NCBI RefSeq assembly: GCF_024734405.1
Contig: NZ_CP059556.1
Span: 1,178,001-1,242,000 of the forward strand
Source of the DNA: Saccharopolyspora gregorii
GTDB lineage: Bacteria > Actinomycetota > Actinomycetes > Mycobacteriales > Pseudonocardiaceae
DNA: 64,000 nucleotides
Reading direction: 5' to 3'
Shown here: piece by piece, positions 1-64,000 of the stretch
How the letters are laid out: every line of letters starts with the position of its first letter
Numbering within the stretch: the first letter of the stretch is position 1
Notes under the pieces: generated by a model
Database searches by the model: none
The model's input: only the letters and a program-made list of their open reading frames with translations
Told to the model about the DNA's origin: nothing
Made by a program: the position numbers and the translations under genes

Positions 1-196
1 AGCGCCGCCGGGCCTCCGCCATCGGCATCGCCGACCGGGCCCCGTAGGCGCGGGCCTGGTAGCTCGCCCCCGCCACCGTGCCCCGCGGCCCCAAGCCGCC
101 CACCAGCACCGCCCGGTCGGCGACCGTGGGACGGGTGAGCTGCTCGACCGACGCGAAGAACGCGTCCATGTCCACGTGCAGCACCCATCTGCGCAT
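1..196 (-). CDS. dinB: DNA polymerase IV, N-terminal part (gene runs off the window start)
   Basis: Y-family translesion DNA polymerase that bypasses damaged template bases. The visible 65 codons begin [19 protein letters not shown], the catalytic N-terminus of the DinB family with the metal-binding Asp residues in HVDMDAFF. They continue through a region ending in [19 protein letters not shown], the conserved nucleotide-binding loop. The ATG at 196 is taken as start; an in-frame GTG two codons upstream at 202 is an alternative. The C-terminal fingers, little finger and any clamp-binding motif lie outside the window, so whether the gene is intact is unknown. Confidence 0.92.
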
Positions 197-245
197 GTGC
201 ACATTCAACGAGATGCCACCGACAACGACCACGCACCCCGCCCGG

Positions 246-294
246 GAGGAAGGGAACCTTCCGGTCACGGATGACACGAAGGTTCCCTTCCTCG
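246..294. repeat. Palindromic copy of the GGGAACCTTCC repeat family
   Basis: Two inverted units with core GGGAACCTTCC and GGAAGGTTCCC, separated by a short centre containing GGTCACGGATGACACG. The element lies between dinB and the next gene, both on the minus strand, 14 bp from the stop codon of the latter, so it could form a hairpin at the end of that transcript. There is no T-tract on either side. Confidence 0.85.
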
Positions 295-307
295 CCCTCG
301 GGCGCGG

Positions 308-493
308 TCAGTCCTCGGCAGGCGCGTCCCGCTCCGGTGGTGCCTCGCCGGACTCCTGCTTCGGCGGCGCGAGGAACACGACGCCGCGGTCCAGGTCCAG
401 CGGGCCACCCGGATCGTGCTCACGCCCGGGCGCGCCCTGATCGCCCTCGTGCCGGAGCTTGCGCCCCGGGAAGAGTTCTCCGTAGGAAGCCAT
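308..493 (-). CDS. Small DUF6191-like hypothetical protein
   Basis: A 61-residue acidic, proline-rich protein beginning MASYGELFPGRKLRHEGDQ. The opening (ELFxPGRK) followed by PGREHDPGGPLDLDRGVV resembles the short actinobacterial DUF6191 proteins, whose function is unknown. No signal peptide or membrane segment is visible. The internal ATG at 493 is preferred to a start 12 codons upstream because a GGGG stretch lies just before it and because homology begins there. A tandem array of the 29-bp repeat lies upstream, between this gene and the thioredoxin-like gene. The family assignment comes from memory of the motif and is moderate. Confidence 0.6.
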   Translation of the reverse strand: MASYGELFPGRKLRHEGDQGAPGREHDPGGPLDLDRGVVFLAPPKQESGEAPPERDAPAED

Positions 494-550
494 GTCCCCA
501 GCGTAGGACGGTCGCGGCAGGCACGGCACCGATCCGGGCCGCCGTGCTGC

Positions 551-770
551 GAGGAAGGGAACCTTCCGGTCACGGGTGGGAGGAAGGGAACCTTCCTGTC
601 ATCCGGAGCTCGTGGGCGCCCGGCACGTGCGGAGAGGGGCACCTCCCTGCCACGGGTACGACGAAGGGAACCTTCCTGCCACCCGTGCGACGAGGGGAAC
701 CTTCCTGTCACGGGCGCGACGAGGGGAACCTTCCTGCCACGGGTGCGACGAAGGGAACCTTCCTGCCGCC
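551..770. repeat. Tandem array of about seven 29-bp GGGAACCTTCC units
   Basis: Units follow head to tail with the pattern GCGACGA(A/G)GGGAACCTTCC followed by TGYCACSGGT. Three neighbouring units at about 686-770 are nearly identical with a period of 29 bp. Units at about 580-655 are degenerate, and one spacer carries an insertion (ATCCGGAGCTCGTGG). Unlike the inverted copies elsewhere, all cores here point the same way. The array fills most of the gap between the thioredoxin-like gene and the DUF6191-like gene. Confidence 0.9.
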
Positions 771-833
771 GACGACCCCCGGAACGAAACCGGCCGCCAC
801 CGATGATCGGTGGCGGCCGGTGTGCGGCGAAGC

Positions 834-1796
834 TCAGAACAGCGCGCTGGCCAGGGCCCGCCGGGCCTGGGTGACCCGCGGGTCCCCGTCGGGGAACAGC
901 TCGAACATGTCGATGAGGTGCTGGCGGACGCGGTTGCGCTCGTCGCCGGAGGTCCGCTTGACGGTGCGCACGAGCCGGTCGAACGCGGCTTCCACCTGCT
1001 GCCCGGCGAGTTCGGCGTCGGCGGCGGCGAGCTGGGCGTCGACGTCGTCGGGCGCGGCGTCGGCGCGCTCGATGGCGGCCGGGTCGGCGTTCTCGGCGCG
1101 AGCGCTGAACCGGACCTGGGCGAGCGCGGCCTTGGCCTGCTCGTTGGCGGGTTCGGCGTCGAGGATCCGCTGGTAGGCCGCTTCGGCGGCGGCGAAGTCA
1201 CCGTTCTCCAGCGCGTCTTCGGCGGCGGTGAACCGGGGGTCTTCCGGTTCTTCCTGCTCGCCGGGATCGGCTGCGCCCTGCTCGGCGGCGCTGATGCCGG
1301 GGAGCTGTTCGCGCAGCGCGTCGAGCAGCTGGGTGATCCACTGCCGGATCTGCGGTTCGGGCTGCGCGCCGGCGAAGGCTTCGACGGGCTGGCCGCCCGC
1401 GATCGCGATCACGGTGGGGATGGACTGGACCTGGAACAGCTGCGCGATCCGCGGGTTGGCGTCCACGTCGACCTTCGCCAGCACCCAGCTGCCGCCGCCT
1501 TCGGCCGCGAGGCGTTCGAGCACGGGGGAGAGCTGCTTGCAGGGGCCGCACCACTCGGCCCACAGGTCGACGACGACGGGGACCTGCATGGAGCGGTCCA
1601 CGACTTCGGCCTGGAAGGTCGATTCGGTGACGTCGATGACCGTCGGGGTCCCGGGCGCCGAGGTGTTCTCGGCGGGGCCGCCCGCGGCGGGCTGCCGGGA
1701 GGCGTTGTCCGCTTTGGTCTTCAGCGCGGACAGGTCGACTGCGCCCGCCATCGCGGCGGGCATGGCTGCGTTCTGGCGTGGATCGGGCCTCGTCAC
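834..1796 (-). CDS. Thioredoxin-domain protein with C-terminal TPR-like region (YbbN/CnoX type)
   Basis: Predicted cytoplasmic co-chaperone or redox protein of 320 residues. An N-terminal extension contains [12 protein letters not shown], typical of actinobacterial members. A thioredoxin fold at about 52-165 has the active-site motif WCGPC at 82-86, so both cysteines are present. The remainder is Ala/Glu-rich and helical, with [20 protein letters not shown] matching the TPR-like repeats of CnoX/YbbN, and a C-terminus ending [20 protein letters not shown]. The GTG at 1796 is chosen because it gives the usual N-terminus and GGAGAG lies just upstream; the ATG at 1763 has no ribosome site. M. tuberculosis Rv1324 is a similar protein. 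Confidence 0.88.
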
Positions 1797-2100
1797 CTCT
1801 CCATCCTGACACGCGGCGCCTCGCGCGCGGTGCGTGGGCAAGGGTTGTCCGGCGGGGCCGGGAGCTGCGCCGCACGGCCGGTGACGGTCCGCTAGTTCTA
1901 CCTGAGAGATCAACCTGAACGAGTGCTGATGACCACTCGAAAGGCTGAGGTTACGTGGATTCCCCTCAGGTTTTCCCGGGGTGGTCGCCGAAGGAGCCAC
2001 TGTGCCTGGTCGGGATCTTGTCCTGATCGGCGCGAGGGGAGCCCCGGGAAAGAGCCGGGACCGAGCTCCCTGCCCGAAGTTCTAGGAGAGGTTTCAGAAC

Positions 2101-2361
2101 GTGCGTATTGCAACCCGCGTCGCCGGCGCTGCCGGCATCGCAGCCCTCGGCATGGTGTCCCTCGGCTCGACCGCCTTCGCCGACACCGCCGGCAACGAAG
2201 GTGTGAACCTGGTCGACGACAACAACATCAGCGCGGTGCCGGTGCAGGCCTGCGGCAACAACGTCGGTGCCGCCATCGGCGTCGTGGTGCCGGTCCTGTC
2301 GCCGCAGACCAGCGACTGCACCAACGCGCCGGTCGTCGACCACCCCTCCATCAAGGGCTGA
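2101..2361 (+). CDS. Small secreted chaplin-like protein
   Basis: An 86-residue exported protein. Residues 1-27 form a signal peptide (MRIATRVAGAAGIAALG core, cleavage predicted after AFA). The mature part of about 58 residues has INISxVPVQxCGNN-like spacing, a valine-rich stretch (GAAIGVVVPVLSP) and a second Cys in SDCTNAPVVDHP. The two cysteines flanking a hydrophobic beta-prone segment recall short chaplins (DUF320), surface amphipathic proteins of filamentous actinomycetes, but the glycine-rich chaplin core is not complete, so this may be a distinct family. The GTG start has AGGAGAGG 10 nt upstream. The gene stands alone. Confidence 0.7.
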   Translation: MRIATRVAGAAGIAALGMVSLGSTAFADTAGNEGVNLVDDNNISAVPVQACGNNVGAAIGVVVPVLSPQTSDCTNAPVVDHPSIKG

Positions 2362-2420
2362 TCGACCCAGTGCGAACACGACCGGCCGGGGAGTCCGCGA
2401 GGGCTCCCCGGCCGGTTCGT

Positions 2421-2726
2421 TCATTCCCCGGCCGACAGGTGCTCTTCGACGCGGCGCACCTTCTCCTGCAGCTGCCCGGTGTGCCCGGGCCGGATGTCGG
2501 CCTTGAGCACCAGGCTGGTGCGCGGCGAGCGCGACGACACCGCTTCGGTCGCCCGCTTCACCACGTCCATCACCTCGTCCCAGTCACCTTCGATCGTGGT
2601 GAACATCGAGGTCGTCTCGTGCGGCAGGCCCGATTCGCGCACCACCCGCACCGCCGCCGCGACCGCCTCGCTCACGCCGCCGTCCTCGCCGGAACCGGAC
2701 GGGGCCACGCTGAACGCCACCAGCAT
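2421..2726 (-). CDS. MTH1187/YkoF-type thiamine-binding protein
   Basis: A 101-residue protein of the DUF77 (thiamine-binding, MTH1187) family. It begins [11 protein letters not shown], with conserved [41 protein letters not shown], ending in a helix rich in basic and acidic residues. Family members are small ferredoxin-like folds that form tetramers and bind thiamine or HMP in the cytoplasm; the precise role is not established. AGGAGG lies 7 nt before the ATG. It is transcribed away from the marR gene, sharing a gap of 123 bp. Confidence 0.82.
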
Positions 2727-2837
2727 TCGCTCTTCCTCCTGCGCTGTTCGGGCAGATTCAGCACGATCATGCGCGATCCGGCCGGGACCTCGCGCATCGG
2801 CGGGCGAATGGTCATTCGTCTCCGCGACGCCCGCTGC

Positions 2838-2843
2838 TAGCGT
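2838..2843 (+). promoter_or_regulatory. Putative -10 element (TAGCGT) for a leaderless marR transcript
   Basis: TAGCGT ends 6 nt before the ATG at 2850, so transcription would start at or near the start codon. No Shine-Dalgarno sequence fits that ATG. This agrees with a leaderless message; no clear -35 box is visible. Confidence 0.5.
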
Positions 2844-2849
2844 CGGGGC

Positions 2850-3350
2850 ATGAGCGCTCGTAGTCCGCTGCCCTTCGATCCCATCGCACGAGCGGCCGAG
2901 CTGTGGTCGGAGCGGATCGGACCGTCGACGACGATGGCCGCGGTCACCAGCGTGATGCGGGTCCAGCAGATCCTCCAGTCCGCAGTGGACACCGCGCTGC
3001 GGCCGCACAACCTGACGTTCGCCCGCTACGAGGCGCTCGTGCTGCTCACCTTCTCCCGGCGCGGCAGCCTGCCGATGCGCGTGATGGGCGACCGCCTCCA
3101 GCTGCACCCGACCAGCGTCACCAACATCGTGGACCGGTTGGAGCACGACGAGCTGGTGCGCCGGGTGCCGCACCCCACGGACCGGCGCACCACCCTGGTG
3201 GAGATCACCGACGGCGGGCGGGACCTGATGAAGCGCGCCACCGAATCGGTCACCGAGATCGAGTTCGGCCTGGGCGGGGTGACCGAGCGGCAGACCCAGC
3301 AGCTGACCGAACTGCTCGGCAGGGTCCGCCACGCGGCCGGGGACTTCTGA
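2850..3350 (+). CDS. MarR family transcriptional regulator
   Basis: A 166-residue winged-helix regulator. Residues 30-60 form the dimer helices ([19 protein letters not shown]). The recognition region is at about 70-105 ([32 protein letters not shown]), and the wing is [18 protein letters not shown], the family signature with the DxR motif. A C-terminal helix completes the dimer interface. No ligand can be inferred. It diverges from the thiamine-binding protein gene, which it might regulate along with itself; that is inference from position only. Confidence 0.9.
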
Positions 3351-3402
3351 GGCGCACGCGCCGGTACCTCTCGATCATCGCGGCGGCCCCGCGCGTCCCG
3401 GT

Positions 3403-3454
3403 GCGATGAAGGGAACCTTCCTGCCACCGGTGACCGGAAGGTTCCCTTCATCGC
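3403..3454. repeat. Palindromic copy of the GGGAACCTTCC repeat family
   Basis: Near-perfect inverted repeat: GCGATGAAGGGAACCTTCC on the left pairs with GGAAGGTTCCCTTCATCGC on the right around a CACCGGTG centre. It sits between convergent genes (marR and the DUF3817 gene), 4 bp from the latter's stop codon, where it could end both transcripts. Confidence 0.9.
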
Positions 3455-3458
3455 ATGA

Positions 3459-3893
3459 TCAGTTGAGGGTGCGCAGGACGTGGGCGACCCGTCCCCAGAA
3501 CGTCGGTTCCGCCGAGTCGCGCCACGTCAGCAGTCCGCGCCGGTTCGCCCAGCGTTCGAAGGCGACGGAGGCCAGCGGCGGGATGGACGACACCAGCGAG
3601 GCCACCAGGACGGGGAACGACCAGCGCAGCGGGCTGAACACCACGAGGCAGGTCACGACGTAGCCGGTGAACACGAGCCCGTGGACCCAGCCGAGGACGG
3701 TGACGCCCGTCGGCATGCCGAGGCCGTACTTGAACGCCATCGCGATCAGCAGCCCCGCCCACGAGCACGCTTCAGCGATCGCGACGAGGCGGAACCACCC
3801 CGCGTAGGTGCGCAACACCGTGAACCAGCCTTTCCGCGCGGCGCCGCCGGTCGGCGCTCGACGTCTTCGAGTGTGCCGGGTGCGCGCGGTCAC
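3459..3893 (-). CDS. DUF3817 domain integral membrane protein
   Basis: A 144-residue membrane protein. A basic, Arg-rich cytoplasmic N-terminus (TARTRHTRRRRAP) is followed by FTVLRTYAGWFRLVAIAEACSWAGLLIAMAFKYG, a DUF3817 signature. A second segment (GVTVLGWVHGLVFTGYVVTCLVVF) and a third (WSFPVLVASLVSSIPPLASVAFE) bring the total to three predicted transmembrane helices. Function is unknown for the family. The GTG at 3893 is the most plausible start, although only GGTGG precedes it. A copy of the LacI-type operator lies 53 bp upstream, so this gene may share regulation with the divergent sugar-transport operon. Confidence 0.85.
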   Translation of the reverse strand: MTARTRHTRRRRAPTGGAARKGWFTVLRTYAGWFRLVAIAEACSWAGLLIAMAFKYGLGMPTGVTVLGWVHGLVFTGYVVTCLVVFSPLRWSFPVLVASLVSSIPPLASVAFERWANRRGLLTWRDSAEPTFWGRVAHVLRTLN

Positions 3894-3945
3894 ACGGCCA
3901 CCGGTGACGGGCGTCGCGTCGTGATCGATCCCGAAACGGAATTGT

Positions 3946-3957
3946 GACAACCTTGTC
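3946..3957. promoter_or_regulatory. Putative LacI-family operator, upstream copy
   Basis: GACAACCTTGTC matches the palindrome at 4136-4147 except for one central base. It lies between the divergent DUF3817 gene and the lacI gene, 190 bp from the second copy, a spacing that would allow looping. Assignment as the operator of the adjacent regulator is inference. Confidence 0.55.
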
Positions 3958-4133
3958 TTCCCGGTGGGTTCCGCTGATTTCGATCTTGATTCGGAAAAGT
4001 GCGGGGCCGATCGCGGACGAATGATTTCCGCGATTCCGCTGCGCCGTTCGGCCGCATTTCTGCGCCCGTCGGTACGCAGCGGTGCGGTCGAGCATTGACA
4101 CCGCTGGCCCGGCCCGGTGGAATCCGCCAGATC

Positions 4134-5150
4134 ATGACAACGTTGTCTGATTCCGGGAATGTTCGGCGCGCCACGATGAACGACGTGGCGCGCCTCGCCG
4201 GGGTGAGCATCAAAACGGTGTCTCGGGTGGTCAACGGGGAGCGCGGGGTGCATCCGGGCACGGCGTCCCGCGTTCTCGTCGCGATCGACCAGCTCGGTTT
4301 CCGCCGCAACCTGGGGGCGCGAAATCTGCGGCGTGGTGCCGAGACCGGAATCGTGGGCCTCGTCCTGGAGGACGTGGCGAATCCCTTCTACTCGATGTTG
4401 ACGCGCGCCGTGGAAGAAGTCGTGAGCGCGCAGGGCGCGCAGGTGCTGACCGGTTCTTCCGGCGAGGATCCGGCGCGGGAGCGGGAATTGGTGCTGGAAT
4501 TCCTGTCCCGCCGGGTCGACGGCCTGCTGGTGGTGCCCGCGGGGGACCGGCACGGCTACCTGGCGCGGGAGGTGCGCACCGGCACCCCGGTGGTGTTCGT
4601 GGACCGGCCGGCGGGCGGGGTGGAAGCGGACACGGTGCTGGTCGACAACGTGGGCGGCACCGCGCTGGCCGCACGGCACCTCGCCGAGCACGGGCACCGG
4701 CGCATCGCGTTCCTCGGGGACGCGCCGGGCATCAGCACCGCGGCGGAGCGGCTCCGCGGGTTCCGCGAGGGCTGCGCGCAGGCCGGTGTCCCGTTCGACG
4801 CCGAGCTGGTGCGGATGGGGCCGCACACCGCGGAGTCGGTGGCGGACGCGCTGGCCGGGCCGCTGCGCGCGGCCAGCGCGCTGGTCACGGGGAACAACCG
4901 GATCACGGTGCACGCGCTGCGGGCGCTGGCGGGCCGGGTGGCGCGCCCGGCGCTGGTCGGCTTCGACGACTTCGAACTGGCGGATCTGCTGGACCCGCCG
5001 ATCACGGTGATCACCTACGACGTGCGGGAGCTGGGCGCTTCGGCGGCGCGGGCGGTGTACGCGCGGCTCGGCGGCGACACCGCCCCGCCGCGGCGGCTGG
5101 TGCTGCCGACGCGGCTGCTGGCGCGCGGATCCGGCGAGGTGTCGGCGTGA
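4134..5150 (+). CDS. LacI family transcriptional regulator of the sugar ABC operon
   Basis: A 338-residue repressor. The N-terminal helix-turn-helix (MNDVARLAGVSIKTVSRVVNG, about residues 15-35) includes the hinge that reads the central CG of the operator. It is followed by a periplasmic-binding-protein-like sensor domain beginning TGIVGLVLEDVANPFYSML. The sensor probably binds the sugar carried by the transporter encoded directly downstream. The ATG at 4134 has GGTGGAA about 10 nt upstream; the internal ATG at 4176 would also give a normal LacI start. A perfect 12-bp palindrome overlaps the 4134 start, which suggests autoregulation. It reads into the ABC genes after 34 bp. Confidence 0.9.
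   Translation: MTTLSDSGNVRRATMNDVARLAGVSIKTVSRVVNGERGVHPGTASRVLVAIDQLGFRRNLGARNLRRGAETGIVGLVLEDVANPFYSMLTRAVEEVVSAQGAQVLTGSSGEDPARERELVLEFLSRRVDGLLVVPAGDRHGYLAREVRTGTPVVFVDRPAGGVEADTVLVDNVGGTALAARHLAEHGHRRIAFLGDAPGISTAAERLRGFREGCAQAGVPFDAELVRMGPHTAESVADALAGPLRAASALVTGNNRITVHALRALAGRVARPALVGFDDFELADLLDPPITVITYDVRELGASAARAVYARLGGDTAPPRRLVLPTRLLARGSGEVSA
4136..4147. promoter_or_regulatory. Putative LacI-family operator overlapping the lacI start
   Basis: GACAACGTTGTC is a perfect 12-bp palindrome with a central CG, the usual LacI-family half-site geometry. It overlaps the 4134 start codon, or lies 29 bp upstream of the alternative start at 4176. A second copy is at 3946-3957. Confidence 0.65.
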
Positions 5151-5184
5151 ACCGGAACCACCCCCTCGAACCCGGGAAGGTCTG

Positions 5185-5949
5185 ATGTCCGAACCGCTGC
5201 TGGAAGCACGCGAACTCACCAAGAGGTACGGCGGCGTGGAGGCGCTGCGCGGCGCCTCGTTCACCGTCCACCCCGGCGAGGTGGTCGCCCTCATCGGCGA
5301 CAACGGCGCCGGGAAGTCCACCTTGGTCAAGTGCCTGTCCGGTGTGGAGCGCCCGGACTCCGGGCAGGTCCTGATCTCCGGCGAACCGGTGGAGCTGGAC
5401 TCGCCGGTCGCCGCCCGCGCGCACGGGGTGGAGACGGCCTACCAGGACCTGGCGGTGGCTCCCGACCTCGATCCGGCGGCGAACCTGTACCTGGGGCGGG
5501 AGATCCGCCGCCCCGGCCTGCTCGGCAAGCTCGGGATGCTGGACGAGAAGGCCATGCGCAGCCGCGCCGCCGAGCAGTTCGCCACGTTCGGCGTCTCGCT
5601 GCCGGACCTGGACGTGCCGATCGGCGCGCTCTCCGGCGGCCAGCGGCAGAGCGTCGCGGTGGCCCGCTCGGTGGCCTGGGCGGACAAGCTGGTGTTCCTC
5701 GACGAACCGACCGCCGCGCTCGGCGTGGTGCAGCGGGAGCGGGTCCTCGACGTGGTGCGCCGCGTCCGCGACACCGGGATCTCAGTGGTGCTGATCAGCC
5801 ACAACATGCCGGAGGTGCGGTCGGTCGCCGACCGCGTGGAGGTGCTGCGGCTGGGCCGCCGCGTCGCCCGCTTCCGCGCCGCCGACGTGAGCTTGGAAGA
5901 GCTCGTGGGCGCCATGACCGGGGCGTTGACCCAGGAGGACGAGAGCTGA
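5185..5949 (+). CDS. Sugar ABC transporter ATP-binding protein (FrcA type, single domain)
   Basis: A 254-residue ATPase that drives carbohydrate import at the inner face of the membrane. The Walker A motif is GDNGAGKST at 38-46, the Q-loop is in TAYQDLAV, the signature is LSGGQRQ at 149-155, and Walker B is KLVFLDEP at 168-175, with the switch His in LISHNM. It has one nucleotide-binding domain, unlike RbsA or XylG which have two in tandem, so it resembles the FrcA group and should act as a homodimer. The permease ATG overlaps its stop codon (TGATG), implying translational coupling. Confidence 0.9.
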   Translation: MSEPLLEARELTKRYGGVEALRGASFTVHPGEVVALIGDNGAGKSTLVKCLSGVERPDSGQVLISGEPVELDSPVAARAHGVETAYQDLAVAPDLDPAANLYLGREIRRPGLLGKLGMLDEKAMRSRAAEQFATFGVSLPDLDVPIGALSGGQRQSVAVARSVAWADKLVFLDEPTAALGVVQRERVLDVVRRVRDTGISVVLISHNMPEVRSVADRVEVLRLGRRVARFRAADVSLEELVGAMTGALTQEDES

Positions 5950-6992
5950 TGCCCGCGACGACACCGAACTCCGAGGTCACCGGAGAGCTCGCCGAGACCC
6001 CGCAAGGCTTCCGCGCCCGGCTGGCCGCCTCGCCGACGCTGTGGACCGGGCTGGTGCTGGTGGCGCTGTGCGTGCTGTTCAGCGCGGTGCGCCCGGACGC
6101 CTTCCCGACCCTGTTCAACCTGCAGACGCTGCTGGTGCAGGCGGCGCCGCTGCTGATGCTGGCCGTCGGCATGACCTTCGTGATCATCACTTCCGGCATC
6201 GACCTGTCCGTCGGTTCGGTCCTGGTGTTCGCCGGGGTGGTGTCCGCGCAGACGATGGAGGCGCTCAGCGGCGGCGACGCCACCGGCGCCGGGTGGGGCG
6301 TGATCGCGGTCGGGCTGGTGGTGGCGCTGCTCGGCGGTGCCGCGTGGGGCGTGCTCAACGGGCTGCTGGTGGCGGTGGCGAAGGTACCGGCGCTGATCGT
6401 CACGCTCGGCTCGTTCGGCGCGGCCCTCGGCGCCGCGCAGCTGCTCACGAACGGCATCGACGTGCGGACCGTGCCCGCGGCGCTGCGCGAGACCTTCGGC
6501 ACCGGCACCTCGTTCGGGGTGGTGCCGAACCTGGTGCTGCTGGCCGCGGCGGTCACCCTGCTGGCCGGCTGGGCGCTGCACACCACCCGGTTCGGCAGGC
6601 ACACCTACGTGATCGGTTCCAACGCGGAGGCGGCGCGGCGCGCGGGCATCGACGTCAGCAGGCACCTGGTCGCGGTGTACGCGCTGACCGGGGTGCTGGC
6701 GGGGCTCGCCGGGTTCATGTCGCTGGCCTACTTCGGCACCACGACGATCAGCGGTCACAGCAACGACAACCTCAACGCCATCGCCGCGGTGGTCCTCGGC
6801 GGGACCAGCCTGTTCGGCGGCGTGGGCACCATCCTCGGCAGCGTGATCGGCGTGTTCATCCCCGCCGTGCTCGACGCCGGGTTCGTCATGGCCGGGGTCC
6901 GGCCGTTCTGGCAACCGATCGCGGTCGGTGCCGTGCTCGTCGCCGCCGTCTGGCTCGACCAGCGGCGCCGCCGGGCGCGCAGCAGCCGCTGA
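5949..6992 (+). CDS. Sugar ABC transporter permease (RbsC/FrcC family)
   Basis: A 347-residue integral membrane permease with about eight to ten hydrophobic segments. The family signature VGMTFVIITSGIDLSVGSVL at about 77-97 and the coupling region YVIGSNAEAARRAGIDVSRHL place it in the BPD_transp_2 family that imports ribose, fructose, xylose and related sugars. It would pair with the adjacent ATPase and lipoprotein. The substrate cannot be read from the sequence. It starts one base inside the stop codon of the ATPase gene. Confidence 0.9.
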   Translation: MPATTPNSEVTGELAETPQGFRARLAASPTLWTGLVLVALCVLFSAVRPDAFPTLFNLQTLLVQAAPLLMLAVGMTFVIITSGIDLSVGSVLVFAGVVSAQTMEALSGGDATGAGWGVIAVGLVVALLGGAAWGVLNGLLVAVAKVPALIVTLGSFGAALGAAQLLTNGIDVRTVPAALRETFGTGTSFGVVPNLVLLAAAVTLLAGWALHTTRFGRHTYVIGSNAEAARRAGIDVSRHLVAVYALTGVLAGLAGFMSLAYFGTTTISGHSNDNLNAIAAVVLGGTSLFGGVGTILGSVIGVFIPAVLDAGFVMAGVRPFWQPIAVGAVLVAAVWLDQRRRRARSSR

Positions 6993-7027
6993 CCCGCTTT
7001 GCAGCACAACGGTGTGTGGAGGAACAA

Positions 7028-8008
7028 GTGAAGATCAAGTCGACGGTGATGGTCGTGCTGGCGGCGGGCGCTCTGCTCGCGGGCTGCGGATCCGGGCAGA
7101 TCGGGGACGGCGGGGGAGCGGCCACCGACCCGGGCAACAAGAACTTGGCACTGCTGACCGGCATGCGCGGGGAACCGTTCTACGTCTCCATCGAGTGCGC
7201 GGCGAAGGAGGCGGCCGCGGCCGCCGGGTACGAGCTCAACGCGCAGGCCCCGGAGAAGTTCGAGCAGGCCGAGCAGGCGCAGCTGCTCAACGGCGTCGTC
7301 AGCTCCCGGCCCGGTGCGGTGATCATCGCGCCGACCGACGACAAGGCGCTCGCCACCCCGCTGCAGCAGGCGAAGGACAACGGCGTGCAGGTCGTGGAGG
7401 TCGACACCGCGCTGGAGGACCGGTCGATCGCGGTGAGCTCGCTGTCCTCGGACAACCACGCGGGCGGCGTGCTGGCCGCGCAGACCCTCGCCGAGCTCGT
7501 CGGGGACCGGCCCGGTTCGGTGCTGGCGCTGAACACGAAGGCGGGCACCTCCACCACCGACGAGCGGGCCCGCGGCTTCGAGGAGGAGATCGCGAAGCAC
7601 CCGAACCTGAAGCTGCTGCCCACGCAGTACACCGAGAACGAACCGGCCACCGCCGCGCAGATCGTGTCCGCGACGCTGGCCGCCAACCCGGACCTGGTGG
7701 GCGTGTTCGGCACCAACCTCAACACCGGTGAGGGGGCGGGCACCGCGCTCGCCAACGCCGGGCGGTCCGGTCAGGTGCAGCTCGTCGGCTTCGACGCCAG
7801 CCCCAAGCAGGTCGACGACCTGCGCAGCGGGCGGGTGCAGGCGCTCATCGCGCAGAACCCCGCCGAGATCGGCCGGGAGGGCGTGAACCGGGCGATCGCC
7901 GCGATCAAGGGCGAGCCGGTGGAGCGGGAGACGAAGACCGACATGATCGCGCTCACCCGGGATTCGATGGATCAGCAGGCGCAGCACTTCTACCGCGCCA
8001 CCTGCTGA
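7028..8008 (+). CDS. Sugar ABC transporter substrate-binding lipoprotein
   Basis: A 326-residue extracytoplasmic receptor. The signal peptide ends in the lipobox LLAGC with Cys20 as the predicted lipid anchor. The mature part has the type I periplasmic-binding fold (Peripla_BP_4): MRGEPFYVSIECAAKEAA, VIIAPTDDKAL, NTKAGTSTTDERARGFEE and LVGFDASPKQVDDLRSGRVQALIAQNP. The last is the hinge region that in FrcB/RbsB proteins contacts the sugar. GGAGGAAC precedes the GTG start. It is the last gene of the lacI-ABC unit and is followed at once by a repeat palindrome that may act as terminator. Confidence 0.9.
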   Translation: MKIKSTVMVVLAAGALLAGCGSGQIGDGGGAATDPGNKNLALLTGMRGEPFYVSIECAAKEAAAAAGYELNAQAPEKFEQAEQAQLLNGVVSSRPGAVIIAPTDDKALATPLQQAKDNGVQVVEVDTALEDRSIAVSSLSSDNHAGGVLAAQTLAELVGDRPGSVLALNTKAGTSTTDERARGFEEEIAKHPNLKLLPTQYTENEPATAAQIVSATLAANPDLVGVFGTNLNTGEGAGTALANAGRSGQVQLVGFDASPKQVDDLRSGRVQALIAQNPAEIGREGVNRAIAAIKGEPVERETKTDMIALTRDSMDQQAQHFYRATC

Positions 8009-8014
8009 CCAGGG

Positions 8015-8066
8015 GTGCGATGAAGGGAACCTTCCGGTCATCGGTGACCGGAAGGTTCCCTTCCCC
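8015..8066. repeat. Palindromic copy of the GGGAACCTTCC repeat family
   Basis: Inverted units around a TCATCGGTGA centre; arms contain GAAGGGAACCTTCC and GGAAGGTTCCCTTC. It fills the whole 60-bp space between convergent stop codons (binding lipoprotein and hydrolase), 6 bp from one stop and 2 bp from the other. Confidence 0.9.
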
Positions 8067-8068
8067 GC

Positions 8069-8938
8069 TCACGCCCGCGCGTTCACGAACTCGCGCAGCA
8101 GCGCGTTGAACTCGTTCGGCTTCTCCCGGTTCGGCCAGTGCCCGGCGCCGGGGATCACGTGCAGCTGCGCGCCGGAGATGGCGGTGGCGGCCTGCCGCGA
8201 CGAGGAGACGGGCACCACCGAGTCCCGCTCGCCGTGGATGAACATCACGGGGCAGCGGAGCTGGTCGAGGTGCGGCCCGTGGTTGACGCGCATGGCGCGC
8301 CGCCCCAGCGAGTCCCGCTGCCAGTCGGCGAACACCGAGTCGCGCTGCGCGGCTTCGGCGGCGACCTCGTCGACGATGCTCTCCAGGTCGGGCACCGGAC
8401 GGTCGCCGGTGAACAGCCGCTTCGCCAGCATCCGGCGGGCCAGCCCGCGGTGCCGCGCCAGCAGCTTCGCGCCGGTGGTGCCGATGAGGTCGACGCGGGT
8501 GGCGAGGTAGCTGAGCAGGTGCCGGTCGAGCCGGGCCACGAGCCCGCCGGAGCCGACGAGGACGAGGCCGCGCACCCGCCGCGGGTGCCGCAGCGTGAAG
8601 CCGGTGGCGATGCTGCCGCCCAGCGACAACCCGACGATCATGGTGTCCCGCACTCCCCACGCATCGAGCAGCCAGCGCAGCACCTCCTCGCAGGTGCGCT
8701 GGTTGGCGCGGCCGTGCCACGGGAGGCTGCCGCCCTGGCCGGGCAGGTCGGGGACGTAGACCCGGTGGTCGGCGGCGAGCACCGGGATGGCGTGCCGCCA
8801 GCTCAGCATCGCGTTGTCCAGACCGCCGCCGTGCAGCAGCACGATCGCGGGCCCCGAGGCTCCCGAGCGGTAGTAGCGGATCTTGCCGGCAGGGAACTCG
8901 ACGTGGTCGACCTCGACACCCTGGGGCGGGGCGGTCAT
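8069..8938 (-). CDS. Alpha/beta hydrolase fold protein
   Basis: A 289-residue hydrolase. It has the oxyanion region LLHGGGLDN at 35-42, the nucleophile elbow GLSLGG with Ser105, a probable acid in FIHGERDSVVPVS and the catalytic His in GAGHWPNREKP. The cap region (ARLDRHLLSYLATRVDLIGTTG) resembles meta-cleavage-product hydrolases such as MhpC/BphD, but no ring-cleavage genes lie nearby, so the substrate is unknown. AAGGAG lies 6 nt before the ATG. It stands alone, converging with the sugar transporter. Confidence 0.85.
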   Translation of the reverse strand: MTAPPQGVEVDHVEFPAGKIRYYRSGASGPAIVLLHGGGLDNAMLSWRHAIPVLAADHRVYVPDLPGQGGSLPWHGRANQRTCEEVLRWLLDAWGVRDTMIVGLSLGGSIATGFTLRHPRRVRGLVLVGSGGLVARLDRHLLSYLATRVDLIGTTGAKLLARHRGLARRMLAKRLFTGDRPVPDLESIVDEVAAEAAQRDSVFADWQRDSLGRRAMRVNHGPHLDQLRCPVMFIHGERDSVVPVSSSRQAATAISGAQLHVIPGAGHWPNREKPNEFNALLREFVNARA

Positions 8939-9192
8939 CTGTACTCCTTGTTCGGGACTGGCGTGCGGCGGTCCGCTGCGGTGCCGCGGACCAGCCGGTC
9001 GTTCGCGGGGACGTGCGGCGGACCGTCGCGTTGCCGCGGGTGAACGGTGGTGGGGGCGACGATTCCGCCGGGACGAGCGCACCCCTTCGATCTCGCGCGG
9101 GGGCGCCGGTGTTACTCGGCAGGATAGGCCCGCGCCGGTGCGGACGGGCACCACCCGCCGGGGTGCGCGCGGGGCGTGCCAGGATTCGGAGC

Positions 9193-9843
9193 GTGAGCAC
9201 CGCGTATGACTGCAACCGTCCGGACGGCCGGGAATCCGGTCTCGCCGCCGCCGCCAACACCGTCCGAGCCGGTGGCCTGGTGGTCCTGCCCACCGACACC
9301 GTGTACGGGATCGGCGCGAACGCCTTCGACGCGGAGGCGGTGGGTGCGCTGCTGGCGGCGAAGGGCCGCGGCCGCGACATGCCGGTCCCGGTGCTGGTCG
9401 GCTCGTGGTCGACGATCGACGGCCTGGTCCAGTCCGTGTCGAAGCAGGCCCGCGCGCTGGTGGAGGCGTTCTGGCCGGGTGGCCTGTCGCTGATCCTGCC
9501 GCAGGCGCCGTCACTGGCCTGGGACCTGGGCGACACCCGCGGCACGGTGAACCTGCGGATGCCGCTGCACCCGGTGGCGCTGGACCTGCTCCGCGAGGTC
9601 GGCCCGATGGCGGTGTCGAGCGCGAACCGCACCGGCAACCCGCCGCCCGCGACGGCGCAGCAGGCGCAGGACCAGCTCGGTGACTCGGTGCAGGTGTACC
9701 TGGACGGCGGCCCGACCGGGGAGCCGGTCGCCTCGACGATCGTGGACCTGACCCAGTCGACGCCGCGCGTGCTGCGCCAGGGCGAGATCACCCTGGAGCA
9801 GCTCACCGAGGTCCTCGGCGTCGAGGTCGAACCGCTCGCCTGA
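9193..9843 (+). CDS. tsaC: L-threonylcarbamoyladenylate synthase (TsaC/Sua5/YrdC family)
   Basis: A 216-residue enzyme that makes threonylcarbamoyl-AMP from threonine, bicarbonate and ATP for the t6A37 modification of tRNAs reading ANN codons. It shows the YrdC-domain motifs VLPTDTVYGIGANAF, the basic KGRGRDMPVPVLVG patch and PMAVSSANRTGNPP. It corresponds to M. tuberculosis Rv1301, which like this gene precedes the wecA-atp block. The usual upstream prmC is absent here; an unrelated hydrolase diverges instead. The GTG at 9193 lacks a ribosome site. Confidence 0.9.
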   Translation: MSTAYDCNRPDGRESGLAAAANTVRAGGLVVLPTDTVYGIGANAFDAEAVGALLAAKGRGRDMPVPVLVGSWSTIDGLVQSVSKQARALVEAFWPGGLSLILPQAPSLAWDLGDTRGTVNLRMPLHPVALDLLREVGPMAVSSANRTGNPPPATAQQAQDQLGDSVQVYLDGGPTGEPVASTIVDLTQSTPRVLRQGEITLEQLTEVLGVEVEPLA

Positions 9844-9858
9844 CCGCTGCCCGCGCGT

Positions 9859-9893
9859 CCCGCTCCCGCGGTGAGGAGTTCGCCGGGAGCGGG
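9859..9893 (+). terminator. Hairpin downstream of the tsaC-like gene
   Basis: CCCGCTCCCG pairs with CGGGAGCGGG across a 15-nt loop, 16 bp after the stop codon. There is no T-run, so termination strength is uncertain. The gap to the next gene (10082) otherwise holds only possible promoter sequence such as TAGCGT near 9961. Confidence 0.5.
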
Positions 9894-10081
9894 AGGAGGC
9901 GGACAGGACGGACGATCTTCGCTGATCCGGACCGGTGGTCGTGGCGCGGCTGTTTGCCGATAGCGTTAGCACCCGGATGCGCAACGTGGACAGCGATGAG
10001 GAGCGCCGAGCTTGAAGACGCCGTTCCGGTGGCCGGACATCGACCTTCCGCGGGCCGTTGGCCCGCGAGGGTAGAGCCGCC

Positions 10082-11254
10082 ATGGACAACGCACCTCTGT
10101 GGGCGCCGGCGGGATTGCCCGTCCGCGAATACCTGCTCGTTCTGCTCACCGCGGCGGCGGTGACGTTCCTGCTGACCGGTCTGGTCCGCCTGCTGGCGAT
10201 CCGGGTGGGCGCGGTCGCCTACCCGCGCAAGCGCGACGTGCACCTGACGCCCATCCCGCGGATGGGCGGGGTGGCGATGTTCGGCGGGGTGCTCGCGGCG
10301 ATGTTCCTGGCGAGCAACCTGCCCGCGCTGTCGCGGGGTTTCGACTTCTCCAACGATGCCGCCGCCGCGATCGTGGCCGGTGGGCTGATCGTGCTGGTCG
10401 GCGCGTTGGACGACCGCTTCGAACTCGATTCGCTGACCAAGCTCGCGGGGCAGGTGACCGCGGCGGGGATCCTGGTCCTGTTCGGCGTGCAGTGGTTCGG
10501 CTTCTGGGTGCCGTGGGGCGGCGACGAGGGCCACATCGGCCAGCTGATGGTGCTCAACAGCAACCAGGGCCAGCTGCTGACGGTGCTGCTGGTCGTCACG
10601 ATGATCAACGCGATGAACTTCGTGGACGGCCTGGACGGGCTGGCCTCCGGCATCGGCCTGATCGCGGCCAGCGCGACCTGCGCGTTCTGCCTGAGCCTGC
10701 TCCAGCAGCACGGCGGCGACGTGACCGCCTACCCGCCGGCGCTGATCGCGGCGTCGATCGCCGGCGCCTGCATGGGTTTCCTGCCGTACAACTTCCAGCC
10801 GGCGCGGATCTTCATGGGTGATTCGGGGTCGATGCTGATCGGCTTGATGCTGGCGACGGCGAGCACCTCGGCGTCGGGCAAGGCGGACTACGCGGGCTTC
10901 GGCGGCAAGGACCTGCTGGCGCTGCTGTCGCCGCTGCTGGTGCTGGCCGCGGTGCTGTTCGTCCCGCTGCTCGACCTGATCATGGCGGTGGTGCGGCGGA
11001 CCGCGGCGGGCAAGAGCCCGTTCCACGCGGACAAGATGCACCTGCACCACCGATTGCTGGAGATCGGGCACTCGCAGCGCCGCGCGGTGCTGCTCATCTA
11101 CTCGTGGGCGGCGGTGATCGCCTTCGGCGCGGTTTCGTTGACGCTGTTCAGCGCGGTGCTGGTGGCGTGGGTCATCGTAGTGGGCGTCATCGTGGCGGCT
11201 ATCATTTCGGTGATTCCCAGGATGCGGGCCCGAGCCGATCGAGAGACCAGATGA
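10082..11254 (+). CDS. wecA: Undecaprenyl-phosphate GlcNAc-1-phosphate transferase (WecA/TagO family)
   Basis: A 390-residue polytopic membrane enzyme that starts cell-wall polymer synthesis by moving GlcNAc-1-phosphate onto decaprenyl or undecaprenyl phosphate. It has about 11 transmembrane segments and the family motifs DVHLTPIPRMGGVAM, the DDR triad in GALDDRFELDSLTK, the Asp-rich loop NFVDGLDGLASG, FMGDSGSMLIG and the terminal HADKMHLHHRLLE. M. tuberculosis Rv1302 (linker unit synthesis for arabinogalactan) holds the same position before atp. The stop overlaps the next start (ATGA), so the two are translationally coupled. An ATG at 10058 is possible but less well spaced. Confidence 0.92.
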   Translation: MDNAPLWAPAGLPVREYLLVLLTAAAVTFLLTGLVRLLAIRVGAVAYPRKRDVHLTPIPRMGGVAMFGGVLAAMFLASNLPALSRGFDFSNDAAAAIVAGGLIVLVGALDDRFELDSLTKLAGQVTAAGILVLFGVQWFGFWVPWGGDEGHIGQLMVLNSNQGQLLTVLLVVTMINAMNFVDGLDGLASGIGLIAASATCAFCLSLLQQHGGDVTAYPPALIAASIAGACMGFLPYNFQPARIFMGDSGSMLIGLMLATASTSASGKADYAGFGGKDLLALLSPLLVLAAVLFVPLLDLIMAVVRRTAAGKSPFHADKMHLHHRLLEIGHSQRRAVLLIYSWAAVIAFGAVSLTLFSAVLVAWVIVVGVIVAAIISVIPRMRARADRETR

Positions 11255-11724
11255 GCGACGACGCCGACACGCCGGTCGACGACAAGCCGACCGACGATGC
11301 GCCGGTGAACGAGCACGCCCGGGTGGTGCGCGCCCTCGCCGACGCGATGCTGCGCATGTCCGTGCTCCCGGTCGCGATCACCGTCGTCGTCGCGGCGATC
11401 GCCGGTTACTTCGCCGCCGGGGTGCCGGGCGTGGCCGGGGCGGTCACGGCGGGGGTGGTCGCTTCCGGAGCGTCCCTGTTCACGCTGTGGTTAATGCATC
11501 GCACGGCGGGCATGGCGTCGATGTTCGTGCTGGGCGCCTCGATGGGCGGCTTCCTCATCAAGATGTTCGCGCTGTTGGTCACCATGATGGCGTTGCGCGG
11601 AGTAGAAGCCGTCGACGCCATGACGTTGGCGCTCACCTTCATCGCGATGGTGCTCGTTTGGGCGACATCGGAGGCGGTGGCGTTTCGCCGGACGAAGGTC
11701 CCGACGATCGTGCCAGGTCGATGA
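11251..11724 (+). CDS. AtpI-like membrane protein at the head of the atp operon
   Basis: A 157-residue protein with an acidic cytoplasmic N-terminus (MSDDADTPVDDKP) and four predicted membrane helices, beginning SVLPVAITVVVAAIAGYFAAG and including ASMFVLGASMGGFLIKMFALLVTMM. Position and topology match the actinobacterial counterpart of AtpI (Rv1303 in M. tuberculosis), thought to help c-ring assembly or Mg2+ supply for ATP synthase. Its ATG overlaps the wecA stop. A 245-bp gap before atpB may carry a further promoter. Confidence 0.8.
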   Translation: MSDDADTPVDDKPTDDAPVNEHARVVRALADAMLRMSVLPVAITVVVAAIAGYFAAGVPGVAGAVTAGVVASGASLFTLWLMHRTAGMASMFVLGASMGGFLIKMFALLVTMMALRGVEAVDAMTLALTFIAMVLVWATSEAVAFRRTKVPTIVPGR

Positions 11725-11969
11725 ACTAGTGTTCGGGCATCCTTCGTAGCCCGACCGGCGGTGCGAAGGGCTAGATTACTCGCTGGTATCTTGCTCGCGT
11801 GCGGCCGATCCGCGCACCGCGAGCAGGCTCGATGCGGCTCCCCGAGTGGGAGCCCTGAGCCTGGATGAGGCCCCTCCGCAGTCGGATCGGGTATCAGGTA
11901 CGTTAAGTGCAAATCGTGACGATTCCCCCGATTGAGCGAACTCGATCGGGAGAACCGGAAGGAGCCCAG

Positions 11970-12749
11970 TTGGGCACGCTGGTGATGGCCGAGGGCGGGA
12001 AGTTCGTACCGCCAGGTGCCGATAGTTTTGTCCTCCCGCCGATCGTGGGCGGAATCACCAAGCCGATGGTGCTTGTCGCGCTCGCCGCCGTGCTGGTCGC
12101 CGTGTACTTCGTGGTCGCCACCCGCAGCCTCAAGGTGGTTCCCTCCAAGGGCCAGTTCGTGGCGGAGTACATCTACAGCTTCAGCCGGAACACGATCGCC
12201 CGGCAGCAGATCGGCGCCAAAGATTTCCGCCCGTTCGTGCCGCTGATCTTCGCGTTGTTCACCTTCGTACTGGTGAACAACATCTTCGGCATCGTTCCGT
12301 TCCTCCAGTTCCCCACGATGGCCCGAATCGGTTTCCCCGTCGCGCTGCTGATCGTGGTGTACGTGACCTACCACGGTGTCGGGATCAAGCGTCACGGACT
12401 GGGTGGCTACTTCAAGCACGTGATGTTCCCGCCGGGCGTGCCGAAGCCGATCTACGTGATCTTGTCACCGATCGAGTTCCTGCAGAAGTTCATCGCTCAG
12501 CCCGCCGCGCTCGCGGTCCGGGTGTTCGCGGCGATGTTCGCAGGTCACCTCATGCTTCTGGTGTTCATCCTGGGTGGCGAGTTCTTGCTGCTCGAGGCGA
12601 GCGGCGGGTTCAAGCCGGTTTCGATCTTCGCTTTCGCCTTCGCGATTGCCTTGACTTTCGTCGAGGCCTTGATCCAGGTACTCCAGGCCTACATCTTCGC
12701 GCTGCTGACCGCCAACTTCATCGGTGCGGCGCTGGCCGAGGGCCACTGA
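11970..12749 (+). CDS. atpB: ATP synthase F0 subunit a
   Basis: A 259-residue membrane subunit forming the proton half-channels of F0. The essential stator Arg lies in LAVRVFAAMFAGHLMLLVF. The conserved last helix is ALIQVLQAYIFALLTANFIG, with Gln and Asn/Thr positions typical of subunit a. The start is TTG at 11970: GGAAGGAG sits 5 nt upstream, and this gives the standard N-terminus LGTLVMAEGGKFVPPG. An ATG at 11907 would add 21 residues with no ribosome site and no family support. First structural gene of atpBEFHAGDC. Confidence 0.93.
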   Translation: MGTLVMAEGGKFVPPGADSFVLPPIVGGITKPMVLVALAAVLVAVYFVVATRSLKVVPSKGQFVAEYIYSFSRNTIARQQIGAKDFRPFVPLIFALFTFVLVNNIFGIVPFLQFPTMARIGFPVALLIVVYVTYHGVGIKRHGLGGYFKHVMFPPGVPKPIYVILSPIEFLQKFIAQPAALAVRVFAAMFAGHLMLLVFILGGEFLLLEASGGFKPVSIFAFAFAIALTFVEALIQVLQAYIFALLTANFIGAALAEGH

Positions 12750-12807
12750 AAAAGACCAAGACCTCCGATCCGCAAGTACCTGCGGACCGAGTTGAAAGGT
12801 AGTGAAA

Positions 12808-13062
12808 GTGAGCAACATCGTTCTTGCGCAGGCCGCTGAAGCCGCGAACATCAATGCAGGCCTGGCCGCGATCGGCTATGGGCTGGGCGCCATCGGCGCT
12901 GCCATCGGTGTCGGCCTGATCTGGGCCGCTGTCATCAACGGCACCGCCCGGCAGCCGGAAGCCCAGGGGCAGCTCCAGGGCATCGCCTGGATTTCCTTCG
13001 TGCTCGTCGAGGTGCTGGCGCTGATCGGCCTGGTCGTCTACTTCATCGCGTCCGGAGCCTGA
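12808..13062 (+). CDS. atpE: ATP synthase F0 subunit c
   Basis: An 84-residue hairpin of two transmembrane helices that oligomerises into the rotor ring. Helix 1 is glycine-rich (AAIGYGLGAIGAAIGVGLIWA), the polar loop is INGTARQPEA, and helix 2 carries the proton-binding Glu68 in FVLVEVLALIGLVVYF. The equivalent Glu in mycobacteria is the contact of bedaquiline. GTG at 12808 is chosen over GTG at 12802 because AAAGG then lies 8 nt upstream and the N-terminus matches the family (MSNIVLAQ). Confidence 0.93.
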   Translation: MSNIVLAQAAEAANINAGLAAIGYGLGAIGAAIGVGLIWAAVINGTARQPEAQGQLQGIAWISFVLVEVLALIGLVVYFIASGA

Positions 13063-13090
13063 GTCCCCGACCCTGTCTTAGGGAGACGTT

Positions 13091-13648
13091 GTGGTGAAGA
13101 CAGAGATTCTGGCGGCGGCAGGCGAGCACAACCCGATCCTGCCGGAGACGTCGGAGATCATCGTCGGCCTGATCGCGTTCCTCCTGCTGTTGTTCGTGCT
13201 CCAGAAGTACGCTGTTCCGCGCTTCGAGAAGGTGTTCTCCGAGCGCAGCGAACAGATCGAGGGTGGTATCGCCAGAGCCGAAGCGGCCCAGGCGGAGGCT
13301 CACCGGACGCTGGAGCAGTACAAGTCGCAGCTGGCCGAGGCGCGCGCCGAGGCGGCGCGGATCCGGGACGACGCGCGGGCCGAAGGCCAGCAGATCGTCG
13401 CGGAGATGCGTGCGCAGGCGCAGACCGAGTCGGAGCGGATCGTCACGCAAGGCCAGAACCAACTGGCGGCGCAGCGCTCGCAGATCATCGCGGAGCTGCG
13501 CGGCGACCTCGGCCGGCAGGCCGTGGATCTGGCCGGTCGTATCGTCGGGGAGTCCCTGGAGGACGAAGCCCGTCGTCGCGGCACCGTGGACCGGTTCCTC
13601 GAGGAACTGGACTCCACGTCGGCACCGTCCGGGTCCAGCAGGTCCTGA
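13091..13648 (+). CDS. atpF: ATP synthase F0 subunit b
   Basis: A 185-residue stator stalk protein. One N-terminal membrane helix ([20 protein letters not shown], about 23-42) is followed by a long Ala/Glu/Arg/Gln coiled coil to about residue 165. The C-terminus ([22 protein letters not shown]) binds the delta subunit. Two consecutive GTG codons start the frame; GGGAGA is 4 nt before the first and 7 nt before the second (13094), so the true start may be one codon later. Confidence 0.92.
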
Positions 13649-13720
13649 CGGCGCCGGTGCGATGGACACGCACATGATGTGGTCCCCGAAGGTTTCCCCA
13701 GAACGAAAGGCCCTGGAGAG

Positions 13721-14551
13721 TTGAGCACCCTCGTGAACGCCGCGAGCCGCGATGCGCTGGCAGCCACCGAGCTGCAGCTGTTGCAGGCCACCGACGGGGC
13801 CGGGGCCGCGGAGATCACCGGCCTCGCCGACGAACTGTTCGGCGTGGCCGCCCTGTTGGGTCGTGAGTCGGCCCTGCGCCGGGCGCTGGCGGACACCTCC
13901 ACCGAACCCCGTTCGCGGGAGGAGCTGGCCAAGCAGCTGCTGGCCGGCAAGCTCGGCGCCCGGGCGCTGCCCGTGGTCGTCGAAGCCGTCCGCTCCCGCT
14001 GGTCGAGCGCGAAGGACCTGGTCGGAGGTCTGGAGCGGCTGGCCCGGGTCGCCCTGCTGGTGCAGGCGGAACGGGCGGGCCGGCTGGACGCGGTCGAGGA
14101 CGAGCTCTTCCGCCTCGGCCGCATCATCGGCGCCGAACTGGAGCTGGAGCGGCTGCTGGCCGATCCGGCCGCTGCCCCCGACGGCAAGACCGCGCTGGTC
14201 GACCAGCTGCTCGGCGGCAAGGTCGAACCGGTCACCCAGGCCCTGGTGCGCCAGCTGGTGGCGCACCCGCACGGCGGACACGTCAGCGAAGGCCTGGAGG
14301 AGCTCGCGGAGCTCTCGGCGAAGCGCCGGGAGCGTTCGGTGGCGCACGTGCGGTCCGCCGTCGAACTGACCGAGCAGCAGCAGCAGCGGCTCGCGGCCAC
14401 GTTGCAGCGGATCTACTCGCGGCCCATCGCGGTCCACCTGGAAGTGGATCCTGCGGTCGGCGGCGGCCTGCTGATCAAGGTCGGTGACGAGGTCATCGAC
14501 GGGACGACCACGGGGCGCCTGCAGTCCCTCCGGCGCGACCTCGCCGACTGA
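13721..14551 (+). CDS. atpH: ATP synthase F1 subunit delta
   Basis: A 276-residue stator subunit linking F1 to the b stalk. It has the OSCP/delta fold, with two N-terminal helical repeats and the signature C-terminus [45 protein letters not shown]. At about 270 residues it is the long form common in actinobacteria. TTG at 13721 gives the family-like N-terminus [15 protein letters not shown], with GAAAGG about 10 nt upstream; GTG at 13733 is an alternative. The start is therefore uncertain by four codons. Confidence 0.9.
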
Positions 14552-14614
14552 CGGCGAGGGCTGCGGCCCGGACACGAACTTCCTTCCAGAACGAACCGAG
14601 AGCAGGAACGAGAC

Positions 14615-16258
14615 ATGGCGGAGCTGACGATCTCGTCGGACGAGATCCGCAGTGCGATCGAGAAGTACGTCTCCAGCTACTCCCCGGAGGTCAGCCGCGA
14701 GGAGGTCGGCGTCGTCACCGATACCGGTGACGGCATCGCCCATGTCGAGGGCCTGCCTTCGGTGATGACCGAAGAGCTGCTGGAGTTCCCCGGTGGCGTC
14801 TACGGCGTGGCGATGAACCTGGAGGCTCAGGAGATCGGCGCGGTCATCCTGGGCGAGTCCGCGGGCATCGAAGAGGGCCAGGAGGTCAAGCGGACCGGCA
14901 AGGTGCTGTCCATGCCGGTCGGCGACGGCTTCCTCGGCCGCGTGGTGGACCCGCTGGGCGAGGCCATCGACGGCCTCGGCGAGATCAAGGCCGAGAGCCA
15001 GCGCGCGCTGGAGCTGCAGGCCGCCACGGTCGTGCAGCGCCAGGGCGTCGCCGAGCCGATGCAGACCGGCATCAAGGCCATCGACTCGATGACTCCGATC
15101 GGCCGCGGCCAGCGCCAGCTGCTGATCGGCGACCGCAAGACCGGCAAGACCACGGTCGCGGTCGACACGATCATCAACCAGAAGGGCAACTGGGACAGCG
15201 GTGACCCTGCCAAGCAGGTGCACTGCATCTACGTCGCGATCGGCCAGAAGGGCTCCACGATCGCCGGCGTGAAGAAGTCCCTCGAGGACGCGGGCGCGAT
15301 GGAGTACACCACCATCGTCGCCGCCCCCGCCTCGGACTCGCCGGGTCTGAAGTGGCTGGCGCCGTACGCGGGCTCCGCGCTGGGCCAGCACTGGATGTAC
15401 CAGGGCAAGCACGTCCTGATCGTGTTCGACGACCTCACCAAGCAGGCCGAGGCGTACCGCGCGATCTCGCTGCTGCTGCGCCGCCCGCCGGGCCGCGAGG
15501 CCTACCCCGGTGACGTCTTCTACCTGCACTCCCGCCTGCTGGAGCGCTGCGCGAAGCTGTCGGACGAGATGGGCGCCGGCTCGATGACGGGTCTGCCGAT
15601 CATCGAGACCAAGGCGAACGACGTGTCGGCCTACATCCCGACGAACGTCATCTCGATCACCGACGGCCAGTGCTTCCTGCAGTCGGACCTGTTCAACTCC
15701 GGTCAGCGCCCCGCGATCGACGTCGGCATCTCGGTGTCCCGCGTCGGTGGTTCCGCGCAGATCAAGGCGATGAAGTCGGTCACCGGCTCGCTGAAGATCG
15801 ACCTGGCGCAGTTCCGCGAGCTGGAGGCGTTCTCCGCGTTCGCGTCCGACCTGGACGCCGCGTCGAAGGCGCAGCTGGACCGCGGTGCCCGCCTGATGGA
15901 GCTGCTCAAGCAGGGCGCAGGCGACCCGCTGCCCGTCGAGGAAGAGGTCGTGTCCCTGTTCCTGGGCACGAAGGGCCACGTCGACACCGTTCCGGTGAAC
16001 GACGTGCGGCGCTTCGAGTCGGAGTTCCTCGCCTACCTGCGCCGGACCCACGAGTCCGTGCTCAAGGACATCGTCGAGAGCAAGAAGCTCTCCGACGACG
16101 GCCAGCAGCTCATCGTGGACTCGGTCGAGGAGTTCAAGAAGCAGTTCACGACCTCCGACGGCACCTCGCTCACGCAGGAGGCCGACGCCGAGGCGATGGA
16201 CGCGAACGCGGTGGGCAAGGAAACCGTCCAGGTCAACAAGCCCGCCCCGAAGAAGTGA
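14615..16258 (+). CDS. atpA: ATP synthase F1 subunit alpha
   Basis: A 547-residue subunit forming the non-catalytic nucleotide sites of the alpha3-beta3 hexamer. The N-terminal beta-barrel begins [19 protein letters not shown]. The Walker A motif is GDRKTGKT at 172-179, and the family signature is [14 protein letters not shown]. The C-terminal tail beyond about residue 510 is long and acidic, as in other actinobacterial alpha subunits where the extension suppresses ATP hydrolysis. AGCAGGAACGAGAC precedes the ATG. Confidence 0.96.
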
Positions 16259-16268
16259 CCGGGTAGCC

Positions 16269-18627
<2,359 letters not shown>

Positions 18628-18632
18628 GCCCC

Positions 18633-18714
18633 GGTCTTCGCCGCGGTGCACCACCGCGGCGAAGACCCACCGGCAGCGGGTCGGGGTCCGGTCACGGGCC
18701 CCGGCCTTCTTTTT
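18633..18714 (+). terminator. Double terminator directly after atpD
   Basis: First hairpin at 18633-18667: GGTCTTCGCCGCGGTG pairs perfectly with CACCGCGGCGAAGACC, starting 6 bp after the atpD stop. Second hairpin at 18683-18702 (GGGGTCC with GGGCCCC, one G-U pair) is followed by CCTTCTTTTT, a normal intrinsic terminator tail. Together they should stop much of the transcription entering atpC. Confidence 0.85.
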
Positions 18715-18724
18715 CGCCCTTCCC

Positions 18725-18774
18725 CGAGGAAGGGAACCTTCCGGTCACCCGTGACCGGAAGGTTCCCCTGCTCG
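18725..18774. repeat. Palindromic copy of the GGGAACCTTCC repeat family, inside the atp operon
   Basis: Inverted units GAGGAAGGGAACCTTCC and GGAAGGTTCCCCTGCTCG around GGTCACCCGTGACC. The right arm has one change relative to other copies. It lies between the atpD terminator and the putative atpC promoter. Confidence 0.9.
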
Positions 18775-18835
18775 CACCCCTCCGGATGTGACGCGGCCCT
18801 GCTCGGCCCGTCACCAGGGCCCGCCTGGCGTTGGC

Positions 18836-18841
18836 TAGACT
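18836..18841 (+). promoter_or_regulatory. Putative -10 element (TAGACT) for atpC
   Basis: TAGACT lies 31 bp before the atpC GTG, with AAGGAG between them, so a transcript starting near 18848 would carry a short leader with a ribosome site. No clear -35 is seen. It would allow atpC expression despite the terminator after atpD. Confidence 0.45.
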
Positions 18842-18872
18842 GCGGGCTGTACACCCGACAAAGGAGACGCGC

Positions 18873-19238
18873 GTGGCCAACATGTCCGTCCAGCTGGTCG
18901 CTGTCGAGCGCCGCCTGTGGTCCGGTGAGGCGACCACCGTCGTGGCCCAGACGACCGAAGGCGAGATCGGCATCCTGCCGGGGCACGAGCCGCTGCTCGG
19001 CCAGCTCGTCGAGGGTGGCGTCGTGAAGATCACCACGACCGATGGCGACACCGTCACCGCCGCCGTGCAGGGCGGATTCCTGTCCGTCACCGCCGATGGC
19101 GTCAGCGTCCTCGCCGAGTCGGCCGAACTCGCCCAGGAGATCGACGTCGCGCAGGCCCGCGCCGACGCCAAGAGCGACGACGAGGAAGCGCGCACGAGAG
19201 CGCTGAGTCGACTTCGGGCGGCCGGGCAGTCGGTCTGA
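18873..19238 (+). CDS. atpC: ATP synthase F1 subunit epsilon
   Basis: A 121-residue subunit at the foot of the rotor. The beta-sandwich begins [42 protein letters not shown], the signature of the family, and a C-terminal helix is rich in Ala, Asp and Glu. The C-terminal domain is short, as in actinobacteria. GTG at 18873 is favoured because AAGGAG lies 6 nt upstream; an ATG three codons later is also possible. It is separated from atpD by 245 bp containing terminators and a repeat. Confidence 0.93.
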
Positions 19239-19251
19239 CGGGCCGCAGAAC

Positions 19252-19704
19252 ATGGGCTCCGCGGGCGTGTGGTCGATCATCGTTTCCGGGCTGGTGCTGC
19301 TCCTGGCGGGCGCGGCCCTGAGCGTGGTGCTGGCCGCGCGTCGGCGGTTGCAGCAGTTGCGCGCCGGCGGGATCGACGTGGCGCTGCGGCTGCGCACCGA
19401 CGACCGCGGGCGGGGCTGGCACCTCGGCGTCGCGCACTACCGCGGCGAGGAGTTCACCTGGTACCGGGTGCTGAGCCTGCGTTCCGGCCCGAACTGGGTG
19501 GTGAACCGCCGGGAGGTGGAGATCGCCACCCGCCGCGAGCCCTCGGCGTCCGAGGTGTACGCGCTGCCGCAGGCGGCCACCGTGCTGCACTTGACCGGTC
19601 GCGGCGAGGAGATCGAGGTCGCGATGGGCGCGGATGCGCTCACCGGCTTCCTGTCCTGGTTGGAGTCCGCTCCGCCCGGGCGTTCCGTGCCCTGGGCTTC
19701 CTGA
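19252..19704 (+). CDS. DUF2550 membrane-anchored protein
   Basis: A 150-residue protein. One N-terminal transmembrane helix (SIIVSGLVLLLAGAALSVVLAARRR) is followed by a small soluble domain with WHLGVAHYRGEEFTWYRVLSLRSGPNW and a C-terminal TGFLSWLESAPPG. It matches the DUF2550 family, found after atpC in actinobacteria (Rv1312 in M. tuberculosis). Function is unknown; conserved linkage suggests a role near ATP synthase or the envelope. It starts 13 bp after atpC. Confidence 0.88.
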   Translation: MGSAGVWSIIVSGLVLLLAGAALSVVLAARRRLQQLRAGGIDVALRLRTDDRGRGWHLGVAHYRGEEFTWYRVLSLRSGPNWVVNRREVEIATRREPSASEVYALPQAATVLHLTGRGEEIEVAMGADALTGFLSWLESAPPGRSVPWAS

Positions 19705-19717
19705 GCCCGCAGCGTCC

Positions 19718-19746
19718 AGCGCCCCTCTTCGGAGGGGGCGCTTTTT
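19718..19746 (+). terminator. Intrinsic terminator after the atpC-DUF2550 unit
   Basis: AGCGCCCCTC pairs with GAGGGGGCGCT around a TTCG tetraloop, followed by a T5 run. It lies 13 bp after the DUF2550 stop codon. Confidence 0.88.
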
Positions 19747-19761
19747 CGCGCGCCGGGTCCG

Positions 19762-19812
19762 GAGGAAGGGAACCTTCCTGTCACCGGTGACCGGAAGGTT
19801 CCCTTCCTCGCA
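19762..19812. repeat. Palindromic copy of the GGGAACCTTCC repeat family
   Basis: Inverted units GAGGAAGGGAACCTTCC and GGAAGGTTCCCTTCCTC around TGTCACCGGTGACC. It follows an already complete intrinsic terminator, so a terminator role for this copy would be redundant. The sequence from here to the next gene (20005) shows only a possible -10. Confidence 0.9.
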
Positions 19813-20004
19813 CGTCGCTCGCGGCGCCGCCGCGCTGCCGGAGCGGAAGCTCGGCGGCCCCGGCCGGGCGAGCTGCTGGGCCACCGCGGGCAGGCGCGTG
19901 CGGGCGTGGATGACGCGGCCCGGCGCGCAGTCGAGCCGTCCGTTCCGGCCACCGGCCGGGCGGGTGGCTGGCGGTGCGGGCTCCGGCTCGGAAAGACTGG
20001 CCGC

Positions 20005-20496
20005 ATGATGGACGCGACCCCGGACAGCGGCCGGTTCACGATCACCGCCGAATCGATCGCCGGTGCGGACGCCACCGCCGCGCTGGAGCAGTACGTGGCC
20101 GAACTGGCGCAGGTGTTCCCCGCCGGGTTCGACCCGGGGCGGGCCGCCCCGCCGGAACCCGGCGATTTCGCTCCGCCGCACGGCCGTTTCCTGCTGGTGC
20201 GCGAGGCGGGCGGTGCGGTGCGGGGGTGCGGCGCGGTGCGCGTGCTGGAGCCGGGGGTCGCGGAGATCCGGCGCATGTGGATCTCGCCGGTGCTGCGCGG
20301 GCGCGGTGCGGGCCGGGCGCTGCTGGCGGAACTGGAGCGGTGCGCGGGTGAGCTCGGGTGCGGGGTGGTGCGCCTGGACACGGCGGCCGAGCTGCACGCG
20401 GCCCGCGCGCTGTACGGGTCCGCCGGGTACGCGGAGATCCCCGCCTACAACGACAACGAGTACGCCCGGCACTGGTTCGAGAAGGCGCTGAGCTGA
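20005..20496 (+). CDS. GNAT family N-acetyltransferase
   Basis: A 163-residue acyltransferase. The acetyl-CoA site is in IRRMWISPVLRGRGAGRALLAELER (Q/RxxGxG/A), preceded by GCGAVRVLEPGVAE, and the C-terminal beta strand is ARALYGSAGYAEIPAYNDNEYARHWFEK. The last motif is shared with small-molecule acetyltransferases of the PhnO/YjdJ-like group. Substrate unknown. AAGACT lies 6 nt before the ATG, consistent with a leaderless start; ATG 20008 is an alternative. The next gene encodes a related enzyme, perhaps an old tandem duplication. Confidence 0.85.
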   Translation: MMDATPDSGRFTITAESIAGADATAALEQYVAELAQVFPAGFDPGRAAPPEPGDFAPPHGRFLLVREAGGAVRGCGAVRVLEPGVAEIRRMWISPVLRGRGAGRALLAELERCAGELGCGVVRLDTAAELHAARALYGSAGYAEIPAYNDNEYARHWFEKALS

Positions 20497-20591
20497 GTTC
20501 CGGCCGACCGGGCGGGGCGGAACGCGCGAGTTCGGCCGGGAGCCCCGGTTCCGCTCCTCGGACGAACGCCGGGTCGCCGCTGAACGCTCCC

Positions 20592-20597
20592 TAATCT
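20592..20597 (+). promoter_or_regulatory. Putative -10 element (TAATCT) for a leaderless transcript
   Basis: TAATCT ends 6 nt before the ATG at 20604, with no Shine-Dalgarno match in between. Confidence 0.5.
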
Positions 20598-20603
20598 GGT
20601 CGC

Positions 20604-21074
20604 ATGCACATCGAAATCGCCGAGTTCGACCATCCCGACGCGCAGCGGCTGATCGAGGAGGTCCAGCAGGAGTACGTGGGCCGCTACGGGCACCGGGACG
20701 AGACGCCGATCGACTCCGCGCAGTTCAGCGCCCCGCGCGGCACGTTCCTGCTCGGCTACCTCGCGGCGGAACCGGTCGCCATCGGCGGCTGGCGGGTGTA
20801 CGACCCGGCGGAGCCGGAGTTCGAGGACGGCGACGTCGAGCTCAAGCGGATGTACGTGTCGCCCGGCGCGCGGGGCCGCGGCCTGGCGCGGCGGCTGCTC
20901 GCCGAGCTGGAGGAGCGGGCCGCGGCGGCCGGGCACAAGCGGATCCTGCTGGAGACCGGGAACCGGCAGCCGGAGGCCATCGCGCTGTACCGCTCGGCGG
21001 GCTACTCCGGCATCCCGGCGTTCGGCCCGTACCGCGGCGATCCAGGTTCGGTGTGCTTCGCCAAGCGGCTGTGA
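20604..21074 (+). CDS. GNAT family N-acetyltransferase
   Basis: A 156-residue acyltransferase with the acetyl-CoA motif [29 protein letters not shown] and the C-terminal [30 protein letters not shown]. The ending GY.gIpaFGpY is common in a GNAT group whose substrates have not been defined. It resembles its upstream neighbour in motif order and length. It converges with pduO, stop codons 4 bp apart, and no terminator fits between them. Confidence 0.87.
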
Positions 21075-21078
21075 TCGG

Positions 21079-21651
21079 TCAGGCGCCGCCGCCCGGGCGC
21101 CACAGCACGTCACCGTCCGGGTTGGCGACGCGGGCGAGGATGAACAGCAGGTCGGAGAGCCGGTTCAGGTACTTGGCGGCGAGCGCGTTGCTGCGCTCGG
21201 CGTCGACCTCCAGCAACGCCCACGCGGAGCGCTCCGCCCGCCGCGCCGTGCACCGGGCCTGGTGCAGCAGCGCACCGCCGGGGGTGCCGCCGGGGAGGAT
21301 GAACGAGTTCAGCTTCGGCACCTGCGCGTTGTACTCGTCGCACCAGCCTTCGAGCCGGTCGATGTAGTCCTGGGTGACCCGCAGCGGCGGGAACTCGGGG
21401 TTCGGCACCACCGGGGTGGACAGGTCGGCGCCCACGTCGAACAGGTCGTTCTGCACGGTCCGCAGCACCTCGACGATCGCCGCGTCGAAGCTCGCGGTGG
21501 CCAGCGCCACGCCCAGCACCGAGTTCGTCTCGTCCACGTCGGCGTAGGCGACCAGCCGCGGATCGGTCTTGCTGATCTGCGAGTTGTCCGAGAGCCGCGT
21601 GGTGCCGGCGTCGCCGGTCCGGGTGTAGATCTTCGTCAGGTGTACGGCCAT
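21079..21651 (-). CDS. pduO: PduO-type ATP:cob(I)alamin adenosyltransferase
   Basis: A 190-residue cytoplasmic enzyme that transfers the adenosyl group of ATP to cob(I)alamin, giving coenzyme B12. The ATP-binding N-terminus is [16 protein letters not shown], followed by the family motifs [12 protein letters not shown] and [13 protein letters not shown], and [26 protein letters not shown] precedes the ATG. M. tuberculosis Rv1314c occupies the same place between the atp region and murA. Its promoter region is shared with murA and contains a repeat palindrome. Confidence 0.93.
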
Positions 21652-21687
21652 GCCTTCCAGCGTAGGTGCTGCGCGCCGGTTGATCGT

Positions 21688-21739
21688 GGGATGAAGGGAA
21701 CCTTCCGGTCACCGGTGGCAGGAAGGTTCCCTTCATCGC
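21688..21739. repeat. Palindromic copy of the GGGAACCTTCC repeat family between divergent genes
   Basis: Inverted units GATGAAGGGAACCTTCC and GGAAGGTTCCCTTCATC around GGTCACCGGTGGCA. The element lies between pduO and murA, which are transcribed away from each other, 37 bp from one start codon and 63 bp from the other. It cannot be a terminator for either gene. Confidence 0.9.
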
Positions 21740-21788
21740 CCGGCCGCGGCCCGGCGCACCCGCCACGGACGGGGCGGCGCCCGGCCCG

Positions 21789-21794
21789 TAACCT
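21789..21794 (+). promoter_or_regulatory. Putative -10 element (TAACCT) for a leaderless murA transcript
   Basis: TAACCT ends 7 nt before the GTG start at 21802; no ribosome site is present. The same hexamer occurs upstream of dhaK. Confidence 0.55.
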
Positions 21795-21801
21795 GCTGTT
21801 C

Positions 21802-23058
21802 GTGAGTGAGCACTTCCGCGTGCACGGCGGGGCGCGCCTCGTCGGCGAAGTCGATGTGGTCGGCGCGAAGAACAGCGTGCTGAAGCTGATGGCGGCCGCG
21901 TTGCTGGCCGAGGGCACGACGACGATCACCAACTGCCCGGAGATCCTGGACGTCCCGCTGATGGGCGACGTGCTGCGCAGCCTGGGCTGCGAGGTCGCCA
22001 TCGAGGGCCGCACCGCGTACATCACGACGCCCGCGGAGATCAGCCACGAGGCGGTGTCGCCGTCGATGGGCAAGCTGCGCGCCTCGGTGTGCGTGCTGGG
22101 CCCGCTGGTGGCGCGGTGCCGCAAGGCCGTGGTGACGTTGCCGGGCGGCGACGCGATCGGTTCGCGTCCGCTGGACATGCACCAGAGCGGGCTGCGGCAG
22201 CTCGGCGCGACCAGCCACATCGAGCACGGCGCGGTGGTGGCGGAGGCGGAGAACCTGCGCGGCGCCCAGATCTGGCTGGACTTCCCGAGCGTGGGCGCCA
22301 CGGAGAACATCCTGATGGCCGCGGTCCTCGCCGAAGGCACCACGATGATCGACAACGCGGCGCGGGAGCCGGAGATCGTCGACCTGTGCGTGATGCTCCA
22401 GCAGATGGGCGCGAAGATCGAGGGCGCGGGCACCTCGACGCTCACCGTGCACGGGGTGACCTCGCTGAAGGCGGTGGAGCACCGCGTCATCGGCGACCGC
22501 ATCGTCGGCGCCACCTGGGCGTTCGCCGCGGTGGCCACCCAGGGCGACATCAAGGTGCGCGGAGTGGATCCGCACCACGTGAACCTGGTGCTGGAGAAGC
22601 TGCGCAGCGCGGGCGCCGAGGTCGTGGTGGGCGATGAGGAGTTCCGCGTGGTCGCGGACCGCCGCCCGCTGGCCGTGGACTACGTGACGCTGCCGTACCC
22701 GGGGTTCGCGACGGACCTGCAGCCGATGGCGCTGGCGCTGTCGGCGGTGGCCGACGGCACGTCGATGATCACGGAGAACCTGTTCGAGTCCCGCTTCCGG
22801 TTCATCGAGGAACTGGTGCGGATGGGCGCGGACGCGCGCACCGACGGGCACCACGCGGTGGTGCGCGGGTTGGAGCGGCTCTCCAGCGCCCCGGTGTGGG
22901 CGTCGGACATCCGCGCCGGGGTCGGCCTGGTGCTGGCCGGGTTGTGCGCGGACGGCGTGACCGAGGTGTGGGACGTGTTCCACATCGACCGGGGTTACCC
23001 GAACTTCGTGGAGAACCTGCGCAGCCTGGGCGCCTACATCGAGCGCGTCACGGACTGA
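21802..23058 (+). CDS. murA: UDP-N-acetylglucosamine 1-carboxyvinyltransferase with Asp at the Cys115 position
   Basis: A 418-residue enzyme for the first committed step of peptidoglycan synthesis, adding enolpyruvate from PEP to UDP-GlcNAc. It has the two-lobed inside-out barrel fold, with [16 protein letters not shown] and the loop [18 protein letters not shown]. The usual catalytic Cys of this loop (E. coli Cys115) is Asp117 here. The same replacement, at the same residue number, makes M. tuberculosis MurA insensitive to fosfomycin, so natural resistance is expected. No ribosome site is present; a -10 just upstream implies a leaderless message. Confidence 0.96.
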
Positions 23059-23168
23059 CCGACCGGCGGCCGGACTCCTCTCGGCTCAGCAGCTCGCAAC
23101 GGCTCCGCGGTTCGGCCGTCGCGGAGGTTCCGCCACCCGAGCACCACGTGGCCGAAGTGGGGCCGGCA

Positions 23169-23849
23169 TCAGCCGCTCTCGAAGGCCACCCGGAGGCCCA
23201 GGGCGATCATCACGGTGCCGGTGGCGCGTTCCAGCGCGAGCTTCACCTTCCGGCGGCTGAGCAGTTCGCGCAGGCCGCCGACCAGCCAGGACGCCAGCCG
23301 CCAGTACACCAGCGCCACGGCCAGGAACGCCACGGTGAGGATCATCGAGGTGAGCGCGCGCGGTTCGCCGGGCGAGATGAACTGCGGCAGCAGCGTCAGG
23401 AACAGCAGGATGATCTTCGGGTTGAGCACGTTGCTCACCAGGCCTTGCCGGAACGCCGCGCGCCGCGTCAGCCCCCCGGCGACCGGCTGCGGTTCCGGCA
23501 GCGCCGCCGCGGGCGCCTCGTGCCGGTTGCGGATGCTCTTCCACAGCGTCGTCGCGCCGAGCCACACCAGGTAGGCGGCGCCGCCGAGCTTGAGCGCCGT
23601 GTAGGCGACGGCGGAGGCCGCCAGCAGCGCGGAGAGCCCCGCCACCGAGATCGCCGCGTGCACCAGCAGACCGGCGCAGCAGCCGAGCCCGGTCCACCAC
23701 ATCCCGGTCGAGCCGCCGCGGATGCTGTTGCGCAGCCCGAGCGCCATGTCCGGCCCGGGGGCGAGGGTCACCACGATCACGAACAGCACGAAGGGCACGA
23801 GTTGAGCGGGCACCAGCGCAGGATAAGGAGCCGGGGCGGGTTCCGTCAC
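23169..23849 (-). CDS. LysE/RhtB family exporter
   Basis: A 226-residue membrane protein with six predicted helices. The family signature is in TLAPGPDMALGLRNSIRGG near the first helix. A second conserved region is KLGGAAYLVWLGATTLWKSIRNR, and the later GLVSNVLNPKIILLFLTLLPQFISP is the other LysE hallmark. Such proteins expel amino acids or derivatives; the substrate is not predictable. GTG at 23849 is taken as start; no ribosome site is evident. It converges with murA. Confidence 0.9.
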   Translation of the reverse strand: MTEPAPAPYPALVPAQLVPFVLFVIVVTLAPGPDMALGLRNSIRGGSTGMWWTGLGCCAGLLVHAAISVAGLSALLAASAVAYTALKLGGAAYLVWLGATTLWKSIRNRHEAPAAALPEPQPVAGGLTRRAAFRQGLVSNVLNPKIILLFLTLLPQFISPGEPRALTSMILTVAFLAVALVYWRLASWLVGGLRELLSRRKVKLALERATGTVMIALGLRVAFESG

Positions 23850-23902
23850 GTGATCCGGTGCCGCCGCGACGGGCGCCACAGCGGCCCCGGGGCCGAAACC
23901 GG

Positions 23903-24436
23903 TCAAACACCCCGTTCGTGCAAGCAGAGCAGCTGGTAGGCGGCGACGGACTGGGCGTCGGTGACCGCGCCGCCGCGGATCATCCGCTCGAACTCGGCGC
24001 GTTCGAACCACGCCGCCCGCATGTCCTGCTCCTCCGGTTCCCGTTCGTGCTCGCCCGCGGTGAGCCCGGTCGCCAGGTATGCGCGACCGCGCTGGCTGGA
24101 CATGCCCGGCGCCACGTCCAGGCGTCCCAGCTCGGTGAGCCGCTCGGCGCGCAGGCCCGTCTCCTCGCGCAGTTCGCGGGCGGCGAGTTCGGCGGTCTCC
24201 ACTTCGGCGCGGTCGGGCGCGGTGCCCTGCGGGAATTCCCAGCGGCGTTGCCCGAGCGGGTAGCGGAACTGCTCGACCAGGTGAATCCGGTCGCCGTCCA
24301 GCGGGATGATCAACGCGTAGTCGGGTTTGTCCACCACGCCGTAGATGCCGTCGGACCCGTCGGGGCGGCGGATGCCGTCCTCCCGGACGGTCATCCACGC
24401 GTTGGCGTACACCTCGCGGCTGCTCGTCGTGCGCAT
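23903..24436 (-). CDS. Nudix hydrolase, ADP-ribose pyrophosphatase-like
   Basis: A 177-residue hydrolase of nucleoside diphosphate derivatives. The Nudix region runs from GTAPDRAEVETAELAARELREETGL, with the REL-REETGL end that binds Mg2+. The loop before it is longer than the strict GX5EX7REUXEEXGU pattern, as in some ADP-ribose/NADH-type members. Upstream strands read YALIIPLDGDRIHLVEQFRYPLGQRRWEFPQG, typical of the ADPRase group. It is codirectional with the permease gene upstream, with a repeat pair between them. Substrate not certain. Confidence 0.87.
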   Translation of the reverse strand: MRTTSSREVYANAWMTVREDGIRRPDGSDGIYGVVDKPDYALIIPLDGDRIHLVEQFRYPLGQRRWEFPQGTAPDRAEVETAELAARELREETGLRAERLTELGRLDVAPGMSSQRGRAYLATGLTAGEHEREPEEQDMRAAWFERAEFERMIRGGAVTDAQSVAAYQLLCLHERGV

Positions 24437-24480
24437 GAGCCCATCGTCCACCGCCGCGCGGCACGTCGATCGCGCGGTGC

Positions 24481-24533
24481 GGGGAAGGGAACCTTCCGGT
24501 CGCGAGAGCGGGGAAGGGAACCTTCCGGTCACC
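24481..24533. repeat. Two direct GGGAACCTTCC repeat units reaching into a stop codon
   Basis: Two head-to-tail units with GGGGAAGGGAACCTTCCGGTC spaced 30 bp apart. The GGTCAC tail of the second unit supplies the TGA stop of the amino-acid permease gene on the minus strand (24529-24531). The repeat therefore overlaps coding sequence by three bases. Confidence 0.85.
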
Positions 24534-25926
24534 CGGCCTCGTTGAGCTTCGACCGCCGCAGCCCGTACCCGAGGTACACGGCCAGCCCCGCCGCCATCCA
24601 GATCGCGAAGACCAGCCAGGTGATCCGGTCCAGCCCGAGGATCAGGTAGGCGCACAGCGCGACCCCGAGCAGCGGCACCCACGGCATCAGCGGGGTGCGG
24701 AAGGACCGCTCCAGGTCGGGTTTGCGCCGGCGCAGCACGATGACGCCGATGTTGACGACGCCGAACGCGACCAGCGTCCCGATGCTGGTGGCGTCGGCGA
24801 GCCTGCTCAGCGGTACCACGGCGGCGAGGGCGGCCACCAGCAGTCCGACGATCATGGTGTTGTGCGCGGGCACGGCCCGGCGGTTGACCGCGGACAGCTT
24901 GGCGGGCATCAGCCCGTCCCGGGACATCGACACCAGGATCCGGGTCTGCCCGTACAGCACGGTGAGCACCACGGAGGCGATGGCGACGACGGCGCCGAAG
25001 GCGAGCAGCACCGCGGGCCAGCCCTGCCCGGTGACGATCTCCAGCGCGGTGGCCAGCGAGGCGTCCGAGCCGCCGAGCACGTCGGTGCCGACGGCACCGA
25101 CGGCGGCGAACGCGACGACGACGTAGACGAGGGTGACGATCGCCAGCGAGATCATGATGGCTCGCGGCAGGTCCCGCTTCGGGTTGCGCGCCTCCTCGCC
25201 CGCGGTGGAGGCGGCGTCGAAGCCGATGAACGAGAAGAACACCGCGGACGCCCCCGCGGAGATCCCGGCGATGCCGGCGGGCGCGAACGGGGTGAGGTTG
25301 TCGGAGCGGAACGCGGTGAGCGCCACGCAGACGAAGAACACCAGCACACCGATCTTGAGCAGCGTGGTGGCGGTGGTGACGGCGGCGCTCTCCCGCACCC
25401 CCCGCAGCAGCACGGCCGTGGCCAGCAGCACCACGATGACGGCGGGTACGTTGACGACCCCGCCTTCGCCGGGGGGCGCGGACAGCGCGTCGGGCAGGGT
25501 GACCCCGATGGTGCCGCGCAGGAACTCGTTGAGGTAGCCGCCCCAGCCGACGGCGACCGCGGCCACCGAGACGCCGTACTCCAGCAGCAGGCACCAGCCG
25601 CAGATCCAGGCGACGAGTTCGCCGAGCGTGGCGTAGGCGTAGGAGTAGGCCGATCCGGAGACGGGCACGCTGCCCGCCAGTTCGGCGTAGGACAGCGCGG
25701 AGCAGAGCGCGGCGAGACCGGCCAGCACGAACGACACGACGACGGCCGGGCCCGCGGCGGGCGCGGCTTCGGCGAGCACCACGAAGATGCCGGTGCCGAG
25801 GGTGGCGCCGACGGACAGCGCGATGAGCGGCACGAGTCCGAGCGTGCGGTGCAGCGCGGTGTGCGAGCCGTCGTCGGCGAGGCGCTCGACCGGTTTGACT
25901 CGGGTGAACAGCTGGGCGTACGACAC
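24529..25926 (-). CDS. APC family amino-acid permease
   Basis: A 465-residue transporter with about 12 membrane helices. The N-terminus reads [45 protein letters not shown], the broken first helix that binds the substrate backbone. Later motifs include [34 protein letters not shown] and [16 protein letters not shown], typical of the cationic amino-acid transporter (CAT/YfnA) subgroup. The GTG at 25926 follows a TACCGT hexamer by 8 nt, suggesting a leaderless start. Its stop codon lies within a repeat unit. Substrate probably cationic amino acids, inferred. Confidence 0.9.
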
Positions 25927-26020
25927 GGGAACGCACGGTAGACCCGGTAGGACTGGTGATCTTTCGAAGGTTCGCCTGCCCTGAACCGGCATGGGTGCTC
26001 GACATCGTGATCGTCGCCCG

Positions 26021-26026
26021 TACCCT
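26021..26026 (+). promoter_or_regulatory. Putative -10 element (TACCCT) for a leaderless nucS transcript
   Basis: TACCCT ends 7 nt before the GTG at 26034. It lies in the 107-bp divergent promoter region shared with the amino-acid permease. Confidence 0.55.
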
Positions 26027-26033
26027 GTGCCGG

Positions 26034-26693
26034 GTGCGTCTTGTCATCGCTCGCTGCAAGGTCGATTACGTCGGCCGCCTCACCGCGCACCTGCCCATGG
26101 CGCAGCGCCTGCTGCTGGTGAAGGCGGACGGTTCGGTCTCGGTGCACTCCGACGACCGCGCCTACAAGCCGTTGAACTGGATGAGCCCGCCGTGCTGGCT
26201 CATCGAGGATCCCGGCGTGTGGACGGTGCAGAACAAGGCCGGCGAGAAGCTGGTGATCAGCCTCGAAGAGGTGCTGCACGACTCCAAGCACGAGCTCGGC
26301 CCGGAACCGGGCCTGGTCAAGGACGGCGTCGAGGCGCACCTGCAGCAGCTGCTGGCCGAGCACGTCACGACGCTCGGCGACGGGTGGTCGCTGGTGCGCC
26401 GCGAGTTCCCGACGGCGATCGGTCCGGTGGACCTGATGTGCCGGGATTCGGACGGTTCCAGCGTCGCGGTCGAGATCAAGCGCCGCGGCGAGATCGACGG
26501 GGTGGAGCAGCTGACCCGCTACCTGGAGCTGCTGAACCGGGATCCGCTGCTGTCCCCGGTGACGGGCGTGTTCGCCGCGCAGCAGATCAAGCCGCAGGCG
26601 CGGACGCTGGCCGAGGACCGCGGCATCCGGTGCGTGACCTTGGACTACGACCAGCTGCGCGGGATCGAGCCGGACGAGTTCCGGCTGTTCTGA
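26034..26693 (+). CDS. nucS: Mismatch-specific endonuclease NucS/EndoMS
   Basis: A 219-residue nuclease that cuts both strands at G-T, G-G and T-T mismatches and replaces MutSL repair in actinobacteria and some archaea. The N-terminal DNA-binding domain begins [16 protein letters not shown]. The RecB-like catalytic domain has Asp133 in GPVDLMCRD, Glu147 and Lys149 in [12 protein letters not shown], matching the D-ExK site. The C-terminus ends DEFRLF; actinobacterial members use their C-terminal tail to bind the sliding clamp. GTG at 26034 is preferred to an upstream ATG because it gives the family N-terminus. M. tuberculosis Rv1321 is the orthologue. Confidence 0.94.
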
Positions 26694-27232
26694 TCCGCCA
26701 CCGGGTGAAACCCGGATTTCGAACGTGTGTTCACCCCGCTGAGTGATGATTCCCGCGGTGGGGCGCGGAACACTGGAGGCATGATCAGCCCAGTGCTCCG
26801 CGCTTCCGCTCCTGCTCCTCGTCCTGCCGGCCGTGTCGACGGCCGGTGTTCGGCGTGGCCGGCCGGGTTCGGCGGCCCACCTGCGCGCACCGCTCGCCCC
26901 GGCGCTCCGCCGGTGCGCGAACCGGCTCGGTGCGTCTCCGGCGGCTCGGGTTGATTTCCGTTTTCTCCTGTGGACTGGTCCGGTGCGGCGTGGTGGATTC
27001 ACCGTCCGCGTTGGCTCGGCGTCGGTTCGTGGTGAGTTTCCGGTGCCGCTGCTGCGGCTGACTGTCCGTGATGTTTCCGCTGCTCGGGGGAGTGTTGATA
27101 CCTCCGAAAGGTGACGCTCAACGAATTGGTATCGGTCCAGTGTGAGTGGTCCCACTGTGCGGTAGTGTCCGTCTGCCGCCGATCGGGTGGTGATTATCGT
27201 TGGACTTTGTTGGGTCTGGAGGTGGGGTAGCC
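26694..27232 (+). other. 539-bp region without a supported gene, likely promoter of the SSS symporter
   Basis: No convincing coding sequence is seen. An open frame from GTG 26833 to 27114 uses many T-ending codons, unlike its neighbours, and lacks a ribosome site. The distal part is less GC-rich. It contains AGTGG-TC-CCACT (27145-27156), a small palindrome that could be an operator, and TAGTGT at 27163, a possible -10 for the symporter. Confidence 0.4.
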
Positions 27233-28915
27233 GTGGACGTGCTAGCCCAAGAAGAGTTGCGGCTCGATGCCAGTGCGGTCGACTACGTGCTGCTCGCGCT
27301 GTACTTCGCGTTCGTGCTCGGAATCGGCTATCTCGCCCGGCGCTCGGTCTCCACGAGCTTGGACTTCTTCCTGTCCGGGCGCGCGCTGCCGGCGTGGGTG
27401 ACGGGGTTGGCCTTCATCGCCGCCAACCTGGGCGCGATCGAGATCATCGGCATGTCGGCGAACGGCGCCGAGTACGGCATGCCGACCATGCACTACTTCT
27501 GGGTCGGTGCGGTCCCGGCGATGCTGTTCCTCGGCATCGTGATGATGCCGTTCTACTACGGCTCGAAGGTCCGCAGCGTTCCCGAGTTCATGCTGCGCCG
27601 GTTCGGCAAGCCCGCCCACCTGGTCAACGGCATCAGCTTCGCCGTCGCCCAGGTGCTCATCGCGGGCGTCAACCTGTACCTGCTGGCGAGCATCGTGAAC
27701 GTGCTGCTGGGCTGGCCGCTGTGGGTCTCCGTGCTGGTGGCCGCCGCGATCGTGCTCACCTACACCGCGCTCGGCGGGCTGTCGGCGGCGATCTACAACG
27801 AGGTGCTGCAGTTCTTCGTGATCGTCGCGGCGCTGCTGCCGCTGACCCTGGTCGGCCTGCACAAGGTCGGCGGCTGGAACGGCCTGGTCGAGAAGATCAG
27901 CGCCAGCCCGGGCGGGCCCGAGCAGCTCTCGGCGTGGCCGGGTACCGAGCTCACCGGCTTCACCAACAGCTTCCTGAGCGTGCTGGGCATCGTGTTCGGC
28001 CTCGGCTTCGTGCTGGCCTTCGGCTACTGGACGACGAACTTCGTCGAGGTGCAGCGCGCCATGGCCTCCAAGAGCATGTCCGCTGCCCAGCGCACCCCGA
28101 TCATCGGTGCCTTCCCTAAGCTGCTGATCCCGTTCATCGTCATCATCCCCGGCATGATCGCCGGCGTCGCGGTGCAGGAACTCGTCGCCTACAAGGCGAC
28201 CGAGACCGGCAGCGTGGACTACAACGACGCGATCCTGCTGCTGATGCGCGACCTGCTGCCCAACGGCATCCTCGGCGTGGCGCTGGCCGGTCTGCTCGCC
28301 TCGTTCATGGCGGGCATGGCGGCGAACCTGAGCTCGTTCAACACGGTCTTCACCTACGACATCTGGCAGGCGTACATCGCCAAGGACCGGCCGGACCAGT
28401 ACTACCTGAAGATGGGTCGCTGGGTCACCGTCGGTGCCACCGTGATCGCCGTCGGCACCGCGTTCATCGCCTCCGGTTACTCCAACCTGATGGACTACCT
28501 GCAGCAGCTGTTCTCGTTCTTCAACGCGCCGCTGTTCGCCACGTTCATCCTGGGCATGTTCTGGAAGCGGATGACCCCGACCGCGGGCTGGCTCGGCCTG
28601 GTGCTGGGTACCGTCTCCGCGGTCGCGGTGTTCGGCCTCTCCGAGGCCGGGGTGCTGGACCTGCCGGGCCAGGGCGCCAGCTTCGTCGGTGCCGGTGCCG
28701 CGTTCGTCGTCGACATCGTGGTCAGCGTGCTGGTGAGCGTGGTGACCCGTCCGAAGCCCGAAGCCGAGCTGGTCGGTCTGGTGTACTCGCTCACGCCGCG
28801 GACCAAGCTCCAGGCCTCGAACTCGGGTGAGGACGCGGGCTGGTACCGCAAGCCCGGCTTGATGGCGGGCATCGTCCTGGTGATCACCATCGTGCTCAAC
28901 ATCGTCTTCGGCTGA
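27233..28915 (+). CDS. Sodium:solute symporter (SSS family)
   Basis: A 560-residue membrane transporter with about 13-14 helices. The family core reads RSVSTSLDFFLSGRALPAWVTGLAFIAANLGAIEIIGMSANGAEYG, YNEVLQFFVIVAA and LGFVLAFGYWTTNFVEVQRAMASKSMSAAQRTPIIG, covering the Na+ and substrate sites of the first and sixth helices. The subgroup resembles SGLT-like members with a long C-terminus. GTG at 27233 is supported by GGAGGTGGGG just upstream. A small two-helix protein gene follows 13 bp later and probably encodes a partner. Substrate unknown. Confidence 0.9.
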   Translation: MDVLAQEELRLDASAVDYVLLALYFAFVLGIGYLARRSVSTSLDFFLSGRALPAWVTGLAFIAANLGAIEIIGMSANGAEYGMPTMHYFWVGAVPAMLFLGIVMMPFYYGSKVRSVPEFMLRRFGKPAHLVNGISFAVAQVLIAGVNLYLLASIVNVLLGWPLWVSVLVAAAIVLTYTALGGLSAAIYNEVLQFFVIVAALLPLTLVGLHKVGGWNGLVEKISASPGGPEQLSAWPGTELTGFTNSFLSVLGIVFGLGFVLAFGYWTTNFVEVQRAMASKSMSAAQRTPIIGAFPKLLIPFIVIIPGMIAGVAVQELVAYKATETGSVDYNDAILLLMRDLLPNGILGVALAGLLASFMAGMAANLSSFNTVFTYDIWQAYIAKDRPDQYYLKMGRWVTVGATVIAVGTAFIASGYSNLMDYLQQLFSFFNAPLFATFILGMFWKRMTPTAGWLGLVLGTVSAVAVFGLSEAGVLDLPGQGASFVGAGAAFVVDIVVSVLVSVVTRPKPEAELVGLVYSLTPRTKLQASNSGEDAGWYRKPGLMAGIVLVITIVLNIVFG

Positions 28916-28928
28916 CCGGAGGAACCCC

Positions 28929-29195
28929 ATGGCTACTGAGACAAGCAAGCGCACCGCGGGCGCCTTCGACATTCGGCTGATCATCGCCGTGCTGTTCTTC
29001 CTGTACGGCTTGGTGCTCACCGTGCTCGGGGCCACCGCGAGCTCCGAGGACGTGGCGAAGGCCGCGGGCATGAACATCAACCTGTGGAGCGGCGTCGGCA
29101 TGCTCGTCTTCGCCGTCCTGTTCGCCCTGTGGGTCCGGTTGCGGCCCATCGTGGTGCCCGCGGACGTCTCCGAGGACACCGCGACCGAGCACTGA
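28929..29195 (+). CDS. Small two-helix membrane protein paired with the symporter
   Basis: An 88-residue protein with a short polar N-terminus (MATETSKRTAGAFDIR) and two predicted transmembrane helices (LIIAVLFFLYGLVLTVLGATA and LWSGVGMLVFAVLFALWVRLRPI). It is translated from its own GGAGGAACCCC site and lies in one transcription unit with the SSS symporter. Known SSS carriers often have such small companions (YjcH with ActP, YhdT with PanF, DUF4212 proteins). This one is not clearly in those families, so the partner role is inferred from size, topology and linkage. Confidence 0.75.
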   Translation: MATETSKRTAGAFDIRLIIAVLFFLYGLVLTVLGATASSEDVAKAAGMNINLWSGVGMLVFAVLFALWVRLRPIVVPADVSEDTATEH

Positions 29196-29512
29196 CCGGG
29201 TCCTTCCCGCCCGGTCACCGGGCGGAACGGCCCGTCCGCGCGGCGTCGTCGACCACGGCTTCGGCCTGGTCGGCGGCGCCGCGTTCGCACGTCCGGGCCC
29301 GGGACGCGCGACCGCCGCCGCGCCGACCGAGGTGCGGTCCGGCGGCGGTGCGCCGCGAACCCGGGAGCCCGCTGCCGCGGCCGCGCGGGCGGCCGAGGAC
29401 TTCGCGCCGTTCACATGCGAACCCGGCATTAGTTCGCAGAACCTGCCGCTGAGCGCGGGATTTCCGTAGGCTGCCGATTCACAACGACCATTGACACGGT
29501 GGGAGGCAGCAC
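29196..29512 (+). other. 317-bp gap: hairpin and promoter region for the aldehyde dehydrogenase
   Basis: CCGCCCGGT and ACCGGGCGG form a tight inverted repeat at 29207-29225, 12 bp after the stop codon of the small membrane protein. It may act as a terminator, though no T-run follows. TAGGCT at 29467-29472 is a possible -10 for the next gene, about 40 bp before its ATG. No gene is seen on either strand. Confidence 0.5.
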
Positions 29513-31027
29513 ATGACCCGGACCGCCAGCGGCGAGGCCGAGCCGATGGCCGCAGCGAGCTCAGCGCAGACCACGTTCGACTCGCTCGACCCGCGTACCG
29601 GCGAAGTCGTGGGCCGGTACCCGCTGCACGACGCCACCGAGGTCAACGAGATCGTCGAATCCGCCCGGGTCGCCGGGCGGTGGTGGGCGGAGCTCGGCTT
29701 CGCGGAGCGCAAGAAACGATTGGACCAGTGGCGCGCCCTGCTGGTGCGCGGCATCGACGAGCTGGCCGGGGTGATCTGTTCGGAGACCGGCAAACCGCTC
29801 GACGACGCCCGGCTCGAACTGGTCCTGGTGATCGACCACCTGCACTGGGCGGCGAACAAGGCTGAGAAGGTCTTGCGCCGGCGCAAGGTGGGGTCCGGCG
29901 TGCTGATGGCCAACCAGGCCGCCACCGTCGAGTACGTGCCGTTCGGGGTCGTCGGCGTGATCGGCCCGTGGAACTACCCGGCGTTCACTCCGATGGGATC
30001 GATCGCCTACGCGCTCGCGGCGGGCAACTCGGTGGTGTTCAAGCCCAGCGAACTCACCCCCGGCGTCGGTCGCTGGTTGGTGGACAGCTTCGCCGAGGTC
30101 GTACCGGAGCACCCCGTGCTGGCCCTCACCACCGGATTCGGCGAGACCGGTGCCGCGCTGTGCGCGTCCGGCGTCGACAAGGTGGCGTTCACCGGCTCCA
30201 CGGCCACCGGCAAGCGCGTGATGGCGGCCTGCTCGGAGACGTTGACCCCGGTGCTGGTCGAGTGCGGCGGCAAGGACGCGCTCATCGTCGACTCCGACGC
30301 CGACCTCAAGGCCGCCGCGGAAGCCGCCGTCTGGGGCGGCATGTCCAACGCCGGGCAGACCTGCATCGGCGTGGAGCGGGTGTTCGTGGTCGAGGCCGTC
30401 GCGGACCGGTTCCTCGAACTCGTCGCCGAACGCGCCAAGAAGCTGCGGCCCGGCGGTGAGCCGGGTGCCGACCTGGGGCCGATCACCATGCCCTCCCAGG
30501 TCGAGGTCATCCGCAGGCACGTCGACGAAGCGCTCGACGGGGGCGCGCGGGCCGTCGTCGGTGGCAAGGACTCGGTGCGGCCCCCGTTCGTGGAACCGGT
30601 GGTGCTCGTCGACGTCCCGGCCGGCTCGGCGGCGGCGGTCGACGAGACCTTCGGCCCGACCCTCGTCGTGGAACGCGTGCGCGACGCGGACGAAGGCGTC
30701 GAGCGCGCCAACCAGGGGAACTACGGCCTCGGCGGCACCGTGTTCTCGCGGTCCCGCGGGGTGGAGCTGGGGCGGAAGCTGCGGGCCGGGATGGTCGCGG
30801 TCAACTCGGTCATCGCGTTCGCCGCGGTTCCCGCGCTGCCCTTCGGCGGCGTGGGCGACTCCGGGTTCGGGCGCATCCACGGCGAGGACGGGCTGCGCGA
30901 GTTCGCCCGCCCGCAGTCGATGACCCGCACCAAGTTCCGCATCCCGCTGAACCCGATGAGCTTCGCCCGCTCGAAGGGCACGGTGCGCGCGGTCGTGCGG
31001 CTGATCCGCCTCACCCGCGGGCGCTGA
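29513..31027 (+). CDS. NAD(P)-dependent aldehyde dehydrogenase
   Basis: A 504-residue oxidoreductase converting an aldehyde to the acid. The Rossmann part has GPWNYPAFTPMGSIAYALAAGNSVVFKPSE and the NAD site FTGSTATGK. The catalytic base is Glu250 in LVECGGKD and the nucleophile Cys284 in NAGQTCIGVERV; GFGRIHGEDGLREFARPQ completes the C-terminus. The class is close to succinate-semialdehyde and coniferyl-type enzymes, and the substrate cannot be fixed. It precedes the dha operon, but a repeat array and a promoter lie between, so they are probably separate transcripts. Confidence 0.9.
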   Translation: MTRTASGEAEPMAAASSAQTTFDSLDPRTGEVVGRYPLHDATEVNEIVESARVAGRWWAELGFAERKKRLDQWRALLVRGIDELAGVICSETGKPLDDARLELVLVIDHLHWAANKAEKVLRRRKVGSGVLMANQAATVEYVPFGVVGVIGPWNYPAFTPMGSIAYALAAGNSVVFKPSELTPGVGRWLVDSFAEVVPEHPVLALTTGFGETGAALCASGVDKVAFTGSTATGKRVMAACSETLTPVLVECGGKDALIVDSDADLKAAAEAAVWGGMSNAGQTCIGVERVFVVEAVADRFLELVAERAKKLRPGGEPGADLGPITMPSQVEVIRRHVDEALDGGARAVVGGKDSVRPPFVEPVVLVDVPAGSAAAVDETFGPTLVVERVRDADEGVERANQGNYGLGGTVFSRSRGVELGRKLRAGMVAVNSVIAFAAVPALPFGGVGDSGFGRIHGEDGLREFARPQSMTRTKFRIPLNPMSFARSKGTVRAVVRLIRLTRGR

Positions 31028-31040
31028 CGGGCTGAGCACG

Positions 31041-31229
31041 AGGGCCTCCGGTCACCGCGCCTCGCGTGCGGTGACCGGAAGGTTCCCTTCTTCGCGCCGG
31101 TGACCGGAAGGTTCCCTTCTTCGCGCCGGTGACTGGAAGGTTCCCTCCCTCGCGCCCGCTCGCGTCGGTGACCGGAAGGCTCCCTTCCTCGCACCCGTGA
31201 GCGGAAGGTTCCCTTCCTCGCACCGGCGG
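31041..31229. repeat. Tandem array of about five to six 29-bp repeat units, inverse orientation
   Basis: Head-to-tail units of GTGACCGGAAGGTTCCCTTC plus TTCGCGCCG; the first two complete units (about 31070-31127) are identical with a 29-bp period. Later units carry substitutions (GGAAGGCTCCC, GTGAGCGG) and one 10-bp insertion (CGCTCGCGTC). All point opposite to the 551-770 array. The array lies between the aldehyde dehydrogenase gene and the dhaK promoter region. Confidence 0.9.
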
Positions 31230-31258
31230 TGCTCGGTGTGCTGGTGCGGCGCGCCGCG

Positions 31259-31264
31259 TAACCT
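31259..31264 (+). promoter_or_regulatory. Putative -10 element (TAACCT) of the dhaKLM operon
   Basis: TAACCT is identical to the murA element. The dhaK start is about 190 bp downstream, so the message would have a long leader. The interval contains no other gene. Confidence 0.4.
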
Positions 31265-31452
31265 GCCCGCTCGGAGTGATCGAATGCGCGTCGCGGGCGG
31301 GCCGAGAGGTGCCGCGCGGCCCCGGTGGGGGTGAGGATTGTGCGGAGGCGGTCGCGCCGGGCGCGTGCGGTCGGTGCGCCCGAACGTTCCAGCGAGACCG
31401 GTCGTCGAGCAGGCGGCGCCGCGGTCGCGATCCGGCGGCGAGGAGAGCAACG

Positions 31453-32448
31453 GTGAAGAAGATCATCAACGATCCGGCCGCGGTGGTCGGCGACGCGCTG
31501 CGCGGCATGGCCGCCGCGCACCCGGAGCTGCTGCGGGTGCGCACCGATCCGGCGTTGATCGTGCGCGCCGACGCGCCGCTGGCGGGCCGGGTGGCGTTGA
31601 TCTCGGGTGGTGGTTCGGGCCACGAGCCGCTGCACGGCGGTTTCGTGGGGCGGGGCATGCTCACGGCGGCGGTGCCGGGCGCGGTGTTCACCTCGCCGAC
31701 GCCGGACGCGGTGCAGGCGGCGATCGCCGAGACCGAGGCGGGCGCGGGTGCGCTGCTGCTGGTGAAGAACTACACGGGTGACGTGCTGAACTTCGAGACG
31801 GCGGCGGAGCTGGCGGGCCTGGAGGGCACCGACGTCCGCGCGGTGATCGTCGACGACGACGTGGCGGTGAAGGACTCCACGCACACCGCGGGCCGCCGCG
31901 GCGTGGGCGGCACCGTCCTGGTGGAGAAGATCGTCGGCGCGGCGGTGGAGCGCGGCGTGGACCTGGCGGGTTGCGAGGCGATCGCCCGGCGCGTGGTGGG
32001 GCGGGTGCGGTCGATGGGCGTGGCGCTGACCGGGCCGACCGTTCCGCACGCGGGCTCCCCGAGCTTCACGCTCGGCGACGACGAGGTGGAGATCGGCATC
32101 GGCATCCACGGGGAGCCGGGCCGGGAACGCATCCCGATGGAGGACGCGGACGGCCTGGTCGCGAGGCTGCTGGAGCCGATCTTGGCGGACCTGCCGTTCG
32201 AGGCGGGCGACGAGGTCCTGCTGTTCACGAATTCGATGGGCGCGACGCCGCTGATCGAGCTGTACCTGGCGCACGGCGTCGCGGAGCGGCTGTTGGCGGA
32301 GCGGGGCGTGCGGGTGCGCCGCAGGCTGGTCGGCCCGTACACGACGAGCCTGGACATGCAGGGCATGAGCCTGACGTTGCTGAAGCTGGACGACGAGCTC
32401 ACCGAGCTGTGGGACGACCCGGTGCGCACGGCCGCACTGCACTGGTGA
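31453..32448 (+). CDS. dhaK: Dihydroxyacetone kinase subunit DhaK
   Basis: A 331-residue substrate-binding subunit of the PTS-dependent dihydroxyacetone kinase. His219 in EIGIGIHGEPGRER corresponds to the His that binds dihydroxyacetone covalently. The N-terminal loop ISGGGSGHEPLHGGFVG is also part of the active site. GTG at 31453 has AGGAG 7 nt upstream and gives the family N-terminus (MKKIINDP). It forms an operon with dhaL and dhaM; the phosphate passes from DhaM to ADP held on DhaL and then to the substrate here. Confidence 0.95.
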   Translation: MKKIINDPAAVVGDALRGMAAAHPELLRVRTDPALIVRADAPLAGRVALISGGGSGHEPLHGGFVGRGMLTAAVPGAVFTSPTPDAVQAAIAETEAGAGALLLVKNYTGDVLNFETAAELAGLEGTDVRAVIVDDDVAVKDSTHTAGRRGVGGTVLVEKIVGAAVERGVDLAGCEAIARRVVGRVRSMGVALTGPTVPHAGSPSFTLGDDEVEIGIGIHGEPGRERIPMEDADGLVARLLEPILADLPFEAGDEVLLFTNSMGATPLIELYLAHGVAERLLAERGVRVRRRLVGPYTTSLDMQGMSLTLLKLDDELTELWDDPVRTAALHW

Positions 32449-32465
32449 CGAGGACGGGTGAACTG

Positions 32466-33095
32466 ATGGGTTGCACGGCACAGGACGTGATCGCCGCGCT
32501 GCGGGCGGGCGCGGCGGTGGTCGCCGATCACCGGGACGAGCTGGTGGAGCTGGACCGGGTGATCGGCGACGCGGACCACGGCGAGAACATGGACCGCGGG
32601 TTCCGCGCGGTCGCTTCGAAGCTGGACACGGCGGCGCCGGAGACGCCGGGCGCGGTGCTCAAGCAGGTCGCCACCACGTTGATCTCCACGGTCGGCGGGG
32701 CGTCCGGTCCGCTGTACGGCACGGCGTTCCTGCGGGCGGCGTCCGCGGTGGGCGACGCGACCGAGCTGGACGGCATGGCGGTCGCGGCGGCCCTGCAGTC
32801 CGGGTTGGAGGGCGTGGTGGCCCGCGGCAGGGCCGAGCCGGGGGACAAGACGATGGTGGACGCGCTGGTCCCGGCGGTGGACGCGGCGACGGCCGCCGCC
32901 GCGGAAGGCGCGGGTCCGGACCGGGTGCTGGCGGTGGCCGCGGCCGCCGCGCGCACGGGTGCGGAGTCCACCGAACCGCTCGTCGCCCGCAAGGGCCGGG
33001 CGTCCTACCTGGGGGAGCGCAGCGCGGGGCACGTCGACCCGGGCGCCCGTTCGACCGCGCTGCTGTTGTCCGCGTTCGCCGAATCGAGGTCGTGA
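32466..33095 (+). CDS. dhaL: Dihydroxyacetone kinase subunit DhaL (ADP-binding)
   Basis: A 209-residue alpha-barrel subunit that holds ADP as a cofactor. The Mg-binding motif is DRVIGDADHGENMDRG, the phosphate-contact loop TVGGASGPLYGTAFLRA, and DALVPAVDAA and RKGRASYLGERSAGHVDPGA close the site. In DhaL paired with DhaM, ADP is not exchanged but rephosphorylated in place. Its TGA stop overlaps the dhaM ATG. Confidence 0.95.
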   Translation: MGCTAQDVIAALRAGAAVVADHRDELVELDRVIGDADHGENMDRGFRAVASKLDTAAPETPGAVLKQVATTLISTVGGASGPLYGTAFLRAASAVGDATELDGMAVAAALQSGLEGVVARGRAEPGDKTMVDALVPAVDAATAAAAEGAGPDRVLAVAAAAARTGAESTEPLVARKGRASYLGERSAGHVDPGARSTALLLSAFAESRS

Positions 33096-33766
33096 TGGGT
33101 GTCGGACTTGTCGTCGTGTCGCACAGCGAGCGGCTCGCCGCGGGGGTGGCGGAGCTGGCCGCGCAGATGGCGCCGGACGTGGTGGTGCTGCCCGCGGGCG
33201 GGCTGGCCGGGGGTGCTCTCGGCACCGACTTCGACAAGGTGTCCGCGGCGCTCTCGGACGCCGACTCGGGTTCCGGGGTGGTGCTGCTCTACGACCTGGG
33301 CAGCGCGCAGATGACGGCGGAGCTGGCGGTGGAGACGCTGGGCGACCCGACCCGGGCCATCGTCGCCGACGCCCCGCTGGTGGAGGGCGCGGTGGCCGCG
33401 GCCGTGGAGGCGCAGGGTGGCAAGGACCTGGACGCGGTGGCGCGCGCCGCGGTCGCCGCCGGGGTCGGGTCGGACATCGAGCAGGCCGCTCCGGCCGGGG
33501 AGACGATCACCGAGGAGCTGGAGCTGCGCAACGAGGTCGGGTTGCACGCCCGCCCGGCGGCGTTGCTGGCCCGCAGCCTCGCCGGGTTGCAGGCGGACGT
33601 GCGGGTGCGGCTCGGCGACGCGGAGGCCGATGCGGCGAGCGTGCTGGGGCTGATGGGGCTCGGTGCCCGCAAGGGCGACCGGGTGACCCTCGTCGCCAGC
33701 GGCGCCGACGCCGGGGAGGCGGTGCGGCGCGTGCTGGAGTTGGTGGAGGGCAACTTCGGCGAGTGA
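33095..33766 (+). CDS. dhaM: Phosphotransfer protein DhaM, EIIA-HPr fusion
   Basis: A 223-residue phosphotransferase. Residues 1 to about 125 form an EIIA-mannose-like domain with the phospho-His10 in VVVSHSERLAAG. Residues 138 to the end form an HPr domain with His151 in RNEVGLHARPAALLARS. The Enzyme I-like domain found at the C-terminus of E. coli DhaM is absent, so phosphate must come from a general PTS Enzyme I encoded elsewhere. It starts one base inside the dhaL stop codon. Confidence 0.93.
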   Translation: MGVGLVVVSHSERLAAGVAELAAQMAPDVVVLPAGGLAGGALGTDFDKVSAALSDADSGSGVVLLYDLGSAQMTAELAVETLGDPTRAIVADAPLVEGAVAAAVEAQGGKDLDAVARAAVAAGVGSDIEQAAPAGETITEELELRNEVGLHARPAALLARSLAGLQADVRVRLGDAEADAASVLGLMGLGARKGDRVTLVASGADAGEAVRRVLELVEGNFGE

Positions 33767-33776
33767 CCGGGCCGGC

Positions 33777-34020
33777 CCGGGAGATCACGGCCCCGTCCGG
33801 AAGACCGCGGTCCCACCGGCAAGATCGCGGCTTCGCCGGGAAGAGCGCCGCCTGGGGAACCGCTGCCGGGCCCGGGAACTCGCGGTTTCGCCGGGAAGAT
33901 CGTTCCCTGGGGAACCGCTGTCGAGTCCGGGAACTCGCGGTTTCGCCCGGAAGACCGCCACCCGGAAAATCGCAGCTCGGGCCGGAAATCCGCGCCCTCG
34001 CCCGGAATGCGGTCCACCGG
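33777..34020. repeat. Degenerate tandem repeat of about 20 bp, unrelated to the GGGAACCTTCC family
   Basis: About a dozen units of the form CCGGGAANNTCGCGGTTTCG follow one another. A higher-order period of 55 bp is visible: CCTGGGGAACCGCTG recurs at 33851 and 33906, and CCGGGAACTCGCGGTTTCG at 33872 and 33927. It begins 10 bp after the dhaM stop and fills the gap. No open frame is supported through it. Confidence 0.8.
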
Positions 34021-34129
34021 GCAGCCGCCTACGCCCCGTCGCCCGGGCACCGTGCGACGAGTCGAGGCGCGGCGACCGGAGTTCCGCGCGGCCCGCCCCC
34101 ATCGTCGCGGGAGCGGGTCGCCGGGCGGT

Positions 34130-34135
34130 TAGGGT
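34130..34135 (+). promoter_or_regulatory. Putative -10 element (TAGGGT) for a leaderless lipoprotein gene
   Basis: TAGGGT ends 6 nt before the ATG at 34142, with no ribosome site between. Confidence 0.55.
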
Positions 34136-34141
34136 GAGCCG

Positions 34142-35113
34142 ATGCCGTCGCGCCCCCGCTTCCGAGGCCTGCCGGTGCTGCTGCTGTCGCTGCTGCTGGC
34201 CGCAGGGTGCAGCGGTGTCGCGCAGCAGCTCCCCGAACCCGCGCCGGACCGCGAGTCGGCCGATCGGGCGGCGGCCCTCGGCGATCCCCGCACGGTCGAC
34301 CCGTGTTCGCTGGTCGACGATGCCGCGCTGGCGCGCTTCGGCGAGGTGCGCGACGCGGGCACCGTCTCGTTGGACTACTGCCTGCTGCGGGTGCGCGCGG
34401 ACGGCGGTGCCCTCGCGCAGGTGAAGGTCGGCGAACTCGCGCCGGAAGACCCCGGCCAGTCGGATCCGGTGGTGGGCGAGGCCGAGCCGCGCATCGCGCA
34501 GGAGGCGCCGCTGCCGGGCCACTGCACCCGGCGGGTGCTGCTCGGCGACCGGTCGGTGCTGGTGAGCGCCGACCAGCTGGCCGGTGCTCCGGGCGTCGAG
34601 CTGTGCGGGATGGCGCAGGCGGGTGCCGAGCAGGCCGCCGCCGCCATCCGGGAACACCGGGTGGCGCACCGGAACTTCCCCGCGAACTCGCTGGCCGTGC
34701 TGGATCCGTGCCGGGTGCTGTCCACCGACGTGGTGCGGCAGGTCCCGGGCCTGGAGGACGCCGAGCCGGTGGCCGCGCCGGGCGGCCACCAGTGCCAGTG
34801 GGGGCCGGACGACGCGTCCGCGCCGCGGGTCCGGCTGGTGCACACGGCCGGTGACCCGCCTGCGGTGCTGCACGGCACGGCGGTCGAGGAGCAGATCGCG
34901 GGCCGGCGCACCGTGACCAGCGTCGTCGGTGGTGATCCGGCGACCCCGCTGTGCTCGGCGGAGACCGGGCACCTGCCGTTCGGCCCGGCCGGCGGCGGCC
35001 AGGTGGAGGTGGCGATGCTCGTCGTCGCCTACCCGGACGGAACCGGCCTGGACGCGTGCGAGTTCGCGAGGGGCCTCGCGGAGCGCGCCTGGCCCGGGCT
35101 GCCACCGCGCTAG
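34142..35113 (+). CDS. DUF3558-like lipoprotein with two repeated domains
   Basis: A 323-residue exported lipoprotein. The signal peptide ends in the lipobox LLAAGCSG with Cys23 as anchor. Two similar domains follow. The first begins VDPCSLVDDAALARFG at about residue 53, and the second LDPCRVLSTDVVRQVPG near residue 190. Each starts with the DPC motif typical of DUF3558 and has further Cys residues (SLDYCLLRV; GGHQCQWG), so each half probably carries its own disulfide. Function unknown; DUF3558 proteins are abundant surface lipoproteins in Pseudonocardiales and mycobacteria. Confidence 0.8.
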   Translation: MPSRPRFRGLPVLLLSLLLAAGCSGVAQQLPEPAPDRESADRAAALGDPRTVDPCSLVDDAALARFGEVRDAGTVSLDYCLLRVRADGGALAQVKVGELAPEDPGQSDPVVGEAEPRIAQEAPLPGHCTRRVLLGDRSVLVSADQLAGAPGVELCGMAQAGAEQAAAAIREHRVAHRNFPANSLAVLDPCRVLSTDVVRQVPGLEDAEPVAAPGGHQCQWGPDDASAPRVRLVHTAGDPPAVLHGTAVEEQIAGRRTVTSVVGGDPATPLCSAETGHLPFGPAGGGQVEVAMLVVAYPDGTGLDACEFARGLAERAWPGLPPR

Positions 35114-35145
35114 GGGCGGCGGCGCGGGCGGTTACGGTGTGGGGC

Positions 35146-35460
35146 GTGCCGCGCCGCAACCGCCAACAACGTCCCGCCGGAGGCCAGCCGGGGAAGTCCC
35201 CGCGCCCGTTGGGCGCCGGTTTCGGCTGGTCCAGGGTCGAAGAGGGTCCCGACGGCGAGTGGGTGGTGCGCACGGTGCCCGCCGCGCAGGCCACCAAGAC
35301 CTACCGCTGCCCGGGCTGCGACCACGAGGTGCGGCCCGGTGTCGGGCACGTGGTGGCGTGGCCCGCCGACGAGCAGGGGGACGTGGCGGACCGGAGGCAT
35401 TGGCACAGCTCCTGCTGGCAGGCCCGCGCCCGGCGCGGCCCGACGCGCCGGTGGTCCTGA
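35146..35460 (+). CDS. Small zinc-ribbon-like protein of unknown function
   Basis: A 104-residue basic protein. After a positively charged N-terminus (VPRRNRQQRPAGG), the core reads GFGWSRVEEGPDGEWVVRTV, then CPGCDHEV, and HWHSSCWQARARRG. The CxxC and later H...C residues could bind one zinc ion. Similar proteins are often labelled ATP/GTP-binding in actinobacteria without evidence for it here. TACGGT ends 7 nt before the GTG start at 35146, suggesting a leaderless message. It precedes a hydrolase gene on the same strand. Confidence 0.78.
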   Translation: MPRRNRQQRPAGGQPGKSPRPLGAGFGWSRVEEGPDGEWVVRTVPAAQATKTYRCPGCDHEVRPGVGHVVAWPADEQGDVADRRHWHSSCWQARARRGPTRRWS

Positions 35461-35577
35461 GCCGGTTCGCGCGCGGCGGTGCCTCGGCGACCGCACCGCT
35501 GACGGCCGGTACGGGCGGGCCCGGTTGCCGGGAAGCTCACAGCGATCGGTGCGTGCTCGCGTGGGAGGATCGCGGGG

Positions 35578-36327
35578 ATGAGCACCGAGATCCGCGCCAA
35601 CACCGTGCTGCCCGCGAAGCGGGAGCAGATCACCCTGCACACCGCGGACGAGCTGCGGTTGATCGGTGAGCTGTCGCTGCCGGAGACCGGCGCGCCGCGG
35701 GCCACCCTGGTGTGCCTGCACCCGCTGCCGACGCACGGCGGCATGATGGATTCGCACCTGTTCCGCAAGGCCGCGTTCCGGCTGCCCGCGCTCGCCGATC
35801 TGGCGGTGCTGCGGTTCAACACGCGCGGTACGGCCAGCGAGGCGGGTCGCAGCGAGGGCGAGTTCGACTCGGGCGGCGCGGAGCGGTTCGACGTGGCCGC
35901 CGCCCTGGAGTACGCCGAGTTCCACGACCTGCCGAACGTGTGGCTGGTCGGTTGGTCGTTCGGCACCGACCTGACCTTGGTGCACGGGCTGGATCCGCTG
36001 GTGCGCGGCGCGGTGCTGATCTCGCCGCCGCTGCGCTGGAGCACCGAGGAGCACCTGCGGGCCTGGGGCGAGTCCGGGAAGCCGGTGCACGCGCTGGTTC
36101 CGGAGTTCGACGACTACCTGCGCCCGGCGGAGGCGCGGGAACGGTTCGCGGCGATCCCGCAGGCCCGGGTGCACGGCTTCGGCGACACCAAGCACCTGTG
36201 GGTCGGCAAGGCGGAGGCCGCGCTGGACGCGATCGTGGACGTCGTCGCGCCGGAGGTCACGACGCCGCTGCCGCGCACCTGGGACGGCCCGCATGAGACC
36301 CGCCAGGTCACCATCGTCGGGCAGTGA
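35578..36327 (+). CDS. Alpha/beta hydrolase fold protein (short-chain serine hydrolase type)
   Basis: A 249-residue hydrolase. The oxyanion loop is CLHPLPTHGGMMDSH, an arrangement seen in proteins near the dienelactone-hydrolase and YfhR-like groups. The nucleophile elbow is GWSFGTD (Ser in the GxSxG position). The acid and His are probably in HALVPEFDDYLRP and GDTKHLWVG. RFNTRGTASEAGRSEGEFDSG is conserved in actinobacterial homologues. It overlaps nothing but ends directly at the stop codon of the convergent methyltransferase gene. Confidence 0.85.
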   Translation: MSTEIRANTVLPAKREQITLHTADELRLIGELSLPETGAPRATLVCLHPLPTHGGMMDSHLFRKAAFRLPALADLAVLRFNTRGTASEAGRSEGEFDSGGAERFDVAAALEYAEFHDLPNVWLVGWSFGTDLTLVHGLDPLVRGAVLISPPLRWSTEEHLRAWGESGKPVHALVPEFDDYLRPAEARERFAAIPQARVHGFGDTKHLWVGKAEAALDAIVDVVAPEVTTPLPRTWDGPHETRQVTIVGQ

Positions 36328-37506
36328 TCAGGTGCGTTCGGCCCGGCACAGGTAGGCGCGCGGGGTGCTGCCGACGCGGGTGAGGACCGCGGTGGCTTCG
36401 GCGCCGCCGCGCGGTTTGAGCCTGCGCCGCAGCGCGTCCGGGTCGACGTCCACCCCGCGGGTCATGATCTCCAGCCGCCCCACGTCGTGCGCGCGCAGCA
36501 GCGCCCGCAGCGCCTTCTCGGAGTACTTGCCGTGGTCGAGGACCCGGAACGCGCGGATGCCGGGCGGCGGCGCGTCGCCGGTGAGGTAGGCGATGCGCGG
36601 GTCGAGCTGCCCCAGCCCGTGCCGCGCCGCGTAGTGCCGCACCAGCCCGGCGCGCACCACCGCTCCGTCCGGGTCGACCAGCCACTGCCCGGCGTCGCGG
36701 GTGGGGCAGTCGTCGGGTTCGCGGTCGGTGAGCTCGTCGCGGGTGCCGTCGGCGCGCAGCACGGTGGCGCGGCGGCGCACTTCGGGGTCGGCGAGCCCGC
36801 CGAGCCACACCGCGGCCTCCCGCACCTGCCCGGCCAGCGACACGACCTCCACTTCGGCGTGCGCGGGGACGGCGTCGAAGTCCAGGCCGGGCGCGCACTT
36901 CACGACGAGGTCGCGTCCCGTGTAGACGTCGAGGAGCTCGTCGAGCGGCGGTACCAGGTCGGCGGGGTTCCAGCGGCGACGCCCGCTGCCGTCGCGGCGC
37001 GCCGGGTCCGCGGTGATCGCGGTGCCGGTGCTGGTGGGCCGCAGCGCGTCGGCGCGCACGAATCCGGCGGTGGCCCCGTCGGCGGCGAGGTTGTGCCGGG
37101 CCATGGCGAGCCGCACCTCGTCGAGGTCGGAGCCGAGGCAGCGCCGCGCGACGCGGGCGATCTCCCGCAGGTCCGCGCCGATCGAGCAGGTCACGTCGTG
37201 CACGTCCCGCCCGGCGAGGCGGCGCGCGCGGTGCCGGGCGACGGCGGCCGCGGTGGCCTGCTGCAGCGCGTCGCCGGTGAACAACCAGTCCGCGGTGCCG
37301 TCGAGCTTCGCCGCGGCCTTGCCGCGCAGCACCGCGGTCTCCAGCGCGGCGGCGGCGAACCGCGGGCCCGCGGCGGCGCGGGCGGCGGCGACGTCGGCGA
37401 GGCGGGAGTCCGCGGTCAGCGGCCGCCCGGACAGCGCGGCGACGGCCTCGGTCCCGGCGGGGGAGCGCAGGAACGCCACGTCGTCCAGGTCGAAGGCGTA
37501 CGCCAC
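36328..37506 (-). CDS. Class I SAM-dependent methyltransferase with THUMP-like C-terminal domain
   Basis: A 392-residue predicted RNA methyltransferase. The SAM-binding fold has VTCSIGADLREIARVARRCLGSDLDE (glycine-rich loop and acidic ribose contact) and DALRP. RRRWNPADLVPPLDELLDVY resembles the target-recognition part of the group. The C-terminal THUMP-like domain ends RRRLKPRGGAEATAVLTRVGSTPRAYLCRAERT, fitting RNA binding. GTG at 37506 is chosen because AGGGAGA lies 6 nt upstream; a GTG six codons earlier has none. The RNA target is unknown. Confidence 0.87.
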   Translation of the reverse strand: MAYAFDLDDVAFLRSPAGTEAVAALSGRPLTADSRLADVAAARAAAGPRFAAAALETAVLRGKAAAKLDGTADWLFTGDALQQATAAAVARHRARRLAGRDVHDVTCSIGADLREIARVARRCLGSDLDEVRLAMARHNLAADGATAGFVRADALRPTSTGTAITADPARRDGSGRRRWNPADLVPPLDELLDVYTGRDLVVKCAPGLDFDAVPAHAEVEVVSLAGQVREAAVWLGGLADPEVRRRATVLRADGTRDELTDREPDDCPTRDAGQWLVDPDGAVVRAGLVRHYAARHGLGQLDPRIAYLTGDAPPPGIRAFRVLDHGKYSEKALRALLRAHDVGRLEIMTRGVDVDPDALRRRLKPRGGAEATAVLTRVGSTPRAYLCRAERT

Positions 37507-37560
37507 TCCGGATCTCCCTGCCACGCGCTGCTCGGACGCGCAGCACTCTAGTCCGCGCGA

Positions 37561-37594
37561 ACGCCCCGCCCGCCGGGGAGGGCGAGCGGGGCGT
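37561..37594 (-). terminator. Hairpin terminator after the enoyl-CoA hydratase gene
   Basis: ACGCCCCGC pairs with GCGGGGCGT across a 16-nt loop, 16 bp beyond the stop codon on the minus strand. No T-run is evident. Confidence 0.65.
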
Positions 37595-37609
37595 CCGCGG
37601 GAGTGCCGG

Positions 37610-38392
37610 TCAGCGGCCGGTGAACTCGGCCTTGCCGGGCCCGTTCTCGACGAACGAGCGCATGCCGATCTTCTGGTCCTCGGTGGCGAACAGGCCGGCG
37701 AAGATCTGCGTCTCCAGCTTCAGCCCGCTGGCCAGGTCCACGTCGAGTCCGCCGTCGATGGCGGCCTTCGCGGCGGCGAGCGCGTGCACCGGTCCGTTCG
37801 CGAACTGCTCGGCCCACTTCCGCGCGGCCGCGTACACCTCGTCACCGGGGACGACCTCGTCGACGAGGCCGAGTTCGAGCGCTTCGGGTGCCTTCACGAA
37901 CCGGCCGGAGAAGATGATGTCCTTCGCCTTGCTGGGGCCGACGAGGCGGGCGAGCCGCTGGGTGCCGCCCGCGCCGGGGATGACGCCGAGCAGGATCTCC
38001 GGCTGGCCGACCTTCGCACCCTCGCCCGCGATGCGGCGGTCGCAGCTCAGCGCCAGCTCGAACCCGCCGCCGAGGGCGTAGCCGGTGATGGCGGCGACGG
38101 TCGGCTTCGGGATGGCGGCGACGGCGCTCATCGCCGCGGACAGCCCGTCGGCTTCCTTGCCCGCCATGTCCGCGTAGGACATGTCGGCCATCTCCTTGAT
38201 GTCGGCGCCCGCGGCGAGGACCTTCTCGCCGCCGTAGACGATCACCGCGCGCACGTCGGGGTGCGCGGCGGCCTCGGCGGCCACGGCCTTCAGCTCCTGC
38301 TCGATCTGCTGGTTCAGCGCGTTCATCGGCGGCCGGTCCAGCCGGATCGTGCCGATGGCGCCTTCCACTTCGAGCCTGACGAACTCGCCCAC
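37610..38392 (-). CDS. Enoyl-CoA hydratase/isomerase family protein
   Basis: A 260-residue crotonase-fold enzyme, probably hydrating trans-2-enoyl-CoA in fatty-acid oxidation. The oxyanion-hole segments are AAGADIKEMADM and GYALGGGFELALSCDRRI. The catalytic glutamates lie in GQPEILLGVIPGAGGTQRLARLVG, with both family positions occupied (Glu in PEI and the following region), and PEALELGLVDEVVP is also typical. MGEFVRLEVEGAIGTIRLDRPPMNALN is the normal N-terminus. It resembles EchA8 of mycobacteria. The precise substrate is not determined. Confidence 0.92.
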   Translation of the reverse strand: MGEFVRLEVEGAIGTIRLDRPPMNALNQQIEQELKAVAAEAAAHPDVRAVIVYGGEKVLAAGADIKEMADMSYADMAGKEADGLSAAMSAVAAIPKPTVAAITGYALGGGFELALSCDRRIAGEGAKVGQPEILLGVIPGAGGTQRLARLVGPSKAKDIIFSGRFVKAPEALELGLVDEVVPGDEVYAAARKWAEQFANGPVHALAAAKAAIDGGLDVDLASGLKLETQIFAGLFATEDQKIGMRSFVENGPGKAEFTGR

Positions 38393-38491
38393 GCCGCAAC
38401 CTCCTCGTCGAAACCGCTGCTTGCCCGCAGGCTATCCCGAGCGGCGGGCACCGTCAGTGGCGCTGATCTCACGTCGGGTCCGGGACGCGAC

Positions 38492-38521
38492 GGGCCCCGC
38501 TCCGGCTGGGGAGCGGGGCCC
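38492..38521 (-). terminator. Hairpin terminator after the ABC ATPase gene
   Basis: GGGCCCCGCTCC pairs perfectly with GGAGCGGGGCCC around a 6-nt loop, 16 bp after the stop codon on the minus strand. Confidence 0.78.
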
Positions 38522-38536
38522 GGTTCGCGGGTGCGG

Positions 38537-39325
38537 TCAGGCGCGCCTGCGAGCGAAGAAGCGGTCGCCGCTGCGCTGCAGTTCCAGGTCCTGGTCGAAG
38601 GTCTTCGACAGGTTGTCCTCGGTGAGCACGTCGTCCAGCAGCCCCTGCGCGACGATCGCGCCGTCGCGCAGCAGCAGCCCGTGGGTGAACCCGGGCGGGA
38701 TCTCCTCGACGTGGTGGGTGACCAGCACCGATGCCGGCGCGTCCGGGTCGAGGGCGAGCGCGGACAGCCGTGCCACCAGGTCCTCGCGGCCGCCGAGGTC
38801 CAGTCCGGCGGCCGGTTCGTCCAGCAGCAGCAGCTCCGGGTCGGTCATCAGCGCGCGGGAGATCAGGGTGCGCTTGCGCTCCCCTTCGGACAGCGTGCCG
38901 AAGGAGCGGTCCGCCAGGTGCGCCACGCCGAGGAGTTCCAGCAGCTCCCCGGCCCGGTCGGTGTCCATGTCGTCGTACTCCTCGCGCCACCGCCCGAGCA
39001 CCGAGTACCCGGCGCTGACGACCACGTCGCGCACGAGTTCGTCCCCGGGCACGCGGGAGCCGAGCGCCGCCGAGGTCAGGCCGATGCGCGGGCGCAGCTC
39101 GAAGACGTTGACGCGGCCCATGCGTTCGCCGAGCACGTCCACGGTGCCGTCCGACGGGTGCAGTTCGGCGGCGGCCAGCTTGAGCAGCGTGGTCTTGCCC
39201 GCGCCGTTCGGGCCGAGCACCACCCAGCGCTCGTCGAGTTCCACCGACCAGTTCACGTCGGACAGCAGCGCGTTCCCGCCGCGCCGGACTCCGACACCGT
39301 CCATCCGGATGACCAGGTCGTCCAC
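38537..39325 (-). CDS. ABC transporter ATP-binding protein
   Basis: A 262-residue ATPase. The Walker A motif is GPNGAGKTT, the signature is LSEGERKRT (the S-x-G form with Glu, as in the ModF/YlmA-like group), Walker B is ELLLLDEPAAGLD, and the switch His is in VTHHVEEIP. No permease gene is next to it, so the partner is unknown; a soluble role like that of the YlmA/PhrA-type proteins is possible. GTG at 39325 is chosen because GGGAG lies 6 nt upstream. An ATG at 39418 would add 31 disordered residues. Confidence 0.86.
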   Translation of the reverse strand: MDDLVIRMDGVGVRRGGNALLSDVNWSVELDERWVVLGPNGAGKTTLLKLAAAELHPSDGTVDVLGERMGRVNVFELRPRIGLTSAALGSRVPGDELVRDVVVSAGYSVLGRWREEYDDMDTDRAGELLELLGVAHLADRSFGTLSEGERKRTLISRALMTDPELLLLDEPAAGLDLGGREDLVARLSALALDPDAPASVLVTHHVEEIPPGFTHGLLLRDGAIVAQGLLDDVLTEDNLSKTFDQDLELQRSGDRFFARRRA

Positions 39326-39478
39326 GTCCACCTCCCAGCCGTTTCCGGCCGCTCTGCGCACGGTTCCGGGCGCGTTCGGACCGCCTGCGATCACCGGCGG
39401 GTCCCCTCCGGTGCTCATTCTTCCGGTCCCGCACCACGGGCTTGCGCCGGGGCCGACCCGAGGGGGCGGTGGACGCGG

Positions 39479-39521
39479 GAACGGACCGTTCGTCCCGCCG
39501 GATCGGACGAACGGTCCGTTC
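39479..39521 (-). terminator. Perfect 17-bp inverted repeat after the rhodanese gene
   Basis: GAACGGACCGTTCGTCC and its exact complement GGACGAACGGTCCGTTC are separated by 9 nt, 11 bp beyond the rhodanese stop. Each arm is itself nearly palindromic (GAACGGACCGTTC), a nested symmetry also seen in the GGGAACCTTCC family, though the sequence is different. Confidence 0.75.
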
Positions 39522-39531
39522 ACCTGGGTGC

Positions 39532-39987
39532 TCAGCCGACGGGGGCGTGGCCGCCTTCGACGACGGGCAGCCCGGCCGCGGCCCACGCCCGGAACCCGCC
39601 GACCAGGTCGGTCGCCCGGCCGAGGCCGAGGTCGCGGGCCTGCGCGGCGGCGAGGCTGGACGCGTAGCCCTCGTTGCAGACCAGGATGACCGGCTGGTCG
39701 ACGCGCAGGCCGTCGAGCCGGTGCGGGCTGGACGGGTCCAGCCGCCACTCCAGGACGATCCGCTCCACGGTCAGGGCGCCGGGGATCTCGCCTTCGGAGA
39801 GCCGGTTCGCCTGCGGGCGGATGTCGATCAGCAGGGCGCCGTCGCGCTGGAGCTCCGCCGCCCGATGCGGGTCGACCCGGTCGAGTTCGTCGCGGGCGTC
39901 GCCGAGCAGGTGGTCGATGCCGTACGGGCCGAATCCGGGGGTGTCCTCCGGGTGGACGCGTTGCTGGGGCACGGTGACCTCGCTCAT
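39532..39987 (-). CDS. Rhodanese-like domain protein (sulfurtransferase)
   Basis: A 151-residue single-domain rhodanese. The active-site loop is LVCNEGYASSLAA with the catalytic Cys, preceded by LLIDIRPQANRLSEGEIPGALTVERIVLEWRLDP, the usual rhodanese strands. It overlaps the cysteine dioxygenase gene by 4 bp (ATGA), so both are made from one mRNA. With cysteine sulfinate chemistry next door, it may handle persulfide or thiosulfate sulfur formed during cysteine breakdown. GGAAGG precedes its ATG. Confidence 0.9.
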   Translation of the reverse strand: MSEVTVPQQRVHPEDTPGFGPYGIDHLLGDARDELDRVDPHRAAELQRDGALLIDIRPQANRLSEGEIPGALTVERIVLEWRLDPSSPHRLDGLRVDQPVILVCNEGYASSLAAAQARDLGLGRATDLVGGFRAWAAAGLPVVEGGHAPVG

Positions 39988-40574
39988 CGGGTTGCCTTCC
40001 GGATCGGGCCCGCCGGCTGCGGCGCGACGGGCGGCACGTCGGCCAGGTCGGCGTAGTGCCGCACCGGCAGCAGCGGCGGCGAGTAGGCGTGCACGCTGGC
40101 CGCGTTCACCGAACCGGTGTTGCGCACCTGGTGGGCGCGGCCCGCGCCGAAGCCGATGGAGGCGCCGGTGCCGTGCTGCGCGGTGCGGATCGGGCCGGAC
40201 GGGTAGCGGTAGTCCTCGCGGACCTCGCCGAACAGCACGGCGAACGAGCCGGAGGCGCCGCCGTGGTCGTGCGGGTGGGTGCCCTGGCCGGGCGCCCAGG
40301 ACAGCAGCCACAGCTCGACGCCCGCGGTGAGGCCGAGCCGCGCCCACCAGCGTTCCTCGTCGTGCACCTCGACGAGGTCCAGCAGCGAGCCGGTCAGCTC
40401 GGTGATGGCCAGCGTGGTGAGGTCGCGCAGCTCCTTCGGCGTCCACAGGTCGTGGTCGGGCCGGATCCAGTCCCGCAGCAGCGGCAGGTCGAGGGCGGGG
40501 TGCAGCTCGAACGCACCGAGTTCGGGGATCTCCTCGGTGGGGGTGTACTGCGAGATGTGCGTGGGTGCGGACAT
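39984..40574 (-). CDS. Cysteine dioxygenase (thiol dioxygenase, cupin fold)
   Basis: A 196-residue non-heme iron enzyme oxidising the thiol of cysteine to cysteine sulfinate. The iron ligands are in the cupin motif THPHDHGGASGSFAVLFGEVREDY (His100, His102, His104 region), with the third ligand His later in GAGRAHQVRNTG. Homologues include CdoA of Bacillus and Streptomyces cysteine dioxygenases. It is cotranscribed with a rhodanese gene and is preceded by a 23-codon peptide gene of the cysteine-leader type, suggesting control by cysteine supply. Confidence 0.92.
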   Translation of the reverse strand: MSAPTHISQYTPTEEIPELGAFELHPALDLPLLRDWIRPDHDLWTPKELRDLTTLAITELTGSLLDLVEVHDEERWWARLGLTAGVELWLLSWAPGQGTHPHDHGGASGSFAVLFGEVREDYRYPSGPIRTAQHGTGASIGFGAGRAHQVRNTGSVNAASVHAYSPPLLPVRHYADLADVPPVAPQPAGPIRKATR

Positions 40575-40721
40575 GGGTGTTTCCGTTCCTTCGTTCGAGA
40601 GCTGAATCGGGAACGGGCCGATCGGCGGGGCCGGACCGCATGCGTCCGCGGCAGGGCGGGCGGGTCCGGGGATCAGGTGGTGCCGCGCCGTCGACCCGAG
40701 CGGGTCCACGGGGAGTTGCGG

Positions 40722-40793
40722 TCAGTGACAGGCCGAGGTGACGACCAGGAACAGGTCGATCACGCGATCACGAGTCAGCAACGAATCCGGCAC
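40722..40793 (-). CDS. Cysteine-type leader peptide upstream of cysteine dioxygenase
   Basis: A 23-codon frame starts with GTG at 40793 and ends at TGA 40722. It encodes a peptide finishing LLTRDRVIDLFLVVTSACH. This is the pattern of the short actinobacterial leader peptides before sulfur-metabolism genes: a basic LLTRxR, then VDL, and a Cys close to the stop (usually SAxC). It lies 147 bp before the cysteine dioxygenase start. Stalling at the Cys codon when charged tRNA-Cys is scarce would be the expected attenuation mechanism. CACGAT ends 6 nt before the GTG, so the message may be leaderless. The intervening 147 bp and the 276 bp on the other side hold no other gene. Confidence 0.78.
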   Translation of the reverse strand: MPDSLLTRDRVIDLFLVVTSACH

Positions 40794-41069
40794 GGACGGA
40801 TCGTGGCACGTCACCGGGTTTCTCGGCCATACCCCGGCCGGTGCCTCCCACGATGTGGGCGCCGGGCCGGGGTGCGGGTGCGACCGCGGTGATCACCCGC
40901 TGCGATCGGTCCGGGCCGCCGATCCGGTGCCCGCGATCCCGGTGTCCCCGAGTCCGGTGCGGCCGATCCGGTCGTCCCGGTCGGCCGGTGCCGCCGACCC
41001 CGGCCCGCCGGTGCCTCCGACCCCGGCCCCCGGTCGTTCCGGCGGCTCGGCAGCCCGGCGGCCCGGCGA

Positions 41070-42347
41070 TCAGCCGCAGCGGTCCGGGCCGTGCAGCAGC
41101 CCGTCGCGGAAGGCCTCGACGCGCCGCGCACCGGTGAGCTCCTGCCCGCCACCTGCGTCGCGGGACGCGGCGTCGGAGACCAGCAGCGATTCGACGGCCT
41201 CGTCCAGATCGCCCGCGGACACGCGCTCGGCGGCGGTGTAGGCCCCGGTGAGGCAGCTGATCGCGGTCCCCGCGGCCGGACCGGTCGTCGGCAGTCCCAG
41301 CGGTTCCAGCGCGGCGAGCGCGTACCGGGAGGCGAGCAGCGTCGCGGTGGCCTGGTCGCCGATGTCGCGGTGCAGCTCGTCGAGCCGCGCCGGGTCGTAG
41401 CCGACGATCCCGCGGTCGGCGCAGAGGCCGACCGGGTCGCCGGGGCAGTCCCCGGCGCGCACCGCGGGCGGCGTCCAGCCGCGCCCGGCGGCGGCGACCC
41501 TGGCGCCGAAGAACGCGCGGGCCGTCGTCTCCGCCCGCGCGAGCGCGGCGTCCAGGGGAGCGTTGGGACCGTCGGGCCCGTCGCCGGTGGGGGCGCGTTC
41601 GACGTCCGGTTCGGCGCAGCCGCCGGGCCCGTCCCGGTAGCCGTCCTGGAACGCGGAGATCCGGTCGAAGGAGGTGCCGTGCGCGTCCCCGGCGGAGGCG
41701 TCGGTGCCGATCGGGTCGCGGAACACGATCAGCGCGTGCAGCGCCCCGTCCAGGTCCTGCGGCGAGAACCGCAGGTGCGCGGTGCGCCCGTCGGCGGCGG
41801 CGCGCAGGAAAGCACCCGCGTAGCAGTCCGCCCCGGCTTCGGTGCGCGCCGCGTCGCCGCCCGCGCCCACGTCCACCCCGGTGTGCTGCTGCACCGCGTG
41901 CCCCATCTCGTGGGCGAGGACCACGGCGACCGCCGCGTCCCCGTAGTGCTCCCGCAGCACCGGCAGCAGCGCCGCGCGGTCCCAGGCGACGGCGTCCACC
42001 GAGGCGCAGTAGTAGGCGTTGCCCTCCAGGTTCGCGACGGTGCCCGAGCACGGCGGCGGGCGCCCCGTGCCGTTCGAGGTGTCCACCGAGAAGTAGCCGC
42101 CGTCGAGGTCGCGCCACTCCTCGCCCGCCACGGCCGGGAGGTTCGCCGTCCAGAAGTCCCGCACGTCGGTGAGGACGGTGGCGGCGAGCCGGTCGGTGTC
42201 GCCGCCGTCGGTGCCGTGCACGAAACCCGGGTCGACCGCCCGGTTCGCCGGTTCCCCGGCGGGCGCGGGCTGCGGCTGCGGTGCCGTGGGCGAGCAACCC
42301 GCGACCCCGAGGACGAGGGCCAGCACGGCGGACGGGAAGATGCGCAC
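41070..42347 (-). CDS. Neutral zinc metallopeptidase-like lipoprotein
   Basis: A 425-residue exported lipoprotein. The signal peptide ends with the lipobox GVAGC, Cys18. The zinc-binding and catalytic motif is VVLAHEMGHAVQQHTG (HEMGH at 146-150), and the third ligand is probably in EAGADCYAGAFL. It belongs with the putative neutral zinc metallopeptidase (YpfJ-like) family. The C-terminal half has several Cys residues likely to form disulfides. A paralogue with the same architecture is at 46470-47951. The start is a GTG with only weak ribosome-site character. Peptidase activity is inferred from the motif. Confidence 0.85.
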   Translation of the reverse strand: MRIFPSAVLALVLGVAGCSPTAPQPQPAPAGEPANRAVDPGFVHGTDGGDTDRLAATVLTDVRDFWTANLPAVAGEEWRDLDGGYFSVDTSNGTGRPPPCSGTVANLEGNAYYCASVDAVAWDRAALLPVLREHYGDAAVAVVLAHEMGHAVQQHTGVDVGAGGDAARTEAGADCYAGAFLRAAADGRTAHLRFSPQDLDGALHALIVFRDPIGTDASAGDAHGTSFDRISAFQDGYRDGPGGCAEPDVERAPTGDGPDGPNAPLDAALARAETTARAFFGARVAAAGRGWTPPAVRAGDCPGDPVGLCADRGIVGYDPARLDELHRDIGDQATATLLASRYALAALEPLGLPTTGPAAGTAISCLTGAYTAAERVSAGDLDEAVESLLVSDAASRDAGGGQELTGARRVEAFRDGLLHGPDRCG

Positions 42348-42514
42348 CCCGCCAGCTTCGCACCACCGGGTGGATCAGCCGTCCGCGGCCGCGTCTCCGG
42401 CCTGCGAGACTGGCGGGCACGCGTTCGCCCGCGGGCGGCGCGGAACTCGTCGGAGCTGTGCGACGCCGCGCCGGTTCCCGCGACCGACCAGACCGCGAGA
42501 TGGGATCAGCCGCC

Positions 42515-45064
42515 GTGAAAGCCGTCCACCGATTCACCGTTCGAGCACACCTGCCGGAACAGCTGGCGGCGTTGGGGACGTTGGCGACGAACCTGCGCTG
42601 GACCTGGCACCCGCCGACGCAGGACCTGTTCGCCGCGGTGGACCCGCAGGTGTGGTCGCGGGTGGGCGGCGATCCGCTGCGGTTGCTGGAGGAGGTGCCC
42701 GCGGAGCGGCTGCGCGGGCTCGCCCAGGACGACGACTTCCTGGCCCGCACCCGAGCCGTGCACGACGACCTGCGGCACTACCTGTCGGTGCCGCGCTGGT
42801 ACCAGCAGCGCCAGGCCGAAGGCGCCGGGCTGCCGTCGTCGGTGGCGTACTTCTCGATGGAGTTCGGGGTCAGCGAGGCGCTGCCGAACTACTCGGGCGG
42901 GCTCGGCGTGCTCGCGGGCGACCACCTGAAGTCGGCGTCGGACCTGGGGGTGCCGCTGATCGGGGTGGGCCTGTTCTACCGCTCCGGCTACTTCCGGCAG
43001 GCGCTGTCCGCGGAGGGCTGGCAGCAGGAGCACTACCCGGTGCAGGACCCGAAGGGCCTGCCGCTGGAGGTGCTCACCGAGCCGTCCGGCGCGCCGCTGC
43101 TGGTGCGGGTGGCGATGCCCGCCGGGCGGGAGTTGCGCGCGCGGATCTGGAAGGCGCAGGTCGGCCGGGTTCCGCTGCTGCTGCTGGACACCGACCTGCC
43201 GGACAACGACGACGACCTGCGCGGCACCACCGACCGGCTCTACGGCGGGGACGCGGACCACCGGATCCGGCAGGAGATCCTCGCCGGGATCGGCGGGGTG
43301 CGGGCGCTGCGCGCCTACTGCGAGCTGACCGGGCACCCCGAGCCGGAGGTGTTCCACACCAACGAGGGGCACGCCGGTTTCCTCGGCCTGGAACGGGTCC
43401 GGGAGTTGCACGGCGGGCCCGGGCTGCACTTCGACGAGGCGGTGGCGGCGGTGCGCGCGGGCACCGTGTTCACCACGCACACCCCGGTCCGGGCGGGCAT
43501 CGACCGGTTCCCGGTGGACCTGGTGCGGCACTACTTCGGCGACGGTTCCTCCGGGGCGCTGCTGCCGGGAGTGCCGACGGAACGGGTGCTGGCGCTGGGT
43601 GCGGAGGACAAGCCCGGCATGTTCAACATGGCGCACATGGGGTTGCGGCTCGCGCAGCGCGCCAACGGGGTGTCGGCGCTGCACGGCGGGGTGCTGCGCA
43701 CCATGTTCCGCGGGCTGTGGCCCGGTTTCGGCGTGGAGGAGGTGCCGATCGGGTCGGTCACGAACGGGGTGCACGGGCCCACCTGGTCGGCGCGGGAGCT
43801 CGGCAAGCTGCTCGGCGAGTCCGAAATGGACAGCGGCGCGGGGCTGCGCGGGATGGAACCGGTGAGCGACCCGCTGCTGTGGGAGCTGCGCAGTTCGCTG
43901 CGGCAGCGGCTGGTGGACGAGGTGCGGCGCAGGCTGCGGCAGGCGTGGTTGCAGCGCGGCGCCTCCGACCTGGAGCTCGGCTGGTGCGATTCGGTGTTCG
44001 ACCCGGACGTGCTCACCATCGGCTTCGCCCGCCGGGTGCCGACCTACAAGCGGCTCACGCTGATGCTGCGCGACACCGAGCGGTTGCGGCGGCTGCTGCT
44101 CGACCCGGAGCGGCCCGTCCAGCTGGTCGTGGCGGGCAAATCGCACCCGGCCGACGAGGGCGGCAAGGCGATGATCCAGCAGATCACCCGGTTCGCCGAC
44201 GACCCCGAGGTGCGCCACCGCATCGTGTTCCTGCCGGACTACGACATGTCGCTGGCCCGGTACCTGGTGTCCGGCTGCGACGTGTGGCTGAACACCCCGG
44301 TGCGGCCGCTGGAGGCCTGCGGCACCTCCGGGATGAAGGCGGCGTTGAACGGCGCGCTGAACCTGTCGGTGCGGGACGGCTGGTGGGACGAGCTGTTCGA
44401 CGGCGAGAACGGGTGGGCGATCCCGAACGCCGACGGCGTCACCGACCAGAACCGGCGCGACGACCTGGAGGCGGCCGCGCTGTACGAGCTCATCGCCACC
44501 GGTGTCGCCCCCACGTTCTACGAGCGCAGCGCCGACGGCGTGCCCGGCAAGTGGATGTCGATGGTGCGCCACACCCTCGCCACGCTCGGCCCGCGGGTGC
44601 AGGCGTCCCGGATGGTCCGCGAGTACGTGGACCGCTACTACGGGCCGGCGGCGCGGTCGGCGCAGGCGATGACCGAGCACGACCACCGCGGCGCGAAGGA
44701 GCTCGCCGAGTACGGGGCGCGGCTCGGGTCGGCGTGGGGTTCGGTGCGGATCGGCTCCACCCGGATGTCGGTGCCGGACGGCGCGACCCCGTTGCTGGGC
44801 GGGCGGATCACGGTGCGCGCCCAGGTCGACCTCGCCGGACTCGCACCGTCCGATGTGGACGTCGAGGTGGTGGTGGGCCGCGTCGACGACGCGGACGTGC
44901 TGCACGAGTTCAGCACGGAATCCATGCGGCCCGGCCCGGACGGCGACTACGAGGCGACGGTGACCCTGCCGCACGCCGGACCCGCCGGCTACACGGTCCG
45001 CGTCCTGCCGAAGCACCCCCTGCTGTCCGGTCCGGCGGAACTGGGCCGGATCGTGCTCGCCTGA
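42515..45064 (+). CDS. glgP: Alpha-glucan (maltodextrin/glycogen) phosphorylase
   Basis: An 849-residue GT35 enzyme releasing glucose-1-phosphate from glycogen or maltodextrin. It begins with the DUF3417 region VHRFTVRAHLPEQLAALGTLATNLRWTWH, found in the long actinobacterial form. Active-site segments include GDHLKSASDLGVPLIGVGLFY, TNEGHAGFLGLER and EACGTSGMKAALNGALNLS, the last holding the Lys that binds pyridoxal phosphate. GTG at 42515 gives the usual N-terminus; ATG at 42500 is the alternative. It matches M. tuberculosis Rv1328. No other glycogen genes lie beside it. Confidence 0.94.
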   Translation: MKAVHRFTVRAHLPEQLAALGTLATNLRWTWHPPTQDLFAAVDPQVWSRVGGDPLRLLEEVPAERLRGLAQDDDFLARTRAVHDDLRHYLSVPRWYQQRQAEGAGLPSSVAYFSMEFGVSEALPNYSGGLGVLAGDHLKSASDLGVPLIGVGLFYRSGYFRQALSAEGWQQEHYPVQDPKGLPLEVLTEPSGAPLLVRVAMPAGRELRARIWKAQVGRVPLLLLDTDLPDNDDDLRGTTDRLYGGDADHRIRQEILAGIGGVRALRAYCELTGHPEPEVFHTNEGHAGFLGLERVRELHGGPGLHFDEAVAAVRAGTVFTTHTPVRAGIDRFPVDLVRHYFGDGSSGALLPGVPTERVLALGAEDKPGMFNMAHMGLRLAQRANGVSALHGGVLRTMFRGLWPGFGVEEVPIGSVTNGVHGPTWSARELGKLLGESEMDSGAGLRGMEPVSDPLLWELRSSLRQRLVDEVRRRLRQAWLQRGASDLELGWCDSVFDPDVLTIGFARRVPTYKRLTLMLRDTERLRRLLLDPERPVQLVVAGKSHPADEGGKAMIQQITRFADDPEVRHRIVFLPDYDMSLARYLVSGCDVWLNTPVRPLEACGTSGMKAALNGALNLSVRDGWWDELFDGENGWAIPNADGVTDQNRRDDLEAAALYELIATGVAPTFYERSADGVPGKWMSMVRHTLATLGPRVQASRMVREYVDRYYGPAARSAQAMTEHDHRGAKELAEYGARLGSAWGSVRIGSTRMSVPDGATPLLGGRITVRAQVDLAGLAPSDVDVEVVVGRVDDADVLHEFSTESMRPGPDGDYEATVTLPHAGPAGYTVRVLPKHPLLSGPAELGRIVLA

Positions 45065-45083
45065 CCCGGTTCGCGGCCGGGAA

Positions 45084-46241
45084 CTAGGCGACGTGCAGGC
45101 GGTCGCGGACGTCGCGGACCCGCGGCCACCAGGCGGCGAGGCGTTCGGCGGCGGCGAGCGCGGTGCGGGCGGCGGCGTTGTCGCGGCGGGCCATGTGCGC
45201 GCGGGCCAAGGTCGCGAAGTCGTCCGCCTTGGACAGCGGCGAGGTGGCGTGGTCCGCGCCGGACGCGGCCAGCCGCGCCGCCTCGTCCGCGTCGCCCTCC
45301 AGCAGCGCCAGCAACCCCTTCGTCCCGTTCAGCCGGTACGCCGGGTAGCCGAGCGAGATGGCGTCCTCCATCGCCTTCCGCGCGATCGGCAGCACCTCGT
45401 CGGCGGGCAGCTGGCCGGATTCCGCGGCGCAGCAGCCCAACCCGGCCAGGCCCGCCAGCACGTAGGACAGCTCGCGCGGCGGCAGGTCGGCCGCCGCGAT
45501 GTGCCCCACCAGCTTCAGCACCGCCTCCGCGTACTCGCCGCGCGCCTCGTGCATGGTGATCTGGCAGTTGATCGTGGTGTCCAGGCCGGGGTGCAGCGCG
45601 GCCAGCCGGTTCACCACCACTTGCGCGCGGGCCACGTCCCCGTCCTGCAACGCCTCGTGCGCGCGCGCCGCCAGCGGGCTCGCCAGGAACTCGGTGCGCT
45701 GCGGTTCCTCCATCCGCGGCAACCCGAACAGCAGCCAGCCGGTCGAGGTGGCCAGCGGCGCCCGCCGCGGCCACAACTTGTGCAGCATCAGCGGCGTCAC
45801 GGCGATCAGCAGGCCGCGTCCGAACGATCCCTCCGCCAGCAGCCAGCACGCCAGCACGGCACCGATCCCGGCCACCGCCGACGTCACGCCCGCCAGCCAG
45901 CAGCGCAGGATCACCGGGCTGCGCCACGGCCCGATCTCGGAGGCCAGTTCCAGCGGCAGCGCCCGCAACGTGATCGTGGTGCGCCCCACCCGCCAGGTCG
46001 CGATGCCGCGCAGCGAGCCGATCACGACGTGCCGGATGCGTAGCCCGAACACCGCCGCCCCGGTCAGCAACCCCAGTTGCGTGATCATCGGCAGTGCGAC
46101 GACCCCGGCGAGCGCGCCCAGCACGCCCCACCCGAACCCGCCGGGACCGCTGCCCGCGACGCCTTCCACGACCCCCACGGCCACCAGGCCGGACAGCGCG
46201 GCCACCACCCACGGCCGACACCACTGACGCAACGTCCCCAT
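45084..46241 (-). CDS. Membrane protein with TPR-like C-terminus, possible inactive site-2-protease-like fold
   Basis: A 385-residue protein of unknown function. The first half has about four hydrophobic segments (SGLVAVGVVEGVAG, LGALAGVVALPMITQLGLLTGAAVF, VTSAVAGIGAVLACWLLA, RGLLIAVTPLMLH). Between them GLRIRHVVIGSLRGIATWRVGRTTITLRALPL resembles the strand-forming region of M50 site-2 proteases, but no HExxH is present. The second half is an all-helical Ala/Leu-rich region (LQDGDVARAQVVVNRLAALHPGLD, GYPAYRLNGTKGLLALLEGDADEAARL) resembling TPR repeats. It converges with glgP. Confidence 0.72.
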   Translation of the reverse strand: MGTLRQWCRPWVVAALSGLVAVGVVEGVAGSGPGGFGWGVLGALAGVVALPMITQLGLLTGAAVFGLRIRHVVIGSLRGIATWRVGRTTITLRALPLELASEIGPWRSPVILRCWLAGVTSAVAGIGAVLACWLLAEGSFGRGLLIAVTPLMLHKLWPRRAPLATSTGWLLFGLPRMEEPQRTEFLASPLAARAHEALQDGDVARAQVVVNRLAALHPGLDTTINCQITMHEARGEYAEAVLKLVGHIAAADLPPRELSYVLAGLAGLGCCAAESGQLPADEVLPIARKAMEDAISLGYPAYRLNGTKGLLALLEGDADEAARLAASGADHATSPLSKADDFATLARAHMARRDNAAARTALAAAERLAAWWPRVRDVRDRLHVA

Positions 46242-46469
46242 GGGCAGAGGACCTTACGGGAACGATCGCCGCCACCACGGCGGTTTCCGGTGCGAAGCCC
46301 GTCTCGATCCGCGGCGCGGACGCCGTGCGCGGCACCGGATTCCGGGCGCGGCGCGGAGAACCGGGCCGCACCGGCCACCCGATAGGCTGATCCGCGCGGC
46401 CGGTGGACCGAGCTCGGGGACGCGGGTCCGCCGCCGCCAACGGACCTTCGGACAGGATGAGGAACTTCT

Positions 46470-47951
46470 GTGGCACCGGTTTCGGCAGGCGCTCCGCGCG
46501 GCACCCGGGTCGGCGGCGCGGTCCTCGCGCTGCTCGCGTGCATCTCGCTGGTGAGCGGGTGCTCGCGGGTGATCAGCGGCACCCCCACCGCGGAAGGCGG
46601 GCCCGCCGCCGACGACGTGGCCGGACTGCCCGTGAACGACGGACCCACCGGGCCCCGCGCGGGCGTCGCCGACGCCGACCTGGCGGTGGAGGGCACCGAC
46701 CGCGGCGAGATCGACGGGCTCGCCCGCAACGCCGTCTCCGACGTCCAGGACTACTGGAAGGCCGAGTTCCCCGACGCCTTCGACGGCAAGGAGTTCGACC
46801 CGGTCGGCAAGTTCGTCTCCTACGACTCCACGGCGCTCGGCGGCGCGCTCTGCGGCCAGCAGACGCGCGGGCTGTCCAACGCGTTCTACTGCGGCAAGGA
46901 GGACCTCGTCGCCTGGGACCGCGCGGACCTGCTGCCGCGGCTGAACAACAGCTTCGGGCCGATCGCCGTCGTCACCGTCCTCGCGCACGAGATGGGCCAC
47001 GCCGTGCAGCAGCGCGCCGGCACCGTCGGGGAGCAGGACTCGACGCTGGTCTCCGAGCAGCAGGCCGACTGCTTCACCGGCTCCTTCTTCCGGCACGTCG
47101 CCGAAGGCGGCGCGCAGCACTTCCAGGTCTCCACCGGCGACGGCCTGAACAAGGTCATGGGTGTGCTCAGCTACATCCGCGACACCCCGGGCGAGAGCGA
47201 CTTCACCGGCGCCGACGCGCACGGCAGCGCCTTCGACCGGGTCACCGCCTTCCAGTACGGCTTCAGCGACGGGCCGAAGCGGTGCGCCGAGATGGACGCC
47301 GAGGACGTCAAGCAGCGCACCACCCAGTTCCGGTTCTGGAAGCAGGCGCAGGAGACCGACCTGCCCGTCGACGAGAAGAACCTGGCCGCCGTGCAGGAGA
47401 GCCTCCGGCTGGTCTTCAAGGACACCGGGGCGCTGCCGCCGCACCTGGTGACCGAACCGCTCGCCTGCGCGGGGGTGCGCAGCACCAGCCCCGTCGCCTA
47501 CTGCCCCGGCACCAACACGGTGTCGTTGAGCCTCGACGACCTGCAGCGGATCGCGACTCCGCCCGCGAAGGACGACGCGAACTCCGGCTACGGCGACTTC
47601 GCCGCGTACGCCCAGGTCGCGTCCCGCTACGCGCTGTCCGTGCAGGAGGCCGCCGGGCTGCCGCTGACCGGGCAGAACGCGGGGCTGCGCACCGCGTGCA
47701 TGGTCGGCGCCTGGAGCGGGCTGCTGGTGGAGGACCCGATCGGGCGGCGCAACCCGGTGGGCGAACTGCGGATGGCGCCCGGGGACATCGACGAGGGGGT
47801 GGCCGCGCTGCTCGGCGACGACAGCCTCATCGCCGCCGACGTCGACGGCCGGCAGGTGCCCGCGGGCTTCGCCCGGGTCGAAGCCTTCCGCCTCGGCTTC
47901 CAGGACGGTTTCTCCCCCTGCAGCACCCAGTACTCCGCCGGACCCGCCTGA
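46470..47951 (+). CDS. Neutral zinc metallopeptidase-like lipoprotein, paralogue
   Basis: A 493-residue exported lipoprotein. The lipobox is LVSGC with Cys31. The zinc motif is VLAHEMGHAVQQRAG (HEMGH at 173-177), with EQQADCFTGSFFRHV supplying the likely third ligand. The AFYCGKEDLVAWDRADLLPRL and DAHGSAFDRVTAFQYGFSDG segments match the product of the gene at 41070-42347. It also shares a C-terminal ending EGVAALL...GFARVEAFRLGFQDG with it. GTG at 46470 has GAGGAA 5 nt upstream; TAGGCT at 46383 is a possible -10. The role is not known. Confidence 0.86.
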   Translation: MAPVSAGAPRGTRVGGAVLALLACISLVSGCSRVISGTPTAEGGPAADDVAGLPVNDGPTGPRAGVADADLAVEGTDRGEIDGLARNAVSDVQDYWKAEFPDAFDGKEFDPVGKFVSYDSTALGGALCGQQTRGLSNAFYCGKEDLVAWDRADLLPRLNNSFGPIAVVTVLAHEMGHAVQQRAGTVGEQDSTLVSEQQADCFTGSFFRHVAEGGAQHFQVSTGDGLNKVMGVLSYIRDTPGESDFTGADAHGSAFDRVTAFQYGFSDGPKRCAEMDAEDVKQRTTQFRFWKQAQETDLPVDEKNLAAVQESLRLVFKDTGALPPHLVTEPLACAGVRSTSPVAYCPGTNTVSLSLDDLQRIATPPAKDDANSGYGDFAAYAQVASRYALSVQEAAGLPLTGQNAGLRTACMVGAWSGLLVEDPIGRRNPVGELRMAPGDIDEGVAALLGDDSLIAADVDGRQVPAGFARVEAFRLGFQDGFSPCSTQYSAGPA

Positions 47952-48048
47952 GACGCGGCCGCGGGAGCATCGCGGCGGGCGGCGAACGACGGGCGGTGGT
48001 TGGGCCGTTCGGCGTGCAACGGCGGTCGGGTCCGCGCGTCCTCCGGAC

Positions 48049-48807
48049 ATGGCTGGATGGCGGGAACTCGGGTGGGACGGACTGATCAACGGCCGCGAGC
48101 TGGGCGGCGTGCCGGTGCGCGACGGTTACGTGCGCTGGGGCGCCGTCGTCCGCGCCGGGAACCCGGTGCGGTTGAGCGCCGAGGGCTGGGCGGCGCTGTG
48201 GGCGCACGGGGTGCGCACCGTCGTCGACCTCACCGACGGCGTCGAGGACGGCCCGGACCGGGCGCCGCGGCCCGCCGGGCTCAGCACGCTGCACCTGCCG
48301 CTGGACGATCCCGGGGACGCCGAGTTCCGGGACCGCTGGGGCGGCGCGCTGTCCTGCACCCCGCTGTACTACCCGGCGTTCGTGCGGCGCTACCCGCGGC
48401 GGCTGGCCGAGGTGGTCGGCGCGATCGCCACCGCCCGCCCGGGCGGGGTGCTGGTGCACTGCGGCAGCGGGCGGGACCGGACCGGGCTGGTGGTGCTGGT
48501 GCTGCTCGGCCTGCTGGGCGCCTCCGCCGAGGTCATCGCCGCCGACCACGCGCTCAGCCACGCCCCGCTGCGCGCGGTCGCCGCCGCCGAGGGCAGACCG
48601 GACGACGCCCCGGAGATCCGGCGGTTGCTCGCCGCGCACGGCAGCAGCACCGCCGCCGTGGTCCGCGAGGTCGTCGAGGCCCGCGACCTGGCCGCCGAGC
48701 TGCTCGCGGCGGGCCTGACCGGCGGGGAGCTCACCGCGCTGCGGGAGCGCGCCCTCGGCCGCGTCCGCCCGGCCCGCCCCATCGACACCCCGTTCCTGCA
48801 CGGCTGA
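48049..48807 (+). CDS. Tyrosine-protein phosphatase (PtpB/LipA-like)
   Basis: A 252-residue phosphatase of the Y_phosphatase3 family. The P-loop is VHCGSGRDRTGLVVL with the nucleophile Cys138 and the invariant Arg. The N-terminus reads DGLINGRELGGVPV with the LINxRxLGG signature, and RWGAVVRAGNPVRLS matches too. A conserved WAHGVRTVVDLTD strand precedes the general-acid loop. M. tuberculosis PtpB has the same layout. It could act on protein tyrosines or phosphoinositides. It lies upstream of hrpA in the same direction. Confidence 0.9.
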   Translation: MAGWRELGWDGLINGRELGGVPVRDGYVRWGAVVRAGNPVRLSAEGWAALWAHGVRTVVDLTDGVEDGPDRAPRPAGLSTLHLPLDDPGDAEFRDRWGGALSCTPLYYPAFVRRYPRRLAEVVGAIATARPGGVLVHCGSGRDRTGLVVLVLLGLLGASAEVIAADHALSHAPLRAVAAAEGRPDDAPEIRRLLAAHGSSTAAVVREVVEARDLAAELLAAGLTGGELTALRERALGRVRPARPIDTPFLHG

Positions 48808-48935
48808 GCCGGCCCCTCCCGCGCTGCCGGGCCGTGCTGCCGCACCGCGGTGGGAGCCGACCGGCGGGGCGTCCGCCGCGTCACAGCCTGACCGGCGGAA
48901 AACCGGTGGCGGCGTTCTCTATCCTGGAACGAAGT

Positions 48936-51900
48936 ATGGGTACGTCACCTGTGAGCTCCCCGCTGGCCGATCTGCGCGGCCGCCTGCCCGAGCTGATGTT
49001 CAACGACCAGCGCAGGCTCCGCCGCCGCATCGAAGGCGCCCGCAAGATCCGCGACGCCGCGGCGCTGGACTCGGTCACCGGCGAGATCGCCGCCGAGGTC
49101 GCGGCCGCCGAACAGCGGGTCGAGCGCCGCCGCGCCGCGGTCCCGCGCATCACCTACCCCGAGCAGCTGCCGGTCAGCGCGCGCCGCGACGACCTGCTGG
49201 CGGCGATCCGGGACAACCAGGTGGTGATCGTCGCGGGCGAGACCGGCTCCGGGAAGACGACCCAGCTGCCGAAGATGTGCCTGGAGCTGGGGCGCGGCAT
49301 CCAGGGCGGCATCGGGCACACCCAGCCGCGCCGGATCGCGGCCCGCACCGTCGCCGAACGCGTCGCCGAGGAGCTCGGCACCGAGCTGGGCGAGGCGATC
49401 GGCTACCAGGTGCGGTTCACCGAGCGCGCGGGCGAGTCGACGCTGGTGAAGCTGATGACGGACGGCATCCTGCTCGCCGAGATCCAGCGGGACCGGCTGC
49501 TGCGCCGCTACGACACGCTCATCATCGACGAGGCGCACGAGCGCAGCCTCAACATCGACTTCATCCTCGGCTACCTCAAGCAGCTGCTGCCGCGCCGCCC
49601 CGACCTCAAGGTGATCATCACCTCGGCGACGATCGACCCGGAGCGGTTCTCCCGGCACTTCGACGACGCCCCGTCGTGGAGGTCTCCGGCCGCACCTACC
49701 CGGTCGAGGTCCGCTACCGGCCGCTGGTGGAGGAACCGGACGACCCGGACCTGCCCGCGCTCGAACGGGACCAGACGCAGGCGATCTGCGAGGCCGTCGA
49801 CGAGCTCGGCGCCGAAGGCGACGGGGACGTGCTGGTGTTCCTCAGCGGTGAGCGGGAGATCCGCGACACCGCCGACGCGCTGGAGCAGCTGAAGCTGCGG
49901 AACACGGAGGTGCTGCCGCTGTACGCGCGGCTCTCCGCCGCCGAGCAGCACCGCGCGTTCCAACCGCACACCGGCAGGCGCGTCGTGCTGGCCACCAACG
50001 TCGCCGAGACCTCGCTGACGGTGCCCGGCATCAAGTACGTGATCGACCCGGGCACCGCCCGCATCTCCCGGTACAGCTTCCGCACCAAGGTGCAGCGGCT
50101 GCCGATCGAACCGGTGTCGCAGGCGTCGGCGAACCAGCGCAAGGGCCGTTGCGGCCGCGTGTCCGAGGGCATCTGCATCCGGTTGTACTCCGAGCAGGAC
50201 TTCGAGTCCCGGCCCGAGTTCACCGACCCGGAGATCCTGCGCACCAACCTCGCCTCGGTGATCCTGCAGATGACCTCGCTGGGCCTGGGCGACGTGGCCG
50301 AGTTCCCGTTCCTGGAGCCGCCGGACCGCCGCCAGATCACCGACGGCGTGAACCTGCTGCACGAGCTGGGCGCGCTGGACACCGGCGAGCAGGACGGGAA
50401 GCGCACGCTCACCCCCGTCGGCCGCACCCTCGCGCAGCTGCCCGTCGACCCGCGGCTGGCGCGGATGGTGCTGGCCGCGGACCGCAACGGCTGCCTGCAC
50501 GAGACGCTCGTCATCGCCGCCGCGCTGTCCATCCAGGACCCGCGGGAGCGCCCCGCCGAGCACCAGCAGGCGGCGGGGGAGAAGCACGCCCGGTTCACCG
50601 ACGAGGGCTCGGACTTCCTGGCGTTCCTGAACCTGTGGAACCACCTGCGGGAGCAGCAGCGCGCGCTGTCGTCGAACCAGTTCCGCAAGCAGTGCAAGGC
50701 GGACTTCCTCAACCACCTGCGGGTGCGCGAGTGGCAGGACCTGTACTCGCAGCTGCGGCAGATGGTGAAGTCGCTGGACATGACGCTCAACGACAACCCG
50801 GCCGCGCCCGAGCTGGTGCACCGCTCGCTGCTGGCCGGGCTGCTGTCGCACATCGGGCTCAAGGACGTCGACGAGAAGAAGCAGCAGGGCGGCCAGCGCA
50901 GGCGCGGGGCCACCGAGTACCTGGGCGCCCGCGGCGCCAAGTTCGCGATCTTCCCCGGCTCGGCGCTGTTCAAGAAGCCGCCGCGGTTCGTGGTGGCCGC
51001 CGAGCTCGTCGAGACCTCCCGGCTGTGGGCGCGGGTGAACGCCCGCGTCGAACCGGAGTGGGTGGAGGAGCTCGCCGGGCACCTGGTGAAGCGCAGCTAC
51101 AGCGAACCGCACTGGGAGAAGAAGCGGGCCGCCGTCGTCGCCGCCGAGAAGGTCACGCTGTACGGGGTGCCGCTGGTCGCCGACCGCAAGGTGAACTACG
51201 GCCGCGTCGAACCGGAGCTGTGCCGGGAGCTGTTCATCCGGCACGCGCTGGTGGAGGGCGACTGGGACACGAACCACCGGTTCTTCCACGACAACCGCGC
51301 GCTGCTGGCCGAGGTGGAGGGCCTGGAGGAACGGGCCCGCCGCCGCGACATCCTCGTCGACGACGAGACGCTGTTCGAGTTCTACGACCAGCGGGTCGGC
51401 GCCGAGGTCGTCTCCGGCAGGCACTTCGACAGCTGGTGGAAGAAGACCCGCCGCGAGCAGCCGGACCTGCTCAACTTCGAGAAGTCCATGCTCATCAACC
51501 AGGAGTCGGCGCGGGTCACCGACCACGACTACCCGGACGCCTGGCAGCAGGGCGGGCACCGGCTGGAGCTGACCTACCAGTTCGAGCCGGGCGCCGACGC
51601 CGACGGCGTCACCGCGCACGTCCCGCTGGCGGTGCTGAACCAGATCGAACCGGCCGGGTTCGACTGGCAGATCCCGGGCCTGCGCGAGGAACTCGTCGTC
51701 GCGCTGATCAAATCGCTGCCGAAGTCGTTGCGGCGCAACTTCGTCCCGGTGCCCGACCACGCGAAGGCCGCGCTGTCCCGGATGCCCGCGCTGCAGGGCG
51801 ACCTGGTCGGGGCGCTCAGCGACCAGCTGCGGCGGATGACCGGGGTGACGGTGCCGCCGGGCGAGTTCGACGTGGACTCGCTGGCCGACCACCTGTCGAT

Positions 51901-52888
51901 GTCGTTCCGCGTCATCGACGGCGACGGGAAGAAGCTCGCCGAGTCGAAGGACTTGGAGGAGCTGAAGCGGCGGCTGCGACCGAAGCTGCGCGCCGAGATC
52001 TCCGCGGCCGCGGGCACCGTGGAACGCGCCGGGCTGGACTCGTGGAATTTCGGGGAACTGCCCCGCACCTTCGAGCAGGATCGCGGCGGGAACGCGGTGA
52101 AGGCCTACCCGTCGCTGGTGGACGAGGGCGATTCCGTCGCGGTCCGCATGTTCGACACCGAGGCCGAGCAGCGCCGCGCGCTGTGGGACGGCACCCGGCG
52201 GTTGCTGCTGCTGAACCTGCCGTCGCCGGTGAAGTCGTTGCAGCGCGGCATGAACGCCCGCACCCGCGTGGTGCTGGGCACCGCCCCGCACGGCGATCTG
52301 GGGCTGCTGCTGGAGGACTGCGCGAGCTGCGCGGTGGACAAGCTCGTCGCCGACGCGGGCGGCCCGGTGTGGAGCCAGGACGGGTTCGCGGCGCTGCAGG
52401 CGAAGGTGCGCGCCGGGCTCGGCCCGGTGACCGCCGACGCCGCCGCCAAGGTGGAGAAGGTCCTCGACGCGGCGCAGCGGGCCCGCTCGGCGCTCGCCGA
52501 CCGGGCGCCGACGATGCCCGCGGACTCGCGCGCCGACGTCGAGGAGCAGCTGTCCGGCCTGCTGCACCCGGGGTTCGTCACCGAGGCCGGGTGGGCGCGG
52601 TTGCCGGACCTGGAGCGCTACCTGCGGGCCGTGGAGCAGCGGCTGGAGAAGGTCCAGCACCACCCGCAGCGGGACCGGCAGTGGATGGCGCAGGTCGACG
52701 AGGTGCGGGACCGCTACCTGGACGCGCTGGACGCGGTGCCGGACGGGCACGCGCCCGCGCCGGAACTCCTCGACGTCGGCTGGATGATCGAGGAGTTCCG
52801 CGTCTCCCTGTTCGCGCAGTCGATCGGCACCCCGAAGGCCGTGTCGGCCAAGCGGATCCACCGGGCGTTGGACAAGGCGCTGCGTTGA
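48936..52888 (+). pseudogene. hrpA: ATP-dependent RNA helicase HrpA, interrupted by a one-base frameshift
   Basis: A DEAH-box helicase whose restored length would be about 1317 residues, the normal size. The first frame holds Walker A GETGSGKT (101-108), HTQPRRIAARTVAERVAEE, DEAH at 198-201 and SAT at 230-232. It then leaves the family sequence after residue 246 (HFDDAP) at 49674. A second frame continues at once with VVEVSGRTYPVEVRYRPL, including the QRKGRCGR motif and the DUF3418 C-terminal region. One G seems to be missing in GCCCCGTCGTGG. As read, the protein would end at 49892, after about 318 residues. TATCCT at 48920 precedes the ATG. Confidence 0.88.
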
Positions 52889-52906
52889 CCGGGCCGCCCC
52901 CGCGGG

Positions 52907-53752
52907 TCAGGTCGCGGGGGAGACGGTGAGGCCCAGGGCTCCCGGCCCGGCGTGGGCGCCGATGATGGCGCTGGTCTCGGCGACGACGACGCGGCGGGCC
53001 TGCGGCAGCTGCGCGCGCAGCTGCTCGGCGATCTCGTGGGCGCGTTCGCCGTACTGGAAGTGCTCGATGCCGATGTCCACCGGCCCGTCGCCGGCGCGGG
53101 CGACGGCTTCGCGGATGGCCTTCTTCAGCGCCCGCTCCGGTCCGCGGCCCTTGACCATCGGTTCCAGGATGCCTTCGCGCAGCACCAGCACCGGTTTGAT
53201 GGACAGCGCCTGCCCGAAGAAGGCCTGGGCGCGGCCCACGCGCCCGCTGCGGCGCAGGTACTCCAAGGTGTCCACGTAGATCATCTGGGTGGTGCTGCGC
53301 AGCCTGCGGTCCAGCACGCCGAGCACGCCCTGGGTGCTGCCGCCCGCGGCGGCGGCCTCGGCGGCGGCGATCACGGGGAAACCCATGCCGAGCCCGCACA
53401 GCCGCGAGTCGACGACGAACACCGGCAGGCTGATCTCCTCCGCCGCGGTGCGCGCGGACTGGCAGGTCTGGGAGAGGCCTTCGGAGATGTGCACGGAGAC
53501 GATCGCCTCGGCCCCGGAGGAGGCGGCGTCGTTGTAGTTCCAGAAGAACGCGGGCGGTGGTGGCGGGCCCGTTTCGACGTGGGTGCCGTCGCGCAGCGCC
53601 TGCGCGAGTTCCGTGTGCGGGATGCGGCGTTCGTCGTTCTCCTGATCGCCGATCGTGAGTTCCAGCTGGATCACGCAGATGTTCAGCTGCTCGGCGACGT
53701 CGGGCGGGATCGAGGCGGTGGAGTCCGTCACGATGGCGACGTGGTGCTTCAT
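52907..53752 (-). CDS. DegV family fatty-acid-binding protein
   Basis: A 281-residue lipid-binding protein of the DegV/FakB type. It shows the signature VAIVTDSTASIPPDVAEQLNICVIQLELTIG near the N-terminus. The fatty-acid-contacting region is EAIVSVHISEGLSQTCQSARTAAE, followed by VVDSRLCGLGMGFPVIAA and YVDTLEYLRRSGRVGRAQAFFGQALSIKPVL. FakB proteins carry fatty acids to a FakA kinase with a DhaL-like domain; no fakA gene is seen here. ATG at 53752 is preferred to an upstream GTG because it gives the family start. Confidence 0.9.
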   Translation of the reverse strand: MKHHVAIVTDSTASIPPDVAEQLNICVIQLELTIGDQENDERRIPHTELAQALRDGTHVETGPPPPPAFFWNYNDAASSGAEAIVSVHISEGLSQTCQSARTAAEEISLPVFVVDSRLCGLGMGFPVIAAAEAAAAGGSTQGVLGVLDRRLRSTTQMIYVDTLEYLRRSGRVGRAQAFFGQALSIKPVLVLREGILEPMVKGRGPERALKKAIREAVARAGDGPVDIGIEHFQYGERAHEIAEQLRAQLPQARRVVVAETSAIIGAHAGPGALGLTVSPAT

Positions 53753-54055
53753 GGCGTGCAGGCTAGTCACGTGTGAAAGTTTTCAGATCTTGGCCGGGTG
53801 GGTTCGTGCGCCGGAGTTGTGGGTGCGGTCGGAAGCCGCGCCGACTACGTGAGTACCGTCACGGGAAACGTTGGTTGCGCAGGGGCTACCGGCAAGTAAC
53901 ATCCGGGGTGGTTGGCGTCACTGTGCCACCACCAGTGCGCCGTGGCAAGGTCGAACTTCCCGGTCGTGGTGTCATCGCACCGACCGGAACCCCGCGCAAC
54001 CGCGCGAAACGCAAGCGAAGCCGACGTGAAGTCCGCAGGAGGTCGAAGAGGACCC
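53753..54055 (+). other. 303-bp divergent gap upstream of etfBA
   Basis: No gene is supported. TAACAT near 53897 is a possible -10 for etfB. AGGAGG lies just upstream of the etfB ATG. The space before it is a long leader, if that promoter is used. Confidence 0.4.
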
Positions 54056-54838
54056 ATGAACATCGTCGTCCTGGTGAAGCAGGTGCCCGACACGTGGTCC
54101 GAGCGCAAGCTCAAAGACTCCGACCACACGCTCGACCGCGAGTCGGCGGACGCCGTGCTGGATGAGATCAACGAACGTGCGGTGGAAGAGGCGCTGCTGA
54201 TCAAGGAGGCGCAGGGCGGTGAGGTGACCGTCGTGGCGATGGGTCCGGACCGCGCCACCGACGCGATCCGCAAGGCGCTGTCGATGGGCGCGGACAAGGC
54301 GGTGCACCTCTCCGACGAGGCGCTGGCCGGTTCCGACGCGGTCTCCACCGCCAAGGCCCTCGCCAAGGTCGTCGGCACCGTCGACTCCGTGGACCTGGTG
54401 ATCGCGGGCAACGAGGCCACCGACGGCCGCGTGGGCGCGGTCCCGGCGATGCTGGCCGAGCTGCTGGGCCTGCCGCAGCTGACCTACGCGCGCAAGGTCA
54501 CCACCGATGGCTCGACCATCAGCATCGAGCGCGAGACCGACGCGGGCATCATCAGCCTCGAGGCGAACCTGCCCGCGGTCGTGTCGGTCACCGAGAAGAT
54601 CAACGAGCCGCGGTACCCGTCCTTCAAGGGCATCATGGCCGCCAAGAAGAAGCCGGTCTCCGTGCTGACCCTGGCCGACGCGGGCATCGACGCCGCCGAG
54701 GTCGGCCTGGCCGGTGCCGGGTCCAAGGTGGTCGAGTCCGCGCCGAAGCCGCCGAAGCAGGCCGGCCAGCGCGTCAACGACGAGGGCGACGGCGGCACCA
54801 AGATCGTCGAGTTCTTGGCCGCCGAGAAGCTGGTCTGA
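54056..54838 (+). CDS. etfB: Electron transfer flavoprotein subunit beta
   Basis: A 260-residue subunit (FixA). It begins MNIVVLVKQVPDTWSERKL and contains the family signature VDLVIAGNEATDGRVGAVPAMLAELLGLPQLTYARKV, the AMP-binding region, followed by PAVVSVTEKINEPRYPSFKGIMAAKKKPV. With EtfA it carries electrons from acyl-CoA dehydrogenases to the membrane ETF:quinone oxidoreductase. GGAGG lies before the ATG. etfA follows after 28 bp. Confidence 0.95.
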   Translation: MNIVVLVKQVPDTWSERKLKDSDHTLDRESADAVLDEINERAVEEALLIKEAQGGEVTVVAMGPDRATDAIRKALSMGADKAVHLSDEALAGSDAVSTAKALAKVVGTVDSVDLVIAGNEATDGRVGAVPAMLAELLGLPQLTYARKVTTDGSTISIERETDAGIISLEANLPAVVSVTEKINEPRYPSFKGIMAAKKKPVSVLTLADAGIDAAEVGLAGAGSKVVESAPKPPKQAGQRVNDEGDGGTKIVEFLAAEKLV

Positions 54839-54866
54839 GTCCTAGGTTCGCGAGGAGATGAAAGAC

Positions 54867-55826
54867 ATGTCTGAGGTTCTGGTCCTCGTCGACCACTCCG
54901 GCGGTGAGGTCAAGAAGGTCACCCTGGAGCTGCTGACCGCCGCCCGCCGCCTCGGCGCACCGTCCGCGGTCGTCGTCGGCGAGCCCGGTGAAGCGGGCAA
55001 GCTGGCCGATGTGCTGGCGTCCTACGGCGCCGAGAAGGTGTACGCGGCCGAGTCCGCCGACACCGCGTCCTACCTGGTCACCCCGGCCGTCGACGTGCTC
55101 GCGTCGCTGGTCGGCTCGGCCTCCCCGGCCGCGGTGCTGGTACCGGGTTCGATCGACGGCAAGGAGATCGCGGGCCGGCTGGCCGTGCGGCTCGGTTCGG
55201 GTCTGCTCTCGGAGGTCGTCGACATCGACGGCGACGGGGTCGGCTCGCACTCGCTGTTCGGCGGCACCTACAACGCCAAGGCCCAGGTCACCACCGGCAC
55301 GCCGGTCGTGACCGTGCTGCCCGGCAGCGTCGAGGCCGAGCAGGCCGCCGGCGCCGGTGCCCAGGAAGCGGTCGAGGTGCCCGCGGTCGACGCCGCGAAG
55401 AACGCCAAGATCACCGGCGTGCAGCCCGCCGAGGCCGGGGACCGCCCCGAGCTCACCGAGGCGTCCGTGGTCGTCTCCGGTGGCCGCGGCGTCGGTTCGG
55501 CCGAGTCGTTCGACGTGGTGGAGAAGCTCGCCGACTCGCTCGGCGCCGCCGTCGGCGCGTCCCGCGCCGCGGTCGACTCCGGCTACTACCCGCACCAGTT
55601 CCAGGTCGGGCAGACCGGCAAGACCGTGTCGCCGCAGCTCTACATCGCCCTCGGGATCTCCGGCGCCATCCAGCACCGCGCCGGCATGCAGACCTCGAAG
55701 ACGATCGTGGCGGTCAACAAGGACGCCGAGGCGCCGATCTTCGAGATCGCCGACTACGGCGTCGTCGGCGACCTGTTCAAGGTCGCCCCGCAGCTGACCG
55801 ACGAGGTCGGCAAGCGCAAGGGCTGA
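54867..55826 (+). CDS. etfA: Electron transfer flavoprotein subunit alpha
   Basis: A 319-residue FAD-binding subunit (FixB). The FAD site is in [75 protein letters not shown], the standard EtfA C-terminal domain. ATG at 54867 is chosen because AGGAG then lies 9 nt upstream; with ATG at 54858 the site would touch the start codon. It is the last gene of etfBA, followed by a strong bidirectional terminator. Confidence 0.95.
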
Positions 55827-55840
55827 GCCCTCCGCTGAGC

Positions 55841-55883
55841 CGAGAACGGGCCGCACCCCGCACCGGGGCGCGGCCCGTTCTCG
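55841..55883. terminator. Bidirectional terminator between etfA and rnhA
   Basis: CGAGAACGGGCCGC...CCCCG pairs with GGGG...GCGGCCCGTTCTCG across a CACC loop, with one internal mismatch. The element lies between convergent genes, 14 bp after the etfA stop and 52 bp before the rnhA stop. Confidence 0.88.
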
Positions 55884-55935
55884 TCGTACGGACGGGCTCC
55901 TCGGCGGCGGTCACCGCCGGAGCCCGGCCGGGGTG

Positions 55936-56391
55936 TCAGCGGTGCTCGTCGCGGCCCTGGCAGGCGAGCTTGTCGGCGCGCTCGTTCTCCGGGTGGCCGT
56001 TGTGGCCCTTCACCCAGTTCCACGTCACCTCGCCGTGCCGCTGCACCTCGGCGTCCAGGCGCTGCCACAGCTCCGCGTTCTTCACCGGCTTCTTCGCCGA
56101 GGTCAACCAGCCGTTGCGCTTCCAGCCGCGCATCCACTCCGAGATGCCCTTGAGCACGTAGGTGCTGTCGCTGAACACCCGCACCTGCGGCATCGGGCGG
56201 GTCAGCGCGGCGAGCCCCTCGATGACCGCGGTGAGCTCCATCTTGTTGTTCGTGGTGGCGGGCTCCCCGCCGTGCAGCTCGCGCTCGTGGTCGCCATAGC
56301 GCAGCACCACGCCCCACCCGCCGGGGCCGGGGTTGCCGCTGCAGGCGCCGTCGGTGAACAGTTCCACGAGGTTCCGGTCGGGCTCAGGCAT
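55936..56391 (-). CDS. rnhA: Ribonuclease HI
   Basis: A 151-residue nuclease that degrades RNA in RNA-DNA hybrids. The four metal-binding carboxylates are Asp14 in [12 protein letters not shown], Glu52 in NNKMELTAV, Asp75 in VFSDSTYV and Asp140 in ERADKLA, and the catalytic His is in [14 protein letters not shown]. The length matches E. coli RNase HI and includes the basic protrusion ([20 protein letters not shown]). ATG at 56391. Confidence 0.95.
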
Positions 56392-56531
56392 CCCGCAAAC
56401 CTACTTCCCGGGCCGCGGCGACCCGCGAGGCGGACCGCATCGATCGAGTACCGCGCATTCACCGAAAGTTCCTGCTGCGTGTCCTCGTCCGATCTACTGC
56501 GCTTCCTGCGCGCGGCGATACACCTGCAGGC

Positions 56532-57311
56532 ATGTCCGAGTCGCAGCTGCTTGCCAGCACCGCGCCCGCGGGATCGTCCGCCTCCGGCGGAGCCCACTAC
56601 TCGCTGCTCGTGGCCAGGGACGCCGAGGAGGTGCGGGCCGCCCAGCGCCTGCGCTACCAGGTGTTCGCCGAGGAGATGGGCGCCACCGTGCACGCCGACC
56701 TGCCCGGCGTGGAGACCGATCCGTTCGACGACTTCTGCGATCACCTGATCGTCCGCGACGACCGCTCCGGCGCGGTCGTCGGCACCTACCGCATGCTCCC
56801 GCCGGAACGCGCGCACGCCGCCGGGAAGCTGTACTCCGAAGGCGAGTTCGACCTGGGCTCGCTCACCTCGCTGCGCCCCGCCCTGGTCGAGGCCGGCCGG
56901 TCCTGCGTGCACCGCGACCACCGCTCCGGTGCGGTGGTGAGCCTGGTGTGGGCGGGCATCGCCCGCTACATGCTGCTGTCCGGCCACACCTGGCTGGCCG
57001 GGTGCGCTTCGGTGCCGCTGGACGACGGCGGGCCGCTGGCGGCGAAGGTCGCCGACGCCGTGACCGCCAAGCACCTCTCGCCCCCGGAGCTGCGGGTGCG
57101 GCCCTACCGGCCGTGGAACCCGGACGGGGTGCCGCGCACCCACCGCGGTCCGCTGCCCGCGCTGCTGAAGGGCTACCTGCGGCTGGGCGCGTGGGTGTGC
57201 GGACCGCCGGCGCACGACCCGGAGTTCGGGGTGGCGGACTTCTTCGTGCTGCTCGACTTCACCGCGATCGACCAGCGGTACCTGCGGTTCTTCCTGGGCG
57301 CGTCGGCATGA
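56532..57311 (+). CDS. N-acyltransferase of the ornithine-lipid type (OlsB-like GNAT)
   Basis: A 259-residue enzyme. The GNAT-like core is YSLLVARDAEEVRAAQRLRYQVFAEEMGA, the OlsB signature, followed by GTYRMLPPERAHAAGKLYSEGEFDL and VEAGRSCVHRDHRSGAVVSLVWAGIARYML, as in acyl-ACP-dependent N-acyltransferases that acylate ornithine. The C-terminus is hydrophobic with YLRFFLG. The stop codon overlaps the next gene start (ATGA), and that gene encodes an OlsA-like enzyme. The pair would make ornithine lipids or a similar aminolipid; the amino acid is inferred. Confidence 0.85.
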   Translation: MSESQLLASTAPAGSSASGGAHYSLLVARDAEEVRAAQRLRYQVFAEEMGATVHADLPGVETDPFDDFCDHLIVRDDRSGAVVGTYRMLPPERAHAAGKLYSEGEFDLGSLTSLRPALVEAGRSCVHRDHRSGAVVSLVWAGIARYMLLSGHTWLAGCASVPLDDGGPLAAKVADAVTAKHLSPPELRVRPYRPWNPDGVPRTHRGPLPALLKGYLRLGAWVCGPPAHDPEFGVADFFVLLDFTAIDQRYLRFFLGASA

Positions 57312-58159
57312 CGCACCCGTGGTTCCCGGACTCCCCGTGCGGTCCCGGGTGCCTGCCCGGGCCGGGGAGCCCGCGGGCCGGCACCCACCTGGTGGTGCTG
57401 CGGCTGTCCCGGGCGGTGGCGCTGCTGCTGCTGGGCGTGGCGCTGGCGGTGGTGTTCGCGCTGCTGCGCGGCTCGCTGCGCACCGCGCTGGTGCGGGCCT
57501 GGTTCCGGGCGCTGCTGCGCGCGTTCGGCGTGCGGTTCGTGGTGCGCGGCGAGCTCGGGAGCTCCGGCTGCCTGGTGGTCACCGACCACGTGTCCTGGCT
57601 GGACGTGGTGGCGCTGATGGCGGTGCGGCCGATGCGGTTGCTGGCGAAGATCGAACTGCGGGCCTGGCCGGTGGTGGGACCGCTGGCCACCCGCGTCGGC
57701 ACCCTCTACATCGACCGGGAGCGGCTTTCGGCGCTGCCCGCCGCGATCGGCGCGCTCGCCGACGCGCTGCGCGGTGGTGCCGTCGTCGGTGCCTTCCCGG
57801 AGGGCACCACCTGGTGCGGCCGGGCCTCCGGGCGCTACCGGCCCGCGGTGTTCCAGGCGGCGCTGGACGCGGGGGTGCCGGTGCGGCCGGTGGCCCTGCG
57901 GTTCCGCACCGGGGCCGGGGAGCCCACCACGGTCGCCGCGTTCGTCGGGGCGGCGACCCTGCTGGACTCGGTGCTCGCGGTGGCGCGGGCGCGGGACCTG
58001 GTGGTGGAGTTCGAGGTGCTGCCGGAGCTCGCGACCGGCAGCCGGGCCGAGCTGGCCCGCCGCGCACGGCACGCCGTCGCCCGAGCCACCTCCGCAGCGG
58101 AACGGCACCCCGCCCACCGGCACCGCTGCGCCCCGCACCCGCTCCCGTCGGCGGCCTGA
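57308..58159 (+). CDS. Lyso-lipid acyltransferase of the OlsA/PlsC family
   Basis: A 283-residue O-acyltransferase. An N-terminal membrane segment (AVALLLLGVALAVVFALL) anchors it. The catalytic motif HxxxxD is HVSWLD at 94-99, and the acceptor-binding FPEGTT lies at 163-168, in the order seen in 1-acylglycerol-3-phosphate acyltransferases. The first 27 residues are Cys- and Pro-rich and may not belong to the fold. It overlaps the OlsB-like gene by 4 bp. In such pairs OlsA adds the second fatty acid to lyso-ornithine lipid. Confidence 0.86.
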   Translation: MTHPWFPDSPCGPGCLPGPGSPRAGTHLVVLRLSRAVALLLLGVALAVVFALLRGSLRTALVRAWFRALLRAFGVRFVVRGELGSSGCLVVTDHVSWLDVVALMAVRPMRLLAKIELRAWPVVGPLATRVGTLYIDRERLSALPAAIGALADALRGGAVVGAFPEGTTWCGRASGRYRPAVFQAALDAGVPVRPVALRFRTGAGEPTTVAAFVGAATLLDSVLAVARARDLVVEFEVLPELATGSRAELARRARHAVARATSAAERHPAHRHRCAPHPLPSAA

Positions 58160-58274
58160 TCACCGCTGGACGAACGCGGCAGCGGGCGGCGTCGGGGGCG
58201 TCCGCTCCTCGTCAGCGGCGCGGCCGCTGAACGGCGACCCGGCACCGTCCTGGCGGAAGGGCCCGGGGGCACCG

Positions 58275-59048
58275 CTAGCGGTGGCCCCACGCCTGCACGA
58301 ACGCGGGGGAGAGGTCCCAGAAACCCGGGTCCCGCAGCAGGCGGTGGAACTCCGCCAGCTCGTCCGCCGGCACCCGGCCGTCGGCGAGCAGCCGCTCCGC
58401 CGACATCGCCACGCCGCGCCGCCAGAACTCGGCGAGGTCCGTGCCGCCGCGCAGGTGCCAGGTGGCCGAGCGCGCCCCGACGTCCCGGTAGCCGAGCTCC
58501 AGCAGCGATCCGGGCTGGCGCCGGGACCAGCCGCTGTCGGTGCCCACGACCTCCCGCAGCAGGTCGCTCCACCGCCGCAGCACCCCGCTGTAGACCGGGT
58601 TCGGCGAACCGCCCAGCGGGAACCAGCCGAACGACTCGACCAGCACGACGCCCCCGGGCCGCAACCAGTCCCGCATCCGGCGCAGCACCTCGTCGCGCTC
58701 GCGGAGGTGGGACAGCACCAGCCGGGCGTGGATCACGTCGAACGACTCCGGCGGGAACACCTCGCGGACCACGTCGTGGCGCAGCACGGTCAGGTTCGGG
58801 CGCGGGTCGCGCTCCAGCAGGGAGGTCTGCACGTCGGTCGCGACCACCTCGCCGTCGGGGACCTGCTCGCACCACCACCGGGCGACCGAGCCGGAGCCGG
58901 CGCCGACCTCCAGGCAGCGGGCGTCCGGCCGGGTGCCGAGCTCGGCGAGCAGGCGGGTGGTCTCCGGGTCGAAGAGCCGGCACAGCAGGTCGAGCCGCAC
59001 CTCCTCGTCGGCGTCCAGGGTGAACAGGCTGTCGCCGTACTTCTCCAT
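58275..59048 (-). CDS. SAM-dependent methyltransferase
   Basis: A 257-residue class I methyltransferase. Motif I is CLEVGAGSGSVARWW, the acidic ribose contact is VVATDVQTSLL, then FDVIHARLVLSHLRERDEVLRRMRDWLRPGGVVLVESFGW follows the usual order of motifs. The remainder (FWRRGVAMSAERLLADGRVPADELAEFHRLLRDPGFWDLSPAFVQAWG) matches unassigned family members in actinomycetes, possibly secondary metabolite or polyketide tailoring types. GGAAGAGGA lies before the ATG. A SRPBCC gene lies upstream on the same strand. Confidence 0.85.
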   Translation of the reverse strand: MEKYGDSLFTLDADEEVRLDLLCRLFDPETTRLLAELGTRPDARCLEVGAGSGSVARWWCEQVPDGEVVATDVQTSLLERDPRPNLTVLRHDVVREVFPPESFDVIHARLVLSHLRERDEVLRRMRDWLRPGGVVLVESFGWFPLGGSPNPVYSGVLRRWSDLLREVVGTDSGWSRRQPGSLLELGYRDVGARSATWHLRGGTDLAEFWRRGVAMSAERLLADGRVPADELAEFHRLLRDPGFWDLSPAFVQAWGHR

Positions 59049-59095
59049 CGTCCTCTTCCGCCGTCGTGGGCCGCCCGGACGTTCCGGTGCCCGGG

Positions 59096-59725
59096 TCACT
59101 CCTGGCCGGTGTAGGCGGCGAGGGTGCGGTCGGCGGCGGCGCGCGCCTCCGGTTCCGGGGTGCCCGCGGCCACGCTGGCCTCGTACCAGGCTTCGGACCC
59201 GGCGCGCAGGAACCGCAGGCCCTCCGCGGACGCCAGCCACTCCGGGCCCTCCTCCGGAGTGATCCCGCCCCCGGCCGCCAGGTGCGAGGCGAGGCCGAGC
59301 AGCATCGAGTCCCAGCCGAGCCCGACCGCGCCCGGCCCGTACTGCGCCCAGCGCTGCTCGGACACGTGCGCCACGTGCTCCAGCTCCAGGTCGGTGCCGC
59401 CGTCGGCGGGGCGCAGCCGCACCTCGATCCAGCTCACCTCGCCGCCGAACTCCCAGGTCGCGGCGAAGGAGCGCGGCGGGTCGCAGCGCTGCACGGTGCC
59501 GCCCGCGTGCCCCTCCAGCTGGTAGCGGCCGCCGAGGCGCAGCTCCCCGCTGATCGGCAGGAACCACCGCGGGATCCGCTCGGCGCTGGTCACCGCGTCC
59601 CAGACCTCGTCGAGCGGCGCGTCCAGCCGCTCGGCGAGCACCGCGACCCGCGCGGGACCGGTCTCCAGTTCGCGGGTGCCGACGGTGCGCCGCACCGCGG
59701 CCAACTGCTGCTGGGCGTCGACCAT
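59096..59725 (-). CDS. SRPBCC (AHSA1-like) domain protein
   Basis: A 209-residue START-like protein. It contains the AHSA1 pattern RLDAPLDEVWDAVTSAERIPRWFLPISGELRLGGRYQLEGHAGGTVQRCDPPRSFAATWEFGGEVSWIEVRL, a cavity fold that binds small hydrophobic ligands. GGAGGAG precedes the ATG. It lies 47 bp upstream of the methyltransferase on the same strand and is likely cotranscribed. Function unknown. Confidence 0.87.
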   Translation of the reverse strand: MVDAQQQLAAVRRTVGTRELETGPARVAVLAERLDAPLDEVWDAVTSAERIPRWFLPISGELRLGGRYQLEGHAGGTVQRCDPPRSFAATWEFGGEVSWIEVRLRPADGGTDLELEHVAHVSEQRWAQYGPGAVGLGWDSMLLGLASHLAAGGGITPEEGPEWLASAEGLRFLRAGSEAWYEASVAAGTPEPEARAAADRTLAAYTGQE

Positions 59726-59865
59726 GACCTGCTCCTCCGTGGTGGCGGCTCGCTCCGGGGCCAGCGTAGGAGCGACCGCCGACGTCCGGCCCGGCGCAGG
59801 TCGCGCACCGCCGAACGGTGGACCCGACTGGACCTCGACCGGGGTGCGGGTTGCAGGCTCACCGG

Positions 59866-61272
59866 GTGACGATCGACGACGAAGCCACCGGCACGCCCGA
59901 ACCCGCCCGTCCTTCGACCAGCGCGCTGTGGAGCCCGCAGCGGCGGAACTTCACCGCCGGACTGGTCCTCGTCATCACCCTCGCCGCGTTCGAAGCGATG
60001 GGCATCGGGACCGCGCTGCCGACGATCGTGCGGGAATGGGGCGCCGAGCGGTGGTACTCGTGGCCGTTCACGATCTTCATGGCGGCCAGCGCCATCGGCA
60101 CGGTCGTCGCGGGCCGGATCTGCGACCGGCGCGGTCCCGCGGTCCCGCTGCTGGTGGCGATGCCGACGTTCGCGGCGGGCCTGGTGCTCGCCGGGTTCGC
60201 GCCGGGGATGCCGGTGCTGCTGGTGGCACGCGCGCTGCAGGGGCTCGGTGCCGGGGCGCAGATCGTCGCGCTGTACGTGCTGATCGCCCGCGTCTACCCG
60301 GAGCGGGACCGGCCCGCCGCGTTCGGCGCGCTGTCCGCGGCCTGGGTGGTGCCCGCGCTGCTCGGGCCGGTGGTGGCGGGGACGCTGACCGAGCACGTGG
60401 GCTGGCGGTGGGTGTTCCTCGGGTTGGCGCCGCTGATGGTGCTCGGGGCGCTGCTGCTGGTGCCGACGGTGCGGCGGATCGGTTCCGAGGGCGAACCGGA
60501 CGCCGCGCCCGTTCCGGGGCTGCCGCTGGCGGCGGTAGGCGCCGCCGCCGGGACCGTGGGGCTGAACTGGGCGGCGCAGGACCTGTCCGGTTCGGCCGGG
60601 GGAGTGCGGTTGCCGGTGCTGGTCGCGGGGCTGGTCGGGTTGCTGGTGCTGGTGCCGTCGCTGCGGGTGCTGCTGCCCAGCGGTACCGGGACCGGACGGC
60701 CCGGCATCCCGGTGATGGTGCTCGCGCGCGGCCTGCTCGCCGGGGTGTTCTTCACCGCGCAGGCGTTCGTGCCGCTGACCCTGTCCGTGGTGCACGGGTT
60801 CTCGCCGACCGCGGCGGGCGTCCCGCTGACCGTCGGCTCGCTCGGCTGGAGCGTCGGGGCGCTGTGGCAGAGCCGCCGGGCGGGGGCGCGCCGGGAGCAC
60901 CTGGTGGGGTCCGGGCTGGTGCTGGTGGCGATTGCGGTGGCCGGGCTGGTGCTGATCGCCCCGGCCGGCGGCCCGGCGTGGCCGGTGTTCGCGCTGTGGT
61001 CGCTCGGCGGGGTGGGGATGGGGCTCGGCGTGGCCAGCACCTCGGTGCGGGTGCTGGCGCTGTCGGCGCCGGAGCAGCGCGGGTTCCACTCCTCGGCGCT
61101 GCAGATCTCCGACATGCTCGGGCAGGCCCTGCTGGTGGGGCTCGGCGGCGTCCTGGTGGCCGCGCTGGCCGCGCCGGGGGCGGCCACCGCGGGGGTGGTG
61201 CCGCTGGACCTGGGGCTGGCGGTGATCGCCGTGCTCGGTGCCGTCCGCGTGTTCCGCAGCGGCCGGGCGTGA
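59866..61272 (+). CDS. Major facilitator superfamily transporter (DHA2-like drug exporter type)
   Basis: A 468-residue transporter with about 12-14 helices. The MFS A-motif region is [20 protein letters not shown], followed by [68 protein letters not shown], the motif C-like antiporter signature of drug:H+ exporters. The GTG start at 59866 follows CAGGCT by 6 nt, consistent with a leaderless message. No regulator gene is adjacent. Substrate unknown. Confidence 0.88.
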
Positions 61273-61312
61273 CCGAGCACCTGGCACGGCGAGTCGGGTG
61301 ATGAGCCTGCAT

Positions 61313-61318
61313 TACCCT
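61313..61318 (+). promoter_or_regulatory. Putative -10 element (TACCCT) before the cysteine desulfurase gene
   Basis: TACCCT ends 9 nt before the ATG at 61328. GGTGGGG in the interval may serve as a weak ribosome site, so this one may or may not be leaderless. Confidence 0.4.
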
Positions 61319-61327
61319 GGTGGGGCG

Positions 61328-62560
61328 ATGACTTACCTCGACCACGCGGCCACCACGCCCATGCGGGCGGAGGCGGTCACGGCGATGAGCGGGGCGTTGG
61401 CCCGGTTGGGCAACGCCTCGTCCCTGCACACCTCGGGCCGCCGGGCCCGCCGCGCCGTGGAGGAGTCCCGCGAGACCATCGCCACCGCCCTCGGCGCCCG
61501 GCCCTCCGAGGTGCTGTTCACCGGCGGCGGCACCGAGAGCGACAACCTCGCGGTGAAGGGCATCTTCTGGGCCCGCCGCGGCGCGGACCCGGCGCGCAAC
61601 CGGGTGCTGGCCTCCGCGGTGGAGCACCACGCGGTGCTCGACACCGTGGAGTGGCTCGCCGAGCACGAAGGCGCCGACGTCACCTGGCTGCCCGTCGACG
61701 AGCACGGCAGGGTGCGCCCCGAGGCGTTCGAGGAGGCGCTGCGCGCCGACCCCGACCGCGTCGCGCTGGCCACCGTGATGTGGGCCAACAACGAGGTCGG
61801 CACCGTCAACCCGATCCCGGAGCTCGCCGCGATCGCCGACCGCTACGGGGTGCCGCTGCACACCGACGCGGTGCAGGCCGTGGACACCGTGCCGGTCGAC
61901 TTCGCCGCCTCCGGCGCCGCCGCGCTCACCATGACCGGGCACAAGGTCGGCGGCCCCTACGGAGCGGGCGTGCTGCTGCTGGCGCGCGACGTGCCGTGCA
62001 CCCCGCTGCAGCACGGCGGCGGCCAGGAGCGGGAGGTGCGCTCCGGGACGCTCGACGTGCCCGGGGTGATCGGCCTGGCCACCGCGACCCGCGAGGCCGT
62101 CGAGCAGCGGGCCGCGCACGTGCCCGCGGTCGCCGCGCTGCGCGACGAACTCCTCGCCGGGGTGCGCGCGGCGGTGCCGGACGTGGTGCTCAACGGCGAC
62201 CCGGACCTGTCGGTGACCGGACCGGCGCCGGCACGGCTGCCCGGCAACGCGCACCTGACCTTCCCCGGCTGCGAGGGCGACAGCCTGCTGATGCTGCTGG
62301 ACGCGCACGGCATCGAGTGCTCCACCGGTTCCGCCTGCACCGCGGGCGTCGCCGAACCGAGCCACGTGCTGCTGGCGATGGGGGCCGAACCGCGGGCGGC
62401 GCGCAGCTCGCTGCGGTTCTCCCTGGGACACGACTCCACCGGCGCCGACGTGCGGGCGCTGACCGAGGCCATCGGGCCGGTGGTGGAACGGGCGCGCAAC
62501 GCCGGGCTGACCGGGTTGCGCCGTGCGGCGGCGCGGACGACCGCCACGACGGAGGTGTGA
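61328..62560 (+). CDS. iscS: Cysteine desulfurase (IscS family)
   Basis: A 410-residue PLP enzyme that takes sulfur from cysteine as a persulfide. The start reads [20 protein letters not shown]. The Lys binding PLP is Lys206 in [14 protein letters not shown], and the catalytic Cys is Cys337 in [12 protein letters not shown]. The gene is followed after 4 bp by mnmA, so it probably supplies sulfur for 2-thiouridine formation (M. tuberculosis Rv3025c-Rv3024c have the same arrangement). It may also serve Fe-S clusters. Confidence 0.93.
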
Positions 62561-62564
62561 GGCA

Positions 62565-63653
62565 GTGCGAGTACTGGCTGCGATGAGCGGCGGGGTGGAC
62601 TCCGCGGTCGCCGCCGCCCGCGCGGTGGAGGCCGGCCACGAGGTGACCGGCGTGCACCTGGCGCTGTCGGCGAAACCGGGGACGCTGCGCACCGGCGCCC
62701 GCGGCTGCTGCACCATCGAGGACTCCCGCGACGCGCGGCGCGCCGCCGACATCCTCGGCATCCCGTTCTACGTGTGGGACTTCGCCGAGCGGTTCACCGA
62801 GGAGGTCATCGAGACCTTCGTCGGCGAGTACGCCGCCGGCCGCACCCCGAACCCGTGCCTCACCTGCAACGAGAAGATCAAGTTCGAGGCGTTGCTGGAG
62901 AAGGCGATGGCGCTCGGCTTCGACGCCGTGTGCACCGGCCACTACGCGCGGCTCGTCGTGCAGGACGGCGTGCCGGAGCTGCGCCGCAGCCGCGACGAGG
63001 GCAAGGACCAGTCCTACGTGCTGGCCTCGCTGACCGCGGAGCAGCTGCGGCACTCGATGTTCCCGCTGGGCGACTCGCTGAAGTCCGAGGTGCGGGCCGA
63101 GGCGGAGCGCCGCGACCTGGCCGTCGCGCAGAAGCCGGACAGCCACGACATCTGCTTCATCCCCGACGGCGACACCCGCTCCTTCCTGGAGTCGAAGCTC
63201 GGGCAGACCCCGGGTGAGCTGGTGGACGCCGAGACCGGCGCGGTCCTCGGCAAGCACACCGGCGTGCACGGGTTCACCGTCGGGCAGCGCAAGGGCCTCG
63301 GCATCGACGCGCCCGCGCCGGACGGCAAACCGCGCTACGTCCTGTCGCTGGAACCGGTGTCGGGCACCGTGAAGGTCGGCTCGGCCGACCACCTCGGGGT
63401 GACCGGGATCGACGCGAAGCGGCCGATCTGGCCGTCCGAGCGGGAACTGGACGGGTCCACCGAGTGCGTGGTGCAGGTGCGCGCGCACGGCGGCACGGCG
63501 GGGGCCGTCGCCGAGGTCGCGGACGGCGGCCTGCGCGTCGAGCTCACCGAACCGCTGCGCGGCGTGGCCCCCGGCCAGGCGATCGTGCTGTACCGCCCGG
63601 AACCCGAAGGCGACCTGGTCCTCGGCAGCGGCCTCATCTCGGCGACCCGCTGA
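62565..63653 (+). CDS. mnmA: tRNA-specific 2-thiouridylase
   Basis: A 362-residue enzyme forming 2-thiouridine at position 34 of tRNA-Lys, -Glu and -Gln. The PP-loop is [14 protein letters not shown]. Cys101 in [13 protein letters not shown] and Cys197 in [12 protein letters not shown] correspond to the two sulfur-carrying Cys of E. coli MnmA. GTG at 62565 is supported by GGAGG 9 nt upstream. It receives sulfur from the desulfurase encoded directly before it. Confidence 0.96.
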
Positions 63654-63670
63654 GGATCCTCCGGCCTGCT

Positions 63671-63720
63671 CGGCCGAACGGCCCACCCGCCCGATCTCGG
63701 GCCGGTGGGCCGTTCGGCCG
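63671..63720. terminator. Bidirectional hairpin between mnmA and the convergent binding-protein gene
   Basis: CGGCCGAACGGCCCACC pairs with GGTGGGCCGTTCGGCCG, with CGCCCGATCTCGGGCC forming the apical part. It lies 17 bp after the mnmA stop and 50 bp before the stop codon on the other strand. Confidence 0.85.
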
Positions 63721-63770
63721 CGGAGCGGCCACCGCGCCGGATCCCCTCGGGCCGCCGTGCAGCCGGTGCG

Positions 63771-64000
63771 TCAGCGGGTCTTGAGGATCGCTTCGAGCTC
63801 GTCCAGGGCCGCGACGGCCTGGGAGTAGCCGAAGACGTACAGGTTGTGGAACGGGATCCCGCGCCGCTCGCGGACCGCGGGCAGGTTCTGGAACGCGCCC
63901 TGCCCGAGCAGCGCCTCCATCGCGGGTTCGGCGGATCCGTCCGGGTTCACCTGGTACAGCAGCACGTCGGTGTCGTTGAGCACCCCCAGCTGCTCATAGG
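63771..64000 (-). CDS. Iron/siderophore-type ABC substrate-binding protein, C-terminal end (partial)
   Basis: The last 75 codons of a gene that runs past the right end of the window. The frame reads YEQLGVLNDTDVLLYQVN near the edge and then LGQGAFQNLPAVRERRGIPFHNLYVFGYSQAVAALDELEAILKTR at the stop. This is the terminal region of type III (FecB/FepB-like) binding proteins, with the NLPAV motif. The signal peptide and metal/siderophore-binding half lie outside, so substrate and intactness are unknown. Confidence 0.75.
   Translation of the reverse strand, partial: YEQLGVLNDTDVLLYQVNPDGSAEPAMEALLGQGAFQNLPAVRERRGIPFHNLYVFGYSQAVAALDELEAILKTR

What the first reader, a model, noticed from the sequence alone, without database searches (positions are those of the whole stretch)
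246..31229. Dispersed 29-bp palindrome-forming repeat family with core GGGAACCTTCC confined to the first half of the window
At least nine loci between 0.2 and 31.3 kb carry the same unit, as inverted pairs (246, 3403, 8015, 18725, 19762, 21688) or direct copies (551, 24481, 31041). None was noticed in the remaining 33 kb. The context varies: convergent, codirectional and divergent gaps, and in one case overlap with a stop codon. That argues against a plain terminator. The arms are strongly conserved while the flanks vary, which suggests either a mobile REP/BIME-like element or a protein-binding site. I recognise no described family with this core.
Basis: seen in the sequence. Interest (0 to 1): 0.85.

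Follow-up and report, generated by a model that had tools for sequence, protein, structure and literature searches.

The report
Palindromic repeats confined to one territory
A short palindromic DNA word sits in many of the gaps between genes in one stretch of about 120 kb of a soil bacterium's chromosome and almost nowhere else, relatives carry it in the matching stretch, and it looks more like a local address code than like ordinary scattered repeats.

Summary
The core GGGAACCTTCC occurs 86 times in the 6.34-Mb Saccharopolyspora chromosome; 85 copies lie in one 122-kb zone (1.087-1.209 Mb) that the window crosses, and the 86th lacks the unit's flanks. Relatives carry 20-122 copies of a 16-bp form, clustered in the matching zone wherever positions were listed for large contigs. 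Gaps between genes are occupied alike in close species (27 of 33) and partly across the group (11 of 17; 7 of 20 with S. rosea), while consensus and spacing changed family-wide. Three lineages have none; in S. oryzae the loss exceeds modelled neutral decay. Units show no consistent strand and no T-run. Similarity does not fall with distance in 4 of 5 genomes. RAYT transposase, expected for REP elements, is absent from 8 of 10 unit-bearing genomes tested. A second palindrome family (B) is genome-wide but has its own dense 200-kb zone on the other side of the origin. Best explanation (0.40): a maintained regional array of binding sites for an unknown protein, working like matS/MatP without shown membership. 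Main rival (0.35): REP-like repeats kept local by history and gene conversion. No reading protein was found.

The parts
246..297 (.). A-family inverted pair between two '-' genes
551..602 (+). two direct A units, 29 bp apart
631..770 (+). one degenerate unit (about 631-652) and four direct A units at 29-bp steps, in the same gap as 551-602
3402..3454 (.). A inverted pair in a convergent gap
8016..8068 (.). A inverted pair in a convergent gap
18725..18776 (.). A inverted pair between the ATP synthase beta-type gene (17260-18627) and the epsilon-type gene (18873-19238)
   Evidence: genes by Pfam
18678..18717 (+). terminator-like hairpin with T-run just before the A pair (the scan as a whole found 7 such sites against 5.9 in shuffles)
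19762..19812 (.). A inverted pair in a codirectional gap, behind a hairpin with T-run (19722-19747)
21688..21739 (.). A inverted pair in the divergent gap upstream of a murA-like gene (21802-23058). In 13 of 13 other repeat-bearing loci aligned, a unit or near-unit sits in this gap; S. rosea has none there
   Evidence: gene by Pfam EPSP_synthase, the name murA is mine
24481..24532 (+). two direct A units between two '-' genes
31069..31220 (-). five direct A units; this gap is the right edge of the zone by exact 14-mers in G000, G003 and G004
39476..39525 (.). one inverted pair of the other palindrome family (B), outside the A zone

Best explanation
The units are DNA-level recognition sites for an unidentified sequence-specific protein that marks one chromosomal zone of about 120-230 kb. 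Each unit of about 20 bp is one site, usable in either orientation and often doubled or arrayed (a 29-bp step in the window's subgroup, irregular steps of mostly 37-54 bp in G130). Many sites spread through the gaps of one zone would let the protein bridge or coat that zone and hold it as a distinct structural domain, as MatP does for the Ter region of E. coli through matS. SHOWN: confinement, conserved zone, conserved gaps, lack of a consistent strand, family-wide change of consensus, all-or-none distribution. INFERRED: that a protein binds, that selection keeps the sites, and that the effect is on chromosome structure rather than on single genes.
For: Confinement: 85 of 86 copies in G000; 35 of 35 in G003 and 49 of 49 in G004 (14-mer); 82 of 82 16-mers within 231 kb of the 9.44-Mb main contig of G283, and all 68 listed of 95 within 155 kb in G268. 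Abrupt edge: 0 of 24 gaps of 40 bp or more occupied in the 45 kb to the left, then 4 of 7; 33 of 76 inside against 0 of 42 in the fetched flanks, p=2e-8. Conserved gaps: G000/G130 both occupied 11, one only 6, neither 29, p=6e-6; G000/G003 27, 6, 36; yet consensus and step differ between lineages. No distance decay of similarity inside the zone in 4 of 5 genomes. The innermost arm bases of the pairs do not covary in any of 5 genomes. In codirectional gaps of G000, units run all along transcription in 2, all against in 6, both ways in 12. Genes g105-g119 lie outside the zone in G224 and carry 0 units there; the same genes carry units in G000 and G130. All-or-none: 18 of 27 genomes searched have 20-122 copies, 9 have 0 (G005 and G297 are the same strain, so 17 of 26). 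S. oryzae has 0 against 7-26 expected under neutral decay from 105.
Against: No binding protein was identified. None of 30 zone proteins scanned looks like a chromosome organiser; most other zone genes were not scanned. The 3'-end preference (17 of 20 codirectional loci nearer the stop) is what REPs show. Whole arms of the pairs covary modestly (p=0.004 in G000, 0.010 in G003), outer arms in G000 (p=0.0005), core arms in G004 and G224 (p=0.015, 0.001), so a hairpin role or arm-to-arm conversion is not excluded. Family B has similar anatomy and is scattered genome-wide. Outliers exist: exact 14-mers 1 of 11 in G283 and 1 of 7 in G160 lie about 0.8-1.2 Mb away, and G237 (another genus) has 14 exact 14-mers on six contigs, though 0 of the 16-mer. 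G224 shows some distance decay (rho 0.27, p=0.007) and weak gap conservation (7 both, 13 one only, 30 neither). Array orientation is kept among G000, G003 and G004 but not always in G130/G224, e.g. gap g43|g44.
Confidence: 0.4

Rival explanations
1. REP/BIME-like palindromic repeats without a lasting function. They arose by a local burst in an ancestor, are inherited in place, and are kept alike by gene conversion among themselves. The confinement is historical.
For: REP-like anatomy: short imperfect palindrome, inverted pairs and tandem arrays, intergenic, mostly behind genes. Array copy number varies between species while position is kept. Modest covariation of pair arms. A similar family B is genome-wide, and a comparable palindrome in Kutzneria is spread over the places listed. 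Consensus is shared within each species. Two unit-bearing genomes, G298 and G302, do have Y1_Tnp matches.
Against: No Y1 transposase in 8 of 10 unit-bearing genomes tested. Strict confinement kept over the genus. No distance decay of similarity in 4 of 5 genomes. Loss is all or none and faster than modelled neutral decay in S. oryzae.
Confidence: 0.35
2. A zone-restricted element spread by an unrecognised, local-acting mobile or copying system (for example a transposase of another family acting near its own gene).
For: Presence/absence of a unit between alignable flanks, S. hirsuta against S. oryzae. Copy-number turnover of arrays.
Against: Zone genes present in G000, G003, G004, G130 and G224 but without a match in the fetched G002 region are a patatin-like gene and a LacI-type regulator, neither a mobilisation gene. 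Gap positions are old. Only Y1_Tnp was tested as a transposase family.
Confidence: 0.12
3. Bidirectional terminators or mRNA 3'-end stabilisers.
For: Inverted pairs fold very stably as RNA (z -5.3 to -8.6 for 6 of 6 pairs in the window); 29 of 58 gaps that contain a gene end are occupied against 4 of 18 divergent ones, p=0.056.
Against: Divergent gaps are occupied (4 of 18). Direct arrays fold less unusually (z -1.1 to -3.3 for 4 arrays). No T-run behind the five pairs in 1-20 kb, and hairpins with T-runs precede two of them (where the total number of such sites is not above chance). No reason for confinement to one zone.
Confidence: 0.07
4. Operator sites of one regulon whose genes happen to lie together.
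For: Site-like conservation and no fixed orientation.
Against: The scanned zone genes are mixed housekeeping (oxoglutarate dehydrogenase, serine dehydratase, ribosomal L31, PrmC, ATP synthase and others). In codirectional gaps units lie a median 22 bp from the stop and 98 bp from the next start.
Confidence: 0.06

Closest known systems
matS/MatP of the E. coli Ter macrodomain (PMC3330122, start of abstract seen in the listing: 13-bp target, 23 copies, 800-kb domain)
   Same: short site repeated many times and confined to one chromosomal zone
   Different: here about 100 sites in 33 loci per 122 kb, unit not a simple palindrome, zone 17-19% of the chromosome from dnaA in G000, no MatP identified (not searched)
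REP/BIME elements and RAYT/TnpA-REP (PMC3733652, passages seen; PMC8266576, listing only)
   Same: short intergenic palindromes, inverted pairs, downstream-of-gene bias
   Different: no GTAG/CGTC tag, no Y1 transposase in 8 of 10 unit-bearing genomes, confined to one zone
Family B (GAGTGAACGGACCGTTCG) of the same genomes, described here
   Same: GAG start, near-palindromic core, inverted pairs at about 30 bp, intergenic (0 of 106 in called genes)
   Different: spread genome-wide; 99 of 190 copies in a dense 200-kb zone
DNA uptake sequences, parS, KOPS (recalled, no call)
   Same: short repeated words, some in inverted pairs
   Different: as recalled: genome-wide, near oriC, or strand-polar

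Membership tests
REP/BIME (RAYT-associated) | short (20-40 bp) intergenic palindrome, often in inverted pairs | tested here: met
   definition
REP/BIME (RAYT-associated) | GTAG or CGTC tetranucleotide tag at one end | tested here: not met
   read from the unit lists, where units begin GAG/GAT; notes degenerate tags (GYAG, GTRG and the like) in some families
REP/BIME (RAYT-associated) | RAYT (Y1_Tnp, PF01797) encoded in the genome | tested here: not met
   no match in 8 of 10 unit-bearing genomes (G000, G003, G004, G005, G130, G224, G299, G303); matches in G298 (5) and G302 (1, partial)
REP/BIME (RAYT-associated) | dispersed over the genome | tested here: not met
matS/MatP | site confined to one macrodomain | tested here: met
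   that the zone is a macrodomain is not shown
matS/MatP | domain contains the replication terminus | tested here: inconclusive
   zone at 0.171-0.191 of the chromosome from dnaA in G000, which is not opposite the origin; the terminus itself was not mapped
matS/MatP | MatP homologue binds the site | not tested
   no genome search left; no binding assay possible
intrinsic terminator | stem followed by a T-run | tested here: not met
   the five A pairs in 1-20000 are not among the 7 sites listed
intrinsic terminator | only at gene 3' ends | tested here: not met
   4 of 33 occupied gaps are divergent by my gene calls
CRISPR array | identical repeats separated by unique spacers | tested here: not met
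   29-bp steps of similar units without unique spacers; inverted pairs common

The most novel reading that the evidence does not exclude
Saccharopolyspora chromosomes carry a territorial palindrome code. Distinct intergenic palindrome families, A and B, label different chromosome zones: A at +1.09 to +1.21 Mb and B (dense part) at -1.12 to -0.92 Mb from dnaA in G000, on opposite sides of the origin at similar distances. Each family would be read by its own protein and would organise or position that part of the chromosome, and lineages that lose a reader purge its sites.
Probability: 0.15. Interest if true: 0.95.

Novelty: new variant of a known kind. Interest (0 to 1): 0.78.

Why it matters
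Intergenic palindromes are usually treated as dispersed, largely selfish repeats. A family kept in one zone across a genus, in conserved gaps, with family-wide sequence change and an all-or-none distribution, is hard to explain that way. If the sites are read by a protein, this would be a chromosome-domain system outside the Ter and ori examples, in a genus of antibiotic producers.

Tried and rejected
RAYT mobilisation: no Y1_Tnp in 8 of 10 unit-bearing genomes; G298 (5 matches) and G302 (1 partial) do have it, as do 6 of the 7 tested genomes without units. Distance-limited copying: a Mantel test gave no decay in 4 of 5 genomes; G224 shows decay. RNA stem as the conserved object: innermost arms do not covary in 5 of 5 genomes; whole arms covary in G000 and G003, outer arms in G000, core arms in G004 and G224, so this is weakened, not excluded. 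Plain terminators. Other local families in G000: among 60 sampled 20-kb stretches I looked at six local words. CCGGTTCT is one microsatellite; AAGAAGGCCGC, CGTCCGGGCTGA and CTCGGCGAGCGC look like repeats within coding stretches and CGGTGAGCACCG like chance (my reading); only AACGGACCGTT (B) is a dispersed family. Weaker local words, such as ATGATGCCGCC in L161, were not followed. Literature: the listings showed nothing on this motif; of PMC3610266 (S. erythraea) I saw the outline, abstract and six passages, which concern transcriptional macro-regions; one search found 20 papers holding the core string and listed 10, unrelated by title. Candidate genes missing from the fetched G002 region (patatin-like g77, LacI-type g119) were not tested genome-wide. 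Symmetry of A and B about the origin: dnaA near the contig start was found in G000, G004 and G224, not in the first 6 kb of G003, G283, G268, G130 or G002; B zones were seen in G000, G003 and G004 only, so the symmetry rests on two related genomes.

Limits of the counts: gene calls are from my own simple finder. Orthologous-gap counts drop gaps under 40 bp in either genome and gaps whose flanking genes were not found adjacent. One search aligned 15 loci and left out L074 and L076. G268 positions: 68 of 95 listed. One search lists positions for few genomes. Confinement was checked by full position lists in G000, G003, G004 and G283 (its main contig), partly in G268, and in fetched regions of G130 and G224; most other positives were only counted. 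On re-checking I corrected the RAYT count and lowered the best explanation from 0.42 to 0.40 and raised the main rival from 0.33 to 0.35.
Full report
OBSERVATION. The reported unit is in the window at every reported place: 25 matches at up to one mismatch, mean 0.97 in shuffles, all between 252 and 31213, none in the second half. In the whole zone 33 of 44 same-direction steps of 80 bp or less are 29 bp, and all 22 '+ then -' neighbours within 60 bp share one spacing.

A REGIONAL FAMILY. In the whole chromosome (G000, 6,344,421 bp, one contig) the exact 11-mer occurs 86 times; 85 lie at 1,087,420-1,209,213, and the reversed-word control gives 2. The stray copy at 6,202,475 lacks the rest of the unit (L010). 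With up to 2 mismatches of the 14-mer there are 102 units in the fetched 1.04-1.24 Mb, all in the zone. By my gene of 76 gaps of 40 bp or more inside the zone are occupied against 0 of 42 in the fetched flanks (p=2e-8), and the left edge is abrupt, 0 of 24 then 4 of 7. None of the 14-mer hits within 1,083-1,216 kb lay inside a called gene; with a looser 16-bp pattern 2 of 105 did. In 64 stretches of 20 kb outside the zone the looser pattern gives 8 single weak matches.

CONSERVATION OF THE ZONE. In the same GTDB genus, G003 (35 of 35 exact 14-mers within 141 kb), G004 (49 of 49 within 125 kb) and G005 (38 copies) carry the family; G001 and G002 have none. By synteny the left and right edges fall in the same gaps in G000, G003 and G004; one weaker unit lies right of the edge in G003 and G004. 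In a draw of 297 family genomes 34 have the 14-mer, 24 of them in g1 and g26. Where large contigs allow judgement the g26 hits cluster, with single outliers in G283 (1 of 11) and G160 (1 of 7). G237, of another genus, has 14 copies on six contigs, several as pairs of other spacing, but none of the 16-mer. A degenerate 16-mer in 27 chosen genomes gave 18 positives with 20-122 copies and 9 with zero, controls zero in all 27; G005 and G297 are the same strain. In G283 all 82 copies lie in 231 kb, and in G268 the 68 listed of 95 lie in 155 kb.

TREE AND LOSS. A seven-protein tree puts units on both sides of a deep split, with absence in HNM0986+G002, in S. oryzae (inside the main genus, next to S. 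hirsuta, support 0.94) and in the Halosaccharopolyspora/Actinopolyspora/Halopolyspora clade. The simplest reading is ancestral presence with several losses; one deep branch has support 0.86 only. At one site S. hirsuta and S. kobensis have the unit and S. oryzae lacks it between alignable flanks, with the hairpin and T-run before it still there; at the murA gap S. oryzae has what looks like a degraded unit. Fourfold divergence between the two species is 0.167 (0.189 corrected). Neutral decay would leave 6.8-26.1 of 105 16-mers; S. oryzae has 0 (P between 8e-4 and 1e-13). This assumes the tree position and an equal starting number.

POSITIONS OLD, SEQUENCE CONCERTED. Comparable gaps of 40 bp or more: G000/G003 both 27, one only 6, neither 36; G000/G004 27, 6, 38; G000/G130 11, 6, 29 (p=6e-6); G000/G224 7, 13, 30 (p=0.02); G000/G002 0, 22, 35. 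In the gap before murA, 13 of 13 repeat-bearing loci aligned have a unit or near-unit; S. rosea, not in that alignment, has none there. The consensus differs by lineage: GAAGGGAACCTTCC with 29-bp steps in the window's subgroup, GATGGGAACCTTCCTGTCACC with irregular steps in G130, GGGAAC[CT]TT[CT]CTGTCACATGTG in S. rosea. Tandem copy number varies. Array orientation is kept among G000, G003 and G004, not always in G130 and G224.

TESTS OF MECHANISM. (a) RAYT: Y1_Tnp is absent from 8 of 10 unit-bearing genomes tested and present in G298 and G302; of 7 genomes without units 6 have it. (b) Local copying: similarity does not fall with distance in 4 of 5 genomes; S. rosea is the exception. (c) Stem: the innermost five bases do not covary between arms in any of 5 genomes; whole arms covary in G000 (p=0.004) and G003 (p=0.010), outer arms in G000 (p=0.0005), core arms in G004 and G224 (p=0.015, 0.001). 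Spacing of '+ then -' neighbours within 60 bp is one value in 22 of 22 (G000), 20 of 20 (G003), 21 of 22 (G004) and 21 of 27 (G224), but varies in G130. (d) Terminator: divergent gaps are occupied (4 of 18), the five pairs in 1-20 kb have no T-run, and two stand behind a hairpin with T-run (the scan total, 7, is not above the 5.9 of shuffles). Pairs fold stably as RNA, arrays less so. (e) Relocation: genes g105-g119 lie outside the zone in S. rosea and carry no unit there, but carry units in G000 and G130. On the other hand genes outside G000's zone (g153-g161) have units nearby in both G130 and G224, so the zone differs in extent between the two groups. (f) Gene content: 30 zone proteins scanned with Pfam are metabolic, transport, ribosomal, cell-wall or ordinary MerR/TetR regulators, or have no family; the ATP synthase genes and a murA-like gene are in the zone too.

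SECOND FAMILY. Sampling 60 further stretches of the chromosome found one other dispersed family, B (GAGTGAACGGACCGTTCG), in inverted pairs. It has 190 copies at one mismatch or less in G000, of which 99 lie at 5,220,575-5,420,579; a slightly wider pattern gives 106 there in 22 loci, none in a called gene. G004 has 35 of 93 exact 21-mers in 211 kb and G003 31 of 90 in 189 kb. B is common in G001 and G002, which lack A (150 and 148), and in Halopolyspora (61), and nearly absent from the main genus (0-1 in G224, G130, G299, G302; 8 in S. oryzae). In Kutzneria a comparable palindrome (216 and 129 copies) shows no such zone among the places listed.

JUDGEMENT. Old conserved gaps, abrupt edges, family-wide sequence change, no consistent strand and an all-or-none distribution fit recognition sites maintained for a trans-acting reader better than drifting repeats, and zone-wide placement suggests a structural role like that of matS. 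I put the site model at 0.40.

Noticed in passing
G000 5,220,575-5,420,579 (L214-L222, L162, L195); window 39476-39525: Second palindrome family B with a dense 200-kb zone (99 of 190 copies) plus scattered copies; one pair lies in the window.
   Followed up: partly
G000 and G004, A and B zones: A and B zones lie on opposite sides of dnaA at similar distances (G000 +1.09/+1.21 and -1.12/-0.92 Mb; G004 +1.03/+1.16 and -1.22/-1.01 Mb).
   Followed up: partly
L150:11755-11998 (G000 1,771,755-1,771,998): Perfect 8-bp microsatellite, 30.5 copies of CCGGTTCT.
   Followed up: no
G005 C8:9815, G130 1,592,152 and 1,589,797, G224 5,681,098: Outlying A units beyond a unit-free stretch; those of G005, G130 (1,592,152) and G224 lie in the gap matching G000 1,058,684-1,058,694.
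   Followed up: partly
Kutzneria loci L097, L106: Palindromes GCGAGTC[CG]CGCTCT, 216 and 129 exact copies; the listed places are widely spread, and inverted pairs also occur near murA.
   Followed up: partly
window about 9909-19811 (ATP synthase genes): G000 1,187,909-1,197,811 is 95.6% identical to G004 while the adjoining blocks are about 84-87% (one nearby block 93.6%), suggesting recent recombination.
   Followed up: no
G237 contigs C4, C5, C6, C8, C11, C12: A genome of another genus has 14 exact copies of the 14-mer on six contigs, several as pairs of varying spacing.
   Followed up: no
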